Source of the DNA: Asterochloris sp. CNOR1
Taxonomy: Eukaryota; Chlorophyta; Trebouxiophyceae; Trebouxiales; Trebouxiaceae
Reading direction: 5' to 3'
DNA: 64,000 nt
NCBI GenBank assembly: GCA_963969365.1
Contig: OZ017757.1
Location: 1,860,001 to 1,924,000 of the forward strand
Shown: in pieces, positions 1 through 64,000 of the stretch
Layout of the letters: each line of letters starts with the position of its first letter
How positions within the stretch are numbered: position 1 is the first letter of the stretch
Notes under the pieces: generated by a model
What the model was told of the DNA's origin: nothing
The model's database searches: none
What the model saw: only the letters and a program-made list of their open reading frames with translations
Program-made: the position numbers and the translations under genes

Positions 1-41
1 CACCCATGTATTCTCCACCTGCCTGCCCTGCCTGTCTGCAG

Positions 42-1743
42 ATTGCTGGGCACGTCATCTCAGAAGATGGAAAAAAGAAGGTTACCCTCAAGGGCAAGTG
101 GAACAGCTTCCTCGACATGACCCGCTGCGACGAGGAGGGGGAGCCCCTGGCCGGGGCAGAGACTGTGCGCCTGTGGGAGGTGAGTGCCTGCTGGGGCAGC
201 TCTGCAGCTCACGCACGACTGTTAAACAGCACAGGCAGGAGGGGCAGGCCCCCAGTTGGGGCAAAAGGACCGTGCATCCTTGGGAGGTGGGTGCTTGCTT
301 GTGCAGGAGGCAAAGTGTCACCTGTGCAACCTCGAAACATGAAGCCTGCTTAGGGGGAAGTACCGCTATCGAATCACTCTCTTGTCAGCATTACCATGAC
401 GAATTCCAAAACAGTTTTCACCAGAAAACTTGTTTCTGCTTAGCGATATGAAGGTTTGCTACCTGTTGCCTGCACTGCGGTGCTGCCTCTGCATGGAAGC
501 GGGGCCCTTGATGATTGCTCACAGTTGATCATATGCTAGCTGTGTCTGCCCCTGCTTTACAGCAGTGCTTCTCATGAGGCTTCAGCTCAGTCAAGGCACC
601 TGTCAGAGGGTCACTGCCTCGGCCCTGCACAAAGAACCTGGCCAGTGCCAACCCAGATGCACAGCCAGTGCTGATTCACATCTCCTTGGCTGCAGTGCAA
701 GGCCAAGCCAGCTGACGACAAGTATGGCTTCAGTCACTTTGCCCGCATGCTCAACAGCGGGAAGGGCCTGCGGCCGCTGCCCTCAGACTCGAGGCGACGG
801 CCAGACAGGACCGCCCTGGAGGTGGGCCCTCCTGCCCTGGGGACTTAGACTGGGCCAGACCCCAATTCTGCCTGTCACCTGGCACCACAGACGGGGGCCG
901 AGTCTTAGCTGCTGGTGCAGATCGGGCTTGCTCGGCGGAGTCTGCTGTGTGCGCCCCAGCTTGTTGTGTGCTAATGAATCTGCTGTCCGTGTGCTGAGCC
1001 TACCCCGCGCTGCTGCCTGCAGCAAGGGGACCATGGGCTGGCTGGGCGCCACAAGTATGCGCTGGAGGAGGCACAGCGTGCAGAGAAGCGGGTGAGCACG
1101 CACACATCTTGCAGATGAGACTGGTCCCTGCCTGGGAGGCGCCGCCTGTGTGCAGAGGGTTTCAACATGCTGGACAGGTTGTGCTTGGACAACAACCCTG
1201 GTCCCTGAGCATGCTTGCAGGTCGCCTGCCAGGCAGTGCAGCTTTCCTCAGGGGCACACCGCCGCCCTGCCATCCCTGCTCAGCGTGCATCAAGATTGCT
1301 TAGTTCTTCGTTGGCATGGCGACATTGTTGCCCGCAGGAATGCAGGAAGAAGAACATGAAGTGGACCTGCCGCCTGCTGCGGGAAGGGCGGGGGCTACAA
1401 TGCTGTTGCTGCCTTACAGGAGCAAGGCTTCAGCCTGAAGTTGGCACAGCAATGCTGATGCAACTCAGGCAAAGTAGTTATGCCAGCGACAAGCCTCAGT
1501 AACGGTGGCTCTGCCGCCCTGCAGGAACGCGAGAAGAGGGACGAAGAGTGGGCCCCCCGCTTCTTCATGCGCACCCCTGACAAGGAGGTGTTTGCCACAG
1601 AGTACTCTGACGCAGAGTGTCCCCTGTGGGAGTTCAACGGCAAGTACCTACAGCTGGAGCGGGAGACGCCGGCCCCCGAAGGTGAAAGGGCCTTCTGTCA
1701 TTGGGGCTCAACGGGAGGCTGGTCTGCTGCACTGGGGTCTTGA
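42..1743 (+). CDS. Oxysterol-binding protein-related protein (ORP), C-terminal part; 5' end outside window
   Basis: Lipid-transfer protein of the OSBP/ORP family, expected to move sterols or phosphoinositides at membrane contact sites. Four exons join in phase 0: 42-179, 696-821, 1023-1091 and 1525 onward. The product carries the end of the ORP beta-barrel (LKGKWNSFLDM), then YGFSHFARMLNSG, the family block LPSDSRRRPDRTALE, the helix HKYALEEAQRAEKR, and finally WAPRFFMRT with WEFNGKYLQLERE, all in the order expected for plant and algal ORPs. The last exon can be read to a stop at 1741-1743. Alternatively it may splice at 1681 (GAAG/GTGAAA) to a tiny exon at 2054-2085, giving a short acidic tail. 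The N-terminal half, including the EQVSHHPP signature, lies upstream of the window. Family assignment is firm; the exact C-terminus is not. Confidence 0.9.
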
Positions 1744-2794
1744 CTGATTGCTGCGAATGGGGAAGGCTGAGGGGGTACTCACAGCAGAGCGGCCCTGGTA
1801 GCAGCAGTCTGGTGCCCGCCAGGTGTCTGCCCTGTCGCGCCTATGCATCAGCAGCTGTAGTGCCAGGGGGCGACTGTGGCTGTGCCACAATCAAGCCGTT
1901 GTGTGCAGCTGTCACAGGACATGCCAGTTGAGGTGAGTTGGGCGTGTTTCATGGGGTGGTAGTCAGTGGTTGCTTGGCTGCAGTGAGGTCCCAGCGTTGT
2001 GCTGCCCTTGGGGCAGGCTAGGAGTGTTTCATGTTTCACAGCTTGATGTGCAGCCGGGGACGAGGATGCTTGCCGACAAAGGTAAAGAAGGCGGCGTCGC
2101 AGAGGGAATCTTTGATATGCCGCTGCAGGGCTGGTGCACCTCCTAGCCCCTGATTTGGGGCAGTATAGGCCAATGCAAGCCATGAGCAGTCAGAGGGTGT
2201 CTCTTCCCTGCGCTTGGTCATTCTGTGCTTGAAGACTGTAAGAGGCTGCTCTGTTGCAGCGCTACGACAGTGCTTTGTCATGCTGGGCAATCATTCAAAC
2301 TGAGTGAATGCTGATGTGGCCGCAGACGACTGTGCCGGCACTGGATTTAATCCCTGGCAATATCCCAGCCTCCACAAGTCGGACAGCCTTTAGAGACTGG
2401 CGTGTCTCTGATGCTCTGCGCTAGTAATCAGCTCCACAAGCGGTGTGCATCTGGCTGAAACCAAGTCTTGTACAAACTCCAGTTTGTGAGCTCAGCAGAC
2501 CTTAGCAGTCTAGGCTAATGTAACAGTTCTTTTGTGCTCTGGTTTTGCAACTGTCAATACTTTCATATCACTCACACTGTGACAATCAGGCAACAAGGGT
2601 CAAAATCTGTGCCAATGCACGGAATGCCTCCCTGCAGCTGGGAAGAGCAAGAATGTAGCAACAAAACAGCAGCGAGGCCAGAGCAAGAGCTGAAAACAAG
2701 TATCCACACAATATTGTACACACTGAGACATGAATCGCACAAACAAATGTCTGCTAGAAGTTGATGAAGGCTAGTCATGGTCCAAGCTTTGCAG
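1744..2794. other. Gene-poor stretch: ORP 3' region and 3' region of the next minus-strand gene
   Basis: No exon chain with convincing protein character was found on either strand. The only candidate is a possible last ORP exon at 2054-2085. The two flanking genes converge on this stretch, so both 3' untranslated regions probably lie here. Confidence 0.4.
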
Positions 2795-3328
2795 TCACTT
2801 GTCTTGGCTGTCCTTGAGCTGCTGCCAGGCCCTGCGGTGCCACTCTTGCATCCTGGCTGCCTGGGCGATGTGCATCTCTTCAGACATGGGAGCGTTGCTG
2901 CTGGGCAGATCAGGCTTGGCGAGCCTCTGCCTCAATCTCTCTGTGTAAACATCCCAGTGATCATCTGATTCAGCTGACTGAGCCTCCGCACGCCAGGAGC
3001 TGTAGCCAGCCCTGCAGCAGCGGCACCTAACAGTGAGCCTGCGATTGCAATTGGAAGTCCCACAAGGACAAGGAGTGATCAGAGCCAATCAGGCCTATCT
3101 TGCAGTTGCTTACCAGGGGCTGGCAAAGGTGGAGTGCCTCCAGTGGTTGTAGCCCTGCCAGTTGTCCTGAGGCTGCTCTGAGACCCGGAGCTGTTGGATG
3201 CGCCGCTGCAGTTGTGGAAGCTGTGCATCAATGTCGGATGCATGCGCTGAGCAGCGCAGCTGGCTCCGCGCGAGGGGACTGGCAGTTGAGAGCCTGGCAG
3301 TTGAAAGCTTGGTTCCGGAGAGTTGCAT
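2795..3328 (-). CDS. Small unknown protein with organelle-targeting-like N-terminus
   Basis: Two exons, 3328-3114 and 3011-2795, join through a GTAAGC donor and CTGCAG acceptor to give 143 residues. A second acceptor 27 nt upstream (at 3038) is also in frame and would add nine residues. The N-terminus (MQLSGTKLSTARLSTASPLARSQ) is rich in Ser, Thr, Arg and Ala and lacks acidic residues for about 30 positions, as in a chloroplast or mitochondrial transit peptide. The rest is hydrophilic and helical, with charged stretches (WDVYTERLRQRLAKPDLP, MQEWHRRAWQQLKD) and several Trp residues. I do not recognise a family. The clean splice junction and consistent frame support a real gene; function is unknown. 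Confidence 0.62.
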
Positions 3329-3731
3329 CTTCTTTAAATGCTAAGGTTATGTGCTGGTGGTGATAGTGTCTGCACGGCTTTATATAGGGAGGTTGGCCAG
3401 CTTCCCGGAAGCAGATGGATATCGATTACTAAAAACTATCCGTATTCTGACGTGACCTAAATGGACGTTGGCCTGGCAGGCTCAACTCGAGCAATCGGCA
3501 GTCCCTGGATGCTATCTGGTGACGTGTGGAAGGCCACAAGCTAGCTCTGGCCATGCAGGATGCCTGCGGTGGGTGGCTACAACACAATATACACACCTTG
3601 AAGGAGCAGATCATGAAGATTCTCATCAGTGCAGAGTGAAAAAAGGCAACTCTCAGGACATGACCTCCATGGTCTTTGGGTCACAGGGCCCAGGGTCTAA
3701 GACGTCATCTTGGAGGCAGCCCTCCACAGGC

Positions 3732-4122
3732 TTAAGGGAGATCAAGAAATGGCTGCAGTGTGGCTGCAGTGATCGTTGGCAGAAGCGCCATGTGCACTCT
3801 GGCCAGAGTGAAAGTGAGTAGGGCTGCACACATTCCAAGCATGCGGACGGCCAGGGATGTGCCATACGGCAGAAGAGATGCTGAAAGAGGCTCAGCCATA
3901 GGCACTGCAGAGGATTTAGCTCCCAAGAGGCCCTGCTGTTCAGGAGGCAAGCAGCCTGGCCGCAACAGTGCTCAACAGTGGTGACAGGAAGGAGCGGCCA
4001 CCTGCCAAAAGGCTATGCTGCTCAGGGGCATGACTCCTATTACAGTGCAGTGTTGTTGGAGGACTCAGCAGGGACGGGAAGGAGGATTGGGGACTCTGAG
4101 AAGATAAATATTTAGATGACAT
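3732..4122 (-). CDS. Tentative small membrane protein with transit-like N-terminus
   Basis: Two exons (4122-4002 and 3904-3732) join in phase 1 to give about 97 residues. The first exon is Ser/Pro-rich without acidic residues until near its end, like a chloroplast transit peptide. The second holds one hydrophobic stretch (MLGMCAALLTFTLARV) that could span a membrane, followed by a short tail. No family is recognised. The donor (CAG/GTGGCC) is weak, so this could be chance. A transcript or an orthologue in a related alga would settle it. Confidence 0.25.
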
Positions 4123-4367
4123 GCTCAAGCCCAGCAGATGCTAGCAGTTCAGGACGTCTTAGCTTGGCAGCGCAAAGTTAAGCAGACAGGTGTCATTCAC
4201 ATGCTACAGGTTGGTAACTTCTCACAGGATACTGATTTATGAAGGAGTGAAAAACTTTTCAGCAGAGGGGTTGGTCTCGATGCACCTTGATCAAGGGGGG
4301 TAAGGGCCATAGCAGCTTCCTGCACACCTGGCAGGTGGCTCAGCTAATCGACTCCGTTGGTCAGCAT

Positions 4368-4859
4368 TTAAAAGTGCTGAGAAGTCAAGCACAGGAGGGG
4401 CTCACCAGCAGCACTTGCCCTGGGCACCTGGCAGATCCTATCGTTTGGGTCAGCGCCTGCAAGAAAAGCAGGCAGACTGAATGACACAGACAGCGCCACC
4501 TGGCAGCATAATTTCCCTCAAAGCTGCCGCGGCGGGGCAGCGCTTTCTCAGACACACTCAGCACCCAGGTGCTGGCAGAGTGGCCTGCAGCGCTCACCTG
4601 GCGCAAAGCTGCGGGGATTGCACATAGAGCACACTGGCACGCTGTTGCACAATGAGAGGGTGCCATTGGCTGCCTGCTGGCAGTTCTTGCACAGGCAGCA
4701 GGGATTCTGCACGCTGCAGGTGGCGTTGATGGCACGGCAGGGGTTGGCATTGCACTTCAGCACAGTGTTGCTGGTGGCAGCCTGTGCCAGCACACCAGAA
4801 GCTGCCAGCAGCAATGTGATGGCGCACAGCATAACATAGGCAAGGATGTGGCGTGCCAT
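4368..4859 (-). CDS. Small secreted cysteine-rich protein
   Basis: Exons 4859-4598 and 4456-4368 join with a GTGAGC donor and CTTGCAG acceptor to give 116 residues. Residues 1-25 form a typical signal peptide (hydrophobic core LCAITLLLAASGVLAQA, cleavage likely after LAQA). The mature part is short and packed with Cys (CNANPC, CSVQNPCCLCKNC, CNSVPVCSMC), suggesting a disulfide-bonded extracellular or wall protein. Potential N-glycosylation sites occur at NATC and NGTL. No named family is recognised; loosely similar Cys patterns occur in knottins and wall proteins. A further donor-like GTGAGC in the last exon leaves the extreme C-terminus uncertain. Confidence 0.68.
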
Positions 4860-5178
4860 GGTGTGGGAATGCCCTGGCTAGCTCACTGCTTGTGTGATGA
4901 GGGCAACACCTGCCAGCTGCAAGGCAGCTAGGTTGCAGCTGGATGAGAAGCTGAGCTCTGAGACTGATTTATGGCTAGCTGGCAGCTGGTGTGCTTTGTA
5001 TATCAGCTGCAGCTGCAGCTGCAGGGCCAAATAACGATGGTGGTCACCAGAGGCCAAGCTAAGGTAGTGCTCACCAGTAAGTGAGCTGCACTGCTGCAGC
5101 ACCTGCCCTGGCCGTCCCTGCCTCAGGCCCTGCAGGTCCTCTGACCTCCCACCAGGGTCCTTCGAAGCGGTCAATGCC

Positions 5179-8100
5179 TCAGCCACGGCTGGCAGTGCGC
5201 TGCATCCTGGTGTACAGCAGCTCGAGATCCTGCGGCATCGTCACCCAGATGCGCCGAGCCCCCTCCAGCCACCCCCGCTCGCTGACTGTGCGGCTGAAGG
5301 GGCGCCGCCGGCGGGACCTCACTGCTTCGCACACAGCGTCCATGGCCGCCTGCAGAAACGGCTGGGCCTCCTGGCAGGCCAGGTCTCGGTGTCTACCATG
5401 CTGTGCAGGAGGGCTTGAATTCTTGCTGCAGGGTCTTTCTTCAGCAGGCCTCACTGTTACACCCACCGCATCCATGACCACCTGCAGGGATCGCAGGAGG
5501 CTGTCTGGCAGCTCCGGCAAGCCTGAACAGGGCAGGCCTGGGTGCAGAGCTACCACCGCCGAGACATCATTGCTGAGCATGCAATTCTCAGTGACAAGAA
5601 TGCATGAGGGCCTGGCTCCTAGAAGGACGAGCGATGGGCCAGGCCCCTCATCCATCAGGGCAGACCTGCATGCTGAGCCTGCACCTGAAATGCTTGGGCT
5701 GGGCGTGGGAGTCGCTGTCCCGTGCACAACCAGGTACACAACCCCTCCCACACAGGCCTTTTTCCAGAGCAGCAGAGCACTCAGCGGCATGCATGTGGCA
5801 CGTTACAAAAGTTTTCGGCCAAAGGCGACATGGTCACCTCGTATTCTGCGCCTTCATCGCTGGCTGCGGCCACGCTGCTGTTCATGGCAGCCTCTTCCAA
5901 TGGGCTGACAGGTGAGGGCAGGCCTGAGCCCGGCTGGATGCTGGCACCGGGCAGCGCCCTTTCGCCATGAGGCAGCCTTTCTGGCAGCACAAACAGCTCA
6001 GGGCTGTGACCTGCAGGCCACAAAGTCTATCAGGCAACAGGCTGCTGCTGCAGGAGGCGGGCACACAAAAGCTGGCCTTAGGTAGTTTGCGCTGGTAAGC
6101 AAGTAAGCTGCGCTGGGGATGCCTGAGGCTTGTCTGTATTGCCAAGGCAATGCCCAGAGGGGCACAGAGCAGTCGTGCTTTTGCTCTTGGTGCTGTTTAT
6201 GCCTCAATTCCAAGGTAAATCAGGCTTGCATAGCTTGCTAGGGCAATGCCGCTGCAATGCGCAGAGCAGTCGCAATGGGCTTGTCATGCTAAGGGTGCCA
6301 CGTATGCAGGATGGTTTGAGGTGGGTCCTTTCCTGGCGTGCCCATTGCAGTGTGGATGAAGAATGCCTGCAGAGCAGATGCCACAGGCTGGGTGGCCCAG
6401 GGCTGGCAGTCCTCCTCCGGCAGGCCACTGGCCACGAAGAGGACCTCAGCAATGTGTTCCTGCAGCAGGTGGCAGCACAGCCTGTAACCCTGAGGTCCAG
6501 TCAAGGGGTGACGCGCAAGGCATGATGAGCACAAACTCAACGAGTAGGCACTGAGGCCACAGTGACTTGATGCAGCAGCACAGGACCTGCCAGCAGCCTA
6601 CGGCCCTCAGAGTGCTGCCAGCATGCGTCGCTGTGCAGCTTGGCACAGCCTTCCTGACAGTGACACTGCCGTGGTCTTCCAGACAGGAGTATATACTGCA
6701 AGTCAACTATGCCTTGTTTGCCTGTACCACACACTGATAGCACACACCGCGGTCTCAATGCCAGGGGGCGGATCCTCTGCGGCCAAGGAGACGTCAGCAA
6801 TGCCCTTGCTCAGCATCTCGCAGGTCTGTATGAACACCCAAGAACGAATGCTGTCCAGGCCATCATCAACCACCACCACCTGCAGCTGGAGCAGGGCAAC
6901 CCTCAGGCACCGCTCAGCTGTGGCATTACACGGCAGCATGCAGTACCACAGCCACCCCAGCACTGGCATCACCTTCAAACTTGAGCTGCCAGGTTAGAGA
7001 GTGTAGCTGTGGAAATGCTGAGACACATCAGTTTGGATGCGCAGGGTTGCGAGTGGAGCTGACTGTGTCCAGCGTGGCTTGGACTTCAACAGGGAGCAGC
7101 ACTGCCCACACGCATGCTCAAAGTGACACACAGATGCAGCAAGGCCCTCTTGAGAGTACAGCTTGACATGTGAGCCAACCTGGAGGTGCTGGCGTTCCCA
7201 GGGCCTCACCAATTGTCACAATGCCAGCAGGAACGCCTTGAAAAGAGCAGGACACAGTCATGCCAGGCCACCTGGAGCTGCTGCTGAGAGCCTCTGAACA
7301 TAGCATACTGCCAGCAGGAACCCCAACATGGACCATGCCAGCCTGTATGGGGATGCTGCCAAAGGCCTCACCAGGTGGCACACCGCCAGCAGGAACACCC
7401 CAAACTGGAGCGCCATGAAGTCCCACAGCCCCGCAGCGCTGACAGAGACGCCGGCGGCGTTGCCCAGTGCTGCACGCGCACGGGAGAGCAGGGGCAACGG
7501 CACCGTCTCCTGGTGCAGCAGGGCTTGAAAAGCGGCGCCGTCCCACAGGGCTGGCACCTCAAGGGCTACTGTGCGATCCTCGCCCACCTGGCAGCCGGGA
7601 GCAAGCCTTGAGACATCAGACAGCAAGGACCTGAGCAGGGCTAGAGCGGCGCCGCCAACCCCTTTTGGCACCTCTAGGTCGTCGGGTGTCGTACAGTCCT
7701 TGCCCACTTGGCAGGAGCAGGCATGGCAGCGTCAGACCGCAGGGAGAGCCGCAGCAGCTCTCCCTGAAAACATTAATGGCCGAGGGAGCCTTTGCTCCTG
7801 AAGCGCAGCTTTACCACTGGCTTTGCAGCAGCTTGGTAGCCACCTAACCCAAAAGCAAAGCAGGGTGCAAGACCAGCAAAGAGCTGGTGCAGGAGTCTGA
7901 CGACTGAACAGAGGTTGCTATGTGCCTAGAACATGTCAGGCAGACTGTCTGCAGCAGCACGCATATTCCAGGTGAGGCGCACCCTGGCACAGATGCCGAG
8001 TTGGGGTGGGCCACTCCCATGCTCCTTCAGCGGCACTTGCCACCCTGGCTGCCCCGTCCTGTCCCGCAGCCCTGCAGGCTCACCCTGCTGGTCAGCAGGT

Positions 8101-8820
8101 GACCTGCCTGAGCCAGATGGCAGCAGTCAGACATCATGCAACGCGCTTGGGCTGCCAGGCCAGGACTGGTGCTGCCTACCATGCAGTGCACACTTTTGCC
8201 TCACCAAGGGCCCTGTTGACAATGCTTGCTGCTCCACTGCCAGGACCTGTGTGCAGGGGCTGCTTGCTGAACGCTGCAGTCCCAAAGCAATGAGCAATGT
8301 ACTGGTGTCAGCAGCAAAACAACTCACAGCCAATGACGCCAATCACAAGGAAGGATTCATTGTCAGAGACAGCCTGCAAGGGAGGTCAAGGGGTCAACTG
8401 CCTGTTCTGCTGATTAGCCAAGCGTCATGCACTGGCCAACAGCAGACATACCGGCAAAATTTTGTTGTACTGAAACTGCCATTGCTCTGACAAGAGCTTG
8501 AACTCTGCCTCCTGCAGGTGTCAGGATGCAAGTGATATCACAGGTGCTTACATGCTATTCAGGTGAAGGTAGCTGACTTGCCTGCCTGGATGTAGCTGTC
8601 TGCGGCTTAGATCTGCTGCTCACCGGCAGCTGCAGTGGTGCATAGGTTGGCTTCCCCCTGGGAGGCATTGCTGCTGATTTGTTGAGACACAGCCTGCGTG
8701 AGCTCCTACTTTACTTTCTATCTGCCTTTCATGAAGCTCCGGAGCGGGTGCAGCAAGCACTAGGCCCTGCACATCGCGGGGCTGCGAAGTGTGCAGCAAA
8801 CCTCCAGACATATCAGGCAT
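5179..8820 (-). CDS. SMG9: SMG9, subunit of the SMG1 kinase complex (nonsense-mediated mRNA decay)
   Basis: SMG9 pairs with SMG8 to control the SMG1 kinase that phosphorylates UPF1. Ten exons in consistent phase give 450 residues: 8820-8710, 8511-8452, 8373-8328, 8246-8205, 8071-7961, 7706-7372, 6879-6748, 6459-6302, 6003-5838 and 5370-5179. Family landmarks in order: strand FLVIGVIG opening the G-like fold, LLAVCHL followed by VVVVDDG (compare FTVCHVVIVV in animal SMG9), the VLFVASGLPEEDCQPW block, PELFVLPE, and the C-terminal signature SRTVSERGWLEGARRIW, very close to plant SMG9. The P-loop reads GCPGSGAAS, so the Lys of GxxGxGKS is replaced by Ala. The exon-2 start and the 5' exon are the least certain. 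Start codons of this gene and of the plus-strand phosphatase lie 29 bp apart. Confidence 0.88.
5450..5500 (-). repeat. Exon echo of SMG9 last exon
   Basis: Decayed same-orientation copy of the segment at about 5318-5365 inside SMG9 exon 10, lying in the preceding intron region. Matching words on the plus strand include CCATGGCCGCCTGCAG versus CCATGACCACCTGCAG. Confidence 0.7.
7203..7331 (-). repeat. Two exon echoes of the SMG9 exon 6 donor boundary
   Basis: Copies at 7203-7240 and 7306-7331 repeat the end of exon 6 and its donor (real boundary 7366-7405). On the minus strand the shared core is GGNGTTCCTGCTGGC. The farther copy still keeps a GGTGAGGCC donor after it. Confidence 0.75.
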
Positions 8821-8849
8821 GCTATGAACTCATAATCAGCTGGTCCGGC
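8821..8849. promoter_or_regulatory. Ultra-short divergent region between SMG9 and IBR5
   Basis: Only 29 bp separate the two inferred start codons, which are read in opposite directions. Either the promoters and 5' leaders lie inside the partner's coding region or one start is downstream of that inferred here. No TATA box is visible. Confidence 0.4.
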
Positions 8850-11406
8850 ATGGTGAAGCGCAGCAGAGAGGAGCCTTGCCCCATCTGCCACCACTGGCAT
8901 GATGTGAGCCTCCTTGATTGGGCTGTGCCACGCAGATGCCTGACAATGCGCTGCGAGGGGGCAATACCTGCTCCAGCCTGCCTCCTTGCGCAGCACCCTG
9001 CCTACGGCCTTCAACCATCCTGCAGGCCCCTGCGAGGGCCACTCACCTCTGCCTATTGCCCCTGCTGTGCAGTATGAGGGAGGGGAGCCATGCTCCACAT
9101 GCGGTCACACCAAGGCTGATGTGCAGCTGGCCCCACACGATGCAGCCCAGCCCACAGAGGTGTTGCCCAAATTCCTGTACCTGGGCAGCTACGACCATGC
9201 CTCCAGATCCGAGCTGCTGAAGGTCATGGATATCACACACATCCTCAATGTGAGCCCCTGCGCCAAGAACACAGGCGCACAGTGACAGCAGCACAAATGC
9301 AGAGCAGCCTGACTGTGAAAATCTGCATGCCCAGCAGCCTGGGAGCAAGCCTCCAGGTGAAGTCTTGGCATGTGCAGGGCTGCACTGGCAGCAGCTTGGG
9401 CACAAGAGTAAGCGCAAGCACCATCATCCGGGTAGTGAGGCTCTGCATGCACAACAGCTATGCTGTCTGCAAAAAACGTTGGCTCAATAAAAAGCACTCA
9501 CGTTGCATGGCTTTCCGGTGTGAGTGCTGCACGGTGCTCACTGAGCAAGGGGGCCTTAGCTGCATGCACATGGCAGCCACTCAAGCCTCATGATGACCTC
9601 ACGCCCTGCCTGCCGGCCCGCTGCAGGTGGTGCCCAGTTGCCAAAACCTTTACAAAAACTCCTTCACCTACTTTGTACCCACCAGTGTCCCTGCAGACTT
9701 CGTGTCCTGCTTTGAGTTTCTTGGTGAGGCTGGCACTCAGACTCTGCTTTGCACCCAAAGGTTGCCTATCATACCTGCCCTCCTGTGGATCTGGTTGGCA
9801 TGCCTTCCCACTGCTCTGCTACAGCAGCTCCTTCTGAAGGACGTCAACGGATGAATGCTTTCCTGTGCTGCAGATGGGGTGAAGGCTGCCGATGCTCGAG
9901 TGCTGGTGCACTGCATGACAGGCGTCTCAAAGTGAGTGACCATGACAAGCACCACGCTGCATGACAGCTGCATGCGCATGATGTACTATTGTGATCAGCA
10001 ATAGCTGTCACTGTGCTTACCTCTCGCCATGGGCAGCCAGGGGGTGTCTGCATGGAGCTCTACAATATGTTACTGCACGTAGCAGTGCTGTTCTGGTTGC
10101 TTGGGCAATGCTGTGCACAGCGGGCGCTAAGCTCAATCGGCCCAGCACAGGGCAAAGCATCTTCTTCAGGGCAAAAACTTCTTGTGCCCCTGGTACGCTT
10201 CGCGTAGACTCTGCAGCAGCATGCATGACAGCTCTCACGGCCCCGCATGTGGTGCCTCTGCAGGTCCGCCAGCGTGGTCATCGGGTACCTGATGCACGAG
10301 CGCAGGTGGCGCCTGCAGGAGGCATTCAAGTGGGTGTGTGATAGGCGACCCACAGTGAAGCTGTCCCCTGGTGAGCTGGGTGCACCCCGCCCCTGCCTGC
10401 CTGCATGCCTGATCACTCCTGTGGCTGGCAGCTCGCAATTGCAGCCTGCCTGCCTTTGCCTGCGTGCATGCTGGGGGAGGTGAGCTTGCCGTGGGCAGCT
10501 GTGGGAGAGCTGGGCATGCTTACACGCTGCCCTACCAGGGCCTGCCGGCCTGGTACTTGCCAGGTAGCATGCGTCAGGCTGGCAAGGTGACAGGCGTGCC
10601 TCAGAAGGTGCGGAATTTTACTCACTTGGCTATGTAAAAGTGAAGCTTCAGCAGCAGCCACTCTCCCACCTGCTCTCTATAATTGTGCTGGTCCTGCAGA
10701 GGAGAGCAAGCGGTTGCAGGAGCTAGAGGTGGCTATGCTGGGCAGCTCATCCACGGGCTACCAGCAAGGCTCGGTTCAGCTGCAAGCTGGTGAGGCACTT
10801 GTGCATCCTAGTATGGTCACTGCATGGCAGATGTCTGGCTGTGCTCTGCAGCCACTGCCAGCCCTGCTGCCTTGCACCAAAGTCACATGCATCAATGAGC
10901 TGCAGACCCCTCATTTGGTCCTAGACAGCAGGCAACGCCGCTGAGGGTTAGATGCCCATGGTCTGACCCAAGGCAGCAGTCATTGCAAGCAGGCATCTGA
11001 TGCAAAGACAGTCCTTAAGGCAAAGGCTAGCCTCTGTGACTGCCTTGTTACCAGGGCCCAAGCCTTATGCCTCGATGTCATTGAGCACACGCATGTGGGC
11101 ACAAATGTCGCCACCTTGTGCAGATTGGTAGCTGTGTGTCTGTTGCTGACTGTCCCATTTGATGGCTTGTGACAGCGCGCTGCTGCTGTACCTGCAGATA
11201 CATTTGAGCGTGCAGTCAAGGTGGCTTCTTCAGCTGACAGCACGCTGCCCTCCTTTGCAGGCCCTCAGCAGGGACCCTTCTCTTGGACGGCATGGAGTGC
11301 CAGTGCCCCAGCAGTGCAGAATTCAGGGCTCCTGCCTGGCCAGAACATCAGCATACTGCAGGGTGGACAGCAGCCGTCTGGCCCTTTTGTGTTTGGTGCT
11401 CACTGA
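8850..11406 (+). CDS. IBR5: IBR5-type dual-specificity protein phosphatase
   Basis: Homologue of Arabidopsis IBR5, a phosphatase acting on MAP kinases and needed for auxin and indole-butyric-acid responses. Seven exons in phase: 8850-8903, 9073-9249, 9627-9723, 9874-9931, 10264-10370, 10700-10789 and 11261-11406, giving 242 residues (IBR5 has 257). The N-terminus has the IBR5 zinc-binding motif (EEPCPICHHWHD then CSTCGH). The phosphatase domain follows: LPKFLYLGSYDHASRSELL, SCQNLYKNSFTY, then VLVHCMTGVSKSASVVIGYLM and AFKWVCDRRPTVKLSP. The tail is Gly/Gln/Ser-rich like IBR5. The catalytic loop is HC(x5)K where active enzymes have HC(x5)R; the Lys codon is split by the exon 4/5 junction, and no alternative GT donor nearby restores Arg. 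Confidence 0.95.
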
Positions 11407-11640
11407 GGAGCACGGCCGCAGCAGACTCAGACAGCTTGAAGTAAAATCTGTACACCAGACCAAGTGTGCGTGCAGAACCTGGCCATCTGGAAGGCCTGCT
11501 GCCTTGCATGGTGTTGGCATCAACTTCATATATTGACATCGAGGGGCCCTTGACAAGACTATTGATGACACACGAATGCATGAAATGGAAGCTGAAGGCG
11601 TCATCAAGCAGAAGTCAAACTTCTCTTGCAGTGCAGCTGT

Positions 11641-14600
11641 TCACTGCTGGCTCAGGGAGTTTAGCAGGTCAGCCTGATGCTGCTGGATGAGGGGCTGGAT
11701 GAATGCATCCAGCCCCTCTCCAGCCATGATATTTTCAATGCCGTGCTGGCTGACATTCACGCGATGGTCTGTGACTCGACTCTGCAGGGAACAAATGAAA
11801 GTCACTGAATCCTGCTGGGCATGCCCTTGGCACTGTCTCAAAGCAGATGATTTGGGTTTTCAGCAGCAGGCAGTCACAGGCCTTTGGTTGGGCAGATGGT
11901 GCAGACAGCCCATAACAAGACTGCACGCCCACCTGAGGAAAGTTATATGTTCGAATACGCTCTGACCTGTCGCCGCTGCCCATTTGGCTTTTGCGCTGCG
12001 CAGACATCTGGGACACCTGTCGTTGCCTGCAAGTTGAGCATGTCATCAGGTACTTGGCATGCTTACGGCAGCTGTCACCTCCTGGCTCAGCCCCATGACA
12101 TCGACGGTGGGTGCCATCAATGATCAGAAAACAGAACCCATGGCGAGACCAGCATAGCCTGTCCTTCAAGTGCTTGTGTGGACACACAGAAGCTGCGCCC
12201 AAGTTATCTGCTATGCACAGCGTTGACATGATGCTGCTCAGCAAGAAGGTGCCAAATTCACCACCTCTCCTACTTGTAGGGGCGAGCGGCATCACTTTTA
12301 AGCGCCTTGGCTGTGCATATGCTGCTTTCCCCCAACAGGCTGTGCAACTCCACCTCCCCCTCCTGCTTGTACAGCACCTCTCCTTCTCATACAGCACTTG
12401 CATGGCAGAAAGCCCAGCACAGGCAGGCAGCACGGTTGCAAGCAAGTGCACGAAAGAGAAATGACAGATGCCTCACCTCTCCTGCTCATACAGGCGAGCG
12501 CACAACACTTTGAGCGCCTTGGCTTTATTTTTGTGCTGGCTGCGCTCGTCCTGAATGGCCACCACCAGGCCTGAGGGCAGATGCGTTATGCGCACAGCGC
12601 TGTTGGTGGTGTTGACGTGTTGCCCGCCAGCGCCTGAGGCCCGATAGGTGTCGATGCGCAGATCCTCATCCCGCACAGTCACATCGACCTGCCGCACAGC
12701 AGACAGGCTTGCCGGGCAGCCGCATGCACAGTGAGTTGAGTCATTCAAGAAGTGATGTTCAATGACAAGTCATTCCTGATCACACACAGAGTCACCTACA
12801 GACCTGAGGCGTGGAAAAATTCGGAGCCTAGGGTCACAATAGGCAGCCAAGAGCACACAGCCTAGTCTAGACCAGGCACACCGTGCACACTGGTGCAGTT
12901 TGGTCCATGGCAGTCGCACTCCCTCACTCACTTAGTCAAAGGCACATGCTGCAGCACCTCACCGCACAAGCGTATGCAGAGAGGCAGGTGCTGCACATGA
13001 CCCGCTGTGCTGGAGGCAGCACCGCCGCTACAGCAATGCTTGTGCCACAATCTGGCCCTCTGGAAACCACAGAGGACATCTGGACTGGCGTCATGATTAC
13101 ACACCGTGCCGGCCTGGGGCAGCACTGCCACAGAGGCGGCGCTGGTGTGCACGCGCCCGCTGGACTCGGTCACAGGCACGCGCTGCACGCGGTGGACCCC
13201 GCTCTCGAACTTGAGATGGGCATAGACGTTGCTGCCGCTGATGGCCGCGCTGGCCTGCTTGCAGCCGCCGCTCTCAGCCTCTGACAGCTCCAACACCTGC
13301 AGGCGCAGCCGCAAGGCAGTGGCTGAGATCTGCCGTGGCCTGCAACTGAAAGCAGCTTGCTGCTTGAGGCCGGAGAGCGCAAGTCATAGTGCACAGGATG
13401 GACGAGGAGTGGTTGATGCATGACGGCAGGCCTGGGGCGGCCGGGCCCGCTCGCTTCAGGTCTGCCTGAGCAGCAATGCAGCAAGACAGCAGCGTTGAGG
13501 ACCTGGGCTCTTCCAGTGATGCAGAGCTGTCAGCATGCTCACCTCAAAACGCCAACCCTGCACGCCCGCCAGGCGCTCGTACATTCGCAGGAGGTCCATG
13601 GCAAAGAGGGCTGCCTCCTCGCCCCCCGTACCGGCACGGACCTGCAGGGCCAGTGCAGTTGGCATTGCATCATGGAAGAGGCAGCAACTCAAAGCCATGT
13701 CAGGTACTGGGAGTTGAGATGGACGGTTCTGCAGGCGCCCAAACGCACGAGAGGGACCAGGTGCATTGCGCGCCAAGAATACTATCATGCACGCGAATCC
13801 TGAAGTCAACCCTGCAGCATGCACCCTGCTCATGGAGCTTGGCTCTTGTGTTGCTGCTTACGGCACCCTGACTCTGTGAAGCAACTTGGGTTGAGTCCTG
13901 TTGCCAACACCACCATCACAAGGCCGCATCAAGTGCTGTTTAGCCATCTTCCATCAAGATCATAGAGTGCAGTGCGATACACAGCGCTTGCTCTATGCAT
14001 GTCCATTGTGGCATCCTTATGCTTGTCTGCTGAGAGAGCCTTATCAGTTGTGGTCATACTGCAGCCTTGATATGGTGCTGCGTCTCTGAACACAGCACAA
14101 AACCAGACAGTGGCAGCAGAAAGGCCCAGGCTCGACCTTGAACACCCCTGGTGGGGCTGGGTCATTGTGCTGGGCCCGTCTCAGCCTCCCAGATGTTGCC
14201 GGCCCACTGCCAGACAGAGCACACAATCGACGCAAGGTGTAAGACAGAGCATGACCCACCTCCAACACCACACCTCGCTCGTCTGCCTCGTCTTTGGGCA
14301 GCAGCGCCAGCAGCAGCTCCTGCTCAAGGGCAGGCACCTGCAGGCACTTCAGCTGCTCAGATTTCAGGGGGGCAGGGGCTGCTGCTGGCGTTGCTGCTCA
14401 CGGGCAGGCAACTGCAGGTACATCGATCATTTAGTTCTTTGGGCAGCATGGCTGGCTGCCTGGCTGCCTGGCTGCCGTGCCCAGGGCAGCAGTGCTGGCA
14501 GCTGCTGCTCAGAGGTGAGTGCCTTTGCAGGCGCATTGATCATGTCACTGCAGTGCTGCAGTGGGATGATCAAGGTGCTCTGCCTGCCAAGGCACCATCA

Positions 14601-15596
14601 GTGCCAGGGCAAACTGCAGCAAGCAGACCGTGTGCAGGCACCCGGCTGTCAGGGTTGGCAGGGGCCTTTTAGGTGCAGCAGCTTATGTACTGCTGCATCA
14701 CAGCTCCACAACACATCAATGACAGCAGCAAAACACTAGAAGGAGTCATCCACCTGCTTGGCCAGCTCCTGCTGTTCCTCACGTGCCATCTTCACCAGCT
14801 CTGCGTCTTGCTCACCCTCACCCATGAGGCTCTGAAGGGTGCCCATCTGCAGTGCATGAAGCCAAGCAATCAAGTGCTTTTCGCGCCGCAACCTCTGAAG
14901 GGAGGCATCCAGCCTCCTATCCAGAAGCAGCATCAGGGGCAGCAATCTGCAGCATGGGCAGCGTCTGGTGCGGCCAACAGCTCTGGGTGCTGTCAGACAA
15001 CTCAGCCAGGATTCAGAGCTGGGCTTCCCACCTCTTGCTTGGTTGCCTGCAGCTCCTGCAGTGCACTGACCACAGGCTGCAGCTTGGAGAGCTCCTGGTT
15101 CAGCCTGGCTGCCTCTTTGTGGTCCAGCTCAGCTGCCTCCACGCCTGCACATGTGTGACTGACGGTGTCAGCATGCTCGAGGCAGCACAATGTTTTGGCA
15201 TTGTGGGCCTCTGCAAAACAGGCCAAAGTGCAAAAGGCAATCAGATGCCATTGCCATGCGTGCTGCAGACTGCAGGCAAGACCAACCTGTGAGCTGCCTG
15301 TGCAGCAGCGCATGCCTCTCCTGCATCTGCTGAAGCTGCTCCCACATGGCAGCAGAGATCTCTGCCTGGGGTGGCGAAACGGCAGCCTCTGCTGCAAATC
15401 CTCTGCCCCCATGCAGGTGCAGGGGTGTCCTCCTGGCCCACGAAGGGCTGTGTTTGGTCTGGCACACATCGGAAATATGCCAGCAAGCTGTGTTAGCGAA
15501 TGAGCGAGGCTCGACAATGCTCAGTGTTTCAAGTAATGTGAGCTTCAAGCAGCTTTCTGATCTGCAGTGGCGGCGCAGGCAGCGCAACAGTCGCAT
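11641..15596 (-). CDS. Organellar peptide chain release factor 1 (bacterial-type RF1)
   Basis: Class I release factor that reads UAA and UAG and hydrolyses peptidyl-tRNA on organellar ribosomes. Nine exons in phase: 15596-15287, 15144-15032, 14846-14754, 14337-14260, 13641-13543, 13296-13105, 12688-12477, 12026-11933 and 11781-11641, giving 443 residues. It has the N-terminal coiled coil ([14 protein letters not shown]...[11 protein letters not shown]), [24 protein letters not shown], the RF1-specific codon-recognition tripeptide PVT in [17 protein letters not shown] (RF2 would have SPF), the catalytic [16 protein letters not shown] and the RF1 end [12 protein letters not shown]...RVTDHRV. 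About 80 N-terminal residues, Arg-rich and poor in acid, look like a mitochondrial presequence, but a plastid target is possible. A second in-frame Met lies at 15641. It is divergent from the TMEM208 gene. Confidence 0.95.
14389..14534 (-). repeat. Two exon echoes of RF1 exon 4 acceptor edge
   Basis: Copies at 14389-14424 and 14499-14534 resemble the real 5' edge of exon 4 (14312-14345). The shared plus-strand words are CTGCTCANGGGCAGGCA and CTGCAGG. Both lie in the intron upstream of that exon, the second more decayed. Confidence 0.65.
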
Positions 15597-15659
15597 CAGC
15601 AGGCAGCAACCGCCCACAGTTACAGTCAAAAGGTTGACCATGTGTGAGCATAGGCACAT
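15597..15659. promoter_or_regulatory. Ultra-short divergent region between RF1 and TMEM208
   Basis: 63 bp separate the TMEM208 ATG from the inner RF1 Met; only 18 bp remain if the outer in-frame Met at 15641 is used. Transcription of each gene must begin within or beyond the other's first exon. No TATA box is visible. Confidence 0.4.
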
Positions 15660-16643
15660 ATGGCCAGAGAGGGAGCTAAGAAGCGAGCAGAACAGAACAA
15701 GAGGCGGATCAGTTTCCACGGCCGTCTCATTCTTGTCTCAGATGTGAGTCACAGGGATGGCACATGCGGTGTGCATGTCTTGCTTGAGACTGGAGTGCTT
15801 GTAGTGACTGCAGGTTCTGTATATCCTGCTGAGGTTTGTTGTACGCTACAAGACTGTGTTTCTCTGGCGGCATGTGCCACTGGCATTCTTCTCCCTGGCC
15901 CTGCCTGTGTTCTGCTACTTCCAGCTCTCAAAGGCAGCAAGTGAGTCTTTGCTGCAGCTCACCACTGAAGGAACCATCATGGCCGCCATCAGTGTATGTC
16001 TGCACTAGCAATAGGTCCATGGTGGCTCATTGCCAGATCCAGCAGGCATGTCAGCCATCCAACATGATTCAGTTCAGCCTGCCTGTGCTGCTCTGCAGAG
16101 GCCACATATGACAATGGGGAGCTGCTAGATGGGGGTGCAGACCTCAACGCAGGTGGCATCCCTGGATACCTGCAGGATGGCATCTGGGTCACGGTGGCAG
16201 TGCAGTTTTTGACTGCTGTGATCTCAGACTGGTTTTGGTTCCTTTATCTGCTGGTGAGGATGCCACCCTGGGATGGTTTGATGTGGGTATCTTTTGCGTC
16301 CTGGGTTGGCAAATTTGACCAGCCTCACAGTGTTTGAATGCAGCACCACCACGCTGCTGATGCTGACTGTGGCTCTGCTGTGATGCAGCCCGTGGCTTTT
16401 GCTATCTGGAAAATGGGCGGTTTCTTATGGCCAATGCTGATGCCCAGCCACAGCCAGGTGGGGCCATGTCGCTTCAAGCTGTGTGTCAGCATCCATTTGG
16501 CAACATCATTTCGACATGAGTCTCAACGCGCTGATGCCCAGCAGGAGGCAGAGGAGACCCCAGATGAGCGGAGAAAGAGGGATAAGAAGCAGAGCAAGGC
16601 AGAGCGTGCGGAGAAGAGGGGTAAAATGAAAGTTAGACGGTAG
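15660..16643 (+). CDS. TMEM208: TMEM208/SND2-like ER membrane protein
   Basis: Component of the SRP-independent (SND) route that directs membrane proteins to the endoplasmic reticulum. Five exons in phase, 15660-15743, 15814-15940, 16099-16253, 16389-16457 and 16542-16643, give 178 residues against 173 in human TMEM208. A basic N-terminus (MAREGAKKRAEQNKRR) is followed by two hydrophobic segments in exon 2 (VLYILLRFVV and VPLAFFSLALPVFCYF), the family block NGELLDGGADLNAGGIPGYL, a third hydrophobic segment (VTVAVQFLTAVISDWFWFLY), a fourth (PVAFAIWKMGGFLWPML) and a Lys/Arg-rich tail (RRKRDKKQSKAERAEKR). The match over the whole length, including the DGG-DLN motif, makes the call secure. Confidence 0.93.
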
Positions 16644-16841
16644 AGGAAAGCTCAGATGTTACAGGCTTGTGCTACCCATGTCCATTGTTGGGGGGGCGCT
16701 TCAACTGGCGAGACACAAGTGCAAAGATGTACAACATAGCAGCAGCATGTCAGTGACAGGGGTACACGGTGGCCACTGTCTCATGTTGTATGCGCACCAC
16801 TGTTGACAAGTATGAGAAGGGCACACAGGGAACAAAAGACA

Positions 16842-18584
16842 TCAGAGGAGGCCGATCATGAGACGTCCTGCCGTCCAGAGAGCAGTCAAGGCTGCCCTGA
16901 CAAGCCATGGGTTTTCGTACACACTGAATGCTCCATATGAAAAGGCAGCACCTCGGTACAGGAAACGGCCCCACTCCCACAGCTTCCTGACACGCCCTTT
17001 CTTGAGCTCCTGCAGCATCAGCTTGTCAAGGTGCTGCCTCAGGGAGCAGCTGCGATCTGTGAATGCAGACACACACTGCGAGCAAAGGCCCCGGCAACCC
17101 CGCAGCAGACGTGCAGCTTGCTTTGATGGGGTCACGCATGCTGCCTGTAGCTTTCATGCACCAGAGGCCGAGGGACTGCAAACAGAAGGGCTGCCAGCTC
17201 ACTTTGAAAGAGTTTACGAGTGCCTTCTGCAGCTCTTGGGGCTCCATCTTCTGGGCATCTGGCAGCGTAGCAAGGTAGGCAGCCACAAAGCAGCCCATGG
17301 CTTCCAGAGCATCCTGTTGGCTGATCAGGACATAGCTGTCAAAAGCCTCCTCTTCCTGCAGGACCAGTGGGCTAATCAGCACAAAGCTGTGAAGGCCTGC
17401 TTTCTCTGCAATTTAGAGCCCAGCTGGCTTGGTGGCAGTCCATGGCACCTCTAACTGCAGGTAGGCAGCTACAAGAAACCACATGGCCTCCAGAGTGTCG
17501 TGCTGACTGATCAAGACATTGTGTATGCTTCGTCTTCCTGCAGGTCACAGCCACACCTGGCTTGGTCAGCGGCATGCAGCAGGCAGGAATTCCGTGAAAG
17601 CCTGCTCCCTCTGGCCAACCACCCATGCAAGCCTGCTCCCTGTGGCACACAAGCTGGCCTGCTCAGGCAAACCTGGGCCAATGGAGGAATAGCTATCAAT
17701 GCCTCCATCTCCTTTGCCCCGCAGCGTGCTTATGATGCTATAGCCAGATGGGCCGATGTAGGAGAGCAACACTGGTGCTAAAGCTACCTCTCCTGCAATA
17801 GGCAGGCAGCTCTACAGATGACTCAAGGCACCAGATGCCCAGCGGTGAGCAGGCTGCTGTGCAGCTCTGTGCATCAGACCATGGCAGCATGAGAGATTAT
17901 GCGACATCAAGGGCATGTTGCGCATGCCGACGGGAGGCCTGGCCAGCTCCCTTGAAAACACATGTGGGATAGAGGTGCAGTGCTGAGCCATGAGCCCTGC
18001 CCAGCATACACAATGTCCCAGGTGCTGGGCAGCGAGCCATGTTGTCATTTGCAGGCCAATCTGCAAAGGGGGCAGGCAGCCTGCAGTCTTGACAAAATGG
18101 GCAGCAGCGCTCACCTGCTCAGTGCTGTCTGTTATCTGGTCCACAGTCCACCACCCAGGGTCAGCCACCTGGGGCTCTGGATGCAGATGCGGCTCGGCGG
18201 GCTGCACAGTGAGCTCCTGCTGCCCACACTGCGCCGCTGCCTGAGCACGCGCATTGGTGACGCGTTTCAAGAAATCTGGTCGCTCAAAATAACGCTCCAT
18301 CCACCCATAGAGTTGCAGCGTGCCTGAGCTGCTGCTGAAGGCCGGCTGGAGCCAAGACTGGCGGCCAGGAGAGCTGCCTGCCAGCTCCAGGTCAGCCCTG
18401 CACGTGGAGTAAGGATAAAAGGGATGGACTGCCTCATGACTTTGAGAAGACTGCCACATGCAGGATCTTACCTGTTTTCCTCCAGGAGCTCTTGGAGATG
18501 GTCTGTCTCCAAATCACTGTGGCCTGTTACGGGGCCAGCTGCTAAGTGGGAGGTTGGGCCTGCATCAAGAGTGGGCTCAGCCAT
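16842..18584 (-). CDS. Conserved protein of unknown function
   Basis: Four exons in phase: 18584-18472, 18397-18115, 17355-17203 and 17009-16842, giving 238 residues. The N-terminus (MAEPTLDAGPTSHLAAG) is acidic and flexible. The middle has LQLYGWMERYFERPDFLKRV and WWTVDQITDSTEQ. The C-terminal 100 residues look like a compact helical domain: SQQDALEAMGCFVAAYLAT, EPQELQKALVNSF, RKLWEWGRFLYR, then YENPWLVRAALTALWTAGRL, whose last part is hydrophobic enough to sit on or in a membrane. I recall no named family; the motif-like C-terminus suggests conservation in the green lineage, which is inference. The exon 4 acceptor could lie 18 nt upstream in the same phase. The intron between exons 2 and 3 holds two decayed copies of exon 3. 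Confidence 0.72.
17458..17762 (-). repeat. Two exon echoes of exon 3 of the conserved unknown gene
   Basis: Copy 1 (17458-17546) aligns end to end with the 5' part of exon 3 and its acceptor (17270-17358). Plus-strand matches include GGTAGGCAGC, CATGGCTTCCAGAG versus CATGGCCTCCAGAG, CTGATCA and CTTCCTGCAG. Copy 2 (17688-17762) is more decayed and covers the acceptor-proximal part. Both carry stops or shifted frames. Confidence 0.85.
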
Positions 18585-19999
18585 GCTGGCCCCTGCTGTG
18601 CTGCTTCGAATCACGAGTTCAAGAGCTCACAGGCTCAAGCTTCAAGTTTGACGAGCAAGCAGCAAGATTTTATTATTTCATGTTTGGAAACTAATCAGCC
18701 ACCGCATCAAGAGCTCGCGCGCCACCTGCTTTAGAGTTGAACAGGAAGAAGCTATTGCAAACGACGCTGCCCCACTAGTTTTACTTGACCGCTACTGGCA
18801 GGTGTGGAGATGAGTACAGAGGGCTTTGAAAAGCTTGAAAGTCATCAATGGCAGCTGTAAGCGTCTTGTAAACATCTTGCCTGGTGAGCTGGTCCACAAG
18901 TGTTCAGCAGATGAAGCAGGCAAAACACGACGGGGAATATATGCCAACACCAGCATCGCTCAAGTCAATGGGCATGAGTGATGCAACAGCCACGCCTTAG
19001 CCTATGGATGGTGGAAGGTTCCCGTGCACTGATATGGTGCATACACAGCCATTCCAAAAGGCATGGTGATCTTGAGCACCAGATGTGTGGGGCATCTACT
19101 GGAGTTTGACCTTGTCATGTGCAAGCTTGATGGTGGTGTGGCCTTCGCCAGCGCACTTCGACGATGACGGCGTGTCGCATGCAAAGCCTGCAGCATGGTG
19201 CCTTGTGCCCCACAGGCCGCCGAAATGTGCCCTCATTGCTGGCCGAGGCAGCAGCGCTCCCTTCGAGTCAGCCCCAGGGCTGAAAGCTCTCCTGCAGCAG
19301 CTGGTAGCAGGGCACAAAGGCCCTGCAGCGCGCTGTAGGAGCCATTTTGACCAGGCATGCAGACTTCAGCCTGCAGTAGATACGCTCACCTTTCAATGTG
19401 AGGGGATAGCTGCAGAGGCAATCGTTACACAAGCTGTGCCTCATTGACAGCTGCAATATGGAGAATGCCGTAGAGGTCATACATTGCTCTTTTGATGAAC
19501 TGCCTGCTCAGGGGACATGGCATCGTCTTGACAATGCAGCAGGAAGGGGCAGCAAACATGCAAGTGCCAGTGCCTTGCCCATCCTCCCACTCTTTTTGGG
19601 AATGGGGGAAAGGATTGACCGTGCTGGCACATGAACGTGCTTGCCAGCCATAGCTCATTTTGGGCTGATGACAGCGGTCCAGCCTGGAGCCCATGGAGGT
19701 CAATGCAAAGCTGCAGGAGGCTGCTTGCAAGGCTGAGGGGAGCATGCCACGCCCAGAATTGGTGGGATGCTGCTTTAGGTGTAACGCAGCCTGTACATAC
19801 CCAGATGCTGAGCCAGACCATGGCAGCAGGTGCGGGGTTGCTCAAATTGCACTCAAGCTGCCATGTAATGCCACCACATTTCCAGCAGGTACATGCCCCC
19901 GGTTGTGACTGAGCAGGACTCACGACTCCTGTCGCTTGATTAAGATTAGGTCAGCTTCTTATCTCGGCTCGCTAAAGTTTACATTGTGAATGCATTGGC
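18585..19999. other. Unresolved stretch; possible small gene on either strand
   Basis: Open frames exist on both strands with no recognisable protein. On the minus strand 19745-19425 begins with a transit-like Ser/Arg-rich sequence and ends in a hydrophobic/basic segment (RQFIKRAMYDLYGILHIAAV). A second minus-strand piece ends at 19096, and on the plus strand 19085-19447 is open. Splice phases could not be made consistent, so no gene model is offered. Confidence 0.3.
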
Positions 20000-22900
20000 A
20001 TGAATTCAGCTAATGATGACAGGTCTGGGCAGGTCACATCTGGTCAGCATGCTGACACCGGTCCACCCTTTAATCATGAGGGCAATCTGCAGCCAATGGC
20101 TTCACCACTGGCCGCTCTAGCTGCACAAAGTCCGCAAAAGGGCACGCCCACTGCATCAACTGATGACCAGGGCTCCCCGGAAGGCCTTGGTTCAAAGACT
20201 CAAAGCTCCTCCAGTTCAGGTGCCTGATTGCTTGTGTCTGCCAGCCATTTGTTGAATGGAAGGCATCACAATCAGACTAGCTCCTTGGGGTTCACCTCAG
20301 CCAAGGCTGCACTGCCTTGTGGGGCAAGGGTAGTACTGCAGCAGCACAGTGCAGCAGCCCCCCCTGCCGGGCTCTTCTCACAGAATACTGCCACAGCATG
20401 GCACTGCTGCAGCCGCCCCTGCCGGGCCTCCTCAAGCAGCAATAGCCTTCAGTGCACAGTCCTGGCGCGGGGATGTCTGTTGCCATGTTGCTGTCGTTGC
20501 CGTTGTGCAGGCAACTTTGAGGACCCAGAGGAGGACAGGGATGCTGTCCCAGACTTCCTGCTGCAGCGCAGGCCCTCCATTGTGCGCACAGGGACGCACC
20601 AGCATGCCAGTGAGGCGTCAAGCGGGGATGCAGGTGGGCGCCTGCACGCCCCCTGGACAGTCTAGCAGACTGCCTGTTGGATGAATCCAGCTTGGAAGGG
20701 GTTGTCAAGCCTCTGCCATCAGCACATTGGACTGTGCTGATCACGCTGTGGCTGATCAGGCTCCCACAGCGTCCATGAATTAAAGGTGCCAGGTGGCCAG
20801 CATCGGCACTGACCATATGTGTTTCTGTCGTAGCAGGAAACAGTGGCAGGCTGGCAGCCGCCACATCGCGGCGACAGCTTGTGGCATCATCTAGCCTGCA
20901 CAGGCTGCCCTCCATTGACCAGCAGATGTCAGCAGTGCTGCGCCGCATTGAGGTGCCCAGCACCGTATCCATGGCCACTGCTGGGTGAGCTACATGCCCC
21001 CTGGGGCAGCTTCTGAGCCACGCTACCTTCCTGCGCTGCTGCCATGCTGATGCGGAATGTTGCCCTGCAATGCTGACTGCAAGGCGTCTGACAGCATGTG
21101 CTGAGGCTTCAAGTCATGGCCATGTAGCTCACTTCTGAGCTTGCCCGGTGCAAAATGACAAGCAGTCCATGCAGCAGTGCATGTTGCAGAGTGGGCTGTG
21201 GGGGACCGTCATGCTCTGGCCATGCTGCCATCCCCACCAATCTGCATGCCGTATGCCTGCCGCCTGCAGTGGTCCCAGCAGGACAGTGGTCTGGGGCTGG
21301 CTGCAGCCCGGAGGGGACTCATCACTGCTGCAGCCCACCATGTTGAAGGGAGCAGGGCTGGTTATCGGGCGCGGGCAGGAGGAGTATGAGGCGCGGCAGC
21401 GGTCTGCGGGCCTACCCCCTCTGCCGCCGGCAGGTGGGCCACCAGTAGAGGGGAGCAAGCTGCTTGCCACCTTGCTGGGCATGCTGCTAAGGGCAGTGGC
21501 TGGCCGCCAGCCACCTTCAGAGCAGTAAACAAGGTGCACAGGGTAACTGGGATGCAAATGCACTAGCCAGCCCTTGGGCAGATGCTACACATGAGGGACA
21601 GGTATCTCCTGCGTGCCGCCTGCCAGGTCAAGACCATAACTGCTGCACAGGGGGACAGCCAGTTGATAGTCACCTCTGCCACTGCCGCAGAACGGGCCAA
21701 CATCAATCAGATGCAAAACCCCCATTACATTGGATCATCTTCTTTCACCTTCCAGCAGAGATGTGAATCTCAAAGGGGTTGCCTTCTGCTTCTGAGGACC
21801 TTGCAACACATTCTCTGGGAAGCATGCTGGAGGCAGCTCCAAAGGATGCCACCCATGTTGTGTTGACCCTGACACATGCCCCAAGTGCCCCTTGTAAGGC
21901 AGACATCTGCCTCTGAGTCCTGACGAGCCATACTATGTACAGCAACTGTTAAAGAGGCAGGGACATGAGGCATGCTCAGGGCTGTGATGCTTGCTTTGTA
22001 GCAGCTTTGTAGCTAGACTTGCCTCAATCACCATATCTCCTGCGATGGGGACTGATTTGCAGCCACAGCTGCAAAGGCAGAGGTTCCAAGCACGCCAGTG
22101 ACTGCATACTCTGCACCCTCCAGCTTGACTCACATCTGCCTTCAACACTTGACCCCTGACAGACCCTGTTGGTCTGCAGCCGCAGCTGAGACGGCAGAGA
22201 CTCCAACCACGCCCAGGGCCTGTGGCATAGCCCCCACTGCTCCCTCCTCGCCGGTCAAGTCCTCCTCTGATTTCTCCCGGGGTGCAGCAGCAAGGGGTGC
22301 TGCCTCTGGCGCCAGCAGCGGGGTAGGGGAGGCTGGGGGCCGGGCGCTGCCCACCAGAGGCCCAAGCCTCAAGAAGATGCTGTCAGGGTGAGGACTTTGG
22401 CCTGTACATCAAAGGTTCTGTCACTACACACAGAACAGCGTCTAGTGAAAAGCTGTGACAAGGCCCTGTGCTGTATACTCCTCCTGCAAAAGAATTTCAT
22501 GCACAACCATGTACCGCCCTGCCTGCTGGTGGAGGACATGATGATGCTCCCCAGCATGCACAATGTGCTCTCAGAGTTGGCATGCATCCTGTCAATTTGA
22601 CAGTGGCTGCCTGAAGGTCTCTGCTGCTGCCTGGCACCAAGCCTGTGTGTGCCTGGCCCCACCCATGCATGCTCCTGCATGCCTCAGAGCTCCCAGGCAT
22701 ACTGTGCTGGTGCCCAGCCTGCCTGTGGGCGCCCCCACAGCCACTGCCTACCCTGCCCACATCAGGACACTGCCTTGCATCAAGTCTGCGTGTGCCTCAT
22801 CATGCAGGCTGCCTGACCACCTGCCTCAAGCAACCTTCCTGGAGGTCCCGGACAACCGCATCAGCCGCCTGCACTGTGCCATCCGCCTGCAGGCAAGTGG

Positions 22901-25900
22901 TTGCCTGCACATGTTGCTGTGCATCAGCCTGCCTGCACTGCGCCATGCACCTGCAGACAAGTGGTGCCTGCAGTACCGTCTGGGTCTCCCAGCGCCAGCC
23001 ATCTCCCTCAAACAGGAGATGGCTGGCACTGCGAGAACCAGACTCAAACAGGAGCCAGGGCTCTGCCTTCTGCACAGTCTTGCTTCACCGCAAGCATTGT
23101 GGCCCACCCAACTTTGCCAACACGGTGCTACTGTCCTGCCCTGTGCACAACGAAGCCACAGGTATCATGCCCAAAGAGAATGCTTCAGGAAAGTGCTTTG
23201 CCCTGCTGTGGTTGCAGACAATATGACAGCAAACTTGACAGGAAGACATACCTTCTGCTGCTGCAGGCGCAGCGCGACACAGGGGTGCTGCAGCCCTCGC
23301 TGGAAGACCACAGCAGCAACGGGACATACGTCAATGGCTCCCTAGTGGGGCATGACGCCAGCACCCAGCTGGCCAGCGGGGACAGGGTGTCCCTCGTGCG
23401 CAGCGTGACACCTCTGGTGGAGCTCTGGTTTACATTTCACACAGGTGTGCTTGTGTGGAGGGCTGCTGCGTTTGCAGTTGTCAGATGGTGCAGCGATTGA
23501 CCCTGAGCGGGCGCACAGCCTGCTGGCCCTGCTGGAAACTTCCCCCACCATTAGGCCTTGCATGCCTGCATGCCTGGCTGCAGACCTGCCTCTGGGCTGG
23601 GACAGGCTACCAAACAGCTCGTCAGCATGCTGACTCTCCTGCTTGCTGTGTCGCCATGGTGGCTGTGACAGGCCGCCTGGTGCTGCTTCCCACCATGGTC
23701 CATGCAATGAGTCACCACAACCAGGTGATCAGGTGGTGCTGGTGCAGGCGACCCCCGCACCAGCCAGCCTGAGCTGTGGCGCCAGCTGACCAGCGTGTCC
23801 ACCTCAGAAGCAGGGGAGGGGCCTGCAGGCTCGAGTTCTGCTTCAAGCACGCCCACGGTAGCGCAGATGACCAGGTCAGCGCTGCTTTGCCCTGGCTCAT
23901 CCTGGACGCATGGGTTGAATGGCTCCCCTGTCTGCTCCTGGTACCTGTACCATGCGCACCAGAGCTGCTGTGCCTGCCAGGGCTGAACTGGTCTCACACG
24001 TCTGAGACAGACAGTTTTGTTAGCTGGAGCTCAAATGTGCCCATGGAGCCTGTTCGTCAGCCTGTTCATCCTGCCTCTGCCCAAATCCTGCAGGCGCCCG
24101 GTGGTGTCTGGCCTGCAGCGCAGCCTGACCTCTACCTACACCACAGCTGAGGCCTCCACCCTGGAGGATTTCCAGTGCCAGATCTGCCTGAGCACGCTGC
24201 GCAGCTGCGTGGCGCTGGAGCCTTGTGGCCACAACTTCTGTGCCACCTGCCTGAGCCACCACTTTGCCAGCCTGCTCCAGGTTGGTCCTCCCTACCCTTT
24301 GTGCTTGGGGGTTCTGTGGTAGGTGTGGCTTGGTGGCAAAGAGATCACTGTCTAATTCTGAGTCTGCAGACCTGTTTGCCATGCTGCCAGGATTGCATCT
24401 GGACACAGCGTCGACTGCGCAGCTGCCACTGTGGCTTTCTTGTTGGCAGTAATCGAGGCCATGTCCTGTCCCAGCATGCTTTGACTCAGAGCCACCAGCT
24501 TGTGTCCTCACCCTGCACCCAGGCTGACTCCTAGGCCTCTGCCTGCAGAGCGGGCTGCCGATAGCCTGCCCCCTGCGGTGCGAGTCCCCCCAGCGGGTGG
24601 TTGCCAACATGGCTGTCCGCATGCTGATTGACATGCACAGGATGACTCTGAAGAGGCAGAGGGAGGAGCAGCAGCGCCACTCGCAGCAGCACAAGCAGCC
24701 CCAGCAGCAGCAGCACCCTCGCCCTGCCAAGCAGGGTGAGCAGGCTCCTGCCCATCCAGAGGGACTTGCGCCTGAGGCAGGCTCTGGCGCCAAGCTGGGA
24801 GATGAGCAGGACGGGGCTGCTGCTGGGCATGCAGAGGGATGGGGGCCTGAGGATGGCACAGGCGCCAAAAGTGGGGAGGCCGCCGAGGCCGCTGCCAGGC
24901 CTGAGAGGCAGTCGGCTGGCACCCAGACAGAGGCTGGGACCCAGCAGGGAGCAGGGCAGGCTGCACAGTCAGCTGGCACGCAGACAGAGGGCCGGCCACC
25001 TGGCAAGGAGGAGCTGCATGGCAGTGAGGCTCAGCAGGATGCCCTTGAAGGGCGGCACAGCCAGCAGGGCATTGGAGGGGAGCCTCAGTTGGCTGCAGAG
25101 GACAGCCTGGGTCAGCTGTCCATGGCAGAGATTGATGGGGATGGAACTGCAGAGGGCGCAATGGACGGCTCAGAGGCTGATGAGCTGGCAGAGATGAACC
25201 CCATCTGCCCCCTGCACGACGAGCACCTGCCCATTGATGCCAACAGCCTCAAGGGCAAGCAGGTCAGGCTCACTGGTTGGCCGACGCAGAAGTTGTCTGC
25301 CCTTTGCATGGACAGCCTGCGCCATTCATGCCTCAAGGACAAGTAGGTTAGTAGCAGTGGTAGCAGGCCTCTGGCATTGTGGTGGGCAGGAACACATCCT
25401 GCATGATGCCAACAGCCTCAGGGCAAGCAGGTGAGCTTGCTGTGCTGGCAGAGATGGCCCCAAACTGCAGAGCACGAACTGGGGCATGCAGGCATGCACA
25501 GGCTGCCTGGCATCAGTGGAAGTTGACGCAGGGCCAGCCTTCTGTGCCAAGCCTGCTCAGCACCTGGGCACAGCACCAGCATGCCTCGATGACTGGGCAG
25601 CCCCACTGGTGCGCAGCAGTGTCTGTTTTGACTGCGCATGGTGCATGCACCAAAGGTCTTGGATCTGGAAGTGTGTGAGCACCCAAGCAGGGTTTGTGGG
25701 CACAGCTCGACGCGGCTTCATCGTCATGTTGGCCAACTTTGATGCGGGGTCTGTCCGAGCATATCCACTGGTCTGCAGGTGGAGATCTGCCTGGAGCAGC
25801 TGCAGGACTCTGGGGACAACCCCCTGGTGGTGGTGACCAGCTTGGAGGCACTGGCGCGCCTGGCCTGGTCCGACGATGATGTGAGGGACGACGTGGCTGA

Positions 25901-28697
25901 CTTGAGAGGTGACCTCCTTGGCTGCTGAACTGGAAAGGTGTGGCAGAAAGCCTGATGGCTGCCGCCCCAATGTGCCCCTGCATCAATGCCTCTGGGGCCC
26001 TCTGGCGGAACTTGTGCGCTTGCAGCGCACAGAGAGAGTCAGCCTGGTCAGATGATGATGTCATGGACAGTGTGGCCGAAGCTGTTGGTCCTGCACATGC
26101 TGGCTGCAGAGGTAAACGGCAGTGGTTGCTTTGCCCCTGCTGTAGTCTCAGACCACCCCTGCATGTGTTGGAGCAGTAATGCATGTGCGATGTGGGTGGG
26201 TCTGGTCTGTGGCAGTGTCCAGACCACCTCAAGTCAGGGCCTGTGTGCATGGCATGAAGCCTGATCTGTATTTCGACGTTGCCCCTTGCCAGCCAACATC
26301 AGTGATGTGGTGTGCAGGCATTGAGGCCATCGTGGATGCCATGGAGGCCTGGTCTGACCAGGAGGGCGTGCAATGCAACGGCTGCCTGGCTCTGATGAGC
26401 CTGGTGCGTGGCGTGGGGGAGGCATGCCAGGTGCGGCTGCCTTTGGGCCCCTGCATGTACAGCAGGCCTGCTGCCACTTCGCTGCAGCAGCCCCTGCCTG
26501 ACTTGGGCTTGGCAGGGGCTGTACACATCTGCAGGCATCTGTGAACATCTGCTGCAGCGCGACGTGGTTCATCAGACAAACAGTGCTCCGTCGTCTGCCA
26601 GATTGTCCAGCAGGGCAGTGACTCACATCAAGCAAGCATTCACTTGCAGCTGCAGTTTGCTTAGGGCTTGTGGGACATGCTACTGGACTCTTCCCAGGCT
26701 GTGGTTGCTTCTGCAGGCCAACCAGTGGCGTGTCGCCAGGGAGAGCGGTGTGGAGGCAGTGGTGGCTGCGATGGAGCGATTCCCCATGCACCCCATGGTG
26801 CAGCTGAGTGCACTACTGTGCATGATTCCCCTCACCCTGGAGAACGCGATGATGCAGGTTGGCTGCTGCTTGCGAACACCTGCAGTCGAGCTGCCCGTGC
26901 CTTGCTGCTGCCTGCAGGCAGTCAGATTGCTGTGCATGCTTGACTGCAGCTCGGCAGGGTGCCACGGTCTTCCGCAGGCCATCCACACCTTGTTGCATAG
27001 GGGCCTTGCTCGTCTTCTAAAGGATGGGTCCATGCAGTAAACGCTGCTGCTGACCTGTGGCAGCTCCCCGTACAGCTGACCTGTGGCAGCTCTCATGACA
27101 GGCGACCTGTGGCAGCTCTCATGACCATTGACCTGCGGCAGCTCTCAACACAGCTGGCATCCCAATAGCTCATCTTGCTGATGTCACTGCAGGCCCATGT
27201 GAGCCAGCTGGCCTTGCCTCAGATCCTGACAGCAATTGCGAATCACCCTGAGGAGATCGACATTCAGGCCAAGGGGCTCATCGTGCTGGGCGTGCTTGGA
27301 CAGGCAAGCCATGCTGCAGTTCTGGAATTGCATCATGAAGGGGGTTGAGCAGGGATGTGGGCATGCTGTGCATGAGGACCTGAAGCAGTAAGTCACCCAC
27401 ACCAGCAGCGAAAGGGCCCCCTGGTTCAGGTCATGCCGGCGCAGGCAAGGCAAGGCTCCTGCGCTGTGTGATGGGGGGAGTGAGGTTTGCAGCAGAGCTG
27501 CTCCTTGTGCTGGGTCTGCTAGGCAGGCAAGCTGCACGGTGCTCAGATATGTGTGGGTAGCGCAGGTACCCGTGCAGTATGTGCATGAGGGCCTACAGCA
27601 GCCAAAACCACCCCCACAGTCATGCAACACATCTTATGCTAGCAGGGAGCAGTTGCCACTCCAAGCATGGCGCTCTCAGTGCTCTCAGTGCTTACAGAGC
27701 GGTTCAGCCCAGGCTGATTCAGGCCCTCCAGGTCGTGCCAAGCTCCTTTGCAGCGTGGTATGGCCCGCTGAGCGCTGCAGTCTGGTCTGCTGCAGAGTGA
27801 CTTCGTGCTGTCCAACATCATTCAATGATGCTCATGGGGTGTCTCACCATGCTGCAGGGTGGCACTGGTGAGCGCGCTGCCTTACCACAGCAGCAGCTGT
27901 ATCAGAACACTCCTGACCTGGTGGCTGCTGCCCTGCTGCAGGGTGATGATGTCATGCATGACGCCATAAGGCAGCAGCAGCTGGACTGGAGGACTCCTGA
28001 CCTGGTGGCCGCTGCTCTGGAACTGCATGGCAGCAGCCAGGAGGAGGTTCTGTGGGCCGCCCTCTTCAGCCTTGCTGTGTTGGTCAAGGAGGGGTCCCGC
28101 CCCTTCCAGCCGGCCACACGTGCACTGCTGAAGGCAGGCATGCTGCAGCTGCTGGAGGGTGCCCTGCTGGAGTACAAGGTGTGCACACAACTGTCACCTC
28201 ACCTCTTACACAACTTGGGGGCATGTCCTCTGCCTGCCTCTGAACCACCCTGTTGTGTTCTCAAGCAGCGCACATTGCCATGATTGCCTCTGTCAGACCC
28301 TCTTTAGGCAGCGGCACCTGACAGAAGCTGTGAGGCCAAGGTGTAGCTCCGAGTAAGTCAGCAGTGATGCCCAGTGCTGGCTTGCGCTCTGAACTCTGCT
28401 GCCTGTCAGGCCAGGACAAGCACAGCTGCATCAGGCAGGCATGTAGCTGTGCCATGCAACTATATGCTTGGCCTCTGGGGCAGTGCAGGCACAGCTGCAG
28501 AGTGCCCTGCCTGCCTGCAGACAAACACGGGCAGTGGCATGCAAGAGGACATGATCCTGGCGGCAGGCGAATACCTGGTGTCAACTCTGAAGGTGGCCCA
28601 GCTGAAACGGCAGCTAATGGTCACGCGAACCATCTATGTTGGCGCAGCTGCAGTCTCAGTCATTCTGGTGCTACGCTGGCTGCGCCAGAGGCGCTGA
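20000..28697 (+). CDS. FHA-RING-armadillo protein with C-terminal membrane anchor (putative E3 ubiquitin ligase)
   Basis: Sixteen exons keep phase from ATG to stop: 20000-20219, 20511-20633, 20834-20984, 21270-21433, 22180-22387, 22808-22892, 23267-23444, 23748-23874, 24094-24280, 24549-25262, 25779-25908, 26318-26430, 26717-26857, 27193-27303, 27942-28178 and 28521-28697; 1021 residues. Order: Ser-rich disordered N-terminus; FHA domain (NRISRLHCAIRLQ, then EDHSSNGTYVNGSLVG, SGDRVSLV) that should bind phosphothreonine; C3HC4 RING (CQICL...CGHNFCATCL...CPLRC); a Gln/Ala-rich linker with twice SAGTQTE; armadillo/HEAT-like helices (exons 11-15); and a tail-anchor helix (IYVGAAAVSVILVLRWLRQRR). 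FHA plus RING resembles CHFR. Exons 6 and 14 use GC donors. Less certain: exons 4-5, and whether exons 11-16 belong to the same transcript, because exon 10 can also be read to a stop at 25344-25346. Confidence 0.83.
22919..22964 (+). repeat. Exon echo of the FHA exon (exon 6) with its donor
   Basis: Copy of the exon 6 end and donor (22858-22899), located just downstream in the intron. Shared words: GCATCAGCC, CCTGCACTG, GCCATNC, CCTGCAG and CAAGTGG. Confidence 0.8.
25386..25436 (+). repeat. Exon echo of exon 10 end with its donor
   Basis: Near-identical copy of the exon 10 end (25217-25266): GATGCCAACAGCCTCA then GGGCAAGCAGGT. It is followed by a good GTGAGC donor. This is one of the youngest-looking echoes in the window. 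Confidence 0.88.
25992..26084 (+). repeat. Exon echo of exon 11 of the FHA-RING-ARM gene
   Basis: Decayed copy of about 90 bp of exon 11 (25829-25904). Shared: GCCTGGTC, GATGATGT and GTGGC; the echo sits downstream in the following intron. Confidence 0.7.
27051..27154 (+). repeat. Four-copy tandem repeat in an intron
   Basis: Unit of about 27-31 bp built on GACCTGTGGCAGCTC repeats four times between exons 13 and 14 of the FHA-RING-ARM gene. The parent sequence was not found in a neighbouring exon. Confidence 0.85.
27858..27941 (+). repeat. In-frame exon echo before exon 15
   Basis: 84 bp copy of the 5' half of exon 15 (27942-28020). The shared protein words are QQQL and TPDLVAAAL. It begins after a CTGCAG acceptor, has no stop, and keeps the frame of exon 15, so it could be included as 28 extra residues. 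Confidence 0.85.
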
Positions 28698-28943
28698 GAA
28701 GGCAGGCCCAGAATGTTGGCGCGCCTGTTGATGAACTTTTGGCTCTGCCGAGCTGCAGTCATTTGCAAACAGCCTCTGCAGTGGTTCTTGGCAAGGCTGA
28801 CAGCAGACGAGGGCTGCTCCCCTGTCCCTGCCCGCCCTTCTGACTTTGCTGAATTGAGTTGCAGACCCCTGACTGCTGCGCAGAGGAGTTCCTTGTACTA
28901 ACACTACCAAGCCCTTCACAATGAATCAATTGCAATCAAATTT

Positions 28944-29726
28944 TCAGGAGGATTGTTGTGAGCTCTGTTCTGAGTCAACTGTCTGCTGCGGATCTGTGGC
29001 TTGTGCGTTTGGTGTATCAGCTGGCAATTCTGCATTGTCCACACTGCTGCCAACCTCAGGCCGGTCATCAAACTCGACATACACAGGAAAGGCGGCTCTG
29101 CTAATTGTTGGTGGGGGTATGGAAAGTGGCCGGCCCGCACCCAGGGCCCTCTCTTGCTCCCGTCGCCAGGGCGGCCTGCGATCCTTTGGCCTCGACTGCA
29201 GCAACATCCTGCCAAGCTCAGTCACAGCATGCATGAGCACAGGCAGCTCCAGTGTTGGCGCCGCCACAACATGAGCTCAATCACACCAACACGCTGCAGC
29301 AGTCAGTCAGGACACACCTTTCCCCAGCTGCCCGCAAAGATCTTGCCCCGCTTCGTCCTGTAGGCAGTGACATGCATGAGGATCTGACTGCGTCAAGCAG
29401 ACCAGACAGCAGCAGTCACTTGTGCATCACACCGCATAGCGACGCCTAATAACAGCAGTAGATACCAAGGCAGAGTGAAGTGGTCACCTCTTGTCTCCTC
29501 TCCCCATCAGCATCTGGTTGTCAAAGCCATCTAACCATAGGCACTCTGTGATGTAGCTTGCATTTAAGCACAAAGCTCGGAGTACTAGCCCTACGCATGG
29601 TGGTAGTGCATGGCATTGCTGCAACAGAGCCATGGTGCGCAGCCACTTTAACTTTTGCTTAGACGTTGGACTGGTACTCAGGTGCCCGCCTTGTACCGAT
29701 AGCGCCGTGAAGGCTGTCCGGGCCAT
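28944..29726 (-). CDS. Organellar small-subunit ribosomal protein bTHX (S31-like) with long C-terminal extension
   Basis: Small basic protein that wedges into the head of bacterial-type 30S subunits. Three exons, 29726-29488, 29357-29318 and 29195-28944, join in phase to give 176 residues. The bTHX signature spans both splice junctions and is rebuilt exactly: MGRGDKRTKRGKIFAGSWGK followed by SRPK. It is preceded by about 73 residues of Arg/Ser-rich presequence (MARTAFTALSVQGG) and followed by about 80 residues not found in bacterial bTHX, which is only some 25 residues long. That extension contains RPLSIPPPTISR and VYVEFDD and ends in an acidic/Gln/Ser tail. Mitochondrial targeting is more likely, given similar plant mitochondrial S31 proteins, but plastid cannot be excluded. 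It shares a 54 bp divergent region with ClpX and is tail to tail with the FHA-RING-ARM gene. Confidence 0.9.
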
Positions 29727-29780
29727 GGCTGGTGTTCAGCTGAAGATCAATGAACAGACAACACCATCTTGAATTGAGCA
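29727..29780. promoter_or_regulatory. Short divergent promoter region between bTHX and ClpX
   Basis: 54 bp between opposing start codons of two genes whose products both act in organelles. Co-regulation is plausible but not shown. No TATA box is visible. Confidence 0.45.
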
Positions 29781-32700
29781 ATGATGAAGTCCTCTGTCGG
29801 GCGTTTGGGCAAGCTTGGGCAAGCATATGCAGGCAGGCGCCTGGTGGCCGCAGCGTCTTTGTCCTCACAGCCTTATAGCGGAGCAGTGCATGGCTCTCAG
29901 GTGACCTGGACACATTCATTCTCATGCCTGCCTTTCAGCGGCAGCACTTGCACAGCAGGAGAAGTCTGCAACTGCAGATCAGGCATGTGCGCGCCTGTGC
30001 ATGTCTGTATGTCTGGCGCTGAGAGTGTTGCTGTGTGCGTCTGCACTGCAGGCGACCTGCACCTGCAAAGGGAGCCGCACGCTCAGTGACTGGTCGCCCG
30101 GGTCCCTGTATGGCCCGCTGGGCACGAGTGCGCCCCGCTGCCAGCACTGCAAGGGCAACCTAGTGAAGCCAGTGCCTGACACCAATCAAGGCATCCTCCA
30201 GACTGCCACAGTGAGTGCTTGCATGGGGCCAAACTGCAAGCATGCTGCAAAAGGCCATGATGTGCAAGCAGCTCGACACCATACGTCAGCGGCTTCCTGC
30301 TGACCTCCTTGGCTCCAAGTTTGGCAAGCTGGTTAGCGCTGTCATGTGCCACTGCAGGGGCGGGATCTTGGAGCCCTGATTGCAGGGCGCGAGACATCTG
30401 GCCACACATGGTGGTGCAACCAGTGCAGGGTAAGCACCCCCTGGTGCAGCAATTGATTGCTTGACAGCAGCTTGAGCTGCACGACTGGCAGGTGCTTGTT
30501 AGTGCAGGCGTGTGGAGCCCAGCATTCAAAATGTCATCCAGCAGACCTGCCTTGGGCTCTAGGCCTTTCCAGAGTCTCACATGTCTAAGAGCTGGCCACT
30601 GTGTGCTGGCAGGAGCCAGCATGCCCGTTTGTTGGTCACCCGATGGACTGCCGGGGCACTGGAAGTAGTTGGAAAGGCATAGCAGGTGCCTGTTTGTACA
30701 GCACAGCAGAGTGGTGCCCACTCCCCCCTGGCTGGGGGCAGGGCGTCATTGTTGCCAGACCTGAGGACGCTGACTGACTTGCCCAGCCCTCGTCCACCCA
30801 CCCACTGCTTCTGCAGAGTCTGACATTAGGGACGCAGCCTCAGGCAGTGCAAAATATTTCTGTCTGCCAGCCTGGCTGCTTCTTGCAAGAATGGACCATG
30901 CGGTGCCTGCACATGCAGGAAGGGCAGTTGAGCGCACACCAACCAGGTGCCATCTGGCTTTCCTCCAGAAGTATTTCTGACAATGCCTCACGCACTCCTG
31001 CCTGCAGAGGCTGACCATGGTGGATGCAGCTCAGGGCACAGCAGCAGCAGCGCCCAGAGCGGAGGACACTGAGTCGCCCATGAGCGAGGGGCCGTCCTCC
31101 TGGTCGTCCCCCCTGGACCTGCAGGGCTCGGGGCCGCCCATCGGGAGGGCTGCCACCTCTGAGGCTGGTGCTGCCAGCAAGGGCTATGCGTACAACTACG
31201 CTCCCCAGGTGGGAGCTGCCCTGTGGTCACCTAGCTGAGCAATGCTGATGGGGCCATTGGGTGGACTGCTCCTCTGGGGAAGGGGCTGTTGCAAGGGCTC
31301 TGCGTACAGCGATGATCCTATCTGGGGGTCAGCACATTGGGCAAGCAATTTGTGGAGGACCCGTCGGCTGGCCTGACCGTTCAAAGGCTGGGGTTGCTGG
31401 CAAGGGCTCTGTGTGCACCTATGTACTCGCGTTTGTGTGTGTGATTAGCATGTGAACATTTCGCTGTGGCAGTCAGGCACAGGTGGCAGTTTGGTGCAGC
31501 CGCATGAGCCTCAGAGGCAGGGGAATGTACATGCTTGGCAGGGCTGTCTCCATGCTGTCATATCTGTGCAGGACACTCTACCCCTGCCCTGCAGAACCCG
31601 CAGCTTCAGAACCAGCCCCTGAACGCTGTGCCAGAGTATGGCGGCTCCAGTAGCCACTCTGCTAATGCTGTGAGCTTCAGTGGAGGGCCCATCCTGACTC
31701 CCCAGCAGATTTTGGAGCGCCTGAACGACCATGTCGTGGGGCAGGAGAGCGTCAAGCGGGTGAGCTTGTAGACGCCTCTTACACTTTTGGGGCTCTGGGT
31801 CTTTCCTCCTGACCTGCCTGTGCAAGTTCTAGGCTGTTGCTGTTGTGCCTGCCTGCCCTAATAGGTTGCAGCTGCCTGCACGCTCTTTTCAAGTTGATGC
31901 ATGTTTGCCCTGCCTGCCTCTGTAGGGGGCAGGTGTTTGACGCCAATGTCCCATGCGCAGCTGGCTCGTATGTTTAGTGCTGAGACTTGTCACGCTACAG
32001 GTCACCTTTGTTGAGCAGGCAAGCCTTTGCCCAGCCTGCCTCTTAGGGCGCAGCTGCTCTCGCCTTGACCACTTGAGGATACATGTGGTGTGGCAGAAGA
32101 GCATGTAGGCTTTTGCTTTGCCTGCTGGTGATGCTGGCCTGAAGGTCTGTGCTTGGTGTTGTGCGGCAGATGTACAGTGCTGGGTCCTCAGACAAGATGT
32201 GTTATCTGCAATCTGCACAATTCTGCCGTCAAATGGGCCTTGCTTTGCAGGGTCTGTTTAGCTCAGATGACGCTGACCCTCATCATGCATTTGCCACTCG
32301 CTGCTCTGCAGGTGCTGGCAGTGAGCACGCACAATCACTACAGGCGGGTGCAGGACCGCATGCGCAAGAAGCAGCAGCAGGAGGCACGGGAAACAGCAGC
32401 AGCGAATGCTGTCAAGATGCAGGCGCCTGCTGGGCCCTCTGGGCAGGCACAGGTGGGCTGCACCTCACTTATGGCCACTTGACGCTGAGTAGCTGGGCAG
32501 CTGCTACTGTGGTCCAGCACCTTGCTGGGGAGCTTGATGTGCTGCATCGCACAGCAGCAGCTTGCTGCCAGGCAGCTGCGTGCAGAACTTTGCGGCAGGG
32601 CAGGGGCGCAGCTGGCAGCTTCCCAGCCCAGTAGCTCTGCTGCAGGTTGCATCAGGGCTCAGCAGCCACGCGTTCTGTGTAGGGTTGCAGCAGCACCCTT

Positions 32701-34170
32701 TTGCTGCAGATGGGCTACCTGGCGGGGCTTTGCGCATCATAGCAGGCCCTGCACAAAATTGTGTGCAACTTGTTCATAAAGACAAACTTCCTTGCTGCTG
32801 CTAGCACTTAGGCATCCACCCAATCAGTCCTGGCTGCTGCTGCCAACAAGTCATTAAGCTTCCGGGTGCCGGCTGCCGCAGACAGCTGCTGGCAGCTGCT
32901 GTCGCAGCCAGCTGCTGATAGCCCCTTCACCACTTAACTCTGGCCGCTGCTGATAGCTGTTGACATCTGGGGTTCACCCAGCAATGATCAGGCGTCACTG
33001 TAGTAGTGCCTTGGGGCCCATCTCTTGCTGCCTGCCTGCAGGGGCCTGTGTCAGCACCTATGCCTGCCCACCGCCAGCCGCAGACAAACGCGACTCTGCA
33101 CCACTCAGCACAGCTGCCGCGGGGTGTGCCGTGGCCCCCCAAGCCCCACGCCCCATCCGGCACTGGATATGGAGGCCCTGCCAATGGCAGGCTGGCCTCG
33201 CCATCAGGTGTGTGCTTGCGTGACCTGAACACATCAAGTATCTTGAAGGTGCATGCAGTGGCTTGGCTGGGGAGGAGTCAGGCAGCCAGCCCGCTTCAGG
33301 GTTGAGGCTTTGCTCGATGTGCTCTCAAAAGCCTGCACCAGCCAGTCGTAGCTTGTGTGCCACCAATCATGAGGGCATGCTCGCAGGCTTTTCAGGCTGC
33401 TGTGAGAGAGGTGACATTTGTGGCACTGCTGGGCAGCACAAATGGGCAAGCATGTCTGTGAAGCCCCTTGATAAGTGCGAGAACCTCAAATGTTTCAGGG
33501 CAGCTCATGCCTTCCTAGCACAACTTCTTTCCAGGAAGAGTCTGGGAAAGTTTCAGGGCTGCACATGACCTCCCTGCCCCTGCCAGTGCCATAGGTATGC
33601 CATGGAGCTGGACAGCTGATGCCCATGGAGGCTATGGGCATTGACATCAGCTGTGTGAAAGAGGAAACACAGGCACAAGCTACAAGTTGTGACGGGACAA
33701 GCTACAGCATTGCAGTGCTCACCAGGCTGTGGGGGGCCCAACTCAGTCTCTGGTGTATGCGCCACAGGCATCAGCAATAACCGTACAGGATTGACCATCC
33801 TGTGATGGTGACATGTCATTGCTCAGGTGCAGGCGCCACAGGAGTGAGCTGCAGCCCTGCAGCGTGAGCCAGGCTGTGCTGTGCCCAACTCAACTCTACT
33901 GCATGCACAGTGACACAGGAGCCCCTTCTTAATTTGCAGGTGCCACAGACACAATTGCAGTGTCAGCCAGGCTGTGATGTGGGCATCCCACCTCTGATAT
34001 GCATGCTCAGTGGCATGAACCTGTCGCCTCTGGCGTGCAGGCGCCACAGGCATGAGCTACGGCATTGCAGACGAGCAGCGGGTGGCCGAGTTCCGCAACG
34101 GCAGCTGGCATGCGCCTCCCAGGAGTTTGAACTTGGTGCAGCCACTTAGCGCTCAGCAGCCAGGGTTGCC

Positions 34171-34208
<38 letters not shown>

Positions 34209-37200
34209 GACAGCAGGGGCCGGTCTCTGACAGGTGACTGCCCACCAGCGCTGCCAGCGTGTCACTTGTGCTTCTCTGCAGCACCATCCTAGAGCCGGCA
34301 GCTTGGCCCCATGCATACTGCTGCTGCTGCTGCCAAAAGCCATGGCGTTAGTAGGCGCCACGCATGCTGGCACAGGATACGGAGCTTATTGCGCACCAGC
34401 TGATATGTTAGGCGCAGTCCACAGGCCCCTGTTGCTGGCTAGAATTGCCTGCATAGTCCTGCAACGGGCAGAAACCTCCAGGCATGCAGCACAAGCCGAT
34501 GGGATACCAGCAGATCCCAGGTGCTGCTGGCTCAGTCTCTGCCCTTGTTGCCATGCATGCGGCGAGCCCCGGCATGCAGGCTGGACAAGACACAGGAAGT
34601 CTCAAGCCTGCAGCTAGTCAGCAGCACTCTACACTGCCATCTTGTGCTGTGCTGCAACCCACCCTCAGGTAGATGTAGCCTGGAGGAGGCGCAAAGCGCC
34701 TTTAACCCCCGAGCAGCCACCAACATTTGGCCCTGTCTTCTTGCACTTTGCTGGACTGCAAGCTGCCCTTGCATTGATGCAGGCCAGAGGACGCACAAGG
34801 GGCCTTTAGCCCCCAGGTGGCCAGCGGCAGTGGCAGTGGCCAGCAGGACAGTGAGTGGGAAGGCGGCAGCAGCAGCGAGCAGCAGGAACCAGAGGACTTG
34901 GATGATGTGGAGCTGGACAAGAGCAATGTCCTCATGCTGGGCCCCACAGGTGGGCAGTGGGTAGGCGCATACTCAGGGTAACTTGCTGCAGTGATAGCCA
35001 GTGGTCGAGGCCACGTTGGCTGCCTGGCTTGCAGTCATGCCAACAGGACAAATGGAAGTGCAATAACGCTGCAAGCGCTGCTGGGCTGGACACTGCAGAG
35101 TTGTTTGCTCTGCCCGTCTTGCGCTGCAGACAGAACATCGCCAGCCATGAGGCTGGCAGCCACACTAGGGTGCCTGGGCTGCAATACCGCTCTGCTCTGC
35201 CCCAGAGGCTTTGGCACATCACCTGCAGACACTTTATGTGCCCCTTTGCTGTGACAGACGCCCACCTCTCTGACTCATGCTAATTATTCTGACCAAACTG
35301 CTCTGTGTCCAGTGCTGCCCTAAGGGCTCTGGCAAGAGGTTGTTGGCAAAGCAGTTGCTGGCACCTTGAAGGTGTCCTTTGCCGTGTCTGGGATGAGAGA
35401 TTGCCTGCTACAGATGCTGGCAGCATTGGTCTGCCTGCTTGATAGGGGCCACTTCATCTCCAAGCACATGCAATCCTTCCTCATCCAGGCTGCCTCCTTG
35501 CCCAGGCTACCCTGTGACAAAGGCTGCCATGCGTCACCCCGCAGGCTCTGGGATGACGCTGCGGGCAAAGACTTTCGCCAGCATTCCGGAGATTCCCCTG
35601 GTAGTCTGGAGTTCATCACCCTGACTCATGCCCGGTGTTGCCCTGCAGGCTCTGGGAAGACGCTGCTGGCCAAGACCCTGGCGGACATTGTGAAGGTGCC
35701 TTTTGCCATGGCAGATGCCACCTCACTGACCCAGGCTGGCTACGTGGGCGAGGATGTGGAGAGCATCCTGCACAAGCTGTGGCAGACCTCCAACTTCAAC
35801 ATCAACATGGCGCAGCAGGGCATTGTCTATATCGACGAGGTGCGACTGCATGCAGCAGACTTTGATCCTGCTGGAGTGCAGTGATGCGTCCTGTGGGTCA
35901 AGTCTCCATCCTGTTGCCTGGTCTTGGCGGGTGACAGGGTGTCAGATGCCTGCAGCTTCACCCTGCTGTCAGGCGGGCCGAGCAGCTCGCGGAACACACA
36001 CCACAGCCAGTCGTCATGCAAGTGGAGGCCCAGGCAGGGCACAGGCCCCAGCACTTCACAGCAAGGCAGGCAGACAGTGGCCAGCAGGAGCTTTCAAGGC
36101 AATTCTCCTGTGGGCAGCGCTGGGTTCGCGGGGGCTGCCCAGGTGCCTCATGGGCGAATCAGTGCAGCCTGCAAGCTTGCTGTACATGCCTGAGCTGGCT
36201 GCTGCCAGAGAGGTTGTGCTTGTGTGCCTGTGCTGGCCTGCCCCTCACTGCCACTCGTGTGTGTACAGATTGACAAGATCGTGAAGAAGGACGAGAATGT
36301 GAGCATCACCCGTGACGTCAGTGGGGAGGGGGTGCAGCAGGCGCTGCTCAAGATGCTGGAGGGGACATCAGTCAATGTGCCCGAGAAGGTGAGGGGCCAC
36401 TGGGCATTCTTGCACTACATGCAGTGCAAAGCCTGCCCCAAGGGCCATCATGCCTTGTGCTGCTCAAGATGCTGAAGGGTATGTGCCAACAGAGGTGAGG
36501 CGGTGTTGGGCATCACGTCTGACCCACAATCAGCCCTTTTGGCCAGCCTGTCATTCGCTGCTCAGGATGCCGGAGGCGACATTGGTCAGCGTGCATGAGA
36601 AGGTGTGCATGAAGTGTGGGCGGCTGTCTTGCACCACTCAATGGCGCACTGCTTCATGCTGCTGCTGTTCCCCAGGCACGTCAAAGCGCAGTTGGCTTCG
36701 ACTGCCCGGTGCTGTGTGAGTGCCTTCAGTCGGCATGTGCTGCATGATGGCTGCAGGCATGCACCTCCTGCATGTGTCACCAGGCACACGCACTGCTGTG
36801 CGCTGTGAGCCACCACAGGCTGCATGCTGTTGGTCCCTTTTGCATGGCCTGGTCTTCCGCATGCACACCATGGTTCTGAGGCAGGGGAGTGAGGACTGTG
36901 TGGCCTTTAGGGCCTCACAGGGCAGGTGCAGGAGGCAGTGAGATGTGGCCATCCTGCAGGCTGCGCTCATCCCTCAATCTGGAACAATGGAAACAGTACA
37001 GTGTCCTGCAGGGCGTCCTATGGTCTGCTGCAGGGCAACACTGTTTGCATGCGCTGCCAGACCTTGCGCAGCTCCTGCCACTTGAGCTGCTGATCCATGC
37101 TGGTTCCAGCCTTGTGACATTTCAGCAGTGCTCTCAGCAGCAGTGTGATGCAGGGTGGCCGCAAAAACCCACGGTCTGACTTTGTGGCCCTGGACACACG

Positions 37201-39286
37201 CGACATCCTTTTCATCGTGGGCGGCGCTTTCACAGATCTGGACCGTCAGGTCTCAGAGAGGACGGCAGCCTCATCGCTGGGCTTTGAGAATCCTGTCAGG
37301 TGAGCTTGGTCTGTCGGTGAGGAGCAGGAATCACAGCAAGGTCCCTGTCAGGCGCAGCTGCAGCCTGCCACCCTATCTCTTAAAATTGCGGGACTTTGCT
37401 CTTGAAAACGTGTAGTGGTTCAAGATTGCAGTGCACAAGCTCTGGGAAATCTCCTGATGTGCTCTGACTGCTGGCGGTGGGGTGGTTCTGCCCTGTACTT
37501 GAAATCAAGGTGTTGCGCAGAGATTCTTGTGTCAACTGCGGCGGCAAGCAACTGTGTCAGAGACTGCTGTGTTATTCTGCGCAGGGCGCGACAAGGGCGC
37601 ACTGGCGGGCGAGTGCCGCTGGACTCCAGGATCCTACAGCAGGTCGAACAGACAGACTTGATCAACTACGGGCTCATCCCTGAGTTTGTGGGGCGCTTTC
37701 CCATCATCACAGCCCTCTCAGTGAGCACCTGACAGAGGTTGATCCCAACAGCTGCTGCACACCTGCCTGATATGGGCTATGATGCACAGTGCAGTTTCAA
37801 ACTCATGCAAGAGGGCTCCCCATCATCATAGCCCTTTTGTGGGCTACTGGTGCAGCTGACTTTCCGAGGCTGGGCTCATAAGCACACATCCCCAATCTCT
37901 CACTCAAAACTGCTGTTGACAGCTTGCAGGGAAGAGTATAGCCTGCGTCACAACCATGTCCCCAACCATGCTTTTGGCTGTTGGGCGGCTTCCAATCTTT
38001 TGGCCCTCTCAGCAAGTTGTCTGCTCAGTGGGCTGCAGGCATGCTGCAAAGGACTGCTCCTGTGCTGCACATGCCTGTTGCTGCCCATGCAGGGTGCTGC
38101 ATGTTGGTGCTGCACACGCATGGTGCTGCAAGTGGACTGCTGAGGATGTGCCTGGTGCTGCAACCTGCCCCAGGTCGCTATCCCTGCACACATTGCAGTG
38201 CGCTTGCCCAGGGTCCCCTGCACACCAAGTGCACGCCCTGTCACCCTGTCAGCGGTGGCCATGCCAGAAGTCGTGCTGCTGAGGGCCCAGGCATGCGCTG
38301 GTGAGGATGCTGCCCTTCCAAGGCCTCGTCACGCTATCAGCTGCAACTGTGCCCAAGACCGTGCTGCTGATGGCCCATGCTTGCACTGCTCAAGCTGCTG
38401 TCCACTGCAGGCCCTGTCACGTTCTGATCTGCAGGCTCCGTTTGGCAACATGTTGCTGAGGTGCCCGCTACCCCTCTGCAGGCCCTGTCACGCTCAGAGC
38501 TACGGGCCGTCATGACCGAGCCCAAGAACGCCCTGCTGAGGCAGTATGCCAAGTACATCCGCTTCGGGGGGGCCAAGCTCCAAGTGACTGACAGGGCGCT
38601 GGAGGAGATCGCCCATCTGGCTCAGAAGAAGGGCACTGGAGCCCGAGGGCTGCGAAGCATAATGGAGACTCTGCTGAGGGACGCCATGTTCCATGTGAGT
38701 GCTTGGTTTTGCACTGCTTGTCAACAGAGTGTGTGCACAGGAGCCATGGATTGTGGGCACCATCCATTCAAGTGATCGCATCATTGGGTATGCACATCAG
38801 CAAATTGCCATGGCCACGTCTCGCAGTGATAGTGAGTCTCCTGTTGATGGCTGCACCCTGTATAGCAGCTCTTTAAGTGACCGCTGGCTGAGCTGAGCAT
38901 GGCAGGGCAGGCCAATTAGTGAGCATACATGCCTTGCACGCTTGGCTGTAGAGCACCTGGCAAGCTAGTATGTGCCTGTTCACTGCAGCCCTGCCTGCCT
39001 TTGCAATACCTGCATGTTTGTCTGCTGCCGCCCGTGCATGGGGCAAGGGCATCTGCCGTCAGCTGCCTGCCCAGACACCATGCATGTATCGGCCCCACGG
39101 CTTCTGCAGGTTCCGGAGGGCAATATTGCCGTGGTCTTGCTTGATGGCAAAGATGTGGAGGCAGGGCGTGCCAGGACCTTTGGCACTCAGGAGGAGGCAG
39201 ATGCAGCCGTTGCAGAGGCCACTGACCTGCAGCAGTCGGGCCCTGATGAGTCACAGGAGCCCACAGCTGCCATGGTCGGGCGGTGA
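29781..39286 (+). CDS. CLPX: Mitochondrial ClpX, AAA+ unfoldase of the ClpXP protease
   Basis: Hexameric ATP-driven unfoldase feeding ClpP. Fifteen exons in phase (29781-29900, 30052-30210, 30358-30429, 31008-31208, 31595-31759, 32312-32452, 33042-33207, 34041-34233, 34783-34949, 35649-35839, 36269-36388, 37154-37299, 37585-37720, 38482-38694, 39110-39286) encode 788 residues, longer than bacterial ClpX (about 425). Landmarks: presequence [20 protein letters not shown]; zinc-finger-like Cys pairs (CTC, CQHC, CNQC); Gln/Pro/Ser-rich linker with 12 Gln; Walker A GPTGSGKT rebuilt across the exon 9/10 junction; pore loop GYVG; Walker B GIVYIDE; LGF tripeptide for ClpP docking (RTAASLGFENP); [12 protein letters not shown]; sensor 2 [11 protein letters not shown] short optional exon at 34474-34517 would also keep frame. 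Many introns carry echoes of adjoining exons. Confidence 0.98.
31287..31430 (+). repeat. Two exon echoes of ClpX exon 4 end
   Basis: Copies at 31287-31330 and 31394-31430 of the end of exon 4 (31173-31214). Shared word: GCAAGGGCTNTGNGTAC. Confidence 0.72.
33747..33972 (+). repeat. Echo array before ClpX exon 8
   Basis: Three imperfect copies (33747-33780, 33823-33872, 33935-33972) of the exon 8 acceptor edge (34033-34075). Each has the word GCGCCACAGG or GTGCCACAG after a C-rich or GCAG acceptor-like stretch. The intervening CAGGCTGTG words repeat as well, so the unit is roughly 90-110 bp. Confidence 0.72.
34172..34207 (+). repeat. (CAG)12 polyglutamine tract in ClpX exon 8
   Basis: Twelve uninterrupted CAG codons encode Gln in the linker between the zinc finger and the AAA+ domain of ClpX. 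Confidence 0.97.
34664..34717 (+). repeat. Exon echo of ClpX exon 9 start
   Basis: Copy of the 5' edge of exon 9 (34775-34825). Shared: GGAGG-C-GCGCANA, GCCTTTANCCCCC and a CAGG acceptor before it. Confidence 0.75.
35323..35610 (+). repeat. Two exon echoes of ClpX exon 10 (Walker A exon)
   Basis: Copies at 35323-35392 and 35535-35610 of the first 65-75 bp of exon 10 (35641-35715). Copy 1 reads GGCTCTGGCAAGAGG, TTGGC, AAGGTGTCCTTTGCC. Copy 2 keeps the acceptor: CCGCAGGCTCTGGGATGACGC. Both have lost the frame. Confidence 0.9.
36457..36612 (+). repeat. Two exon echoes of ClpX exon 11 end with donor
   Basis: Copies at 36457-36505 and 36554-36612 of the exon 11 end (36341-36395). Shared: TGCTGCTCAAGATGCTG, GGNGACAT, GAGAAGGTG and GAGGTGAGG. 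Both follow the exon and retain a donor-like GAGGTGAGG or GAAGGTGTG. Confidence 0.9.
38234..38467 (+). repeat. Three exon echoes before ClpX exon 14
   Basis: Copies at 38234-38292, 38322-38380 and 38403-38467 of the first 65 bp of exon 14 (38473-38545). All start with a GCCCTGTCAC-like word and end with TGCTGCTGAGG or similar. The nearest copy keeps the full acceptor CTGCAGGCCCTGTCACG. This is the clearest ladder in the window. Confidence 0.92.
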
Positions 39287-39426
39287 AACCAACCCCTACA
39301 AAAATATTTGGGGCATCACAGTGGCCAATGCGGCATCCTCTACAGTCAAGCTGAATGTGCGCACTGCTTTCTGCATGGCACAAAAAGGGATAGGGGCCAG
39401 ACGGCCCTGCTGCCTCCTGCACAAGT

Positions 39427-39431
39427 TGTAA
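39427..39431 (+). promoter_or_regulatory. Candidate TGTAA polyadenylation signal for ClpX
   Basis: TGTAA, the usual green-algal poly(A) signal, occurs about 140 bp after the ClpX stop. Position fits, but the pentamer is common by chance. Confidence 0.3.
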
Positions 39432-39645
39432 GCCCAACTGTATGGCCATTGATGCCCGTGTACTTTGACCTGTTTTGAACCACCTCCTGCACCCGCATCA
39501 CTCAGGCAGCTGTAACACCATGCCGTACACCTGCAATTTCCCAATTTTGAAATCAAGCCGAAACGCCAGCTAGTTACGATGAAGAGCAATGGGCTTGTCG
39601 CAAGAGAGAGTCAGCAGCACCCTGCAGGCATGTGCAGCACACATA

Positions 39646-39693
39646 AGGAGAAAAGGGGAAGGGGTGGGGGGGGAGGCGGGGCAGGGGGGAGCA
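39646..39693 (+). repeat. Purine-rich G-run tract between convergent genes
   Basis: Almost pure A/G with several runs of four or more G, in the gap between the ClpX and SAP30BP 3' ends. It could form a G-quadruplex in the plus-strand RNA. Confidence 0.7.
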
Positions 39694-39712
39694 GCATGCA
39701 TCTCCTGTCTAT

Positions 39713-42004
39713 TCATCGGTGGGGCTTGTCCCATTTGGTTTTGCCATGCATGGCGGTCGTGAGGTTCTGAGCCGCCATGACTGCTACCTTCTGCATGGCT
39801 ACTGCTGCGCCAGACCCCTGCAGGCCGGCTGGACCGGACCGCGCAACCTCGGTCCCCCCCGACTTGAACTGAGTCCCGTGCTGCTGGCGTCGGGCCTTGC
39901 GCTCAGCGTCAAACTTTTCCCACTCAGCTGTGAGAGCTTCCTTGAAGTCCTCCTTGGGCAAGGCAGTGGGATCCCATATCTGCAGCCAGGCAGAACCATG
40001 TCATTCAGGGGCGAGATGCCTCCTTGCGCCCTTGCCACGTGCAGCAAGGCCCTGTTCAGGCCCCATGGCATTGCAGGACAGCACTCTGGTAGTGAAATAC
40101 CCGCGTGCGCTGGCCCTGAGCCTCATAGGCAGCAAAAGTTACACTGTGTCTTAAGTGCAATTCAAGCCGCTTCACAAGCGGAGCGGCAGCGCGGCACAAG
40201 CAGCTGGGAAGCAGGAGCCTCACAATGTGCATGGATCTGTCATGCAGCAGCAGCCAAAGCCCACCTCTGGCGCAAAGCAAGTCCCTCCCTCCTGCAGCTT
40301 GAAGGACTCCACTGTGGAGCGCAGGAAGTAGGGATTCCTGTACCCACGCGACTTGCGCAGCTCCCGATTTAGTGACTTGTTGGTCTTCTGCTGCGTCTCT
40401 ATGAACTTCTGCACCTGCATCTGCAGCAAGGAAGCAGGACCTGTGGGCTAACAGCAGATGGGCAGCTCAGTTGACGTGCACATGGGGTCCCTGGGAGCTT
40501 CTGCACTTGCGCCAGCAGCTCAAAAGTGATGCCTGTGCGTCAGCAGGCACGACTTCTGCAAATGGCTAGGGGACCACTGCATCCAGATTGTCTCTGCACC
40601 TCCAGTACATGAGCAGGGCCTGTGTGTCAGCAGCCAAAGTTCCGACTTCAATATGAGTCTGCATCAGCTTTGCCCCAGCGTCTGTAGCACAGCAGCAGGG
40701 CCTGTGGGGCCTCGACATGAGCGCCAAGTGCAGCTCACAGGGGAAGGAGCAGAGAGAAGGCCTGTGGGGTGACGGCATGGGTACAGCCTGGCCTCTACTG
40801 CAGATATAAGCCTTTGCACATCTCTTCCAGCAGGAAGGGCCAACATGCTCCTGGCACCAGGAGAGGCCTGGCAGTGCAAACACAGCTGATGCTGGAGCAT
40901 GCAATCCCTGACTGTCAGAAACAAAGCCAAAGACACTGACCACACAGGCTGGATCACACGGCGTGTCTGGCGGCTGCATGAGCTCTGGGGGCAGCTGCCG
41001 CAGTGGGGTGGCATCTGAGCCCGCGCCTGTGCCCAGAGGCGACATGGCAATCAGCAGCGGCGTGGCCGCTCCAGAGCCATCCGGGCCTGCAGGGGCAGCG
41101 CAACAGTGCTCCTGTCAGCTCAGGCTTGCTCAGAGCGTGCATCCGCCCACACGACACGTGTCACTCAGCAGTGGGTGGCTGCTCCAAACTCTGGCTTGCA
41201 AGGCATTGGGGTCGGTCCAAGATGGCCAAGCGCACAATAACGATGCGGTGGGACATCTCACTTCAGCACACCGACATGACTGCACAAAGCTAGGAGCCAG
41301 ACACTTTTTGACATGGATGGATCAGCAGGGTGGAGGACGGCTGCCCAGTCCAATGTCTCTGGACATGCACATCGAGCGTTCCAGCGGCTCTTGCGCTCAT
41401 CAGATCTCAGGGCCTCACCTCCATCAGTCTCAAAGGCTGCCTGCGCCTCTGCCGCGCCTGCCTTGACGGCCCCGCTGTCTGCCGCCTGTGCGTCTGTGCC
41501 GGGCACCTCAGGCGCGGAGTCTAGTGCCTGCACCTTGCTGTTCCCGGGGACATCCTCAGCCTTGCGCTTCTGCCCCACAACACCCTGCGCGGCATGTGTC
41601 CCTGTATCTCTCTGGTCTGCAGCAGTGCAGAGGTCCTTGTGAGAGGTGCAGAGTGGCCAGCTTGCCGTCAGAGCCTGCGGCTGCGCTGCTGTGCGGTTGC
41701 ATGGGCAGTGGAGGCTGCGTGCTTGCCTGGGAAGTAGGGGTGCATGAGAGTGTGATGCAAGAATGCAGCATGACTGGGGCCTGTCTGCTCACATGCCAAC
41801 AGGAACTTTTGAGCAGGCCTGGCCCTGTCCTGCACGGCTGCTCTGTGCTCTGCAGGCAAGCTTGCTGAAAGGGTGCTGACCTGCGTCTGCAACAGGGCCT
41901 GCGGCTGCATCAGGTTCGGGGGCAGCCTGACTTTCCACAACAATGTCAGATTCTGCATCGCTCCCATATCCTGCAATGCCCAGCATGCCTCCATCTGCAG
42001 ACAT
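39713..42004 (-). CDS. SAP30BP: SAP30-binding protein / HCNGP family nuclear protein
   Basis: Nuclear protein of the SAP30BP/HCNGP family, linked in animals to transcriptional repression and splicing of short introns. Five exons in phase, 42004-41881, 41601-41419, 41086-40941, 40414-40265 and 39979-39713, give 289 residues (human about 308). Family order is kept: short N-terminal GIAGYGSDAESD (compare YAEDSEPESD), acidic/Ala-rich linker, LPPELMQPPDTPCDP (compare IPPEPPGRC), the core VQKFIETQQKT then RGYRNPYFLRSTVESF (compare EFRNPSIYEKLIQF), GTCFAPEIWDPTALPKEDF (compare GTNYPKDMFDPH), a charged coil AEWEKFDAERKARRQQ and the terminal KTKWD. The start could be a few codons further downstream at the second Met. 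It converges on ClpX and diverges from the GT69 gene. Confidence 0.93.
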
Positions 42005-42543
42005 GCTGCCAGCCGTCTCAAGCTCACTGAAAGACCAACGTGAGGTGTTCGGCTCGGTCACTCGAAGTTGGGACAGGCTGCTTGGAGTACAGTAGGCAGT
42101 GGCAAGCACAACCTTAACCAACAGGCAATGCAAGCTCTTCAAGCTGGAAATCATCCACTTTCTTATTTTTGACAACCAACAGAACCCAGCACACGCGGTC
42201 AGCATAAGGAGGTCTCAGCCACCCAGAACTTTGCCTGAGCCTGCAGAAGGGCTATCCCCGGAGTCTGCTACAGGTCAGAGCTCCAAGGGGCAAGAGTGCA
42301 TCGCAGCCATCATGCTCGCCCCGTTCATGAGGCCCGGGCTCCTAGTCCTTAGGCCTCCCTCGTGTGGAAGTTACTGCTCACTACAATGCTAACCTGCCAT
42401 CATCATGGTAGCTTGCTAGAGGTTTGCCTGGGCCCTGCACAGTGTGGGCGGCTCAAACCATTCACACTCTTCTGCTGAATGCTCGGACTTGCACACAACC
42501 TGTGTCAGATCTACCTGCTACAGTTCACACTCTTACACAACTT

Positions 42544-45500
42544 ATGCCTGCAGGCTCAGAGCAGCGCTCTGCAGTGAGCAGGGCTGCCAGGCGCATGCAG
42601 CGCCAGCACATCGGCTGGGTGGCCTGCGCAGCTCTGCTGTTTGCTGCCACACTCCCAGGTCAGTTGCGCCCCTGTCCAGCCAGCACTCTGCATGCTCAGC
42701 GTCGCACGCAACCGTTGCTTTACACGAGAGTGGTGGCGCCCGCCCCCTTGCTTGCATGCTCTGGTCCCGCACGGTGCTGCTCACCTGTGCTGTCCTGGTC
42801 TGCAGAGGCCTCAGCGGTCTGCACAGAGCCAGTGGACCTCCTCAAAGCCCAGGATGCAGTGCATGATGTGGACGCAGCAAGCCTGCGGCAGCACCTCTGG
42901 GGGGCCCTGCAGCAGAGCCCCCCTGCTGAGGCAGGCCCCATTGAGGCTCTAGCCCAGTGCATGAAGGAGCTCTGGGATGCCTCTGTGCCAGACCCCAACC
43001 TCTGCACCTTCCTGCGCGATGAGCAGCAGCCCAAGCTGGTCCTGGACCCTGCGAAGCCGGTCATGTTTCTTGGAGCGTTCCAGGTGCGCCAGTGATCTTC
43101 ACCCAGCCTGGCCAGGCAGGGCGACTGGATGCCACCAGCGGTTTGCTGCTGCATTCAGCAGCATGCCAAGCAGCATGCCAACTCCCTGCCAACATCTCTG
43201 TCACATGTGTGCTCACACATAGCAGCTTTGCAGATGTTTCAGTGCATGAGGGGAATCCATACCAAGGCTGTCAGAAGAGGGATCCCTTCTGCCTTGCAGG
43301 ATGCAGGAAACACCATTGGCTCCATGTTCTGGCAGCTGATTATGATCGCGCTGCAGCAGGACCCTGCATCCATCGTGTTGTCCATGCATGAGCGCGACAG
43401 CGAGGACTCCACAGGTGGGTGACACACACCAAGTGCCACTTGCAGGAAGTGGCAGGTGTTGGCAGGAACTGCTTCACAGGCTCCCACAGGGAAGCCAGCT
43501 CTCTTGCAGTCTGCTTGCTGGGAGGCAGTAGTTTCAGCCTCACCCTGCTTGGAGTGCAACACAGGCCACTGCCAAGGTCAAGCTTGGCTTGACCTGCATG
43601 TGGGTGGCCACACTGCCAACCTGTCATCACCCTGCAGCCTGGCCCTCAGCCCGCGTCTCTGGTCCATTGTTTCTGGTGTGGCTGCACTTGTCTGTGACCC
43701 TGCAGGGATATTGGCTGCCTCTCTCAATGGTCGAGCAGCTCTATGATGTTGTGGTTGCTGATTTTTTTTTTTTCAACATCGGCTGACATGCTGCAGCGCT
43801 CTGGCTGCAAGCCATGCGGAATATCTTTGCCAAGTTGGGCATCCAAACTTCTATCACTGGAGGTGAGCAATGCCAGATACAATACAGCCGGCCTCAGCTG
43901 CATTTGTTCCTCTCAAGACAGCCTGTGCTCAACGCTCAGCCATGCTGAATTGTGCTCCAGTCGCAAGCTTGTGCCCAAAAGGAAGCAGCTGATTCCTGCA
44001 CAGCAGCAAAACAACATGACTCCCCTTTATCGCCATGCACTTGCCACACTCTGTCATCCTCAGGCAAGCAGAGTCCTTGGATGGTTTGACAATGTGGCCC
44101 TGTAAAGTCCTGACTGTGCACCTGCAGGAGACCAGTCAGAGTCCTTTGCCAACAGAGTTGAATACCTGAACTACGCGCTAGGCCCTGCCCTCAGCCCTAC
44201 AGTAGCTGGCCCGTCAGTTGACAGAATAGCCTTCCTCAGTGACTCCTACTTCTGCTGGCACCACCTGGAGCGCCTGCTGCTGCATGAGGGGGACATTGTG
44301 TCGGGTATGGACTTCACGGATGCCCGCCAGCATGGCATGCCAGCCACAACAGATGTGAAGCCATTTGGCCCCCTGGGGCCAGACCTGACGGTGAGCCCTC
44401 TGATTTTGGTGGGCCTGCCCCCTGCCGCACTGGACGGCCCTTGCTCAAGCTGGGGGAGGTGCTCTGTCTGCCACAGCTGTGGCCGGGGCTTCTCTCGCTG
44501 TCCCTGCTGCTCCATGAGGAGACCTCGTTCTGGAGATGGACTTCCACAGATGTCTGTCAGCATGGGCAGGTCCCCAGCAAAGCTTGGGCCTGACATGATG
44601 ATCTGCTGTTGTGTGCTGTCGCGTTGTTGTGCCCGAGGGCAGTCTGCCAAGCATTGCAGCCCAGGCAGCAAACTGTTGGCGCAGGTGACAACATTGCGCA
44701 TAGGTTTGAGAGGCTCTGTGGTGGCCTCTGCCAGCCTTGCTGTGGTGCTGTGGGGCTTTTGCTGCATGCAGGGCTGCCAGAGCCACCTAGCTAGCTGCAC
44801 AGCCCTGTCCTCATTGCGCACCTGGCATGGCTGTAGCTCTGATGCAGGGCACCGTATTGCAGCTCTCTGCACCTTCTGCTGAACACTGTACTTCTGGTGT
44901 TCTGCAGCAAGGGCAGCCCTTCTCCCAGACTGCCTTTGCGTTTTTTGGCGTTTATGAGGTGAGCAAGCAACCCCCAGGAGGCCTATAACACAGTGTGCCT
45001 GTGCTGGCTTGTGCCTGTGTCTGCCTGCAGTTGCCAGCAGCCCCTGAGCCAGAACTTGTTGCCACCCTCTGTGCAGCACTTATGCACACTGCGCTGTGCT
45101 GCTTGCCGCGTGCCAGCAGGCTATCGCTGTCATGCATGAGCACGGCAATCCTGTGTGGTAGTGCAGCCATCCCATTGCTGGGGGGGAACACCTGCACTGA
45201 ACCCCTCCAGCTGCGCTGCAGGCTCGCGATGCTGGGGGCACCATTGTTGCCAACCTGGCCCCCTACATGACCAATGTGTACACAGCAGCCCGTCTGCGCA
45301 AGGGCCTGCCTGTTCCCATGAAGTGCACCTACAATGGGATGGCAGTCATCAATGCAGCCCCGTTCCGGTTACACAACCTGCGCTTCAGGTGGGAGAGTCT
45401 GCTGGCGCTCACCTTGTTGCAAAGGGAGAGTCTGCTGGGGCTCAGAACATGTTGGGACACGCTGTGGCCTGCCCTGCCTATTCCTTGCCTGATAGGTCGA

Positions 45501-46651
45501 GTTTCAACCCTGTGCCCCTCCTCTGCTCACCCATCCTGCACTTCAGGTGCAAGAGTCTGCTGATAGCAACCTGTTGGGGCCTGCCTGCATTCCTACTTGA
45601 TGATGACATGAGTGCCCTTACATGTTCATGTTTGGTGGCAGCGTCTCATGCAGGCCTTTTCCTGTTGCACAGCATTTTGCTTGGGCCGACGTTGTCCCGA
45701 AAGCGGCTGCAGCCTCAAGCTCTGTCATGTCTGCCTGTTACCAGAGGAGCAGCCCGCTGCACAATCTGCATTTTTACGTAATTGACAGATGCTTGGGCTC
45801 CATTTGGCAATGATGGAAATGGCTGACATCCTGTGTTGTGTGACCAGTATCGTCCAAGGGGCATCTCTGTGCAAGTGCCATGTATCAAGCAATACCAGCC
45901 TCAGCAGGCTGTCCTTGACCGCTCGACATCGTTGGGGCTCTCAGTGTTGTGCATTAGCTGCTGCATGGCCACTCCTGGTGGTCTCTCTGCTGCAGGAAGC
46001 AGATGTCAGCAGCCAAGCGCGCACAGAGCCTGTAGAGCTATCATACCAGGAGGTCGCCATGCCTCCTGTAGGCTAGCACAATCAAAATTAAACTCTGCAC
46101 TCTGCTGCACCATAAAGGTGTTGCTGCACAAGCCCTGCTGACCTGCTTTGATGCAGGCAGCCTATTGGGCGGGCCCAGGGCCTGTGCAACTGCCACACCA
46201 GAAGCGATGTGATTATAAAAAAGTAGTCATTTGCTCCCTGTGCTGCAGGAACCAGGTGTCGGCGGCAGAGTGTGCTCAGAGCCTGTGGAGCTACCTGTGC
46301 GAGGACTTCCACAGGCTTGGCTATGAGAGCATGCTACTGGACCCAGCGGTGCGTATCAGCTACACGGCCTCAGCCTTCAGCCATGAGCTGTTTGGCATCA
46401 AGGTGGACACCATTCCATATGTCCCTTGGGGTGCCCATGCCCTGGAGCCATTGAATCTAGACTTTATTGCGTCTCGGACCTTCATGATGTGCTGCCCAGC
46501 CACAGACTTTGGTAGGTGCCACAGCCGCGAGATCTATGGCGTCAACCATACGAAAGCCTTCCTGGCGGCCCACTTCCCAGAGATGAAATTAGATGAACCA
46601 GCTGGCGGCGGGGGAGGGGCTCAGGCCACTGATCCAGATATGGAGGTCTAG
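42544..46651 (+). CDS. CAP59/CMT1-type mannosyltransferase (GT69 family)
   Basis: Golgi or ER glycosyltransferase of the family that includes Cryptococcus CAP59 and alpha-1,3-mannosyltransferase CMT1. Eight exons in phase (42544-42658, 42806-43083, 43300-43414, 43797-43862, 44128-44390, 44908-44958, 45222-45388, 46249-46651) give 485 residues. Residues about 24-41 (IGWVACAALLFAATLPG) form a signal anchor. Domain landmarks: VMFLGAFQDAGNTIGSMF, SIVLSMHERDSEDSTG (compare VSIYESGSxD), LWLQAMRNIFAKLGI, RVEYLNYALGPAL, the metal-binding-region block IAFLSDSYFCWHHLERLLL with SGMDFTDARQHG, then INAAPFRLHNLRFR, CAQSLWSYLCEDF and a conserved C-terminal block. The acceptor substrate is unknown; a wall or N-glycan role is inference. 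It diverges from SAP30BP by 539 bp. Confidence 0.92.
44506..44600 (+). repeat. Exon echo of GT69 exon 5 end
   Basis: About 95 bp copy of the end of exon 5 (44277-44395), in the downstream intron. Shared: CTGCTGCATGAGG versus CTGCTCCATGAGG, ATGGACTTC, GATG, CAGCATGG and GGGCCNGAC. Confidence 0.85.
45986..46045 (+). repeat. Exon echo of GT69 exon 8 start with acceptor
   Basis: Copy of the exon 8 acceptor and first 50 bp (46238-46298). Shared: GCTGCAGGAA, GTGTCGGCGGCAG versus GTCAGCAGCCAA, CAGAGCCTGTNGAGCTA. Confidence 0.82.
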
Positions 46652-47293
46652 CTCGGCTCCAGACTCAAGAATTTGAATTGGACTGACGCATGCCTGCGCC
46701 ACCCCCCTCGTAATAGCATGAGACTTTCCAGTAACATTTGCATCAGCAGTGATCCCGCGCTTTCTATGCAACAGTGCACACAACACGCCAACTGTTTCCC
46801 ATCGTGGCAGCTGATTTTTTCAGCCAACCATTTCACAAGCCAGCCAGATTTTTGCCTGTCACTCACACAACATGGTGAGCAAAATTTGCCGGTTCAAACC
46901 CTTTCCAAAAACCTTGCAACTGTCGATGTCCTGCGCAATTTACCATCACACTCTTGCCAGTAGTGCTTACCTGATCCGCAAGAAGTCAGTGCCATCGAGC
47001 CTTTCCCTGTCAGGTGAGGCTGATTCTGGAGCGCGAGCTGTCGGGTCTGCAGTCTTCAAGTGGCACACGCTGTCTTTGAAGATCAATGTCCTGTTGGACC
47101 CGTGTGAGCGCCCTATTACATGCGTTCCCACGCAGTCGCCCTGCACCAACCACCTGTGTGTAGGTTGAGTGTTGTCCAGGAGCAGTGCTGCAGTGGCGCG
47201 TCTGCATATACTTGGTGCCACTTGGCTGACAGCTGCAATCCTGTTTTGCACCATGCAGGTCTTGCTAGCAGACTGTAAGCAGCAGGCAGCCAT
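46648..47293 (-). CDS. Doubtful small protein, possibly organelle-targeted
   Basis: Exons 47293-46971 and 46693-46648 join in phase 2 (GTAAGC donor, GCGCAG acceptor) to give 122 residues. The first 45 residues lack acidic residues apart from one Asp and look like a mitochondrial presequence (MVQNRIAAVSQVAPSICRR). The rest (RWLVQGDCVGTHVIGRSHG, TLIFKDSVCHLK) matches no family I know. Its stop would overlap the stop of the GT69 gene by a few bases. The good donor and agreeing phase argue for it; the lack of any known family and the overlap argue against. Confidence 0.35.
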
Positions 47294-47461
47294 CTGTTGA
47301 CCGCCCAGCCACCTCCCAGTAGGCCAGCCAGGGCCACACCCGCGACCTGAAGCAGCAGGGGCCTCAGGGCTCAAGTGGTTACGTCCTAAGCCTTAGTCAT
47401 AAAAGCCTTGGCAGGGGCCAGGCAGCTCCCCGCCAGGGACCCCGCAGGCGCTGCAGGGTGC

Positions 47462-50400
47462 ATGGTCCAGCAGGTTCCCACTGCTGGCCTAGTGCTCATC
47501 TTCGCCAGCTTGTTTGCGTGCATCTACGTGGCAGGACGCCTCTGGGTCACCACACGCGAGCTACACTATCTGGTGAGCTCTCATGCCTCTTTTGCTCGAC
47601 ATCGAGCCAGCTGGCAGGTCCACCTGGCCCTTCGCCGCATGCAAGTGTCAGAACTGCAGCAGTGCATTGTGCAGGTCTCCTGCTGCAGCAGCAACAGCTT
47701 TGTGTGCAGAGCTGATGGTCCAGATCCCCCTTAGCAGCATGAGGTAGCTGTCCTGACTGGGCCTCCTGCTGCATGCTCTGCAGCAATATGAGCTGCACCA
47801 AGTCAGCAGCACACGGAAACTAGGGCTTGGAAGGAGCACCTCTGCAGCGTTCCCCTTCCTGAATGGAGCGCTGGACGGGGTAGACCAACCCCCAGAGTGA
47901 GCTGCTGCTTCATGCATCTTGCATGCAGCTGGAATTGTTTACAGCACTGCTCAGAGCGCTGGACACTGTTGCCCGTTTTGCAATTTGTTGATGGCTGGGG
48001 AACCCACAAATGCATCAGCCCAGCGTGTTGAGTCCTTGCAATTAGCTTGGCAGCCAGCACCGGCTCATGTTGCTGCACACAGCCCCAGCGCCCTTCCCCA
48101 GCAGTGACAGCCGCTTGCTGAGGCTACCAGCTGTCACCATGCTCCCTGCAGGGTGGCAGACCTGTACTACAGCATTTGCTGGCTGCCAGTCTCATGCAGC
48201 TGCTCACAGAACCCCTGCTGAGGCTGCCTGCTGCCACTCCGCAGGGGCCAGGCAGACGTGCTGTACTACAGCATTCGCTCGCGGCCGTCTGGAGCGCCGG
48301 CACCCCCACTCACGGGGCAGTCTTTGGAGGTGGAGTTGCCAGACCAGCCCTATGATGACAGGCTGCTGGGACAGATCGACTCTGTGGAGTCGGGAGAGGT
48401 GCAGGGCTGGGCCTGCCTGCGAGGCGCTCTGACCGACCCTCTGAAGGTCAGTATCTGGGCAGCACACGCCAGCAAGGCAGGACAGGCAGCTGGCTGGCAT
48501 GGACAGGCTTGTGGAGCTTTCTTTGGGCCTCACAAAACCTGTCCCTCTAGCCTGCTGCATGCTGGACAGCACATGCGTGTTTGTACTTGCCTGCCGCCAC
48601 ACAACAGTCCAATCATCCACAAGTCTGCCCTAGGCAGTGCACTGGCATGCTGTACCCTTGTGCATGGTGCACTCTATCGACAAACCTGCTAAGTCAGCAT
48701 GTGACACGAACGGCTGCCTTCCATAGGTGCTGGTGTATGTGGATGGCAAGAAGGTTGGCGAGGCTCCTGCGGTGGGCGCCACACCACACCACATCATCCA
48801 CCGCCTCTGTGAGATTGACCTCACTCTGGGCGAACGAGCGCAGCAGCCACCCCAGCCGCAGCAGATGGGCGTGGGCTTTCACCTGAAGCTGCCCATGCTC
48901 AATGCGGGCAAGCATGAGGCAAGCAGCTGATGTGCATGCGGGAGAGCTGTGCGGCCTGGCCCCTGCTGTACTGCCTGCCACCTGCAGCGCTGCCTGTGCC
49001 CTGCTGTGCCGGCCTGCCACCTGCAACGCTGCCTGCCTCCTGATGCGTTGTCTGCCACACCAAGCCCCATCACATGTATGCATGCATAGTTAGAGCTGCG
49101 CATTATGCAGAATCAACATAGTCCAGCTATTGGTGAAATGCACCTGCAGAGCCTGCAGTGGCAGCTGCAGCAGCAGCTGTCCCACGCAGCACTATGTGCC
49201 CTGAGGAGTCCACAGTACATAGACAGGCACCGCCTGCCTGCTGCAGGTGCGGGCCTTTGTGCAGAATGCAAAGGGTGATGGCAAGCAGGAGGTCAACCAG
49301 AGCCCCCTGACTTTTATGGAGTCCACAATGGAGCCAGCCCTTGGCGAAGCCCTGAAGAGGAAGGATGCCATCATCCGTGTCCGCAATGCCCAGATCTCTG
49401 CCCTCTGGGACGAGCTGCACACACGGCAGCCCTGGCGCAATGCCATTTCTGGGGATGGCCTGGTCAGCTTCAGCGAGGCGCCCTCCAACAGCACGCGCAA
49501 GCTGGCTGTGCTGGGCATCAACACGGTGAGCTGCTGGTGTCCACAAGGTTGTTCAAGAGGTTGGCAAACCGTCATTCAACAGGTTGCTGATGGGAGGGAC
49601 ACCCAGCCGCATGGTCCTGCTCACTAACAGCAGGTGCGAGCTGGCTGTGCTGGACATCAAAGCAGTCTGGGATGCTCTGGGGTCCAGTGGAATGTTGCTC
49701 ATGCTGCGCTTGCTCAGCGGCTTTTCATTTGCAAGGTGGCAGTGCTGAACATCAGCACAGTAAACTGCTTGAGTGCCAGACAGGCGGCCGTGTGCAGGCG
49801 CTGTTGAGAGCACCTTGCTGCCCTTCAGTTGCTGCATCACCACACTGCATCAACAAAGCGGTAGGGCCATGATAGGATGGCACAGCTCTGTGCAGTACCT
49901 CCTGATATCAGCTGTGAAAGCGCATCATTGCAACCCGCAAAGGGTACTCACTTGGCCTGGGGCTCTCACTGGTACCTGCGCCTGCCTACTTGGGCTGGCG
50001 TGTGATGGAGCATGTCCTGAAAGTGCTGTCCTGCTACAGGGCATGGGAGCCAGGGAGCGCCGTGACAACCTGCGACGCACATGGGTGCCCACGGGGAAGG
50101 AGCTGCAGCGCTTGGAGGAGGAGCGGGGGATAGTCATCAGATTCGTCATCGGCTACAGGTGGGGCTGCACGCTGCTGTGCTGCAGCCAGGGCGAGTTGAG
50201 CCCTGCAGGCATTGGCGAAAGGTGCCTTACTGCAGCCAGCAGGCAGTTGTGAGCCAGCTGGGCGGGGTCTGCACCTTCTGATGCAGGCATCAGCTAACAG
50301 TGCTTTTGCAGGCCTGAGGCCGGCCAGGTGTGCAGCCAAACGTCTCCAGTGCCCAAGCAGGAGGCACTGGGGGCAAGATGCAGTGCACCCTGAGCAGTCT

Positions 50401-52396
50401 CCTGTGTGCCCTGTACGGAAGAGAGTTGCAGGGCTGACGGTGTTCCACATTGCCGCTGCAGCGAGCAGAAGGATGATCCTGATGAGGAGAAGCTGGCCCG
50501 CGAGATGAAAGAGTTTGGCGATATCGTGCGCATAGACATGGTGGACACCTACGCAGACTTGTCCATGAAGACCATGCGCATGTTCTCTGCACTTCCCCAG
50601 AAGGTGAGAGGCGTGGCCTCCAGCTTTGGGTGCCAGGGCTTGGGGGAACAACATCTGGGGTGGCCTGCAGATCTTGCTCACAGTCATGCCTTTGACGGTG
50701 TCAGGGGTTGGCTATGAACCTAATCTCAGCACTGTCCCAGGATTTGCGATGTGGGATTTGCTGTGCTCGAGTATGGGCAGCTTGGCTGCTGCTGCGTTGG
50801 CTATGCATTTTCAGCCCCTGAGGATGCGCACAGTATCAGCGCTGCCCAGCACAGACGGTGGGAGAAGGGGAGGGGTTGGGTTAAGCTCTGCGCCGCCTTG
50901 CGAGCAGCAAGCCTTGGTAAGCTGTCTGCTCTTCTGCTTCTGTTGGACCAGGGGTTGTTGATGAGGCAGACACTGTGGCGGGTGCAGCTCATCGACTCGG
51001 CTCCTGCTGTTGGGGTCCCCATGTGGGGCTGCTGCAGCGCCTAGAGTTGCTGGTGCTAATGGCATGGGCATCATCTGGGTTGTGCCGGCACCAAGCACAC
51101 AGGCAAGGTCAGCCAAGTCCCCTCATGGCTGACAGGCAGCCCACTTGCCTGCAGGTAGACGCTGACTTCTACTTCAAGATCGATGATGATGTGGCTGTCA
51201 ATGTGGATGCATTGGCCGACTACTTGGACGAGCGCCGCACACAGGGCAACCTTTACCTGGTGAGAGACCAAATGGCAGGTTGTGGCTGCTCAGGCTGCTC
51301 AACGCAGGCTGGTGGTAGCCTGCACTGGCAGGTTTGGTCATGCAATTCATGTGGGCCAGTGTTGGATGCTGTGCTCAGGAGCTGGCAAGCTTGCTCTTGT
51401 CGTCCTTTTCTCCAAGCTCTGCTCTGCTGCTGCACGTCATGCTGTTTGTAGAAGCACTGCGGTGCCTGACATCTGGTGCTGGCTGCCTGCAGGGCTGCAT
51501 GAAGTCCGGTCAGGTGCTCACCGACCGGCGCTACAAGTGGTTTGAGCCCGAGAACTGGCGATTTGGTGATGGTGCTGGAGCAGAGGGCCAGATCAACTAC
51601 ATGCGCCACGCATCGGGGCAGATTTATGGTGTGTCAGGGCCGGTAGCCAAGTACATTGGACGCAACGCCCCCATCCTGCACAAGTGAGTAGTCCTGGGGG
51701 TTGCTGTGGAGCTCATCTGCAGGGCATCTTGCACAAGTGAGCGGCGCTGGGGCCAGACCTGGGCCCAGCTGCAGTGTAAAAAAGAGAGCCTGAGGTGCTA
51801 GTCTTTCTGGGTGTCATGCTTGGCTCAGGTCTTGTGGGCTGCAGTGCTGCATGACTGATATGCTGGGCTCGGCCGATCAGCCATGCTGAAGCAAGCTGCC
51901 TTGCTTGCACAACCCTGCCGTATCGGGCTAGTTCCTCAGCAGCGTGCAGAACGACAAAGCAGCTGCTCTGGGGAGACCCTTCTAGAACCTTAAGGCACTG
52001 ATCGTGCCTTCTGTGTGCCACAGGTTTGCCAATGAGGATGTCACTCTTGGGGCCTGGCTCATGGGGCTGGAGATCACCCATGTGGATGAGCGCCGCCTGT
52101 GCTGCGATAGCGCAGAGAAGTGCAGCGCCCAGGTGCACAGCCCTGCACAATAGCGAATTTTCTGCCTGTAATCTGTTGTCTGCATGGATCCCGTTATGCA
52201 GGGCTGCTTACAGTTGAGCACCAGTGACCTGAATGTGTGCCTGCTGCAGACGGAAGGGAATCTGTGCTTGGCATACTACGAGCACCAGTGCGCAGGTATC
52301 TGCAGTTCTGAACAACGCCTCGAACCCATTTATGATTCCTGCCTGAAGGATCCCCTCAACAAGGGCCAAAATCAGCGCACACCAGCCAAACAATAG
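47462..52396 (+). CDS. GT31 beta-1,3-galactosyltransferase-like protein (type II Golgi protein)
   Basis: Golgi enzyme expected to add galactose from UDP-galactose to glycoproteins. Eleven exons in phase (47462-47572, 47784-47896, 48245-48446, 48727-48918, 49247-49525, 50040-50158, 50462-50603, 51155-51259, 51493-51683, 52024-52132, 52250-52396) give 569 residues. Residues about 6-24 (TAGLVLIFASLFACIYVAG) are a signal anchor. A beta-rich stem (GWACLRGA, VLVYVDGKKVG, LNAGKHEVRAF) precedes the catalytic domain: ARERRDNLRRTW, IVIRFVIGY, DTYADLSMKTMRMF, metal-binding DDD in DFYFKIDDDVAVN, YGVSGPVAKYI and the EDV motif in FANEDVTLGAWL. Exon 4 ends in a GC donor (GAG/GCAAGC). The TTG upstream of the first ATG is in frame, but the ATG at 47462 is the first Met. 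Family call is secure; acceptor is unknown. Confidence 0.95.
48133..48192 (+). repeat. Exon echo of GT31 exon 3 start with acceptor
   Basis: Copy of the exon 3 acceptor and first 50 bp (48229-48292). Shared: GCAGGG, GGCAGAC, CTGTACTACAGCATT, CGCTCG versus GCTGGC, and the end word GTCT. Confidence 0.85.
49632..49772 (+). repeat. Two exon echoes of GT31 exon 5 end
   Basis: Copies at 49632-49672 and 49732-49772 of the exon 5 end (49496-49530). Shared: GCTGGCTGTGCTGGNCATCAA in the first; AGTGCTGAACATCAGCACAGTA in the second, which keeps a GT donor position. Confidence 0.8.
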
Positions 52397-52656
52397 TCTG
52401 CAGTCCTAGTCTCCACATGACCATCAACAAGCTTTGCCCTCTTGTTTCTCACCAACATGACAGACAGCAGCCTCGTGCTTTTGCCACATTCCCTCTGCTG
52501 CTTGCTGGGCCATCAAGCCCCCTGACTGACTTTGCTTTCCCCGCCTTATTTATTCCGAAACTTGAACAAACCCTGCTGCATTCCAAGGTTTCCAACACAA
52601 CAGACTTGCCATTTAATCACTAAATCGAAAATTCTCATCACAATCAACTGTTGTGT

Positions 52657-52679
52657 CACACACATATATATATACACAC
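52657..52679 (+). repeat. AC/AT dinucleotide microsatellite
   Basis: Short run of CACACA then TATATATATA then CACAC between the convergent GT31 and NTF2-like genes. Confidence 0.85.
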
Positions 52680-52708
52680 TACAGCCTGGCTCTGATGACT
52701 GTCCAACT

Positions 52709-55619
52709 TTACACTCCACTTGCAGTCTTCATCTTGAGCTGGCGCTCCAACCCAAACATGCGCATGAAGAAGTTGGTAGTGGCAGCATTGATACTGCGCA
52801 GGAACCTGCAACATGATAGCATTCAGATGTCAATGCTGGGCCTTGCTTGCAGAACACTGCAGTCGCTGCATGCATGGCATGCATCACATGATCCCTGTCC
52901 GACAGGGGCTTGCCCCCAAAGCAACCCGCACAGAGAGGTGTTGCGTCAGCACAACAGCCAACACTTGGGCCCGCAAGTGTGCATTCTCTTCAGCTGCAGT
53001 GCAATGAGTCACAGCATGTGCCACTCACGCTGCCTGCTGGGGCAGGCACTGCAACAGACCCTCTGCATTGCGCAGGAGAATGTAGAACACGCCCCTTCCC
53101 AGGACAAATGTGGGCTTGTCCTCCCAGGAATCGCAGTGTGCCCAGACCAATCCACAGGTTCGGTTTGTCCGTGGTTGCCATGCACTGAGAAACCAGATAC
53201 TGACATCCTTGCAGCAGGGCCTGCTGTAATGCTGTACTGCAGCAGGGGCACATCAAGCAGGGCTGCCAGTCTGAGTCCTGTATATTCACTCTCCCAGGTG
53301 TGTCTATTGAGCGCAATGCACCCAGAAGAACCCTCTACTGACAGCACAGTTTCAATTGAACATTCAGTGCTCAGGCGGCACCCATCAAGCAGGTGCCCAC
53401 CTGGGTGGTGTCGGCTTGCCCTCCCAGGTGTCACTGTGGCGGGCAATGAGCCCAGACGACTCCTCGATGGTCAGCACAGTGTTGGTCTGCAGGTCCACAC
53501 GCTCGGGCAGCATGTGCTTGCTGAACCACCCCTCTCGTGCAAATGTGTAGGCCTGCTTATTGGGCACCAGCACCTGCCAGGAAGGGGACGAGCAGAGCTC
53601 AAGGACAGCAGGGCTTCGTGCTTACAATGTGCAACCACACTTGCCGATGCAGAGCTAGGTGGCTCGGGCAGCGCGGGTACGATGCCTGCCCAAACAAAGG
53701 GAAGCCGCTTGTCACAGGTAGAAGCAGCAGATCTGGGCAGGCGATAAAGAGATCTGGGCAGGCTGCGTGCACTAGCTGGCCAGGCGAAGAGCAGCGGCTG
53801 CGCTGCTCTGGCGAGGCTGTGCCCACCAGCTACCCCATCAAAGCAACATGAAACAGTAGCTGTGGACCGCATAACAGCTGCAGCTGGGCGACTTGGGCCA
53901 AGCTGCAAAGCCCACACTCACCTCCATGAGACCATCCTTCTGTGCCTTGAGAGTGGGGGTCTGCTTGTCAATCTCCACCTTCTGCAGCAAGCAGGACTCA
54001 ACCTCAAGTATGAAGTGCCTGCAAGGGTGCTTTGGTACCTGTACTGCATGTTCAGGCAGCAGCCACACTAGAGTCATGGGCAGCATGCACAAGGATGCAC
54101 AGCCAAGCCTGCAGAGAGGCTGAAGGCAGTTTTGGCCAGGCAGCAGGCAAAAACGCACATCGAATTGCAGCTGGCACAGTAGATCCCAGATGAGGCCTGC
54201 CCTCAGCTGATGGCACTGTGCACAGCAGGCCTCTGCAGCAGAACCATCCAGGCTGCTGACAATGCTGCCAGTTGACTCTGGCTGCTGAGCTGCTGACCTA
54301 GCCCAGTAGCTTACCGAGAAGATCTTCTGCAGGCTGTAGAACTGCAACGTCATGTCCTTGCGGCCATAGCAATTGGCCTACATACAGGGTATTGTTCTCT
54401 CAGACAATTGCAGTGCAAAGGCAAGGCTGGCTGGGAAAGCATGCCATGATTGGCAAGGCTAGAGTAGCCTTGCGTCCATCATGTGCACCACATATGGAGC
54501 TGGCATGTGCAAGGGGGACATACTGCACGCTGGCAGTGCAGAGTGCCAGCTTTCACTCTGGCTAGCACCACCAAGCATGGCGAGAGCGAAAGTGCTTGCC
54601 AGCATATACTCTACACACAACAGAGGTCCAGAGCTGAATGAACTCACCAGGGGGTCCACAAAGCTGCAGCAAATAAAAGGATGCTTGGTCAGTTCACAAT
54701 GGAATCCAGTTGGCGCAGCAGGCAGGCAGTACAAAACAAATGCAGTATAGCAGTAACAGTGTTACTGGCTCACTTGCACTTCTCTGTATAATGCTGGCTG
54801 ATGATGTCCGTGATCTCCTGCTCAGTCCTGTGCAGAAGTACAAAAACTGCTCTCAGCTTCTAGCAGCAGAGTTGCAGCACTCTGCCCCAGCTGAGGCAAC
54901 GAAATGCTCGCCCTCTCAGTCAGGGGCGAAGGACAAGTGCAGTGTGTGAAAGCCTGCCAAGGACTGTGACATGATGAAGTAAGATGACTTGCAGGTTGAA
55001 GATCTTGCAGGGACGGCTGGCAGAGTGCTGCTCAAAGGACCTGCCAGATCTAGCCACTGCTCAGGCTCTCGCTCGCCATGAAGAGCTCACCTGGCTGTGT
55101 AGGCACTCAGGGCGATGTCCACAAGTTTAAGTACGTTTGGGGACAGAGCCTGGCCAGATGGTGGGCTGGCACCCACGCCTGCAGGAGAGCTGGGGTCAAC
55201 AACAGATTGGCAGGCACAGACTGTCAGACAACGATCATGTCAGGGGTGATGTGGCGCAACGTAGGACATCCTCTGCTGCTGAGCTAAGCGTGGGATGATG
55301 TGTTTGATCAGCTGCGCATCATTCCCGCAGCCTGCTCAGGTGTCTTCATGCACAGCCTCCGCACAGCCTTGCCTGCATTGGCTCCCTTTGTTTGTGCAGG
55401 CTGATTCTGGGCCAGTGCATCGTCAGCAGTGCTAGACTTGGCGGCCTGGGTAGCCATTGTTGCCGAGCTTCCCGCTGGCAGAAGGTCCGAAGGGCAGGTT
55501 TTGACTTGACTGGCTAGCACAACGTATCGGGATGCGCTCAGGAGCAGGTAGGTGGAAGCTAATGCTCGAACTTGCATGTGCTGGTTGAGTGGAAAAGCTG
55601 CTTTTCGGGACAGCTGCAT
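52709..55619 (-). CDS. NTF2/SnoaL-like fold protein, probably organelle-targeted
   Basis: Seven exons are well fixed by phase: 55178-55091, 54827-54774, 54663-54648, 54377-54315, 53981-53922, 53573-53401 and 52805-52709. The 5' exon probably starts at the Met at 55619 (or the inner Met at 55457), with a presequence-like start (MQLSRKAAFPLNQHMQVRA), but its donor was not found. The product fits an NTF2-like cone fold of the DUF2358/SnoaL sort: helix ITDIISQHYTEKC, strand NFVDPL (compare FxDPL), helix GRKDMTLQFYSLQKIFS, strands KVEIDKQTPT and VLVPNKQAYTFA, then LTIEESSGLIARHSDTWEG, a typical last strand ending at HxDxW, and a basic amphipathic tail. Function is unknown. Exon 54663-54648 is only 16 nt. 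Confidence 0.75.
53110..53360 (-). repeat. Two exon echoes of the NTF2-like gene's exon 53573-53401
   Basis: Copies at 53293-53360 and 53110-53165 of the exon end (53408-53486). Plus-strand shared words: CTCCCAGGTGT, GAGC or GTGC followed by AATG, CCCAGA and CAGCACAGT; farther copy CTTGTCCTCCCAGG and TGCCCAGACNA. Confidence 0.8.
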
Positions 55620-55962
55620 TTTGGTTTCCTACATGCAGCAAGAAGGCTGTTGAGAAATCTGTACGACAATTCATCCTAGCCTGTTGCAGACTGTCTCAGC
55701 TGTGGCAAAGAGGGAGTGTGCAGGGAGTGAAAGTTTGCATTTCAAGATTCTTTGCAGGAACGAGGGCACAGGCATGGCACATAGGGCGCAATTCTCGTTT
55801 ATTGTTGCTATCTGAGAGAAGGGGCTAAGAAGTCGGGCGAAAGCTGAGCACTTTGGGGTGCCTTGTGACTGCAGCAACAAAAGTGGTGGGGTGTGCCCCT
55901 GTTGGGCGACTACAAATCAGGGCCAATGGTGTGTTCTGGCAAGGCGCTCCAGCAGGAAAGGG

Positions 55963-57159
55963 TCACCCGGCGCGGACTGGGAGAACCTCAGGCACAGCAT
56001 CCTCTGATGCAGCCTGAGCGCTGGAACCTGAAGCAAGCTCTGCCTCGCAGCCAGTCTCGCTGTGGGCCTTGTCAGGCCTTACAGCCGCTAGGGCAGCCTC
56101 CTGTGCTATGGTATTGAGGGCATACGCAGCAGCCACACCAGCGTCCTCGAGGCTCAGCGTCTGTACGCCTGCCACCTTTGCTGTGGGTGTCTTGCTTGCA
56201 GCTGTGCAGGGCTGCGCCTGGCTGGCCACAGGCGTGGCAGCCAGCCTCTGCTCTCCTATGGGCACCAGACTGGAACTTGAAGGTCCCCTTTTGGGTTCGC
56301 GGGGAGGCTGCTGCTGCTCATCCTCACTGAGCAGCTGCCCAGACTGGATGCGGCGCAGATCGGGCTGCCAGGCTGCTGCATGCTGCTGTGTGCTGTTGCT
56401 GCCAGGTCCCCCCACCGTGGCCCCAGCCTCAGCTGGGGCCATGACAAGGTTCCAGAGGGGACTACGGCGCCCATGGGAGGCCTGCAGAAGTGCATGGACG
56501 ATCTTATGACGCCTTGTGTAGTGAAGCGGTGAGGTGAGGGATTGTGTGACACACTAGGCATTGCAACAATTCGGCCTGCCAAAGCAGGGGTTGAGGTAAG
56601 GGCTGTGTCAAGTGCGATAGCCTACCGCAGCCGAACAACGCGACATCGTGTTTCATAAAGATGCTGAGTGCCGCCTGGCATTGCCTAGCAGCAGGGAAGG
56701 GCAGCTCACCGTGCTGACAATAGAGGATGTGCGCTTGGGGGTGCGGCAGCCGCGGCAGGTGAATGTGCGCCCCTCTTGCTTGAACTGCCGGCGCTCATCT
56801 TTGCTCATGTCGCGCCATGGCTTGCCTGCCTCTGCCTCACACAGCACGCACACAGGGGAGACCTGCAGGTGAGGGCCAGCAGCGTGAATGCTGGGTAAGG
56901 GAATGGTGTGAAGGGGCAGCAGGATTGCCTCCATGGCAAAGCAGCGTTTTTGGTGACCTGCACCAAGATGGCTGAACAAGACAGGGGGCAGGCGATGCCT
57001 GGAGACAGCAGGGCAGAAACAGATGTGGTGGCAGCAGGCACGGCTAGTAGCCTGCTGACAGCATTACAAGAGGTGAGTGGGGGCCCTTGGCAGCCCTGCC
57101 GGGTCGCTCACCGAGTCATCCACTGCTGCTGAGCCTGAGCGGCTCTGCTGGGCGCCCAT
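55963..57159 (-). CDS. Putatively N-myristoylated Cys4 zinc-binding protein
   Basis: Three exons in phase 0, 57159-57112, 56862-56710 and 56481-55963, give 239 residues. The first exon encodes MGAQQSRSGSAAVDDS: Gly2 with Ser at position 6 is a classical N-myristoylation context. Exon 2 encodes a small domain with two Cys pairs 37 residues apart, PVCVLCEAEAGKPWRDMSK and TFTCRGCRTPKRTSS, as in a zinc ribbon. Exon 3 is Ala/Ser/Gln-rich and largely disordered, with one likely helix (AGVAAAYALNTIAQEAALAAV). I do not recognise a family. If both features are real, it would be a membrane-tethered zinc-binding adaptor; this is inference. The tight junctions and unbroken 173-codon last exon support the model. 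Confidence 0.74.
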
Positions 57160-58662
57160 ATAAGGGCTGCGCTGGTCAGTTTGGTTGTGACAGGCGCTGG
57201 GTGATGCGTGGCAATGAGCTGGCAGTCTGCCGAAGTTGTACAGTACAAGCGTGTATTTTGAAGGCAGGGGACAAGATTAGTAATTACAATGTAAAAAAAC
57301 TGAAAGCCGAAAGGACACCATGTGGCCAATCTGAGGTGGCGGCACGGACAACCATTTTATAGCGGGCCTTGGATGCCGTGATGTGGCCTCACTGTGGAGG
57401 TCAAAGACAAGGCTGATCTGCAGGCGCCTTCGGCTTCAGCTGAAGCCGGCATTTGTCTGCGTCTCTGGCAGCTTGATGTGCCTGATCACTTCTGCCACCA
57501 GATATGCGAGCAGCTTGCATGCAGCTGCCTTTGAACAGCAGGAATAGCAGCCTCAGCAAGGGCAGACCACCTGGCAGGCGGGATGTATGCGCCCATGACT
57601 GTACCAGCACTGCAGGCCCTGAGACACTGCTCCAGTATGCTGGGTAGATCTTACCGGGCTTTACCATGTGGGCCAGTTTCAGCAGCTGGACTGGTCCATG
57701 CAGATATGCAAGCTGAAACAGGGGCGGCTGCCAGCAGCCCTGCGGCCTTGCTTCCTCTCTGCTTCACAAAGGCAGCAGACATTACAGTCGGCCTTGTTTT
57801 AGCAGTCAGCTCTGCAACTTTGAAACAACTGCGAGGCGTGAGCTGCTGCAGCTGGGCAATGATGCTGCTGGACATGACTTGAGAGCCCCTCAGCAGATTC
57901 TTTGGGCCCATATCTCCATAGTGCAAGTGGTGACCCTGTACAGTATCCTTCAACTGCAACAGGAGAGTGCGCAACCGCAGCGTGCCCATCAAATTTGACC
58001 ATGATTTGTGGCTGCCATAGCAGAGGCTGATGAAGTGGTCAAGCCAGCACTTGAACTGACCTTAAGGTGCTAGCTGCTCAATACACGATTAAGTGCTGCG
58101 GCACTTGGGCATTCCAGCAACCCACAGCAGCACTAGGTACTTGTACAGGCTGCGCATATGCTGAGGGAACATGTCAGTCAGAGGGGACAGGACAGGCAAG
58201 GGAGCACAGATTGCTCAAAACCACCTTCCTGCAGGACAGCCGAGGCCCTTCCTTAGGTGCCTGACATTTATCTTTGTCAACAGAGCTGTGCTAGTGGTGT
58301 CATTGTGGGCAGACTAACAACAGGTTTTGCAGTTGCAAGGATGGCTCCCTCAGTGAGGAGTTGCAGCACCTGCTCCAGCAGGCAGCAAGGGCCACCTACA
58401 CCTGCCATCAGATGGGTTCTCCAGGATGTCTGAACATGCGACGAGCTGGCTGAGGTTCGTTGAGCTGTATGTGCTGCTTGGGCAGAAATTCAGCCCTGGA
58501 GAAGCCTATCAGTGCGCCGTTGAGTCCTAGGAGTGCTGGCAAAGTCATTGCCTCCAAAATTCGCCCTTCTGAACACTAGTCTGGTCCAATGAAGTTTTTG
58601 ATCTCTTCAGAAATGGTTCAGAACGCAGCGCAGCTGCGAGCAGCATACCACATGCAGACGGA
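57160..58662. other. Gene-poor stretch
   Basis: Only short open frames. A minus-strand frame at 57992-57651 has helical character (QVMSSSIIAQLQQLTPRS, FKVAELTAKTRP) but no acceptable start or splice context. Nothing else could be supported on either strand. Confidence 0.35.
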
Positions 58663-61600
58663 CTAGCGCGCATTTGAGCGGCTGGAGTCATCATCCAGGG
58701 CTTGCAGCTCATGGTAGAGCTGCTGCAGCCGCTTTCTGCGCTCCACTGTCCTGTGGACAATGCGGGCGCTGCCAGAGGGGATGCGCACAGGCCTGTCTGG
58801 CGTGGTGGCCCGTGCCTCGGCCCGCTGGGCCGTGTGCAGTCGGGGGCCCCCTGCAGCTCCCCTAGAAGAGTTTGCTTGGGCTAGGTGCTAAGCAAGCTGC
58901 TTGTCGGCGAGGGCCAGCTGTCCAGCAGCCCCAAGCGGGCAGCATTGGCGACATCACAAGCGGGCGCCCTGGGGTCGACAGGAGCACTGGTGGCACTTCA
59001 GTCTCCCAAGCAAGCATGGCTGCTTGGGGAATTGGCGTGTGCAGCAGCTTTGAAGCGCATTGGAACAGGGTCTGGGTGCATGGCACCACCCATGCAGGGT
59101 GAGAAAGGCAGCCTGGCTTTGAGCAGCCTCTCAGTCAGGTCCTTGCAGGCACACAGGGCATGTCGCTCACCCAGGCTGCTGCTGGTGGGGCTCTTGCGCA
59201 AGGAGCGCCGGCTGTCTCGCGACAGGCCCGTGGCTGTGCGCGTCAGGCTGCGCCCAGGGGCAGCGCCAGGCTGCGCCTCCCTTGTGCTGCGACTGCTCTG
59301 CTGCTGGTGCAGCATGCGCTGCACGGCGGCCAGGCCTGAGGGGTCGGCGGACCTGCCGCCAGCAAGCAGCTTCGGGTCTGCTGCCCCTTCCTGCAGGGCA
59401 GGCGGAGGGACCCCTGGCGTCCAGGACAGCCAGGCAAGCTAGATGCAAAGCTTGACATCCGCCCTGCATGAGTTTTGAGGCAGTGCCAGTGACGCTGCTC
59501 CATGTGCTCGAAGGGAATGACATGTTTTTGGGCAACTGACTGCTGCTCAGTGTGCTCAGAGGCATCACCACGCCGCCATGCTGTTGGGTTTATGAATGCG
59601 GAGGTGCTGACATGCAAGGAGACAGGCGGCAACTCTCCACATGGTCGGAGGCCCTGACACACTGCCAGGGAGGCGGCTGCTGTGCCGGCTGGCTCCAGCA
59701 GACCCACCTGAAGGTCCTGCCTGGCAGCTGCAAAGCCGCTGTGGATGCCCCGCATGGTGTCCTGCACGGCTGCAAGCTGATGGCGGAGCTGTGCCTCAAT
59801 GTGCTCAGCTGAAGCAGCAGGCTGGACAGCTCTGCCACCTAAGTCCTGGGGATGCCTGCAGCAATGTTGCTGAGGCTGCCCTGCTTGTTGATGGTCAAGC
59901 TGCCAACTTTGCTTTGGGGCAATGGTCTGTGCCTCACAATAGCCAGTGCTTGGCATGAGGACCACACACACCTAGCGAGGGGAAGCAGTGGAAAAGCCGC
60001 ATGACTAGCTACCACAGCATCCAGTTCTCCCGTGACAAAGTGCTGCTGAAGAGGAGTGCTGTCTGCCATGGGGAACTGCGCAGCACGCTGCTCACACCTG
60101 CTGCTGGCTGGATCCTGCTCTGCGGATGCAGGCGCATGCGGCTCTGCAGGTTGTGTGGCCTGCTGCCTGCCGGTGCCCGCCTGGTGCTGCACACTGCTTA
60201 AAGGGCCAGTCTGGCCTGTGCTGGCAGAAAGCAGCTCCTGCCTCAGAATGTCCAGCTGCGGCAGCCGGCACTGCAGCCTGAGGGTGGTGCACATGTGCTT
60301 TGCAGTGGCTGCTGACCTGTACAGTCCAGGGCATGGCAGGCCAAAAGGCTGCAGAGCTGGGTCCAGGCAGCGACCTCAGATCATAATACCCAGTAGCAGC
60401 AACAAGCAGTGCAGCCAGCTAGCTGCAATTGAGCAAGCCAGCAGATAGCCTGGCCCAGCCAGAACGCAGGAGCGAAGGTCGCACCTTGTCCTCTGCACGG
60501 GACAGGGAGTCCAGCCCGTTGTTGACCTCTTGGTCAACTTGCCGCTGCATGCTCTCCAGCGCCCGTAGAGCCTGCAGTCAGCCATGTGCCAGGCCTGATG
60601 GAGAGAATGGAAGCCATGAAGCTCCAGCAGATGCCGCCTGGCCCCCTTGATGAGCATCTCGTGTGCTGAGCGCTGCCCATGTCATGCCCAACCAACGTCA
60701 TGCCCGGCACCACGCTGGCCAGCAGCATGTCAGGCGCTTCAAATGGCAGGCAGTAGTCCGGGCCGCAGACGGGTTGGCAGAGCAGCACAACCTGGGGGCG
60801 CACCTTTGCCCTGTCTGCGTCCATTGGGTGTGCCTCAGTGCTCCGCCTGGCTGCATCAAGGCTGGCTGCAAAGGCAGCACGCTCAGCAGACAGGTTGCTC
60901 AGCTCCTGGTGGTAGGCCCTCTGCAGGCTGTCCATAGCCTACACAACAAGGGCAGGAAGGTCTCTGTTGATGATGCAACTTGGGCAGACGTAAGGCACAG
61001 GCCTGCTCACGCAGCCAGAACTGGGGCCTTCCCAACCCAGCCAACAATAATCCCCCCTGCAGATGTCCCTTCCAGACACAGCTGTCCCTGAGTGTGGTGC
61101 ATGCAAGCCAAAGCCCTGTCGGTGCTGTGAGACACACTGGGTGAAAGGCCCTCTGCTGTCCATAGCCTATGCATTCGGGAGACACTGCACACATGGCAGA
61201 AGTGCAGTGCGCTGTCGCGTCGTCCTGCGGCAGACAGGGAAAGGGGAGGGAGGGAGGGAGGGGGGAGGGTGGGGAGGGGGGAGGGGGGAGGGGGGGGAGG
61301 GAGGGCAGGGAAAACAGCAGCACAGCAGCTGAGATCTGTGCTGCGCAGCCTTCCAGCAAGCACCATGAGCGTCTGCGCTTTGTGCCGCTGGAGCCCCACC
61401 TCGCCAGCACATACTGTAGGGCATCCTTCAATTTACGCATGCTGCAGAGCGCTTGCGCACTGGATGCACCGGAACCAAACATCATCCAGGGGCCACCAGC
61501 CCACCTTGAGCGTCCGTGCACTGCGCCGCTGGTCCGCTCGCGAGACACGCCCCGCCAGCACAGACTGCAGCGCGTCCTCCACGCCCTGCAGCCGGGCGTG

Positions 61601-63318
61601 CACCTGGGGCAGGGCCGCCTCGGGGCCCAGCCCCTGCTCTGCCAGGCAGTGCTGCACAGCCCTGTCCATCTTGGCCATCACACGCTTCTCCAGGCTGTCA
61701 AGCCGCTCCTGCAGGGGCACATTGAGAGATCAGCCTGGGTGCTTGCCACAGATGCCTGCGCCCCGCCTGCAGGCTGCCAGGCGCTACTACAGGAGCACAT
61801 GTAGTGATCAAACTGCATGTTTGTCGCTGTCAAGGCCTTGAGCGTGAGCAGAGTGTCTGCCTTCCTCTGCAAGCTGCCTGTGAGCTTGCATACAGCAGAG
61901 GAGTACAGTGTTGCTGACAGTGTCTGTGTGCAGAGCCCATCAGCGGGTGCAATGGTGCAGCACTACCAAACCTGTTTGGCAAGGATTGCTGCAATGGCTT
62001 GTTCGCGCATTTTGCATTGATGCAGGGGCACATGCATGTCGGTCGCCCGTGTGCCTGCCCCTTCACCAAGTCAGGTGGCGCAGCAGTGCCCAAACGTCCC
62101 TGCCTGCTCAGCTGCAAAGCAAGCAGGCGAGGCTCGTCGCTACATTTTTCTCCTGACCAGCCACCTACTTCTGCCTCACCGAGATTGGCACATGCTCTGC
62201 TGGCTAGCCCATATGCCCAGCGCTTCATGTTGTCTGTTGGTGCAGCAGTGCCAGATGACCCTGCTCCACACGGCGGTTACCCATGCCGCTGCACAGCAAG
62301 GGTGGCCTACCTTTATGAGTTTCTCTTGGTCGGCTGCCCACTTCATCCGCGCAGCCTCACTGGGAGGGGCTGCAGACTCTAGCGCACCGACTCGCCTGGC
62401 GATTTCAGTAAAGGCCTTCTTGCTAAAGCTGCTGTTCTCCTCGCTGAAGGACTGGCTGCACTTGATGAGCCGCCCAGCATTCATGACCTGAGTGGGCAGG
62501 CCCGAAGCAGTGAGCCTAGGAAGTGCGCATCAGTGCTCAGGCATAACCAAAGCACTTTGCATGTCTCTCATGCGGTGCTGGGATGGCTGCACTTGATGAG
62601 CTGCCCAGCATTGAGCACCTGAGAGGGCAGGCACATGGCAGCGAGTTGATGTGGAAGGTTTTGTGTGCAGTGCAAGAGCTCAGTGTCAGCCTCCCTCAGC
62701 CTGGGTAGTCTGCATGAGAGCTGGGGCACAGTAAACAGAGCTTTGCAGGGTGAGGACTGCCTGCACTTGAAAAGCTGCTTCATGTAGAGCCCCTGAGCAG
62801 GTAGGCATGATCAATCTCATGTTGTATTTGCACCGCAGAAGGCCATAGATTTGGCCACGGCTGTGGCTTTGCATGGAGGATTACCAAGCACAGCAATTGA
62901 TCATGTCACCCCGTCTGCAACAAGCATAGTGCATGTCTCTAATTACGCTGTGAAAAATCCACTTGCCTTCTCCTCCAGCGCCCTTGCTGCCGCTGCATTG
63001 GCCTGTATGCGATCGTCAAAGGACTGCACTGTGAGGCAGGCATTGGTGAGCCTCTCCAGCTGAGACTCCAGGTAGCTGATGTATGAGGACCGGTCAGTGA
63101 GCAATTTGTCTGGCTGGATGTTTTCTGCATCCTACAGGGATGAGCCGACCACTGAAAGGTGGCACAAAGTACTTCTGGTGCCCTTGAAAAGAGCTGAAGC
63201 GGCCATGAATAATGTGCTGAGTGTGGCTTACCCTTGAGTTAAGATAGCTGGCGTCACGAGAGTGCTGCTGTGCCTTAGCATGCCGGACACAGTACGAGTT
63301 GCCTCTGTGGGCCAGCAT
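58663..63318 (-). CDS. Coiled-coil protein of unknown function
   Basis: Ten exons in phase: 63318-63232, 63131-62967, 62487-62311, 61708-61505, 60938-60804, 60571-60485, 60270-60098, 59831-59708, 59390-59171 and 58850-58663, giving 519 residues. Most exons encode heptad-like helices: SYISYLESQLERLTNACL, FTEIARRVGALES, ERLDSLEKRVMAKMDRAV, LQRAYHQELSNLSAERAA, LRALESMQRQVDQEVNN, HIEAQLRHQLAAVQDTM. The last third turns basic and Ser-rich (SLTRTATGLSRDSRRSLRKS), then ends with a short coil RRKRLQQLYHELQALDDD. This looks like a cytoskeletal or scaffolding protein; no named family is recognised. The exon 2 donor is GC (AAG/GCAAGT), needed to keep phase with exon 3. The start at 63318 rests on phase and donor quality. 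It diverges from YOS1 by 214 bp. Confidence 0.8.
61146..61176 (-). repeat. Exon echo of coiled-coil gene exon 5 start
   Basis: Copy of the exon 5 acceptor edge (60915-60945). Plus-strand shared words: GGCCCTCTGC and TGTCCATAGCCTA. Confidence 0.82.
61236..61314 (+). repeat. Long G-rich purine tract in an intron
   Basis: About 79 bp, almost entirely G and A, with more than ten G-runs of three or more, in an intron of the minus-strand coiled-coil gene. The transcript would carry a C/T-rich tract; the plus DNA strand could form G-quadruplexes. Confidence 0.92.
62578..62805 (-). repeat. Two exon echoes of coiled-coil gene exon 3 start
   Basis: Copies at 62578-62636 and 62756-62805 of the exon 3 acceptor edge (62449-62505). 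Plus-strand real CTGCACTTGATGAGCCGCCC; copy 1 CTGCACTTGATGAGCTGCCC, still followed by an acceptor; copy 2 CTGCACTTGAAAAGCTGC. Decay increases with distance. Confidence 0.9.
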
Positions 63319-63532
63319 GAAAACAATGCTGTTATGGCGAGACTACAATTGACTCATCAGCTGCAGAGCCGAAGCAGCAGCACGTCCAGCCTCTAAGTGA
63401 TTGGATTGCATCTACACTGGTCACTGTTCTGGGCTTCATGAACTGGTGTGGTCAAAGCTTGTGGTCAACAGCGGATGCCAAACGCGCGTCTGATCAGCCA
63501 GCAACAATTCTGATGTACATGGGGGAACTGCC

Positions 63533-63989
63533 ATGACAATTTGGACGCTGTTGCAGGTTTGTGGTCAGCTGCAGGTGCTGAGCTGCGCAGGTTGCTCGCT
63601 GATTGGCTTACTGTGTGATTCAGGCATGCCTGCTCATGGTGAATGGAGTGGCAGTCCTCAATAATGAACGCTTCCTGGAACCATGTAAGCAGGCTTTGCA
63701 GTAGCACCAGTTGACACCATCTGGCCACACAGCAACACTCTCCCTGTACAGATGGCTTGGGATACTCCAGGCTTGGAGGCAGCAACACAATGGACGATGG
63801 TGCAAAAGGCTTGAGGGCTCAGATCATTGGTGCCTTGCACGCAGTGGCATACCTTCGAGGTGTGCTTCTCTTGAGCTTGTGCAGACAAGCCCGTGGCTCG
63901 GGCCATACTTGACAAGTGTGCTGCTGTATGCAGTGCCGCTGATTGGGGTCAACATGCTGGTGATCTTCCTCAAGCTGTTGGTTGGCTGA
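63533..63989 (+). CDS. YOS1: YOS1/IER3IP1 small ER-Golgi transport protein
   Basis: Small membrane protein of the early secretory pathway; yeast Yos1 works with Yip1 and Yif1 in ER-to-Golgi vesicle transport. Four exons in phase, 63533-63556, 63624-63684, 63752-63859 and 63934-63989, give 82 residues, exactly family size. The match covers the whole length: MTIWTLLQACLLMVNGVAVL then NNERFLEPYGLGY (compare plant MGFWTLLEGFLLLANALAIL and NEDRFL), a Gly-rich loop, GLRAQIIGALHAVAYLR (compare SLKGQIVGLIHACQYLR), and the second membrane helix VPLIGVNMLVIFLKLLVG. The first exon is only 24 nt, which is why the gene is easily missed. It is divergent from the coiled-coil gene. Confidence 0.96.
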
Positions 63990-64000
63990 ATCTCCTGACA

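Follow-up and report, generated by a model that had tools for sequence, protein, structure and literature searches.

The closest described systems share some traits with the introns of Asterochloris sp. CNOR1. In a potato RdRp gene, a tandem duplication likewise spans an intron-exon border and duplicates splice signals, but it is one recent case that led to a new spliced intron (PMC4974935). In contrast, the cases in Asterochloris are many and old, and the spare copy was apparently absorbed into an existing intron rather than giving rise to a new one. Repair-mediated proximal duplication in primates also copies short segments near their source, its donors include exons and splice sites, and its intensity falls over time (Pace et al. 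2009, PMC2671141). The 824 primate donors included two full exons, four partial exon/intron and two intron/exon/intron segments; copies less than about 50 bp from the template were dropped from the set, and separations peak near 1,200 bp, according to the authors perhaps an artefact of the method (PMC2671141). In our case, separations are below 450 bp and exon edges dominate the detectable copies. The AGGT model of intron gain (PMC3443670) similarly involves local tandem duplication with exon sequence and splice-like sites, but its defining donor-acceptor likeness within one intron is missing here. Similarity between neighbouring sequences that fades with distance was attributed to local duplication in fly regulatory modules (PMC3188502), there with a range of about 50 bp, in regulatory DNA and without exon-intron borders. 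Introners, for which green algae are named among the lineages where they are mainly found, alter intron content as well (PMC9860276); they form families common to several introns, whereas the long-range direct matches observed here are CAG runs.

The analysed window comprises 64,000 nt of Asterochloris sp. CNOR1 (OZ017757.1:1,860,001-1,924,000, forward strand). Thirteen genes were predicted ab initio. Pfam matches were present in eight of ten scanned proteins, three of the 13 being left unscanned, and model 42544-52311 carries two unrelated Pfam domains. Ten predicted exons shorter than 20 bp were relabelled as intron before pairs and clusters were counted, and merging left 98 introns of at least 60 bp, compared with 108 in the original gene models.

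Many introns hold old, worn copies of the adjoining exon's edge, and this observation is real (Table 1). A blastn self-comparison of the window (score of at least 40) returned 27 direct repeats less than 500 bp apart versus four inverted ones, three of these palindromes. No direct repeat was separated by 500 bp to 8 kb, and beyond 500 bp the direct matches in the 64 kb numbered three, each involving the CAG run at 34.17 kb, and the inverted ones two. In an ungapped diagonal scan at 24 bits, with diagonals at separations of 5-60 kb as background, direct segments exceeded the far-diagonal rate about 20-fold or more in each bin between 40 and 300 bp (12 versus 0.1 expected at 80-100 bp), inverted segments were near zero and the direct excess had vanished by a separation of about 450 bp. 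Direct repeats are thus short-range only and without an inverted counterpart, the pattern of local duplication, and same-strand repeats within about 450 bp of each other stand far above both the distant-diagonal and the inverted-repeat control. With predicted exons below 20 bp counted as intron, chaining gave 72 clusters of 24 bits or more: 41 of exon or exon edge with intron, located on 28 edges, 21 of intron with intron, three of exon with exon and seven others. The observed exon-intron to intron-intron ratio is 1.95.

In the comparison proposed by the earlier note, each exon edge was aligned with its own intron, with length-matched introns of other genes and the own intron reversed as controls. 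Against foreign introns, 23 of the 196 edges reached z≥4 (13 ends of upstream exons and 10 starts of downstream exons), compared with 1 of 196 for the reversed intron; in 20 of the 23 cases the copy was located in the intron half closest to its own edge. The copies are therefore local, same-strand and specific for their own exon, in agreement with the claim that each derives from its neighbouring exon and is unshared between genes. The 38 exon-to-intron copy pairs, which are not 38 independent events since edges are fewer than pairs and some pairs overlap, occur in 22 of the 98 introns and in nine of the 13 predicted genes; the "at least ten unrelated genes" of the earlier note become ten if model 42544-52311 represents two genes. 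The range given there ended at 62805, a position within a repeat set that lies mostly outside the gene in these models.

Table 1 Exon edges, their intronic copies and tandem arrays in the window (positions in the window; d, displacement in bp)
Span	Strand	Exon part or feature	Copies and remarks
134-306	+	exon end 134-199	238-306, donor GT kept
5293-5511	-	exon start 5293-5377	5425-5511, acceptor AG kept
7167-7409	-	ladder at exon end 7327-7403	7259-7326 (d 75), 7167-7237 (d 162); contains contiguous junction-crossing period-75 array 7259-7409
12222-12537	-	release-factor gene, exon end 12435-12537	12375-12394 (d 99), 12222-12326 (d 212)
14291-14464	-	release-factor gene, exon start 14296-14350	14370-14424; contiguous junction-crossing period-74 array, 2.4 units, 14291-14464
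17254-17550	-	exon start 17254-17367	17353-17401 (d 51), 17434-17550 (d 186; top edge score, z 16.7)
17301-17410		contiguous junction-crossing array	
22053-22243	+	exon start 22170-22243	22053-22117
22858-22972	+	repeat pair inside an intron, 22858-22909 / 22921-22972	d 63, 88.7% identity over 53 columns, youngest-looking; a 7-bp predicted exon inside is regarded as false
25173-25477	+	ladder at exon end 25173-25284	25311-25361 (d 84), 25386-25452 (d 169; its donor outscores the real donor), 25433-25477 (d 260)
25840-26107	+	exon end 25840-25925	26018-26107
27847-28019	+	start of predicted exon 27858-28178	contiguous junction-crossing period-84 array, 2.1 units
31137-31428	+	ClpX-like gene, exon end 31137-31229	31263-31343 (d 114), 31360-31428 (d 223)
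33723-34099	+	ClpX-like gene, exon start 33996-34099	33789-33889 (d 208), 33723-33793 (d 282); further intron-intron repeats in between
34545-34829	+	ClpX-like gene, exon start 34712-34829	34612-34702 (d 104), 34545-34626 (d 203)
35287-35717	+	ClpX-like gene, exon start 35612-35717, encoding P-loop stretch GSGKTLLAK	35509-35596 (d 104), 35287-35395 (d 323; frame-breaking gaps)
36342-36634	+	ClpX-like gene, exon end 36342-36415	36459-36500 (d 116), 36556-36634 (d 214)
36693-37222	+	ClpX-like gene, exon start 37101-37222	36693-36810 (d 408), weak
37691-37849	+	ClpX-like gene, exon end 37691-37731	37813-37849
38232-38433	+	tandem array lying wholly in intron	period 88, 2.3 units
38402-38510	+	ClpX-like gene, exon start 38473-38510	38402-38441
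44273-44578	+	exon 44273-44344	44503-44578, alignment without junction
45357-45576	+	exon end 45357-45419	45514-45576
45979-46316	+	exon start 46232-46316	45979-46062; the gene finder put a 9-bp exon (45996-46004) here, taken as false
48107-48290	+	exon start 48206-48290	48107-48192 (d 99)
49480-49784	+	exon end 49480-49548	49619-49686 (d 139), 49731-49784 (d 234)
51672-51752	+	exon end 51672-51699	51725-51752 (d 53)
53109-53480	-	exon end 53373-53480	53244-53350 (d 130; contiguous junction-crossing array 53243-53480), 53109-53153 (d 300)
61353-61601	-	exon end 61496-61601	61353-61411 and 61373-61456, overlapping, perhaps one copy in two pieces
62442-62807	-	repeat set at edge of last gene model	62442-62514, 62573-62645, 62753-62807; not counted in the 38 pairs, gene assignment uncertain

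The splice junction lies inside 32 of the 38 gapped alignments (18 donors and 14 acceptors), and the copies hence often include the adjacent splice site, as the earlier note had stated. GT or AG is kept at 24 of these 32 junctions, with about 20 predicted from the identity of 79%; the copy site scores within 2 nats of the real site in 14 of the 32 and above it in three. Examples of copy sites that score close to or above the real one are the boundaries following window bases 25430, 36494, 45995, 48151 and 51736. The pair alignments contain 87 frameshifting versus seven in-frame gaps, both counts being inflated by cheap gap costs, and mismatches at codon positions 1-3 amount to 18.9, 20.2 and 24.2%. 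The third-position excess is slight (p=0.024), a level that silent changes in the exon itself would produce. The copies have decayed as non-coding DNA, which on these gene models contradicts their use as coding exons. In 11 triplets the exon forms the short branch, with 55 private changes versus 128 and 112. The near copy was less changed in three of them, more changed in seven and equal in one, so that the frequent lead of the nearest copies in likeness, claimed earlier, was not confirmed; by pairwise identity it was more alike in five of the same 11.

Old, small, local same-strand duplications, mainly tandem, combined with the constraint on exons explain these copies best, with a probability of roughly 0.6. 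Such duplications, mainly in tandem units of about 50-250 bp, would have occurred at random, irrespective of gene structure. Duplications within exons would mostly have been purged by selection, and those within introns or across an exon-intron border would have survived because splicing continued at one junction and left the redundant copy as intron sequence. Neutral decay would afterwards have affected all copies, and intron-intron pairs would diverge at about twice the rate of pairs with one constrained exon copy, so that the remnants recognisable today would mostly be exon-edge copies in introns. In ten settings, old-only tandem simulations without any built-in exon preference yielded exon-intron to intron-intron ratios between 0.8 and 4.2, a range that includes the observed value, and the exon-edge bias was thereby reproduced by old local duplication plus exon constraint. 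The simulations were coarse (mostly five replicates per setting, six in one spacer-test run and two for tandem arrays), their rates were chosen by hand without a formal fit, and several old-only settings gave fewer clusters than observed (23-56 versus 72). Twelve tandem arrays of period at least 30 were detected, five junction-crossing, five intronic and two exonic, compared with 1, 3 and 4 in three Markov controls and 3 and 4 in two tandem simulations. Repeated local tandem duplication across boundaries, as proposed earlier, is thus backed by five contiguous junction-crossing arrays; elsewhere, short templated insertion fits equally well or better. Most other pairs cover only part of the displacement (median 0.27), and at the many loci with only a short aligned piece the tandem step is presumed, as are neutrality and the history of fixation. 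The similarity of the spacer to the stretch beyond the second copy (mean z 0.94 in the 34 of 38 pairs left after excluding gaps below 25 bp and 0.85 in a second test, 14-15% at z≥2) is below the prediction for full-unit tandem duplication (z 1.8-3.7, 35-58% at z≥2 in simulations) and counts against the favoured explanation. The same applies to the echo-bearing introns, which are not significantly longer, and to the clumping of copies: 12 of 28 edges carry at least two, above every simulation (means 2.6-6). Equal spacing within ladders is suggestive only (p=0.058, 13 hand-drawn ladders). The slope of span against displacement, 0.26 (s.e. 0.17), is below both models (0.46-0.67), but the test is confounded by spans that often exceed the displacement (mean 177 for displacements below 105) and nothing was drawn from it.

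A possible, though clearly less probable, alternative is that break repair in introns copied 30-90 bp of nearby DNA, including exon edges, to a site 50-300 bp from the source and left an unrelated spacer. Such templated insertion agrees with the spacer similarity (simulated mean z 0.7-1.7) and with three copies of 20, 23 and 35 bp (89-95% identity, 99-139 bp from their source) that lack clear spacer similarity (12375, 36343 and 49487; z -0.5, 1.4 and 1.0), and similar duplications have been reported for primates (PMC2671141). The five junction-crossing contiguous arrays argue against it, as one of its two simulations produced a single array of whatever type and the other none; moreover, random insertion makes fewer multi-copy edges (means 3.6-6 versus 12), and under old-only timing it accounts for a smaller share of the displacement (0.16-0.23 versus 0.27). 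A short copy with an unrelated spacer fits part of the loci, but an old tandem copy would look similar once its spacer has decayed. The clumping on the same edges, matched by no simulation, keeps alive an improbable reading in which exon edges with their splice sites were, in this lineage, a favoured and recurrent source of copies for the intron next to them, with ladders of decaying echoes and decoy splice sites, as a mode of intron turnover. Clumping and the splice-like copy sites would likewise suit a preference for exon edges and splice sites as sources, or a retention of copies as decoy splice sites, yet the exon-intron excess was reproduced without preference and the dinucleotide retention is close to its expectation, which makes this very unlikely.

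Alternative or mutually exclusive exons under selection would fit the retained GT or AG and the copy sites scoring close to the real ones, but this highly improbable reading was rejected since the frame is not kept and substitutions are not mainly at third positions. Recent intron births by the AGGT model have an equally slim chance. AGGT is the junction tetramer of 53 donors and 19 acceptors among the 98 introns, but the likeness between donor and acceptor neighbourhoods is not raised within an intron relative to pairs from different introns (mean 20.7 versus 20.5; score of at least 30 in 6 versus 3.5 expected among 98 introns), and the copies prefer the half of the intron next to their own edge. 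Donor and acceptor sides are not copies of each other; intron birth of this kind was therefore rejected, and the signature of the model that the earlier note named as the known relative is absent in the 98 introns. Its exclusion of introner elements stands for the 64-kb window, in which long-range direct matches at a score of at least 40 are CAG runs only and blastn found no sequence common to introns of different genes, so that Introner families were rejected there; a sparse family elsewhere is possible. An artefact of composition or assembly has a negligible probability. CAG runs do match one another at long range, but the far-diagonal, inverted and foreign-intron controls share the composition and were negative, which led to rejection of a composition artefact, and decayed copies rich in indels are not the expected product of misassembly.

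Young copies are almost absent, and the process hence looks old, not continuing as previously suggested. Just one repeat of at least 40 bp exceeded 85% identity in blastn (22858/22921), and none of the ungapped clusters did, a scarcity to which the collapse of young copies in a short-read assembly could have contributed. Constant-rate simulations gave ratios of 0.2-0.6 versus 1.95 observed and median scores about 1.5-2 times those observed; constant-rate continuing duplication was rejected on these grounds, and old-only models fit better. The favoured explanation depends on a presumed old-only timing, which counts against it. A comparison of two of the predicted proteins with viral contigs and with genome contigs yielded no relative that might show the single-copy state. 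The suggested intron growth found no support either: among introns of at least 300 bp, edges with an echo within 250 bp were not on significantly longer introns (median 503 versus 450, p=0.19).

The decay of intron sequence obscures how introns lengthen and turn over. In this case, exons provide nearly unchanging references by which, within a single genome, old local intron duplications can be counted and given rough ages. The introns also carry splice-like copies of the exon edges that flank them, a direct setting for the choice of junctions by the spliceosome. The copies are also a likely trap for gene finders, as the 9-bp exon predicted in one of them illustrates, and for RNA aligners, which reportedly misalign between repeats flanking introns (PMC10632439). 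The duplications that hit exon-intron borders are best read as an ordinary kind of mutation, here in striking number; if the lineage-specific reading were true, introns would turn over by preferential copying of exon edges rather than by background duplication.

Each exon's first or last 80 bases were scored by alignment to the adjoining intron, with 100 length-matched intron samples drawn from other genes as the control. Scores of z ≥ 4 were obtained at 23 of 196 exon edges (13 upstream, 10 downstream), spread over 22 of the 98 introns of at least 60 bp, versus a single edge of 196 when the own intron was reversed. These controls uphold the earlier note's claim that intronic copies derive from their own neighbouring exon. 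In gapped alignments, the junction itself lies inside 32 of the 38 selected exon-to-intron copy pairs. An example is the exon at 35649 in a ClpX-like gene, which codes for the P-loop and whose start is copied twice within the preceding intron, the farther copy carrying frame-breaking gaps.

The underlying gene models were predicted ab initio by a small purpose-written gene finder trained on the window itself (64,000 bases, G+C about 58%). The DNA looks algal, as the earlier note also took it to be; searches of viral and genome contigs with two eukaryote-type proteins yielded no relative. It returned 13 genes with 121 exons and 108 introns, and all predicted introns share a sharp, uniform splice consensus (donor CAG/GTGAGC, acceptor CTGCAG/G). 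Pfam matches were found in eight of ten scanned proteins, out of the 13 predicted, and the models so supported contain 29 of the 38 copy pairs. The ClpX name is our own label for what Pfam gives as AAA_2 and ClpB_D2-small; a long low-complexity region precedes the P-loop of this gene and includes a pure CAG run. The CAP59-type and galactosyltransferase model probably represents two adjacent genes merged by the gene finder. Upstream of the last gene model lies a coding-like open stretch, an indication that the gene's true start is further out, in which case the repeat set at 62.4-62.8 kb would be intronic.

Gene models with Pfam support, repeats and individual copies in the window
Position	Feature	Detail
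	Oxysterol-binding protein	Pfam-supported
	Dual-specificity phosphatase	Pfam-supported
	Peptide chain release factor	Pfam, both domains matched
	TMEM208	Pfam-supported
30242-39286	ClpX-like AAA protein	Pfam-supported
	HCNGP	Pfam-supported
42544-52311	CAP59-type mannosyltransferase and galactosyltransferase domains	Pfam, one model
	FHA, RING and ARM-type matches	Pfam, one model
35509-35596	Near copy of P-loop exon start
35287-35395	Far copy of P-loop exon start
34172-34207	CAG run	read as polyglutamine
62967-63095	Coding-like open stretch	minus strand
14519-14595, 22978-23043, 11682-11724	Imperfect palindromes	43-77 bp
27049-27156	26-bp minisatellite	about 4 units, within predicted intron
24744-24908	Period-75 repeat
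27847-28019	Period-84 repeat
22858/22921	Repeat pair	88.7% identity over 53 columns (blastn)

Two comparisons agree that the repeats are real and local, as the earlier note held. In a blastn self-comparison (score ≥ 40), 21 direct repeats were separated by less than 200 bp and six by 200-500 bp, versus four and no inverted repeats, respectively. Separations of 500 bp to 8 kb yielded no direct and one inverted match; those beyond 8 kb yielded three direct matches, each involving one CAG run, plus a short inverted one. In an ungapped scan over all diagonals, with scoring set for 75% identity, near diagonals up to 300 bp exceeded the far-diagonal prediction about 20-fold or more at 24 bits, and the excess fell to background by about 450 bp. 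At a 22-bit cut-off the 1500-2000 bp bin held 14 direct and 13 inverted matches against 5.9 at the far rate; being equal in both orientations, this excess is put down to the neighbourhood in general rather than to local copying. The local excess is confined to the same strand. The window's top-scoring inverted repeats are imperfect palindromes. Chaining at ≥ 24 bits gave 72 clusters (in 41 an intron pairs with an exon or exon edge, 21 are intron-intron, 3 exon-exon and 7 other), which cover about one-tenth of both introns (3,898 of 39,170 bases) and exons (1,712 of 16,144 bases).

The copies decay like non-coding DNA. Over 1,806 aligned exon positions, mismatches numbered 112/594, 122/605 and 147/607 at codon positions 1, 2 and 3; the slight third-position excess (p = 0.024) matches that expected from the exon's own silent changes. 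Gaps were 87 frameshifting versus 7 in-frame. The copies are thus not coding exons in use. The splice dinucleotide is retained at 24 of 32 aligned junctions, not far from the 20 or so predicted from 79% identity. Median donor scores are 2.65 for copies, 6.6 for real sites and -0.34 for random intronic GT; the corresponding acceptor medians are 5.5, 8.25 and -2.22 (random intronic AG). Three of the 32 copied sites outscore the real site, and 14 come within 2 nats of it.

Tandem duplication was the main process with a probability of roughly 0.6. A relaxed Tandem Repeats Finder search returned 12 arrays of period ≥ 30 (five across an exon-intron junction, five wholly intronic and two exonic), which are direct evidence for it; three Markov controls gave 1, 3 and 4 arrays and two tandem simulations 3 and 4. 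Short templated insertion, rather unlikely as the main process, yielded just 1 and 0 arrays in its two simulations, but it fares better with the spacers. In the 34 pairs whose spacer measured at least 25 bp, the intron between the copies was compared with the intron past the second copy, and the similarity was weak (mean z 0.94; z ≥ 2 in five pairs), below the simulated range for tandem duplication (1.8-3.7) and within that for templated insertion (0.7-1.7). Copies are also clumped, with two or more at 12 of 28 edges, which is above every simulation (means 2.6-6). Repeated unequal exchange after a first tandem copy could produce such clumping; the roughly equal spacing of successive copies on one edge points in the same direction, short of significance (p = 0.058). 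Both tandem duplication and templated insertion may have contributed. The period-75 and period-84 repeats, both multiples of three, lie inside predicted exons or at their start, where the coding sequence may have tolerated such duplications.

A preference for exon edges need not be invoked. Random duplication was simulated on the window's gene layout with neutral intron decay, constrained exons and the detector used for the real data. At constant rates, the ratio of exon-intron to intron-intron clusters was 0.2-0.6 versus 1.95 observed, and copy scores were about 1.5-2 times those observed. When every event was aged (0.15-0.8 substitutions per site), the ratios for tandem duplication (0.8-4.2) and short templated insertion (0.8-4.1) both bracketed the observed value. 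The seeming preference can thus be a survival effect, since pairs with one constrained member stay recognisable for longer.

The age of the copies does not bear out the continuing intron growth proposed in the earlier note. Just one repeat of at least 40 bp exceeds 85% identity in blastn and none of the ungapped clusters does, while a few short exon pieces (34-44 bases) reach 91-97% with gaps ignored. This scarcity of young copies leaves a steady ongoing rate without support, although collapse in a short-read assembly may hide some. Nearest copies, described earlier as often the least changed, had fewer private changes than the far copy in three, more in seven and equal numbers in one of 11 triplets (exon edge, near and far copy), and were more similar by pairwise identity in five of them. 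Summed private changes were 55 on the short exon branch versus 128 and 112 in the copies. Edges with copies do not adjoin significantly longer introns, and the signature of intron birth under the AGGT tandem-duplication model, likeness of the donor and acceptor neighbourhoods of one intron, is absent.

Potato provides a documented tandem duplication that spans an intron-exon border (PMC4974935), and a review of intron gain discusses tandem duplication as a way in which introns are born (PMC3443670). In primates, duplication of nearby DNA during repair is documented, with exons and splice sites among the copied segments and with decreasing intensity (PMC2671141), and local duplication with a range of about 50 bp has shaped fly regulatory DNA (PMC3188502). 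Among the titles and abstract openings listed in a literature search, none described algal introns holding ladders of decayed copies of exon edges. At settings roughly matching the observed cluster number, the simulated 64-kb window expanded to about 80-116 kb, so that much of the intron DNA would descend from old duplications unless deletion offsets the gain. The kind of mutation is ordinary; what is notable, at a density known from this one 64-kb window, is how many copies there are and how legible they remain by comparison with the exons.
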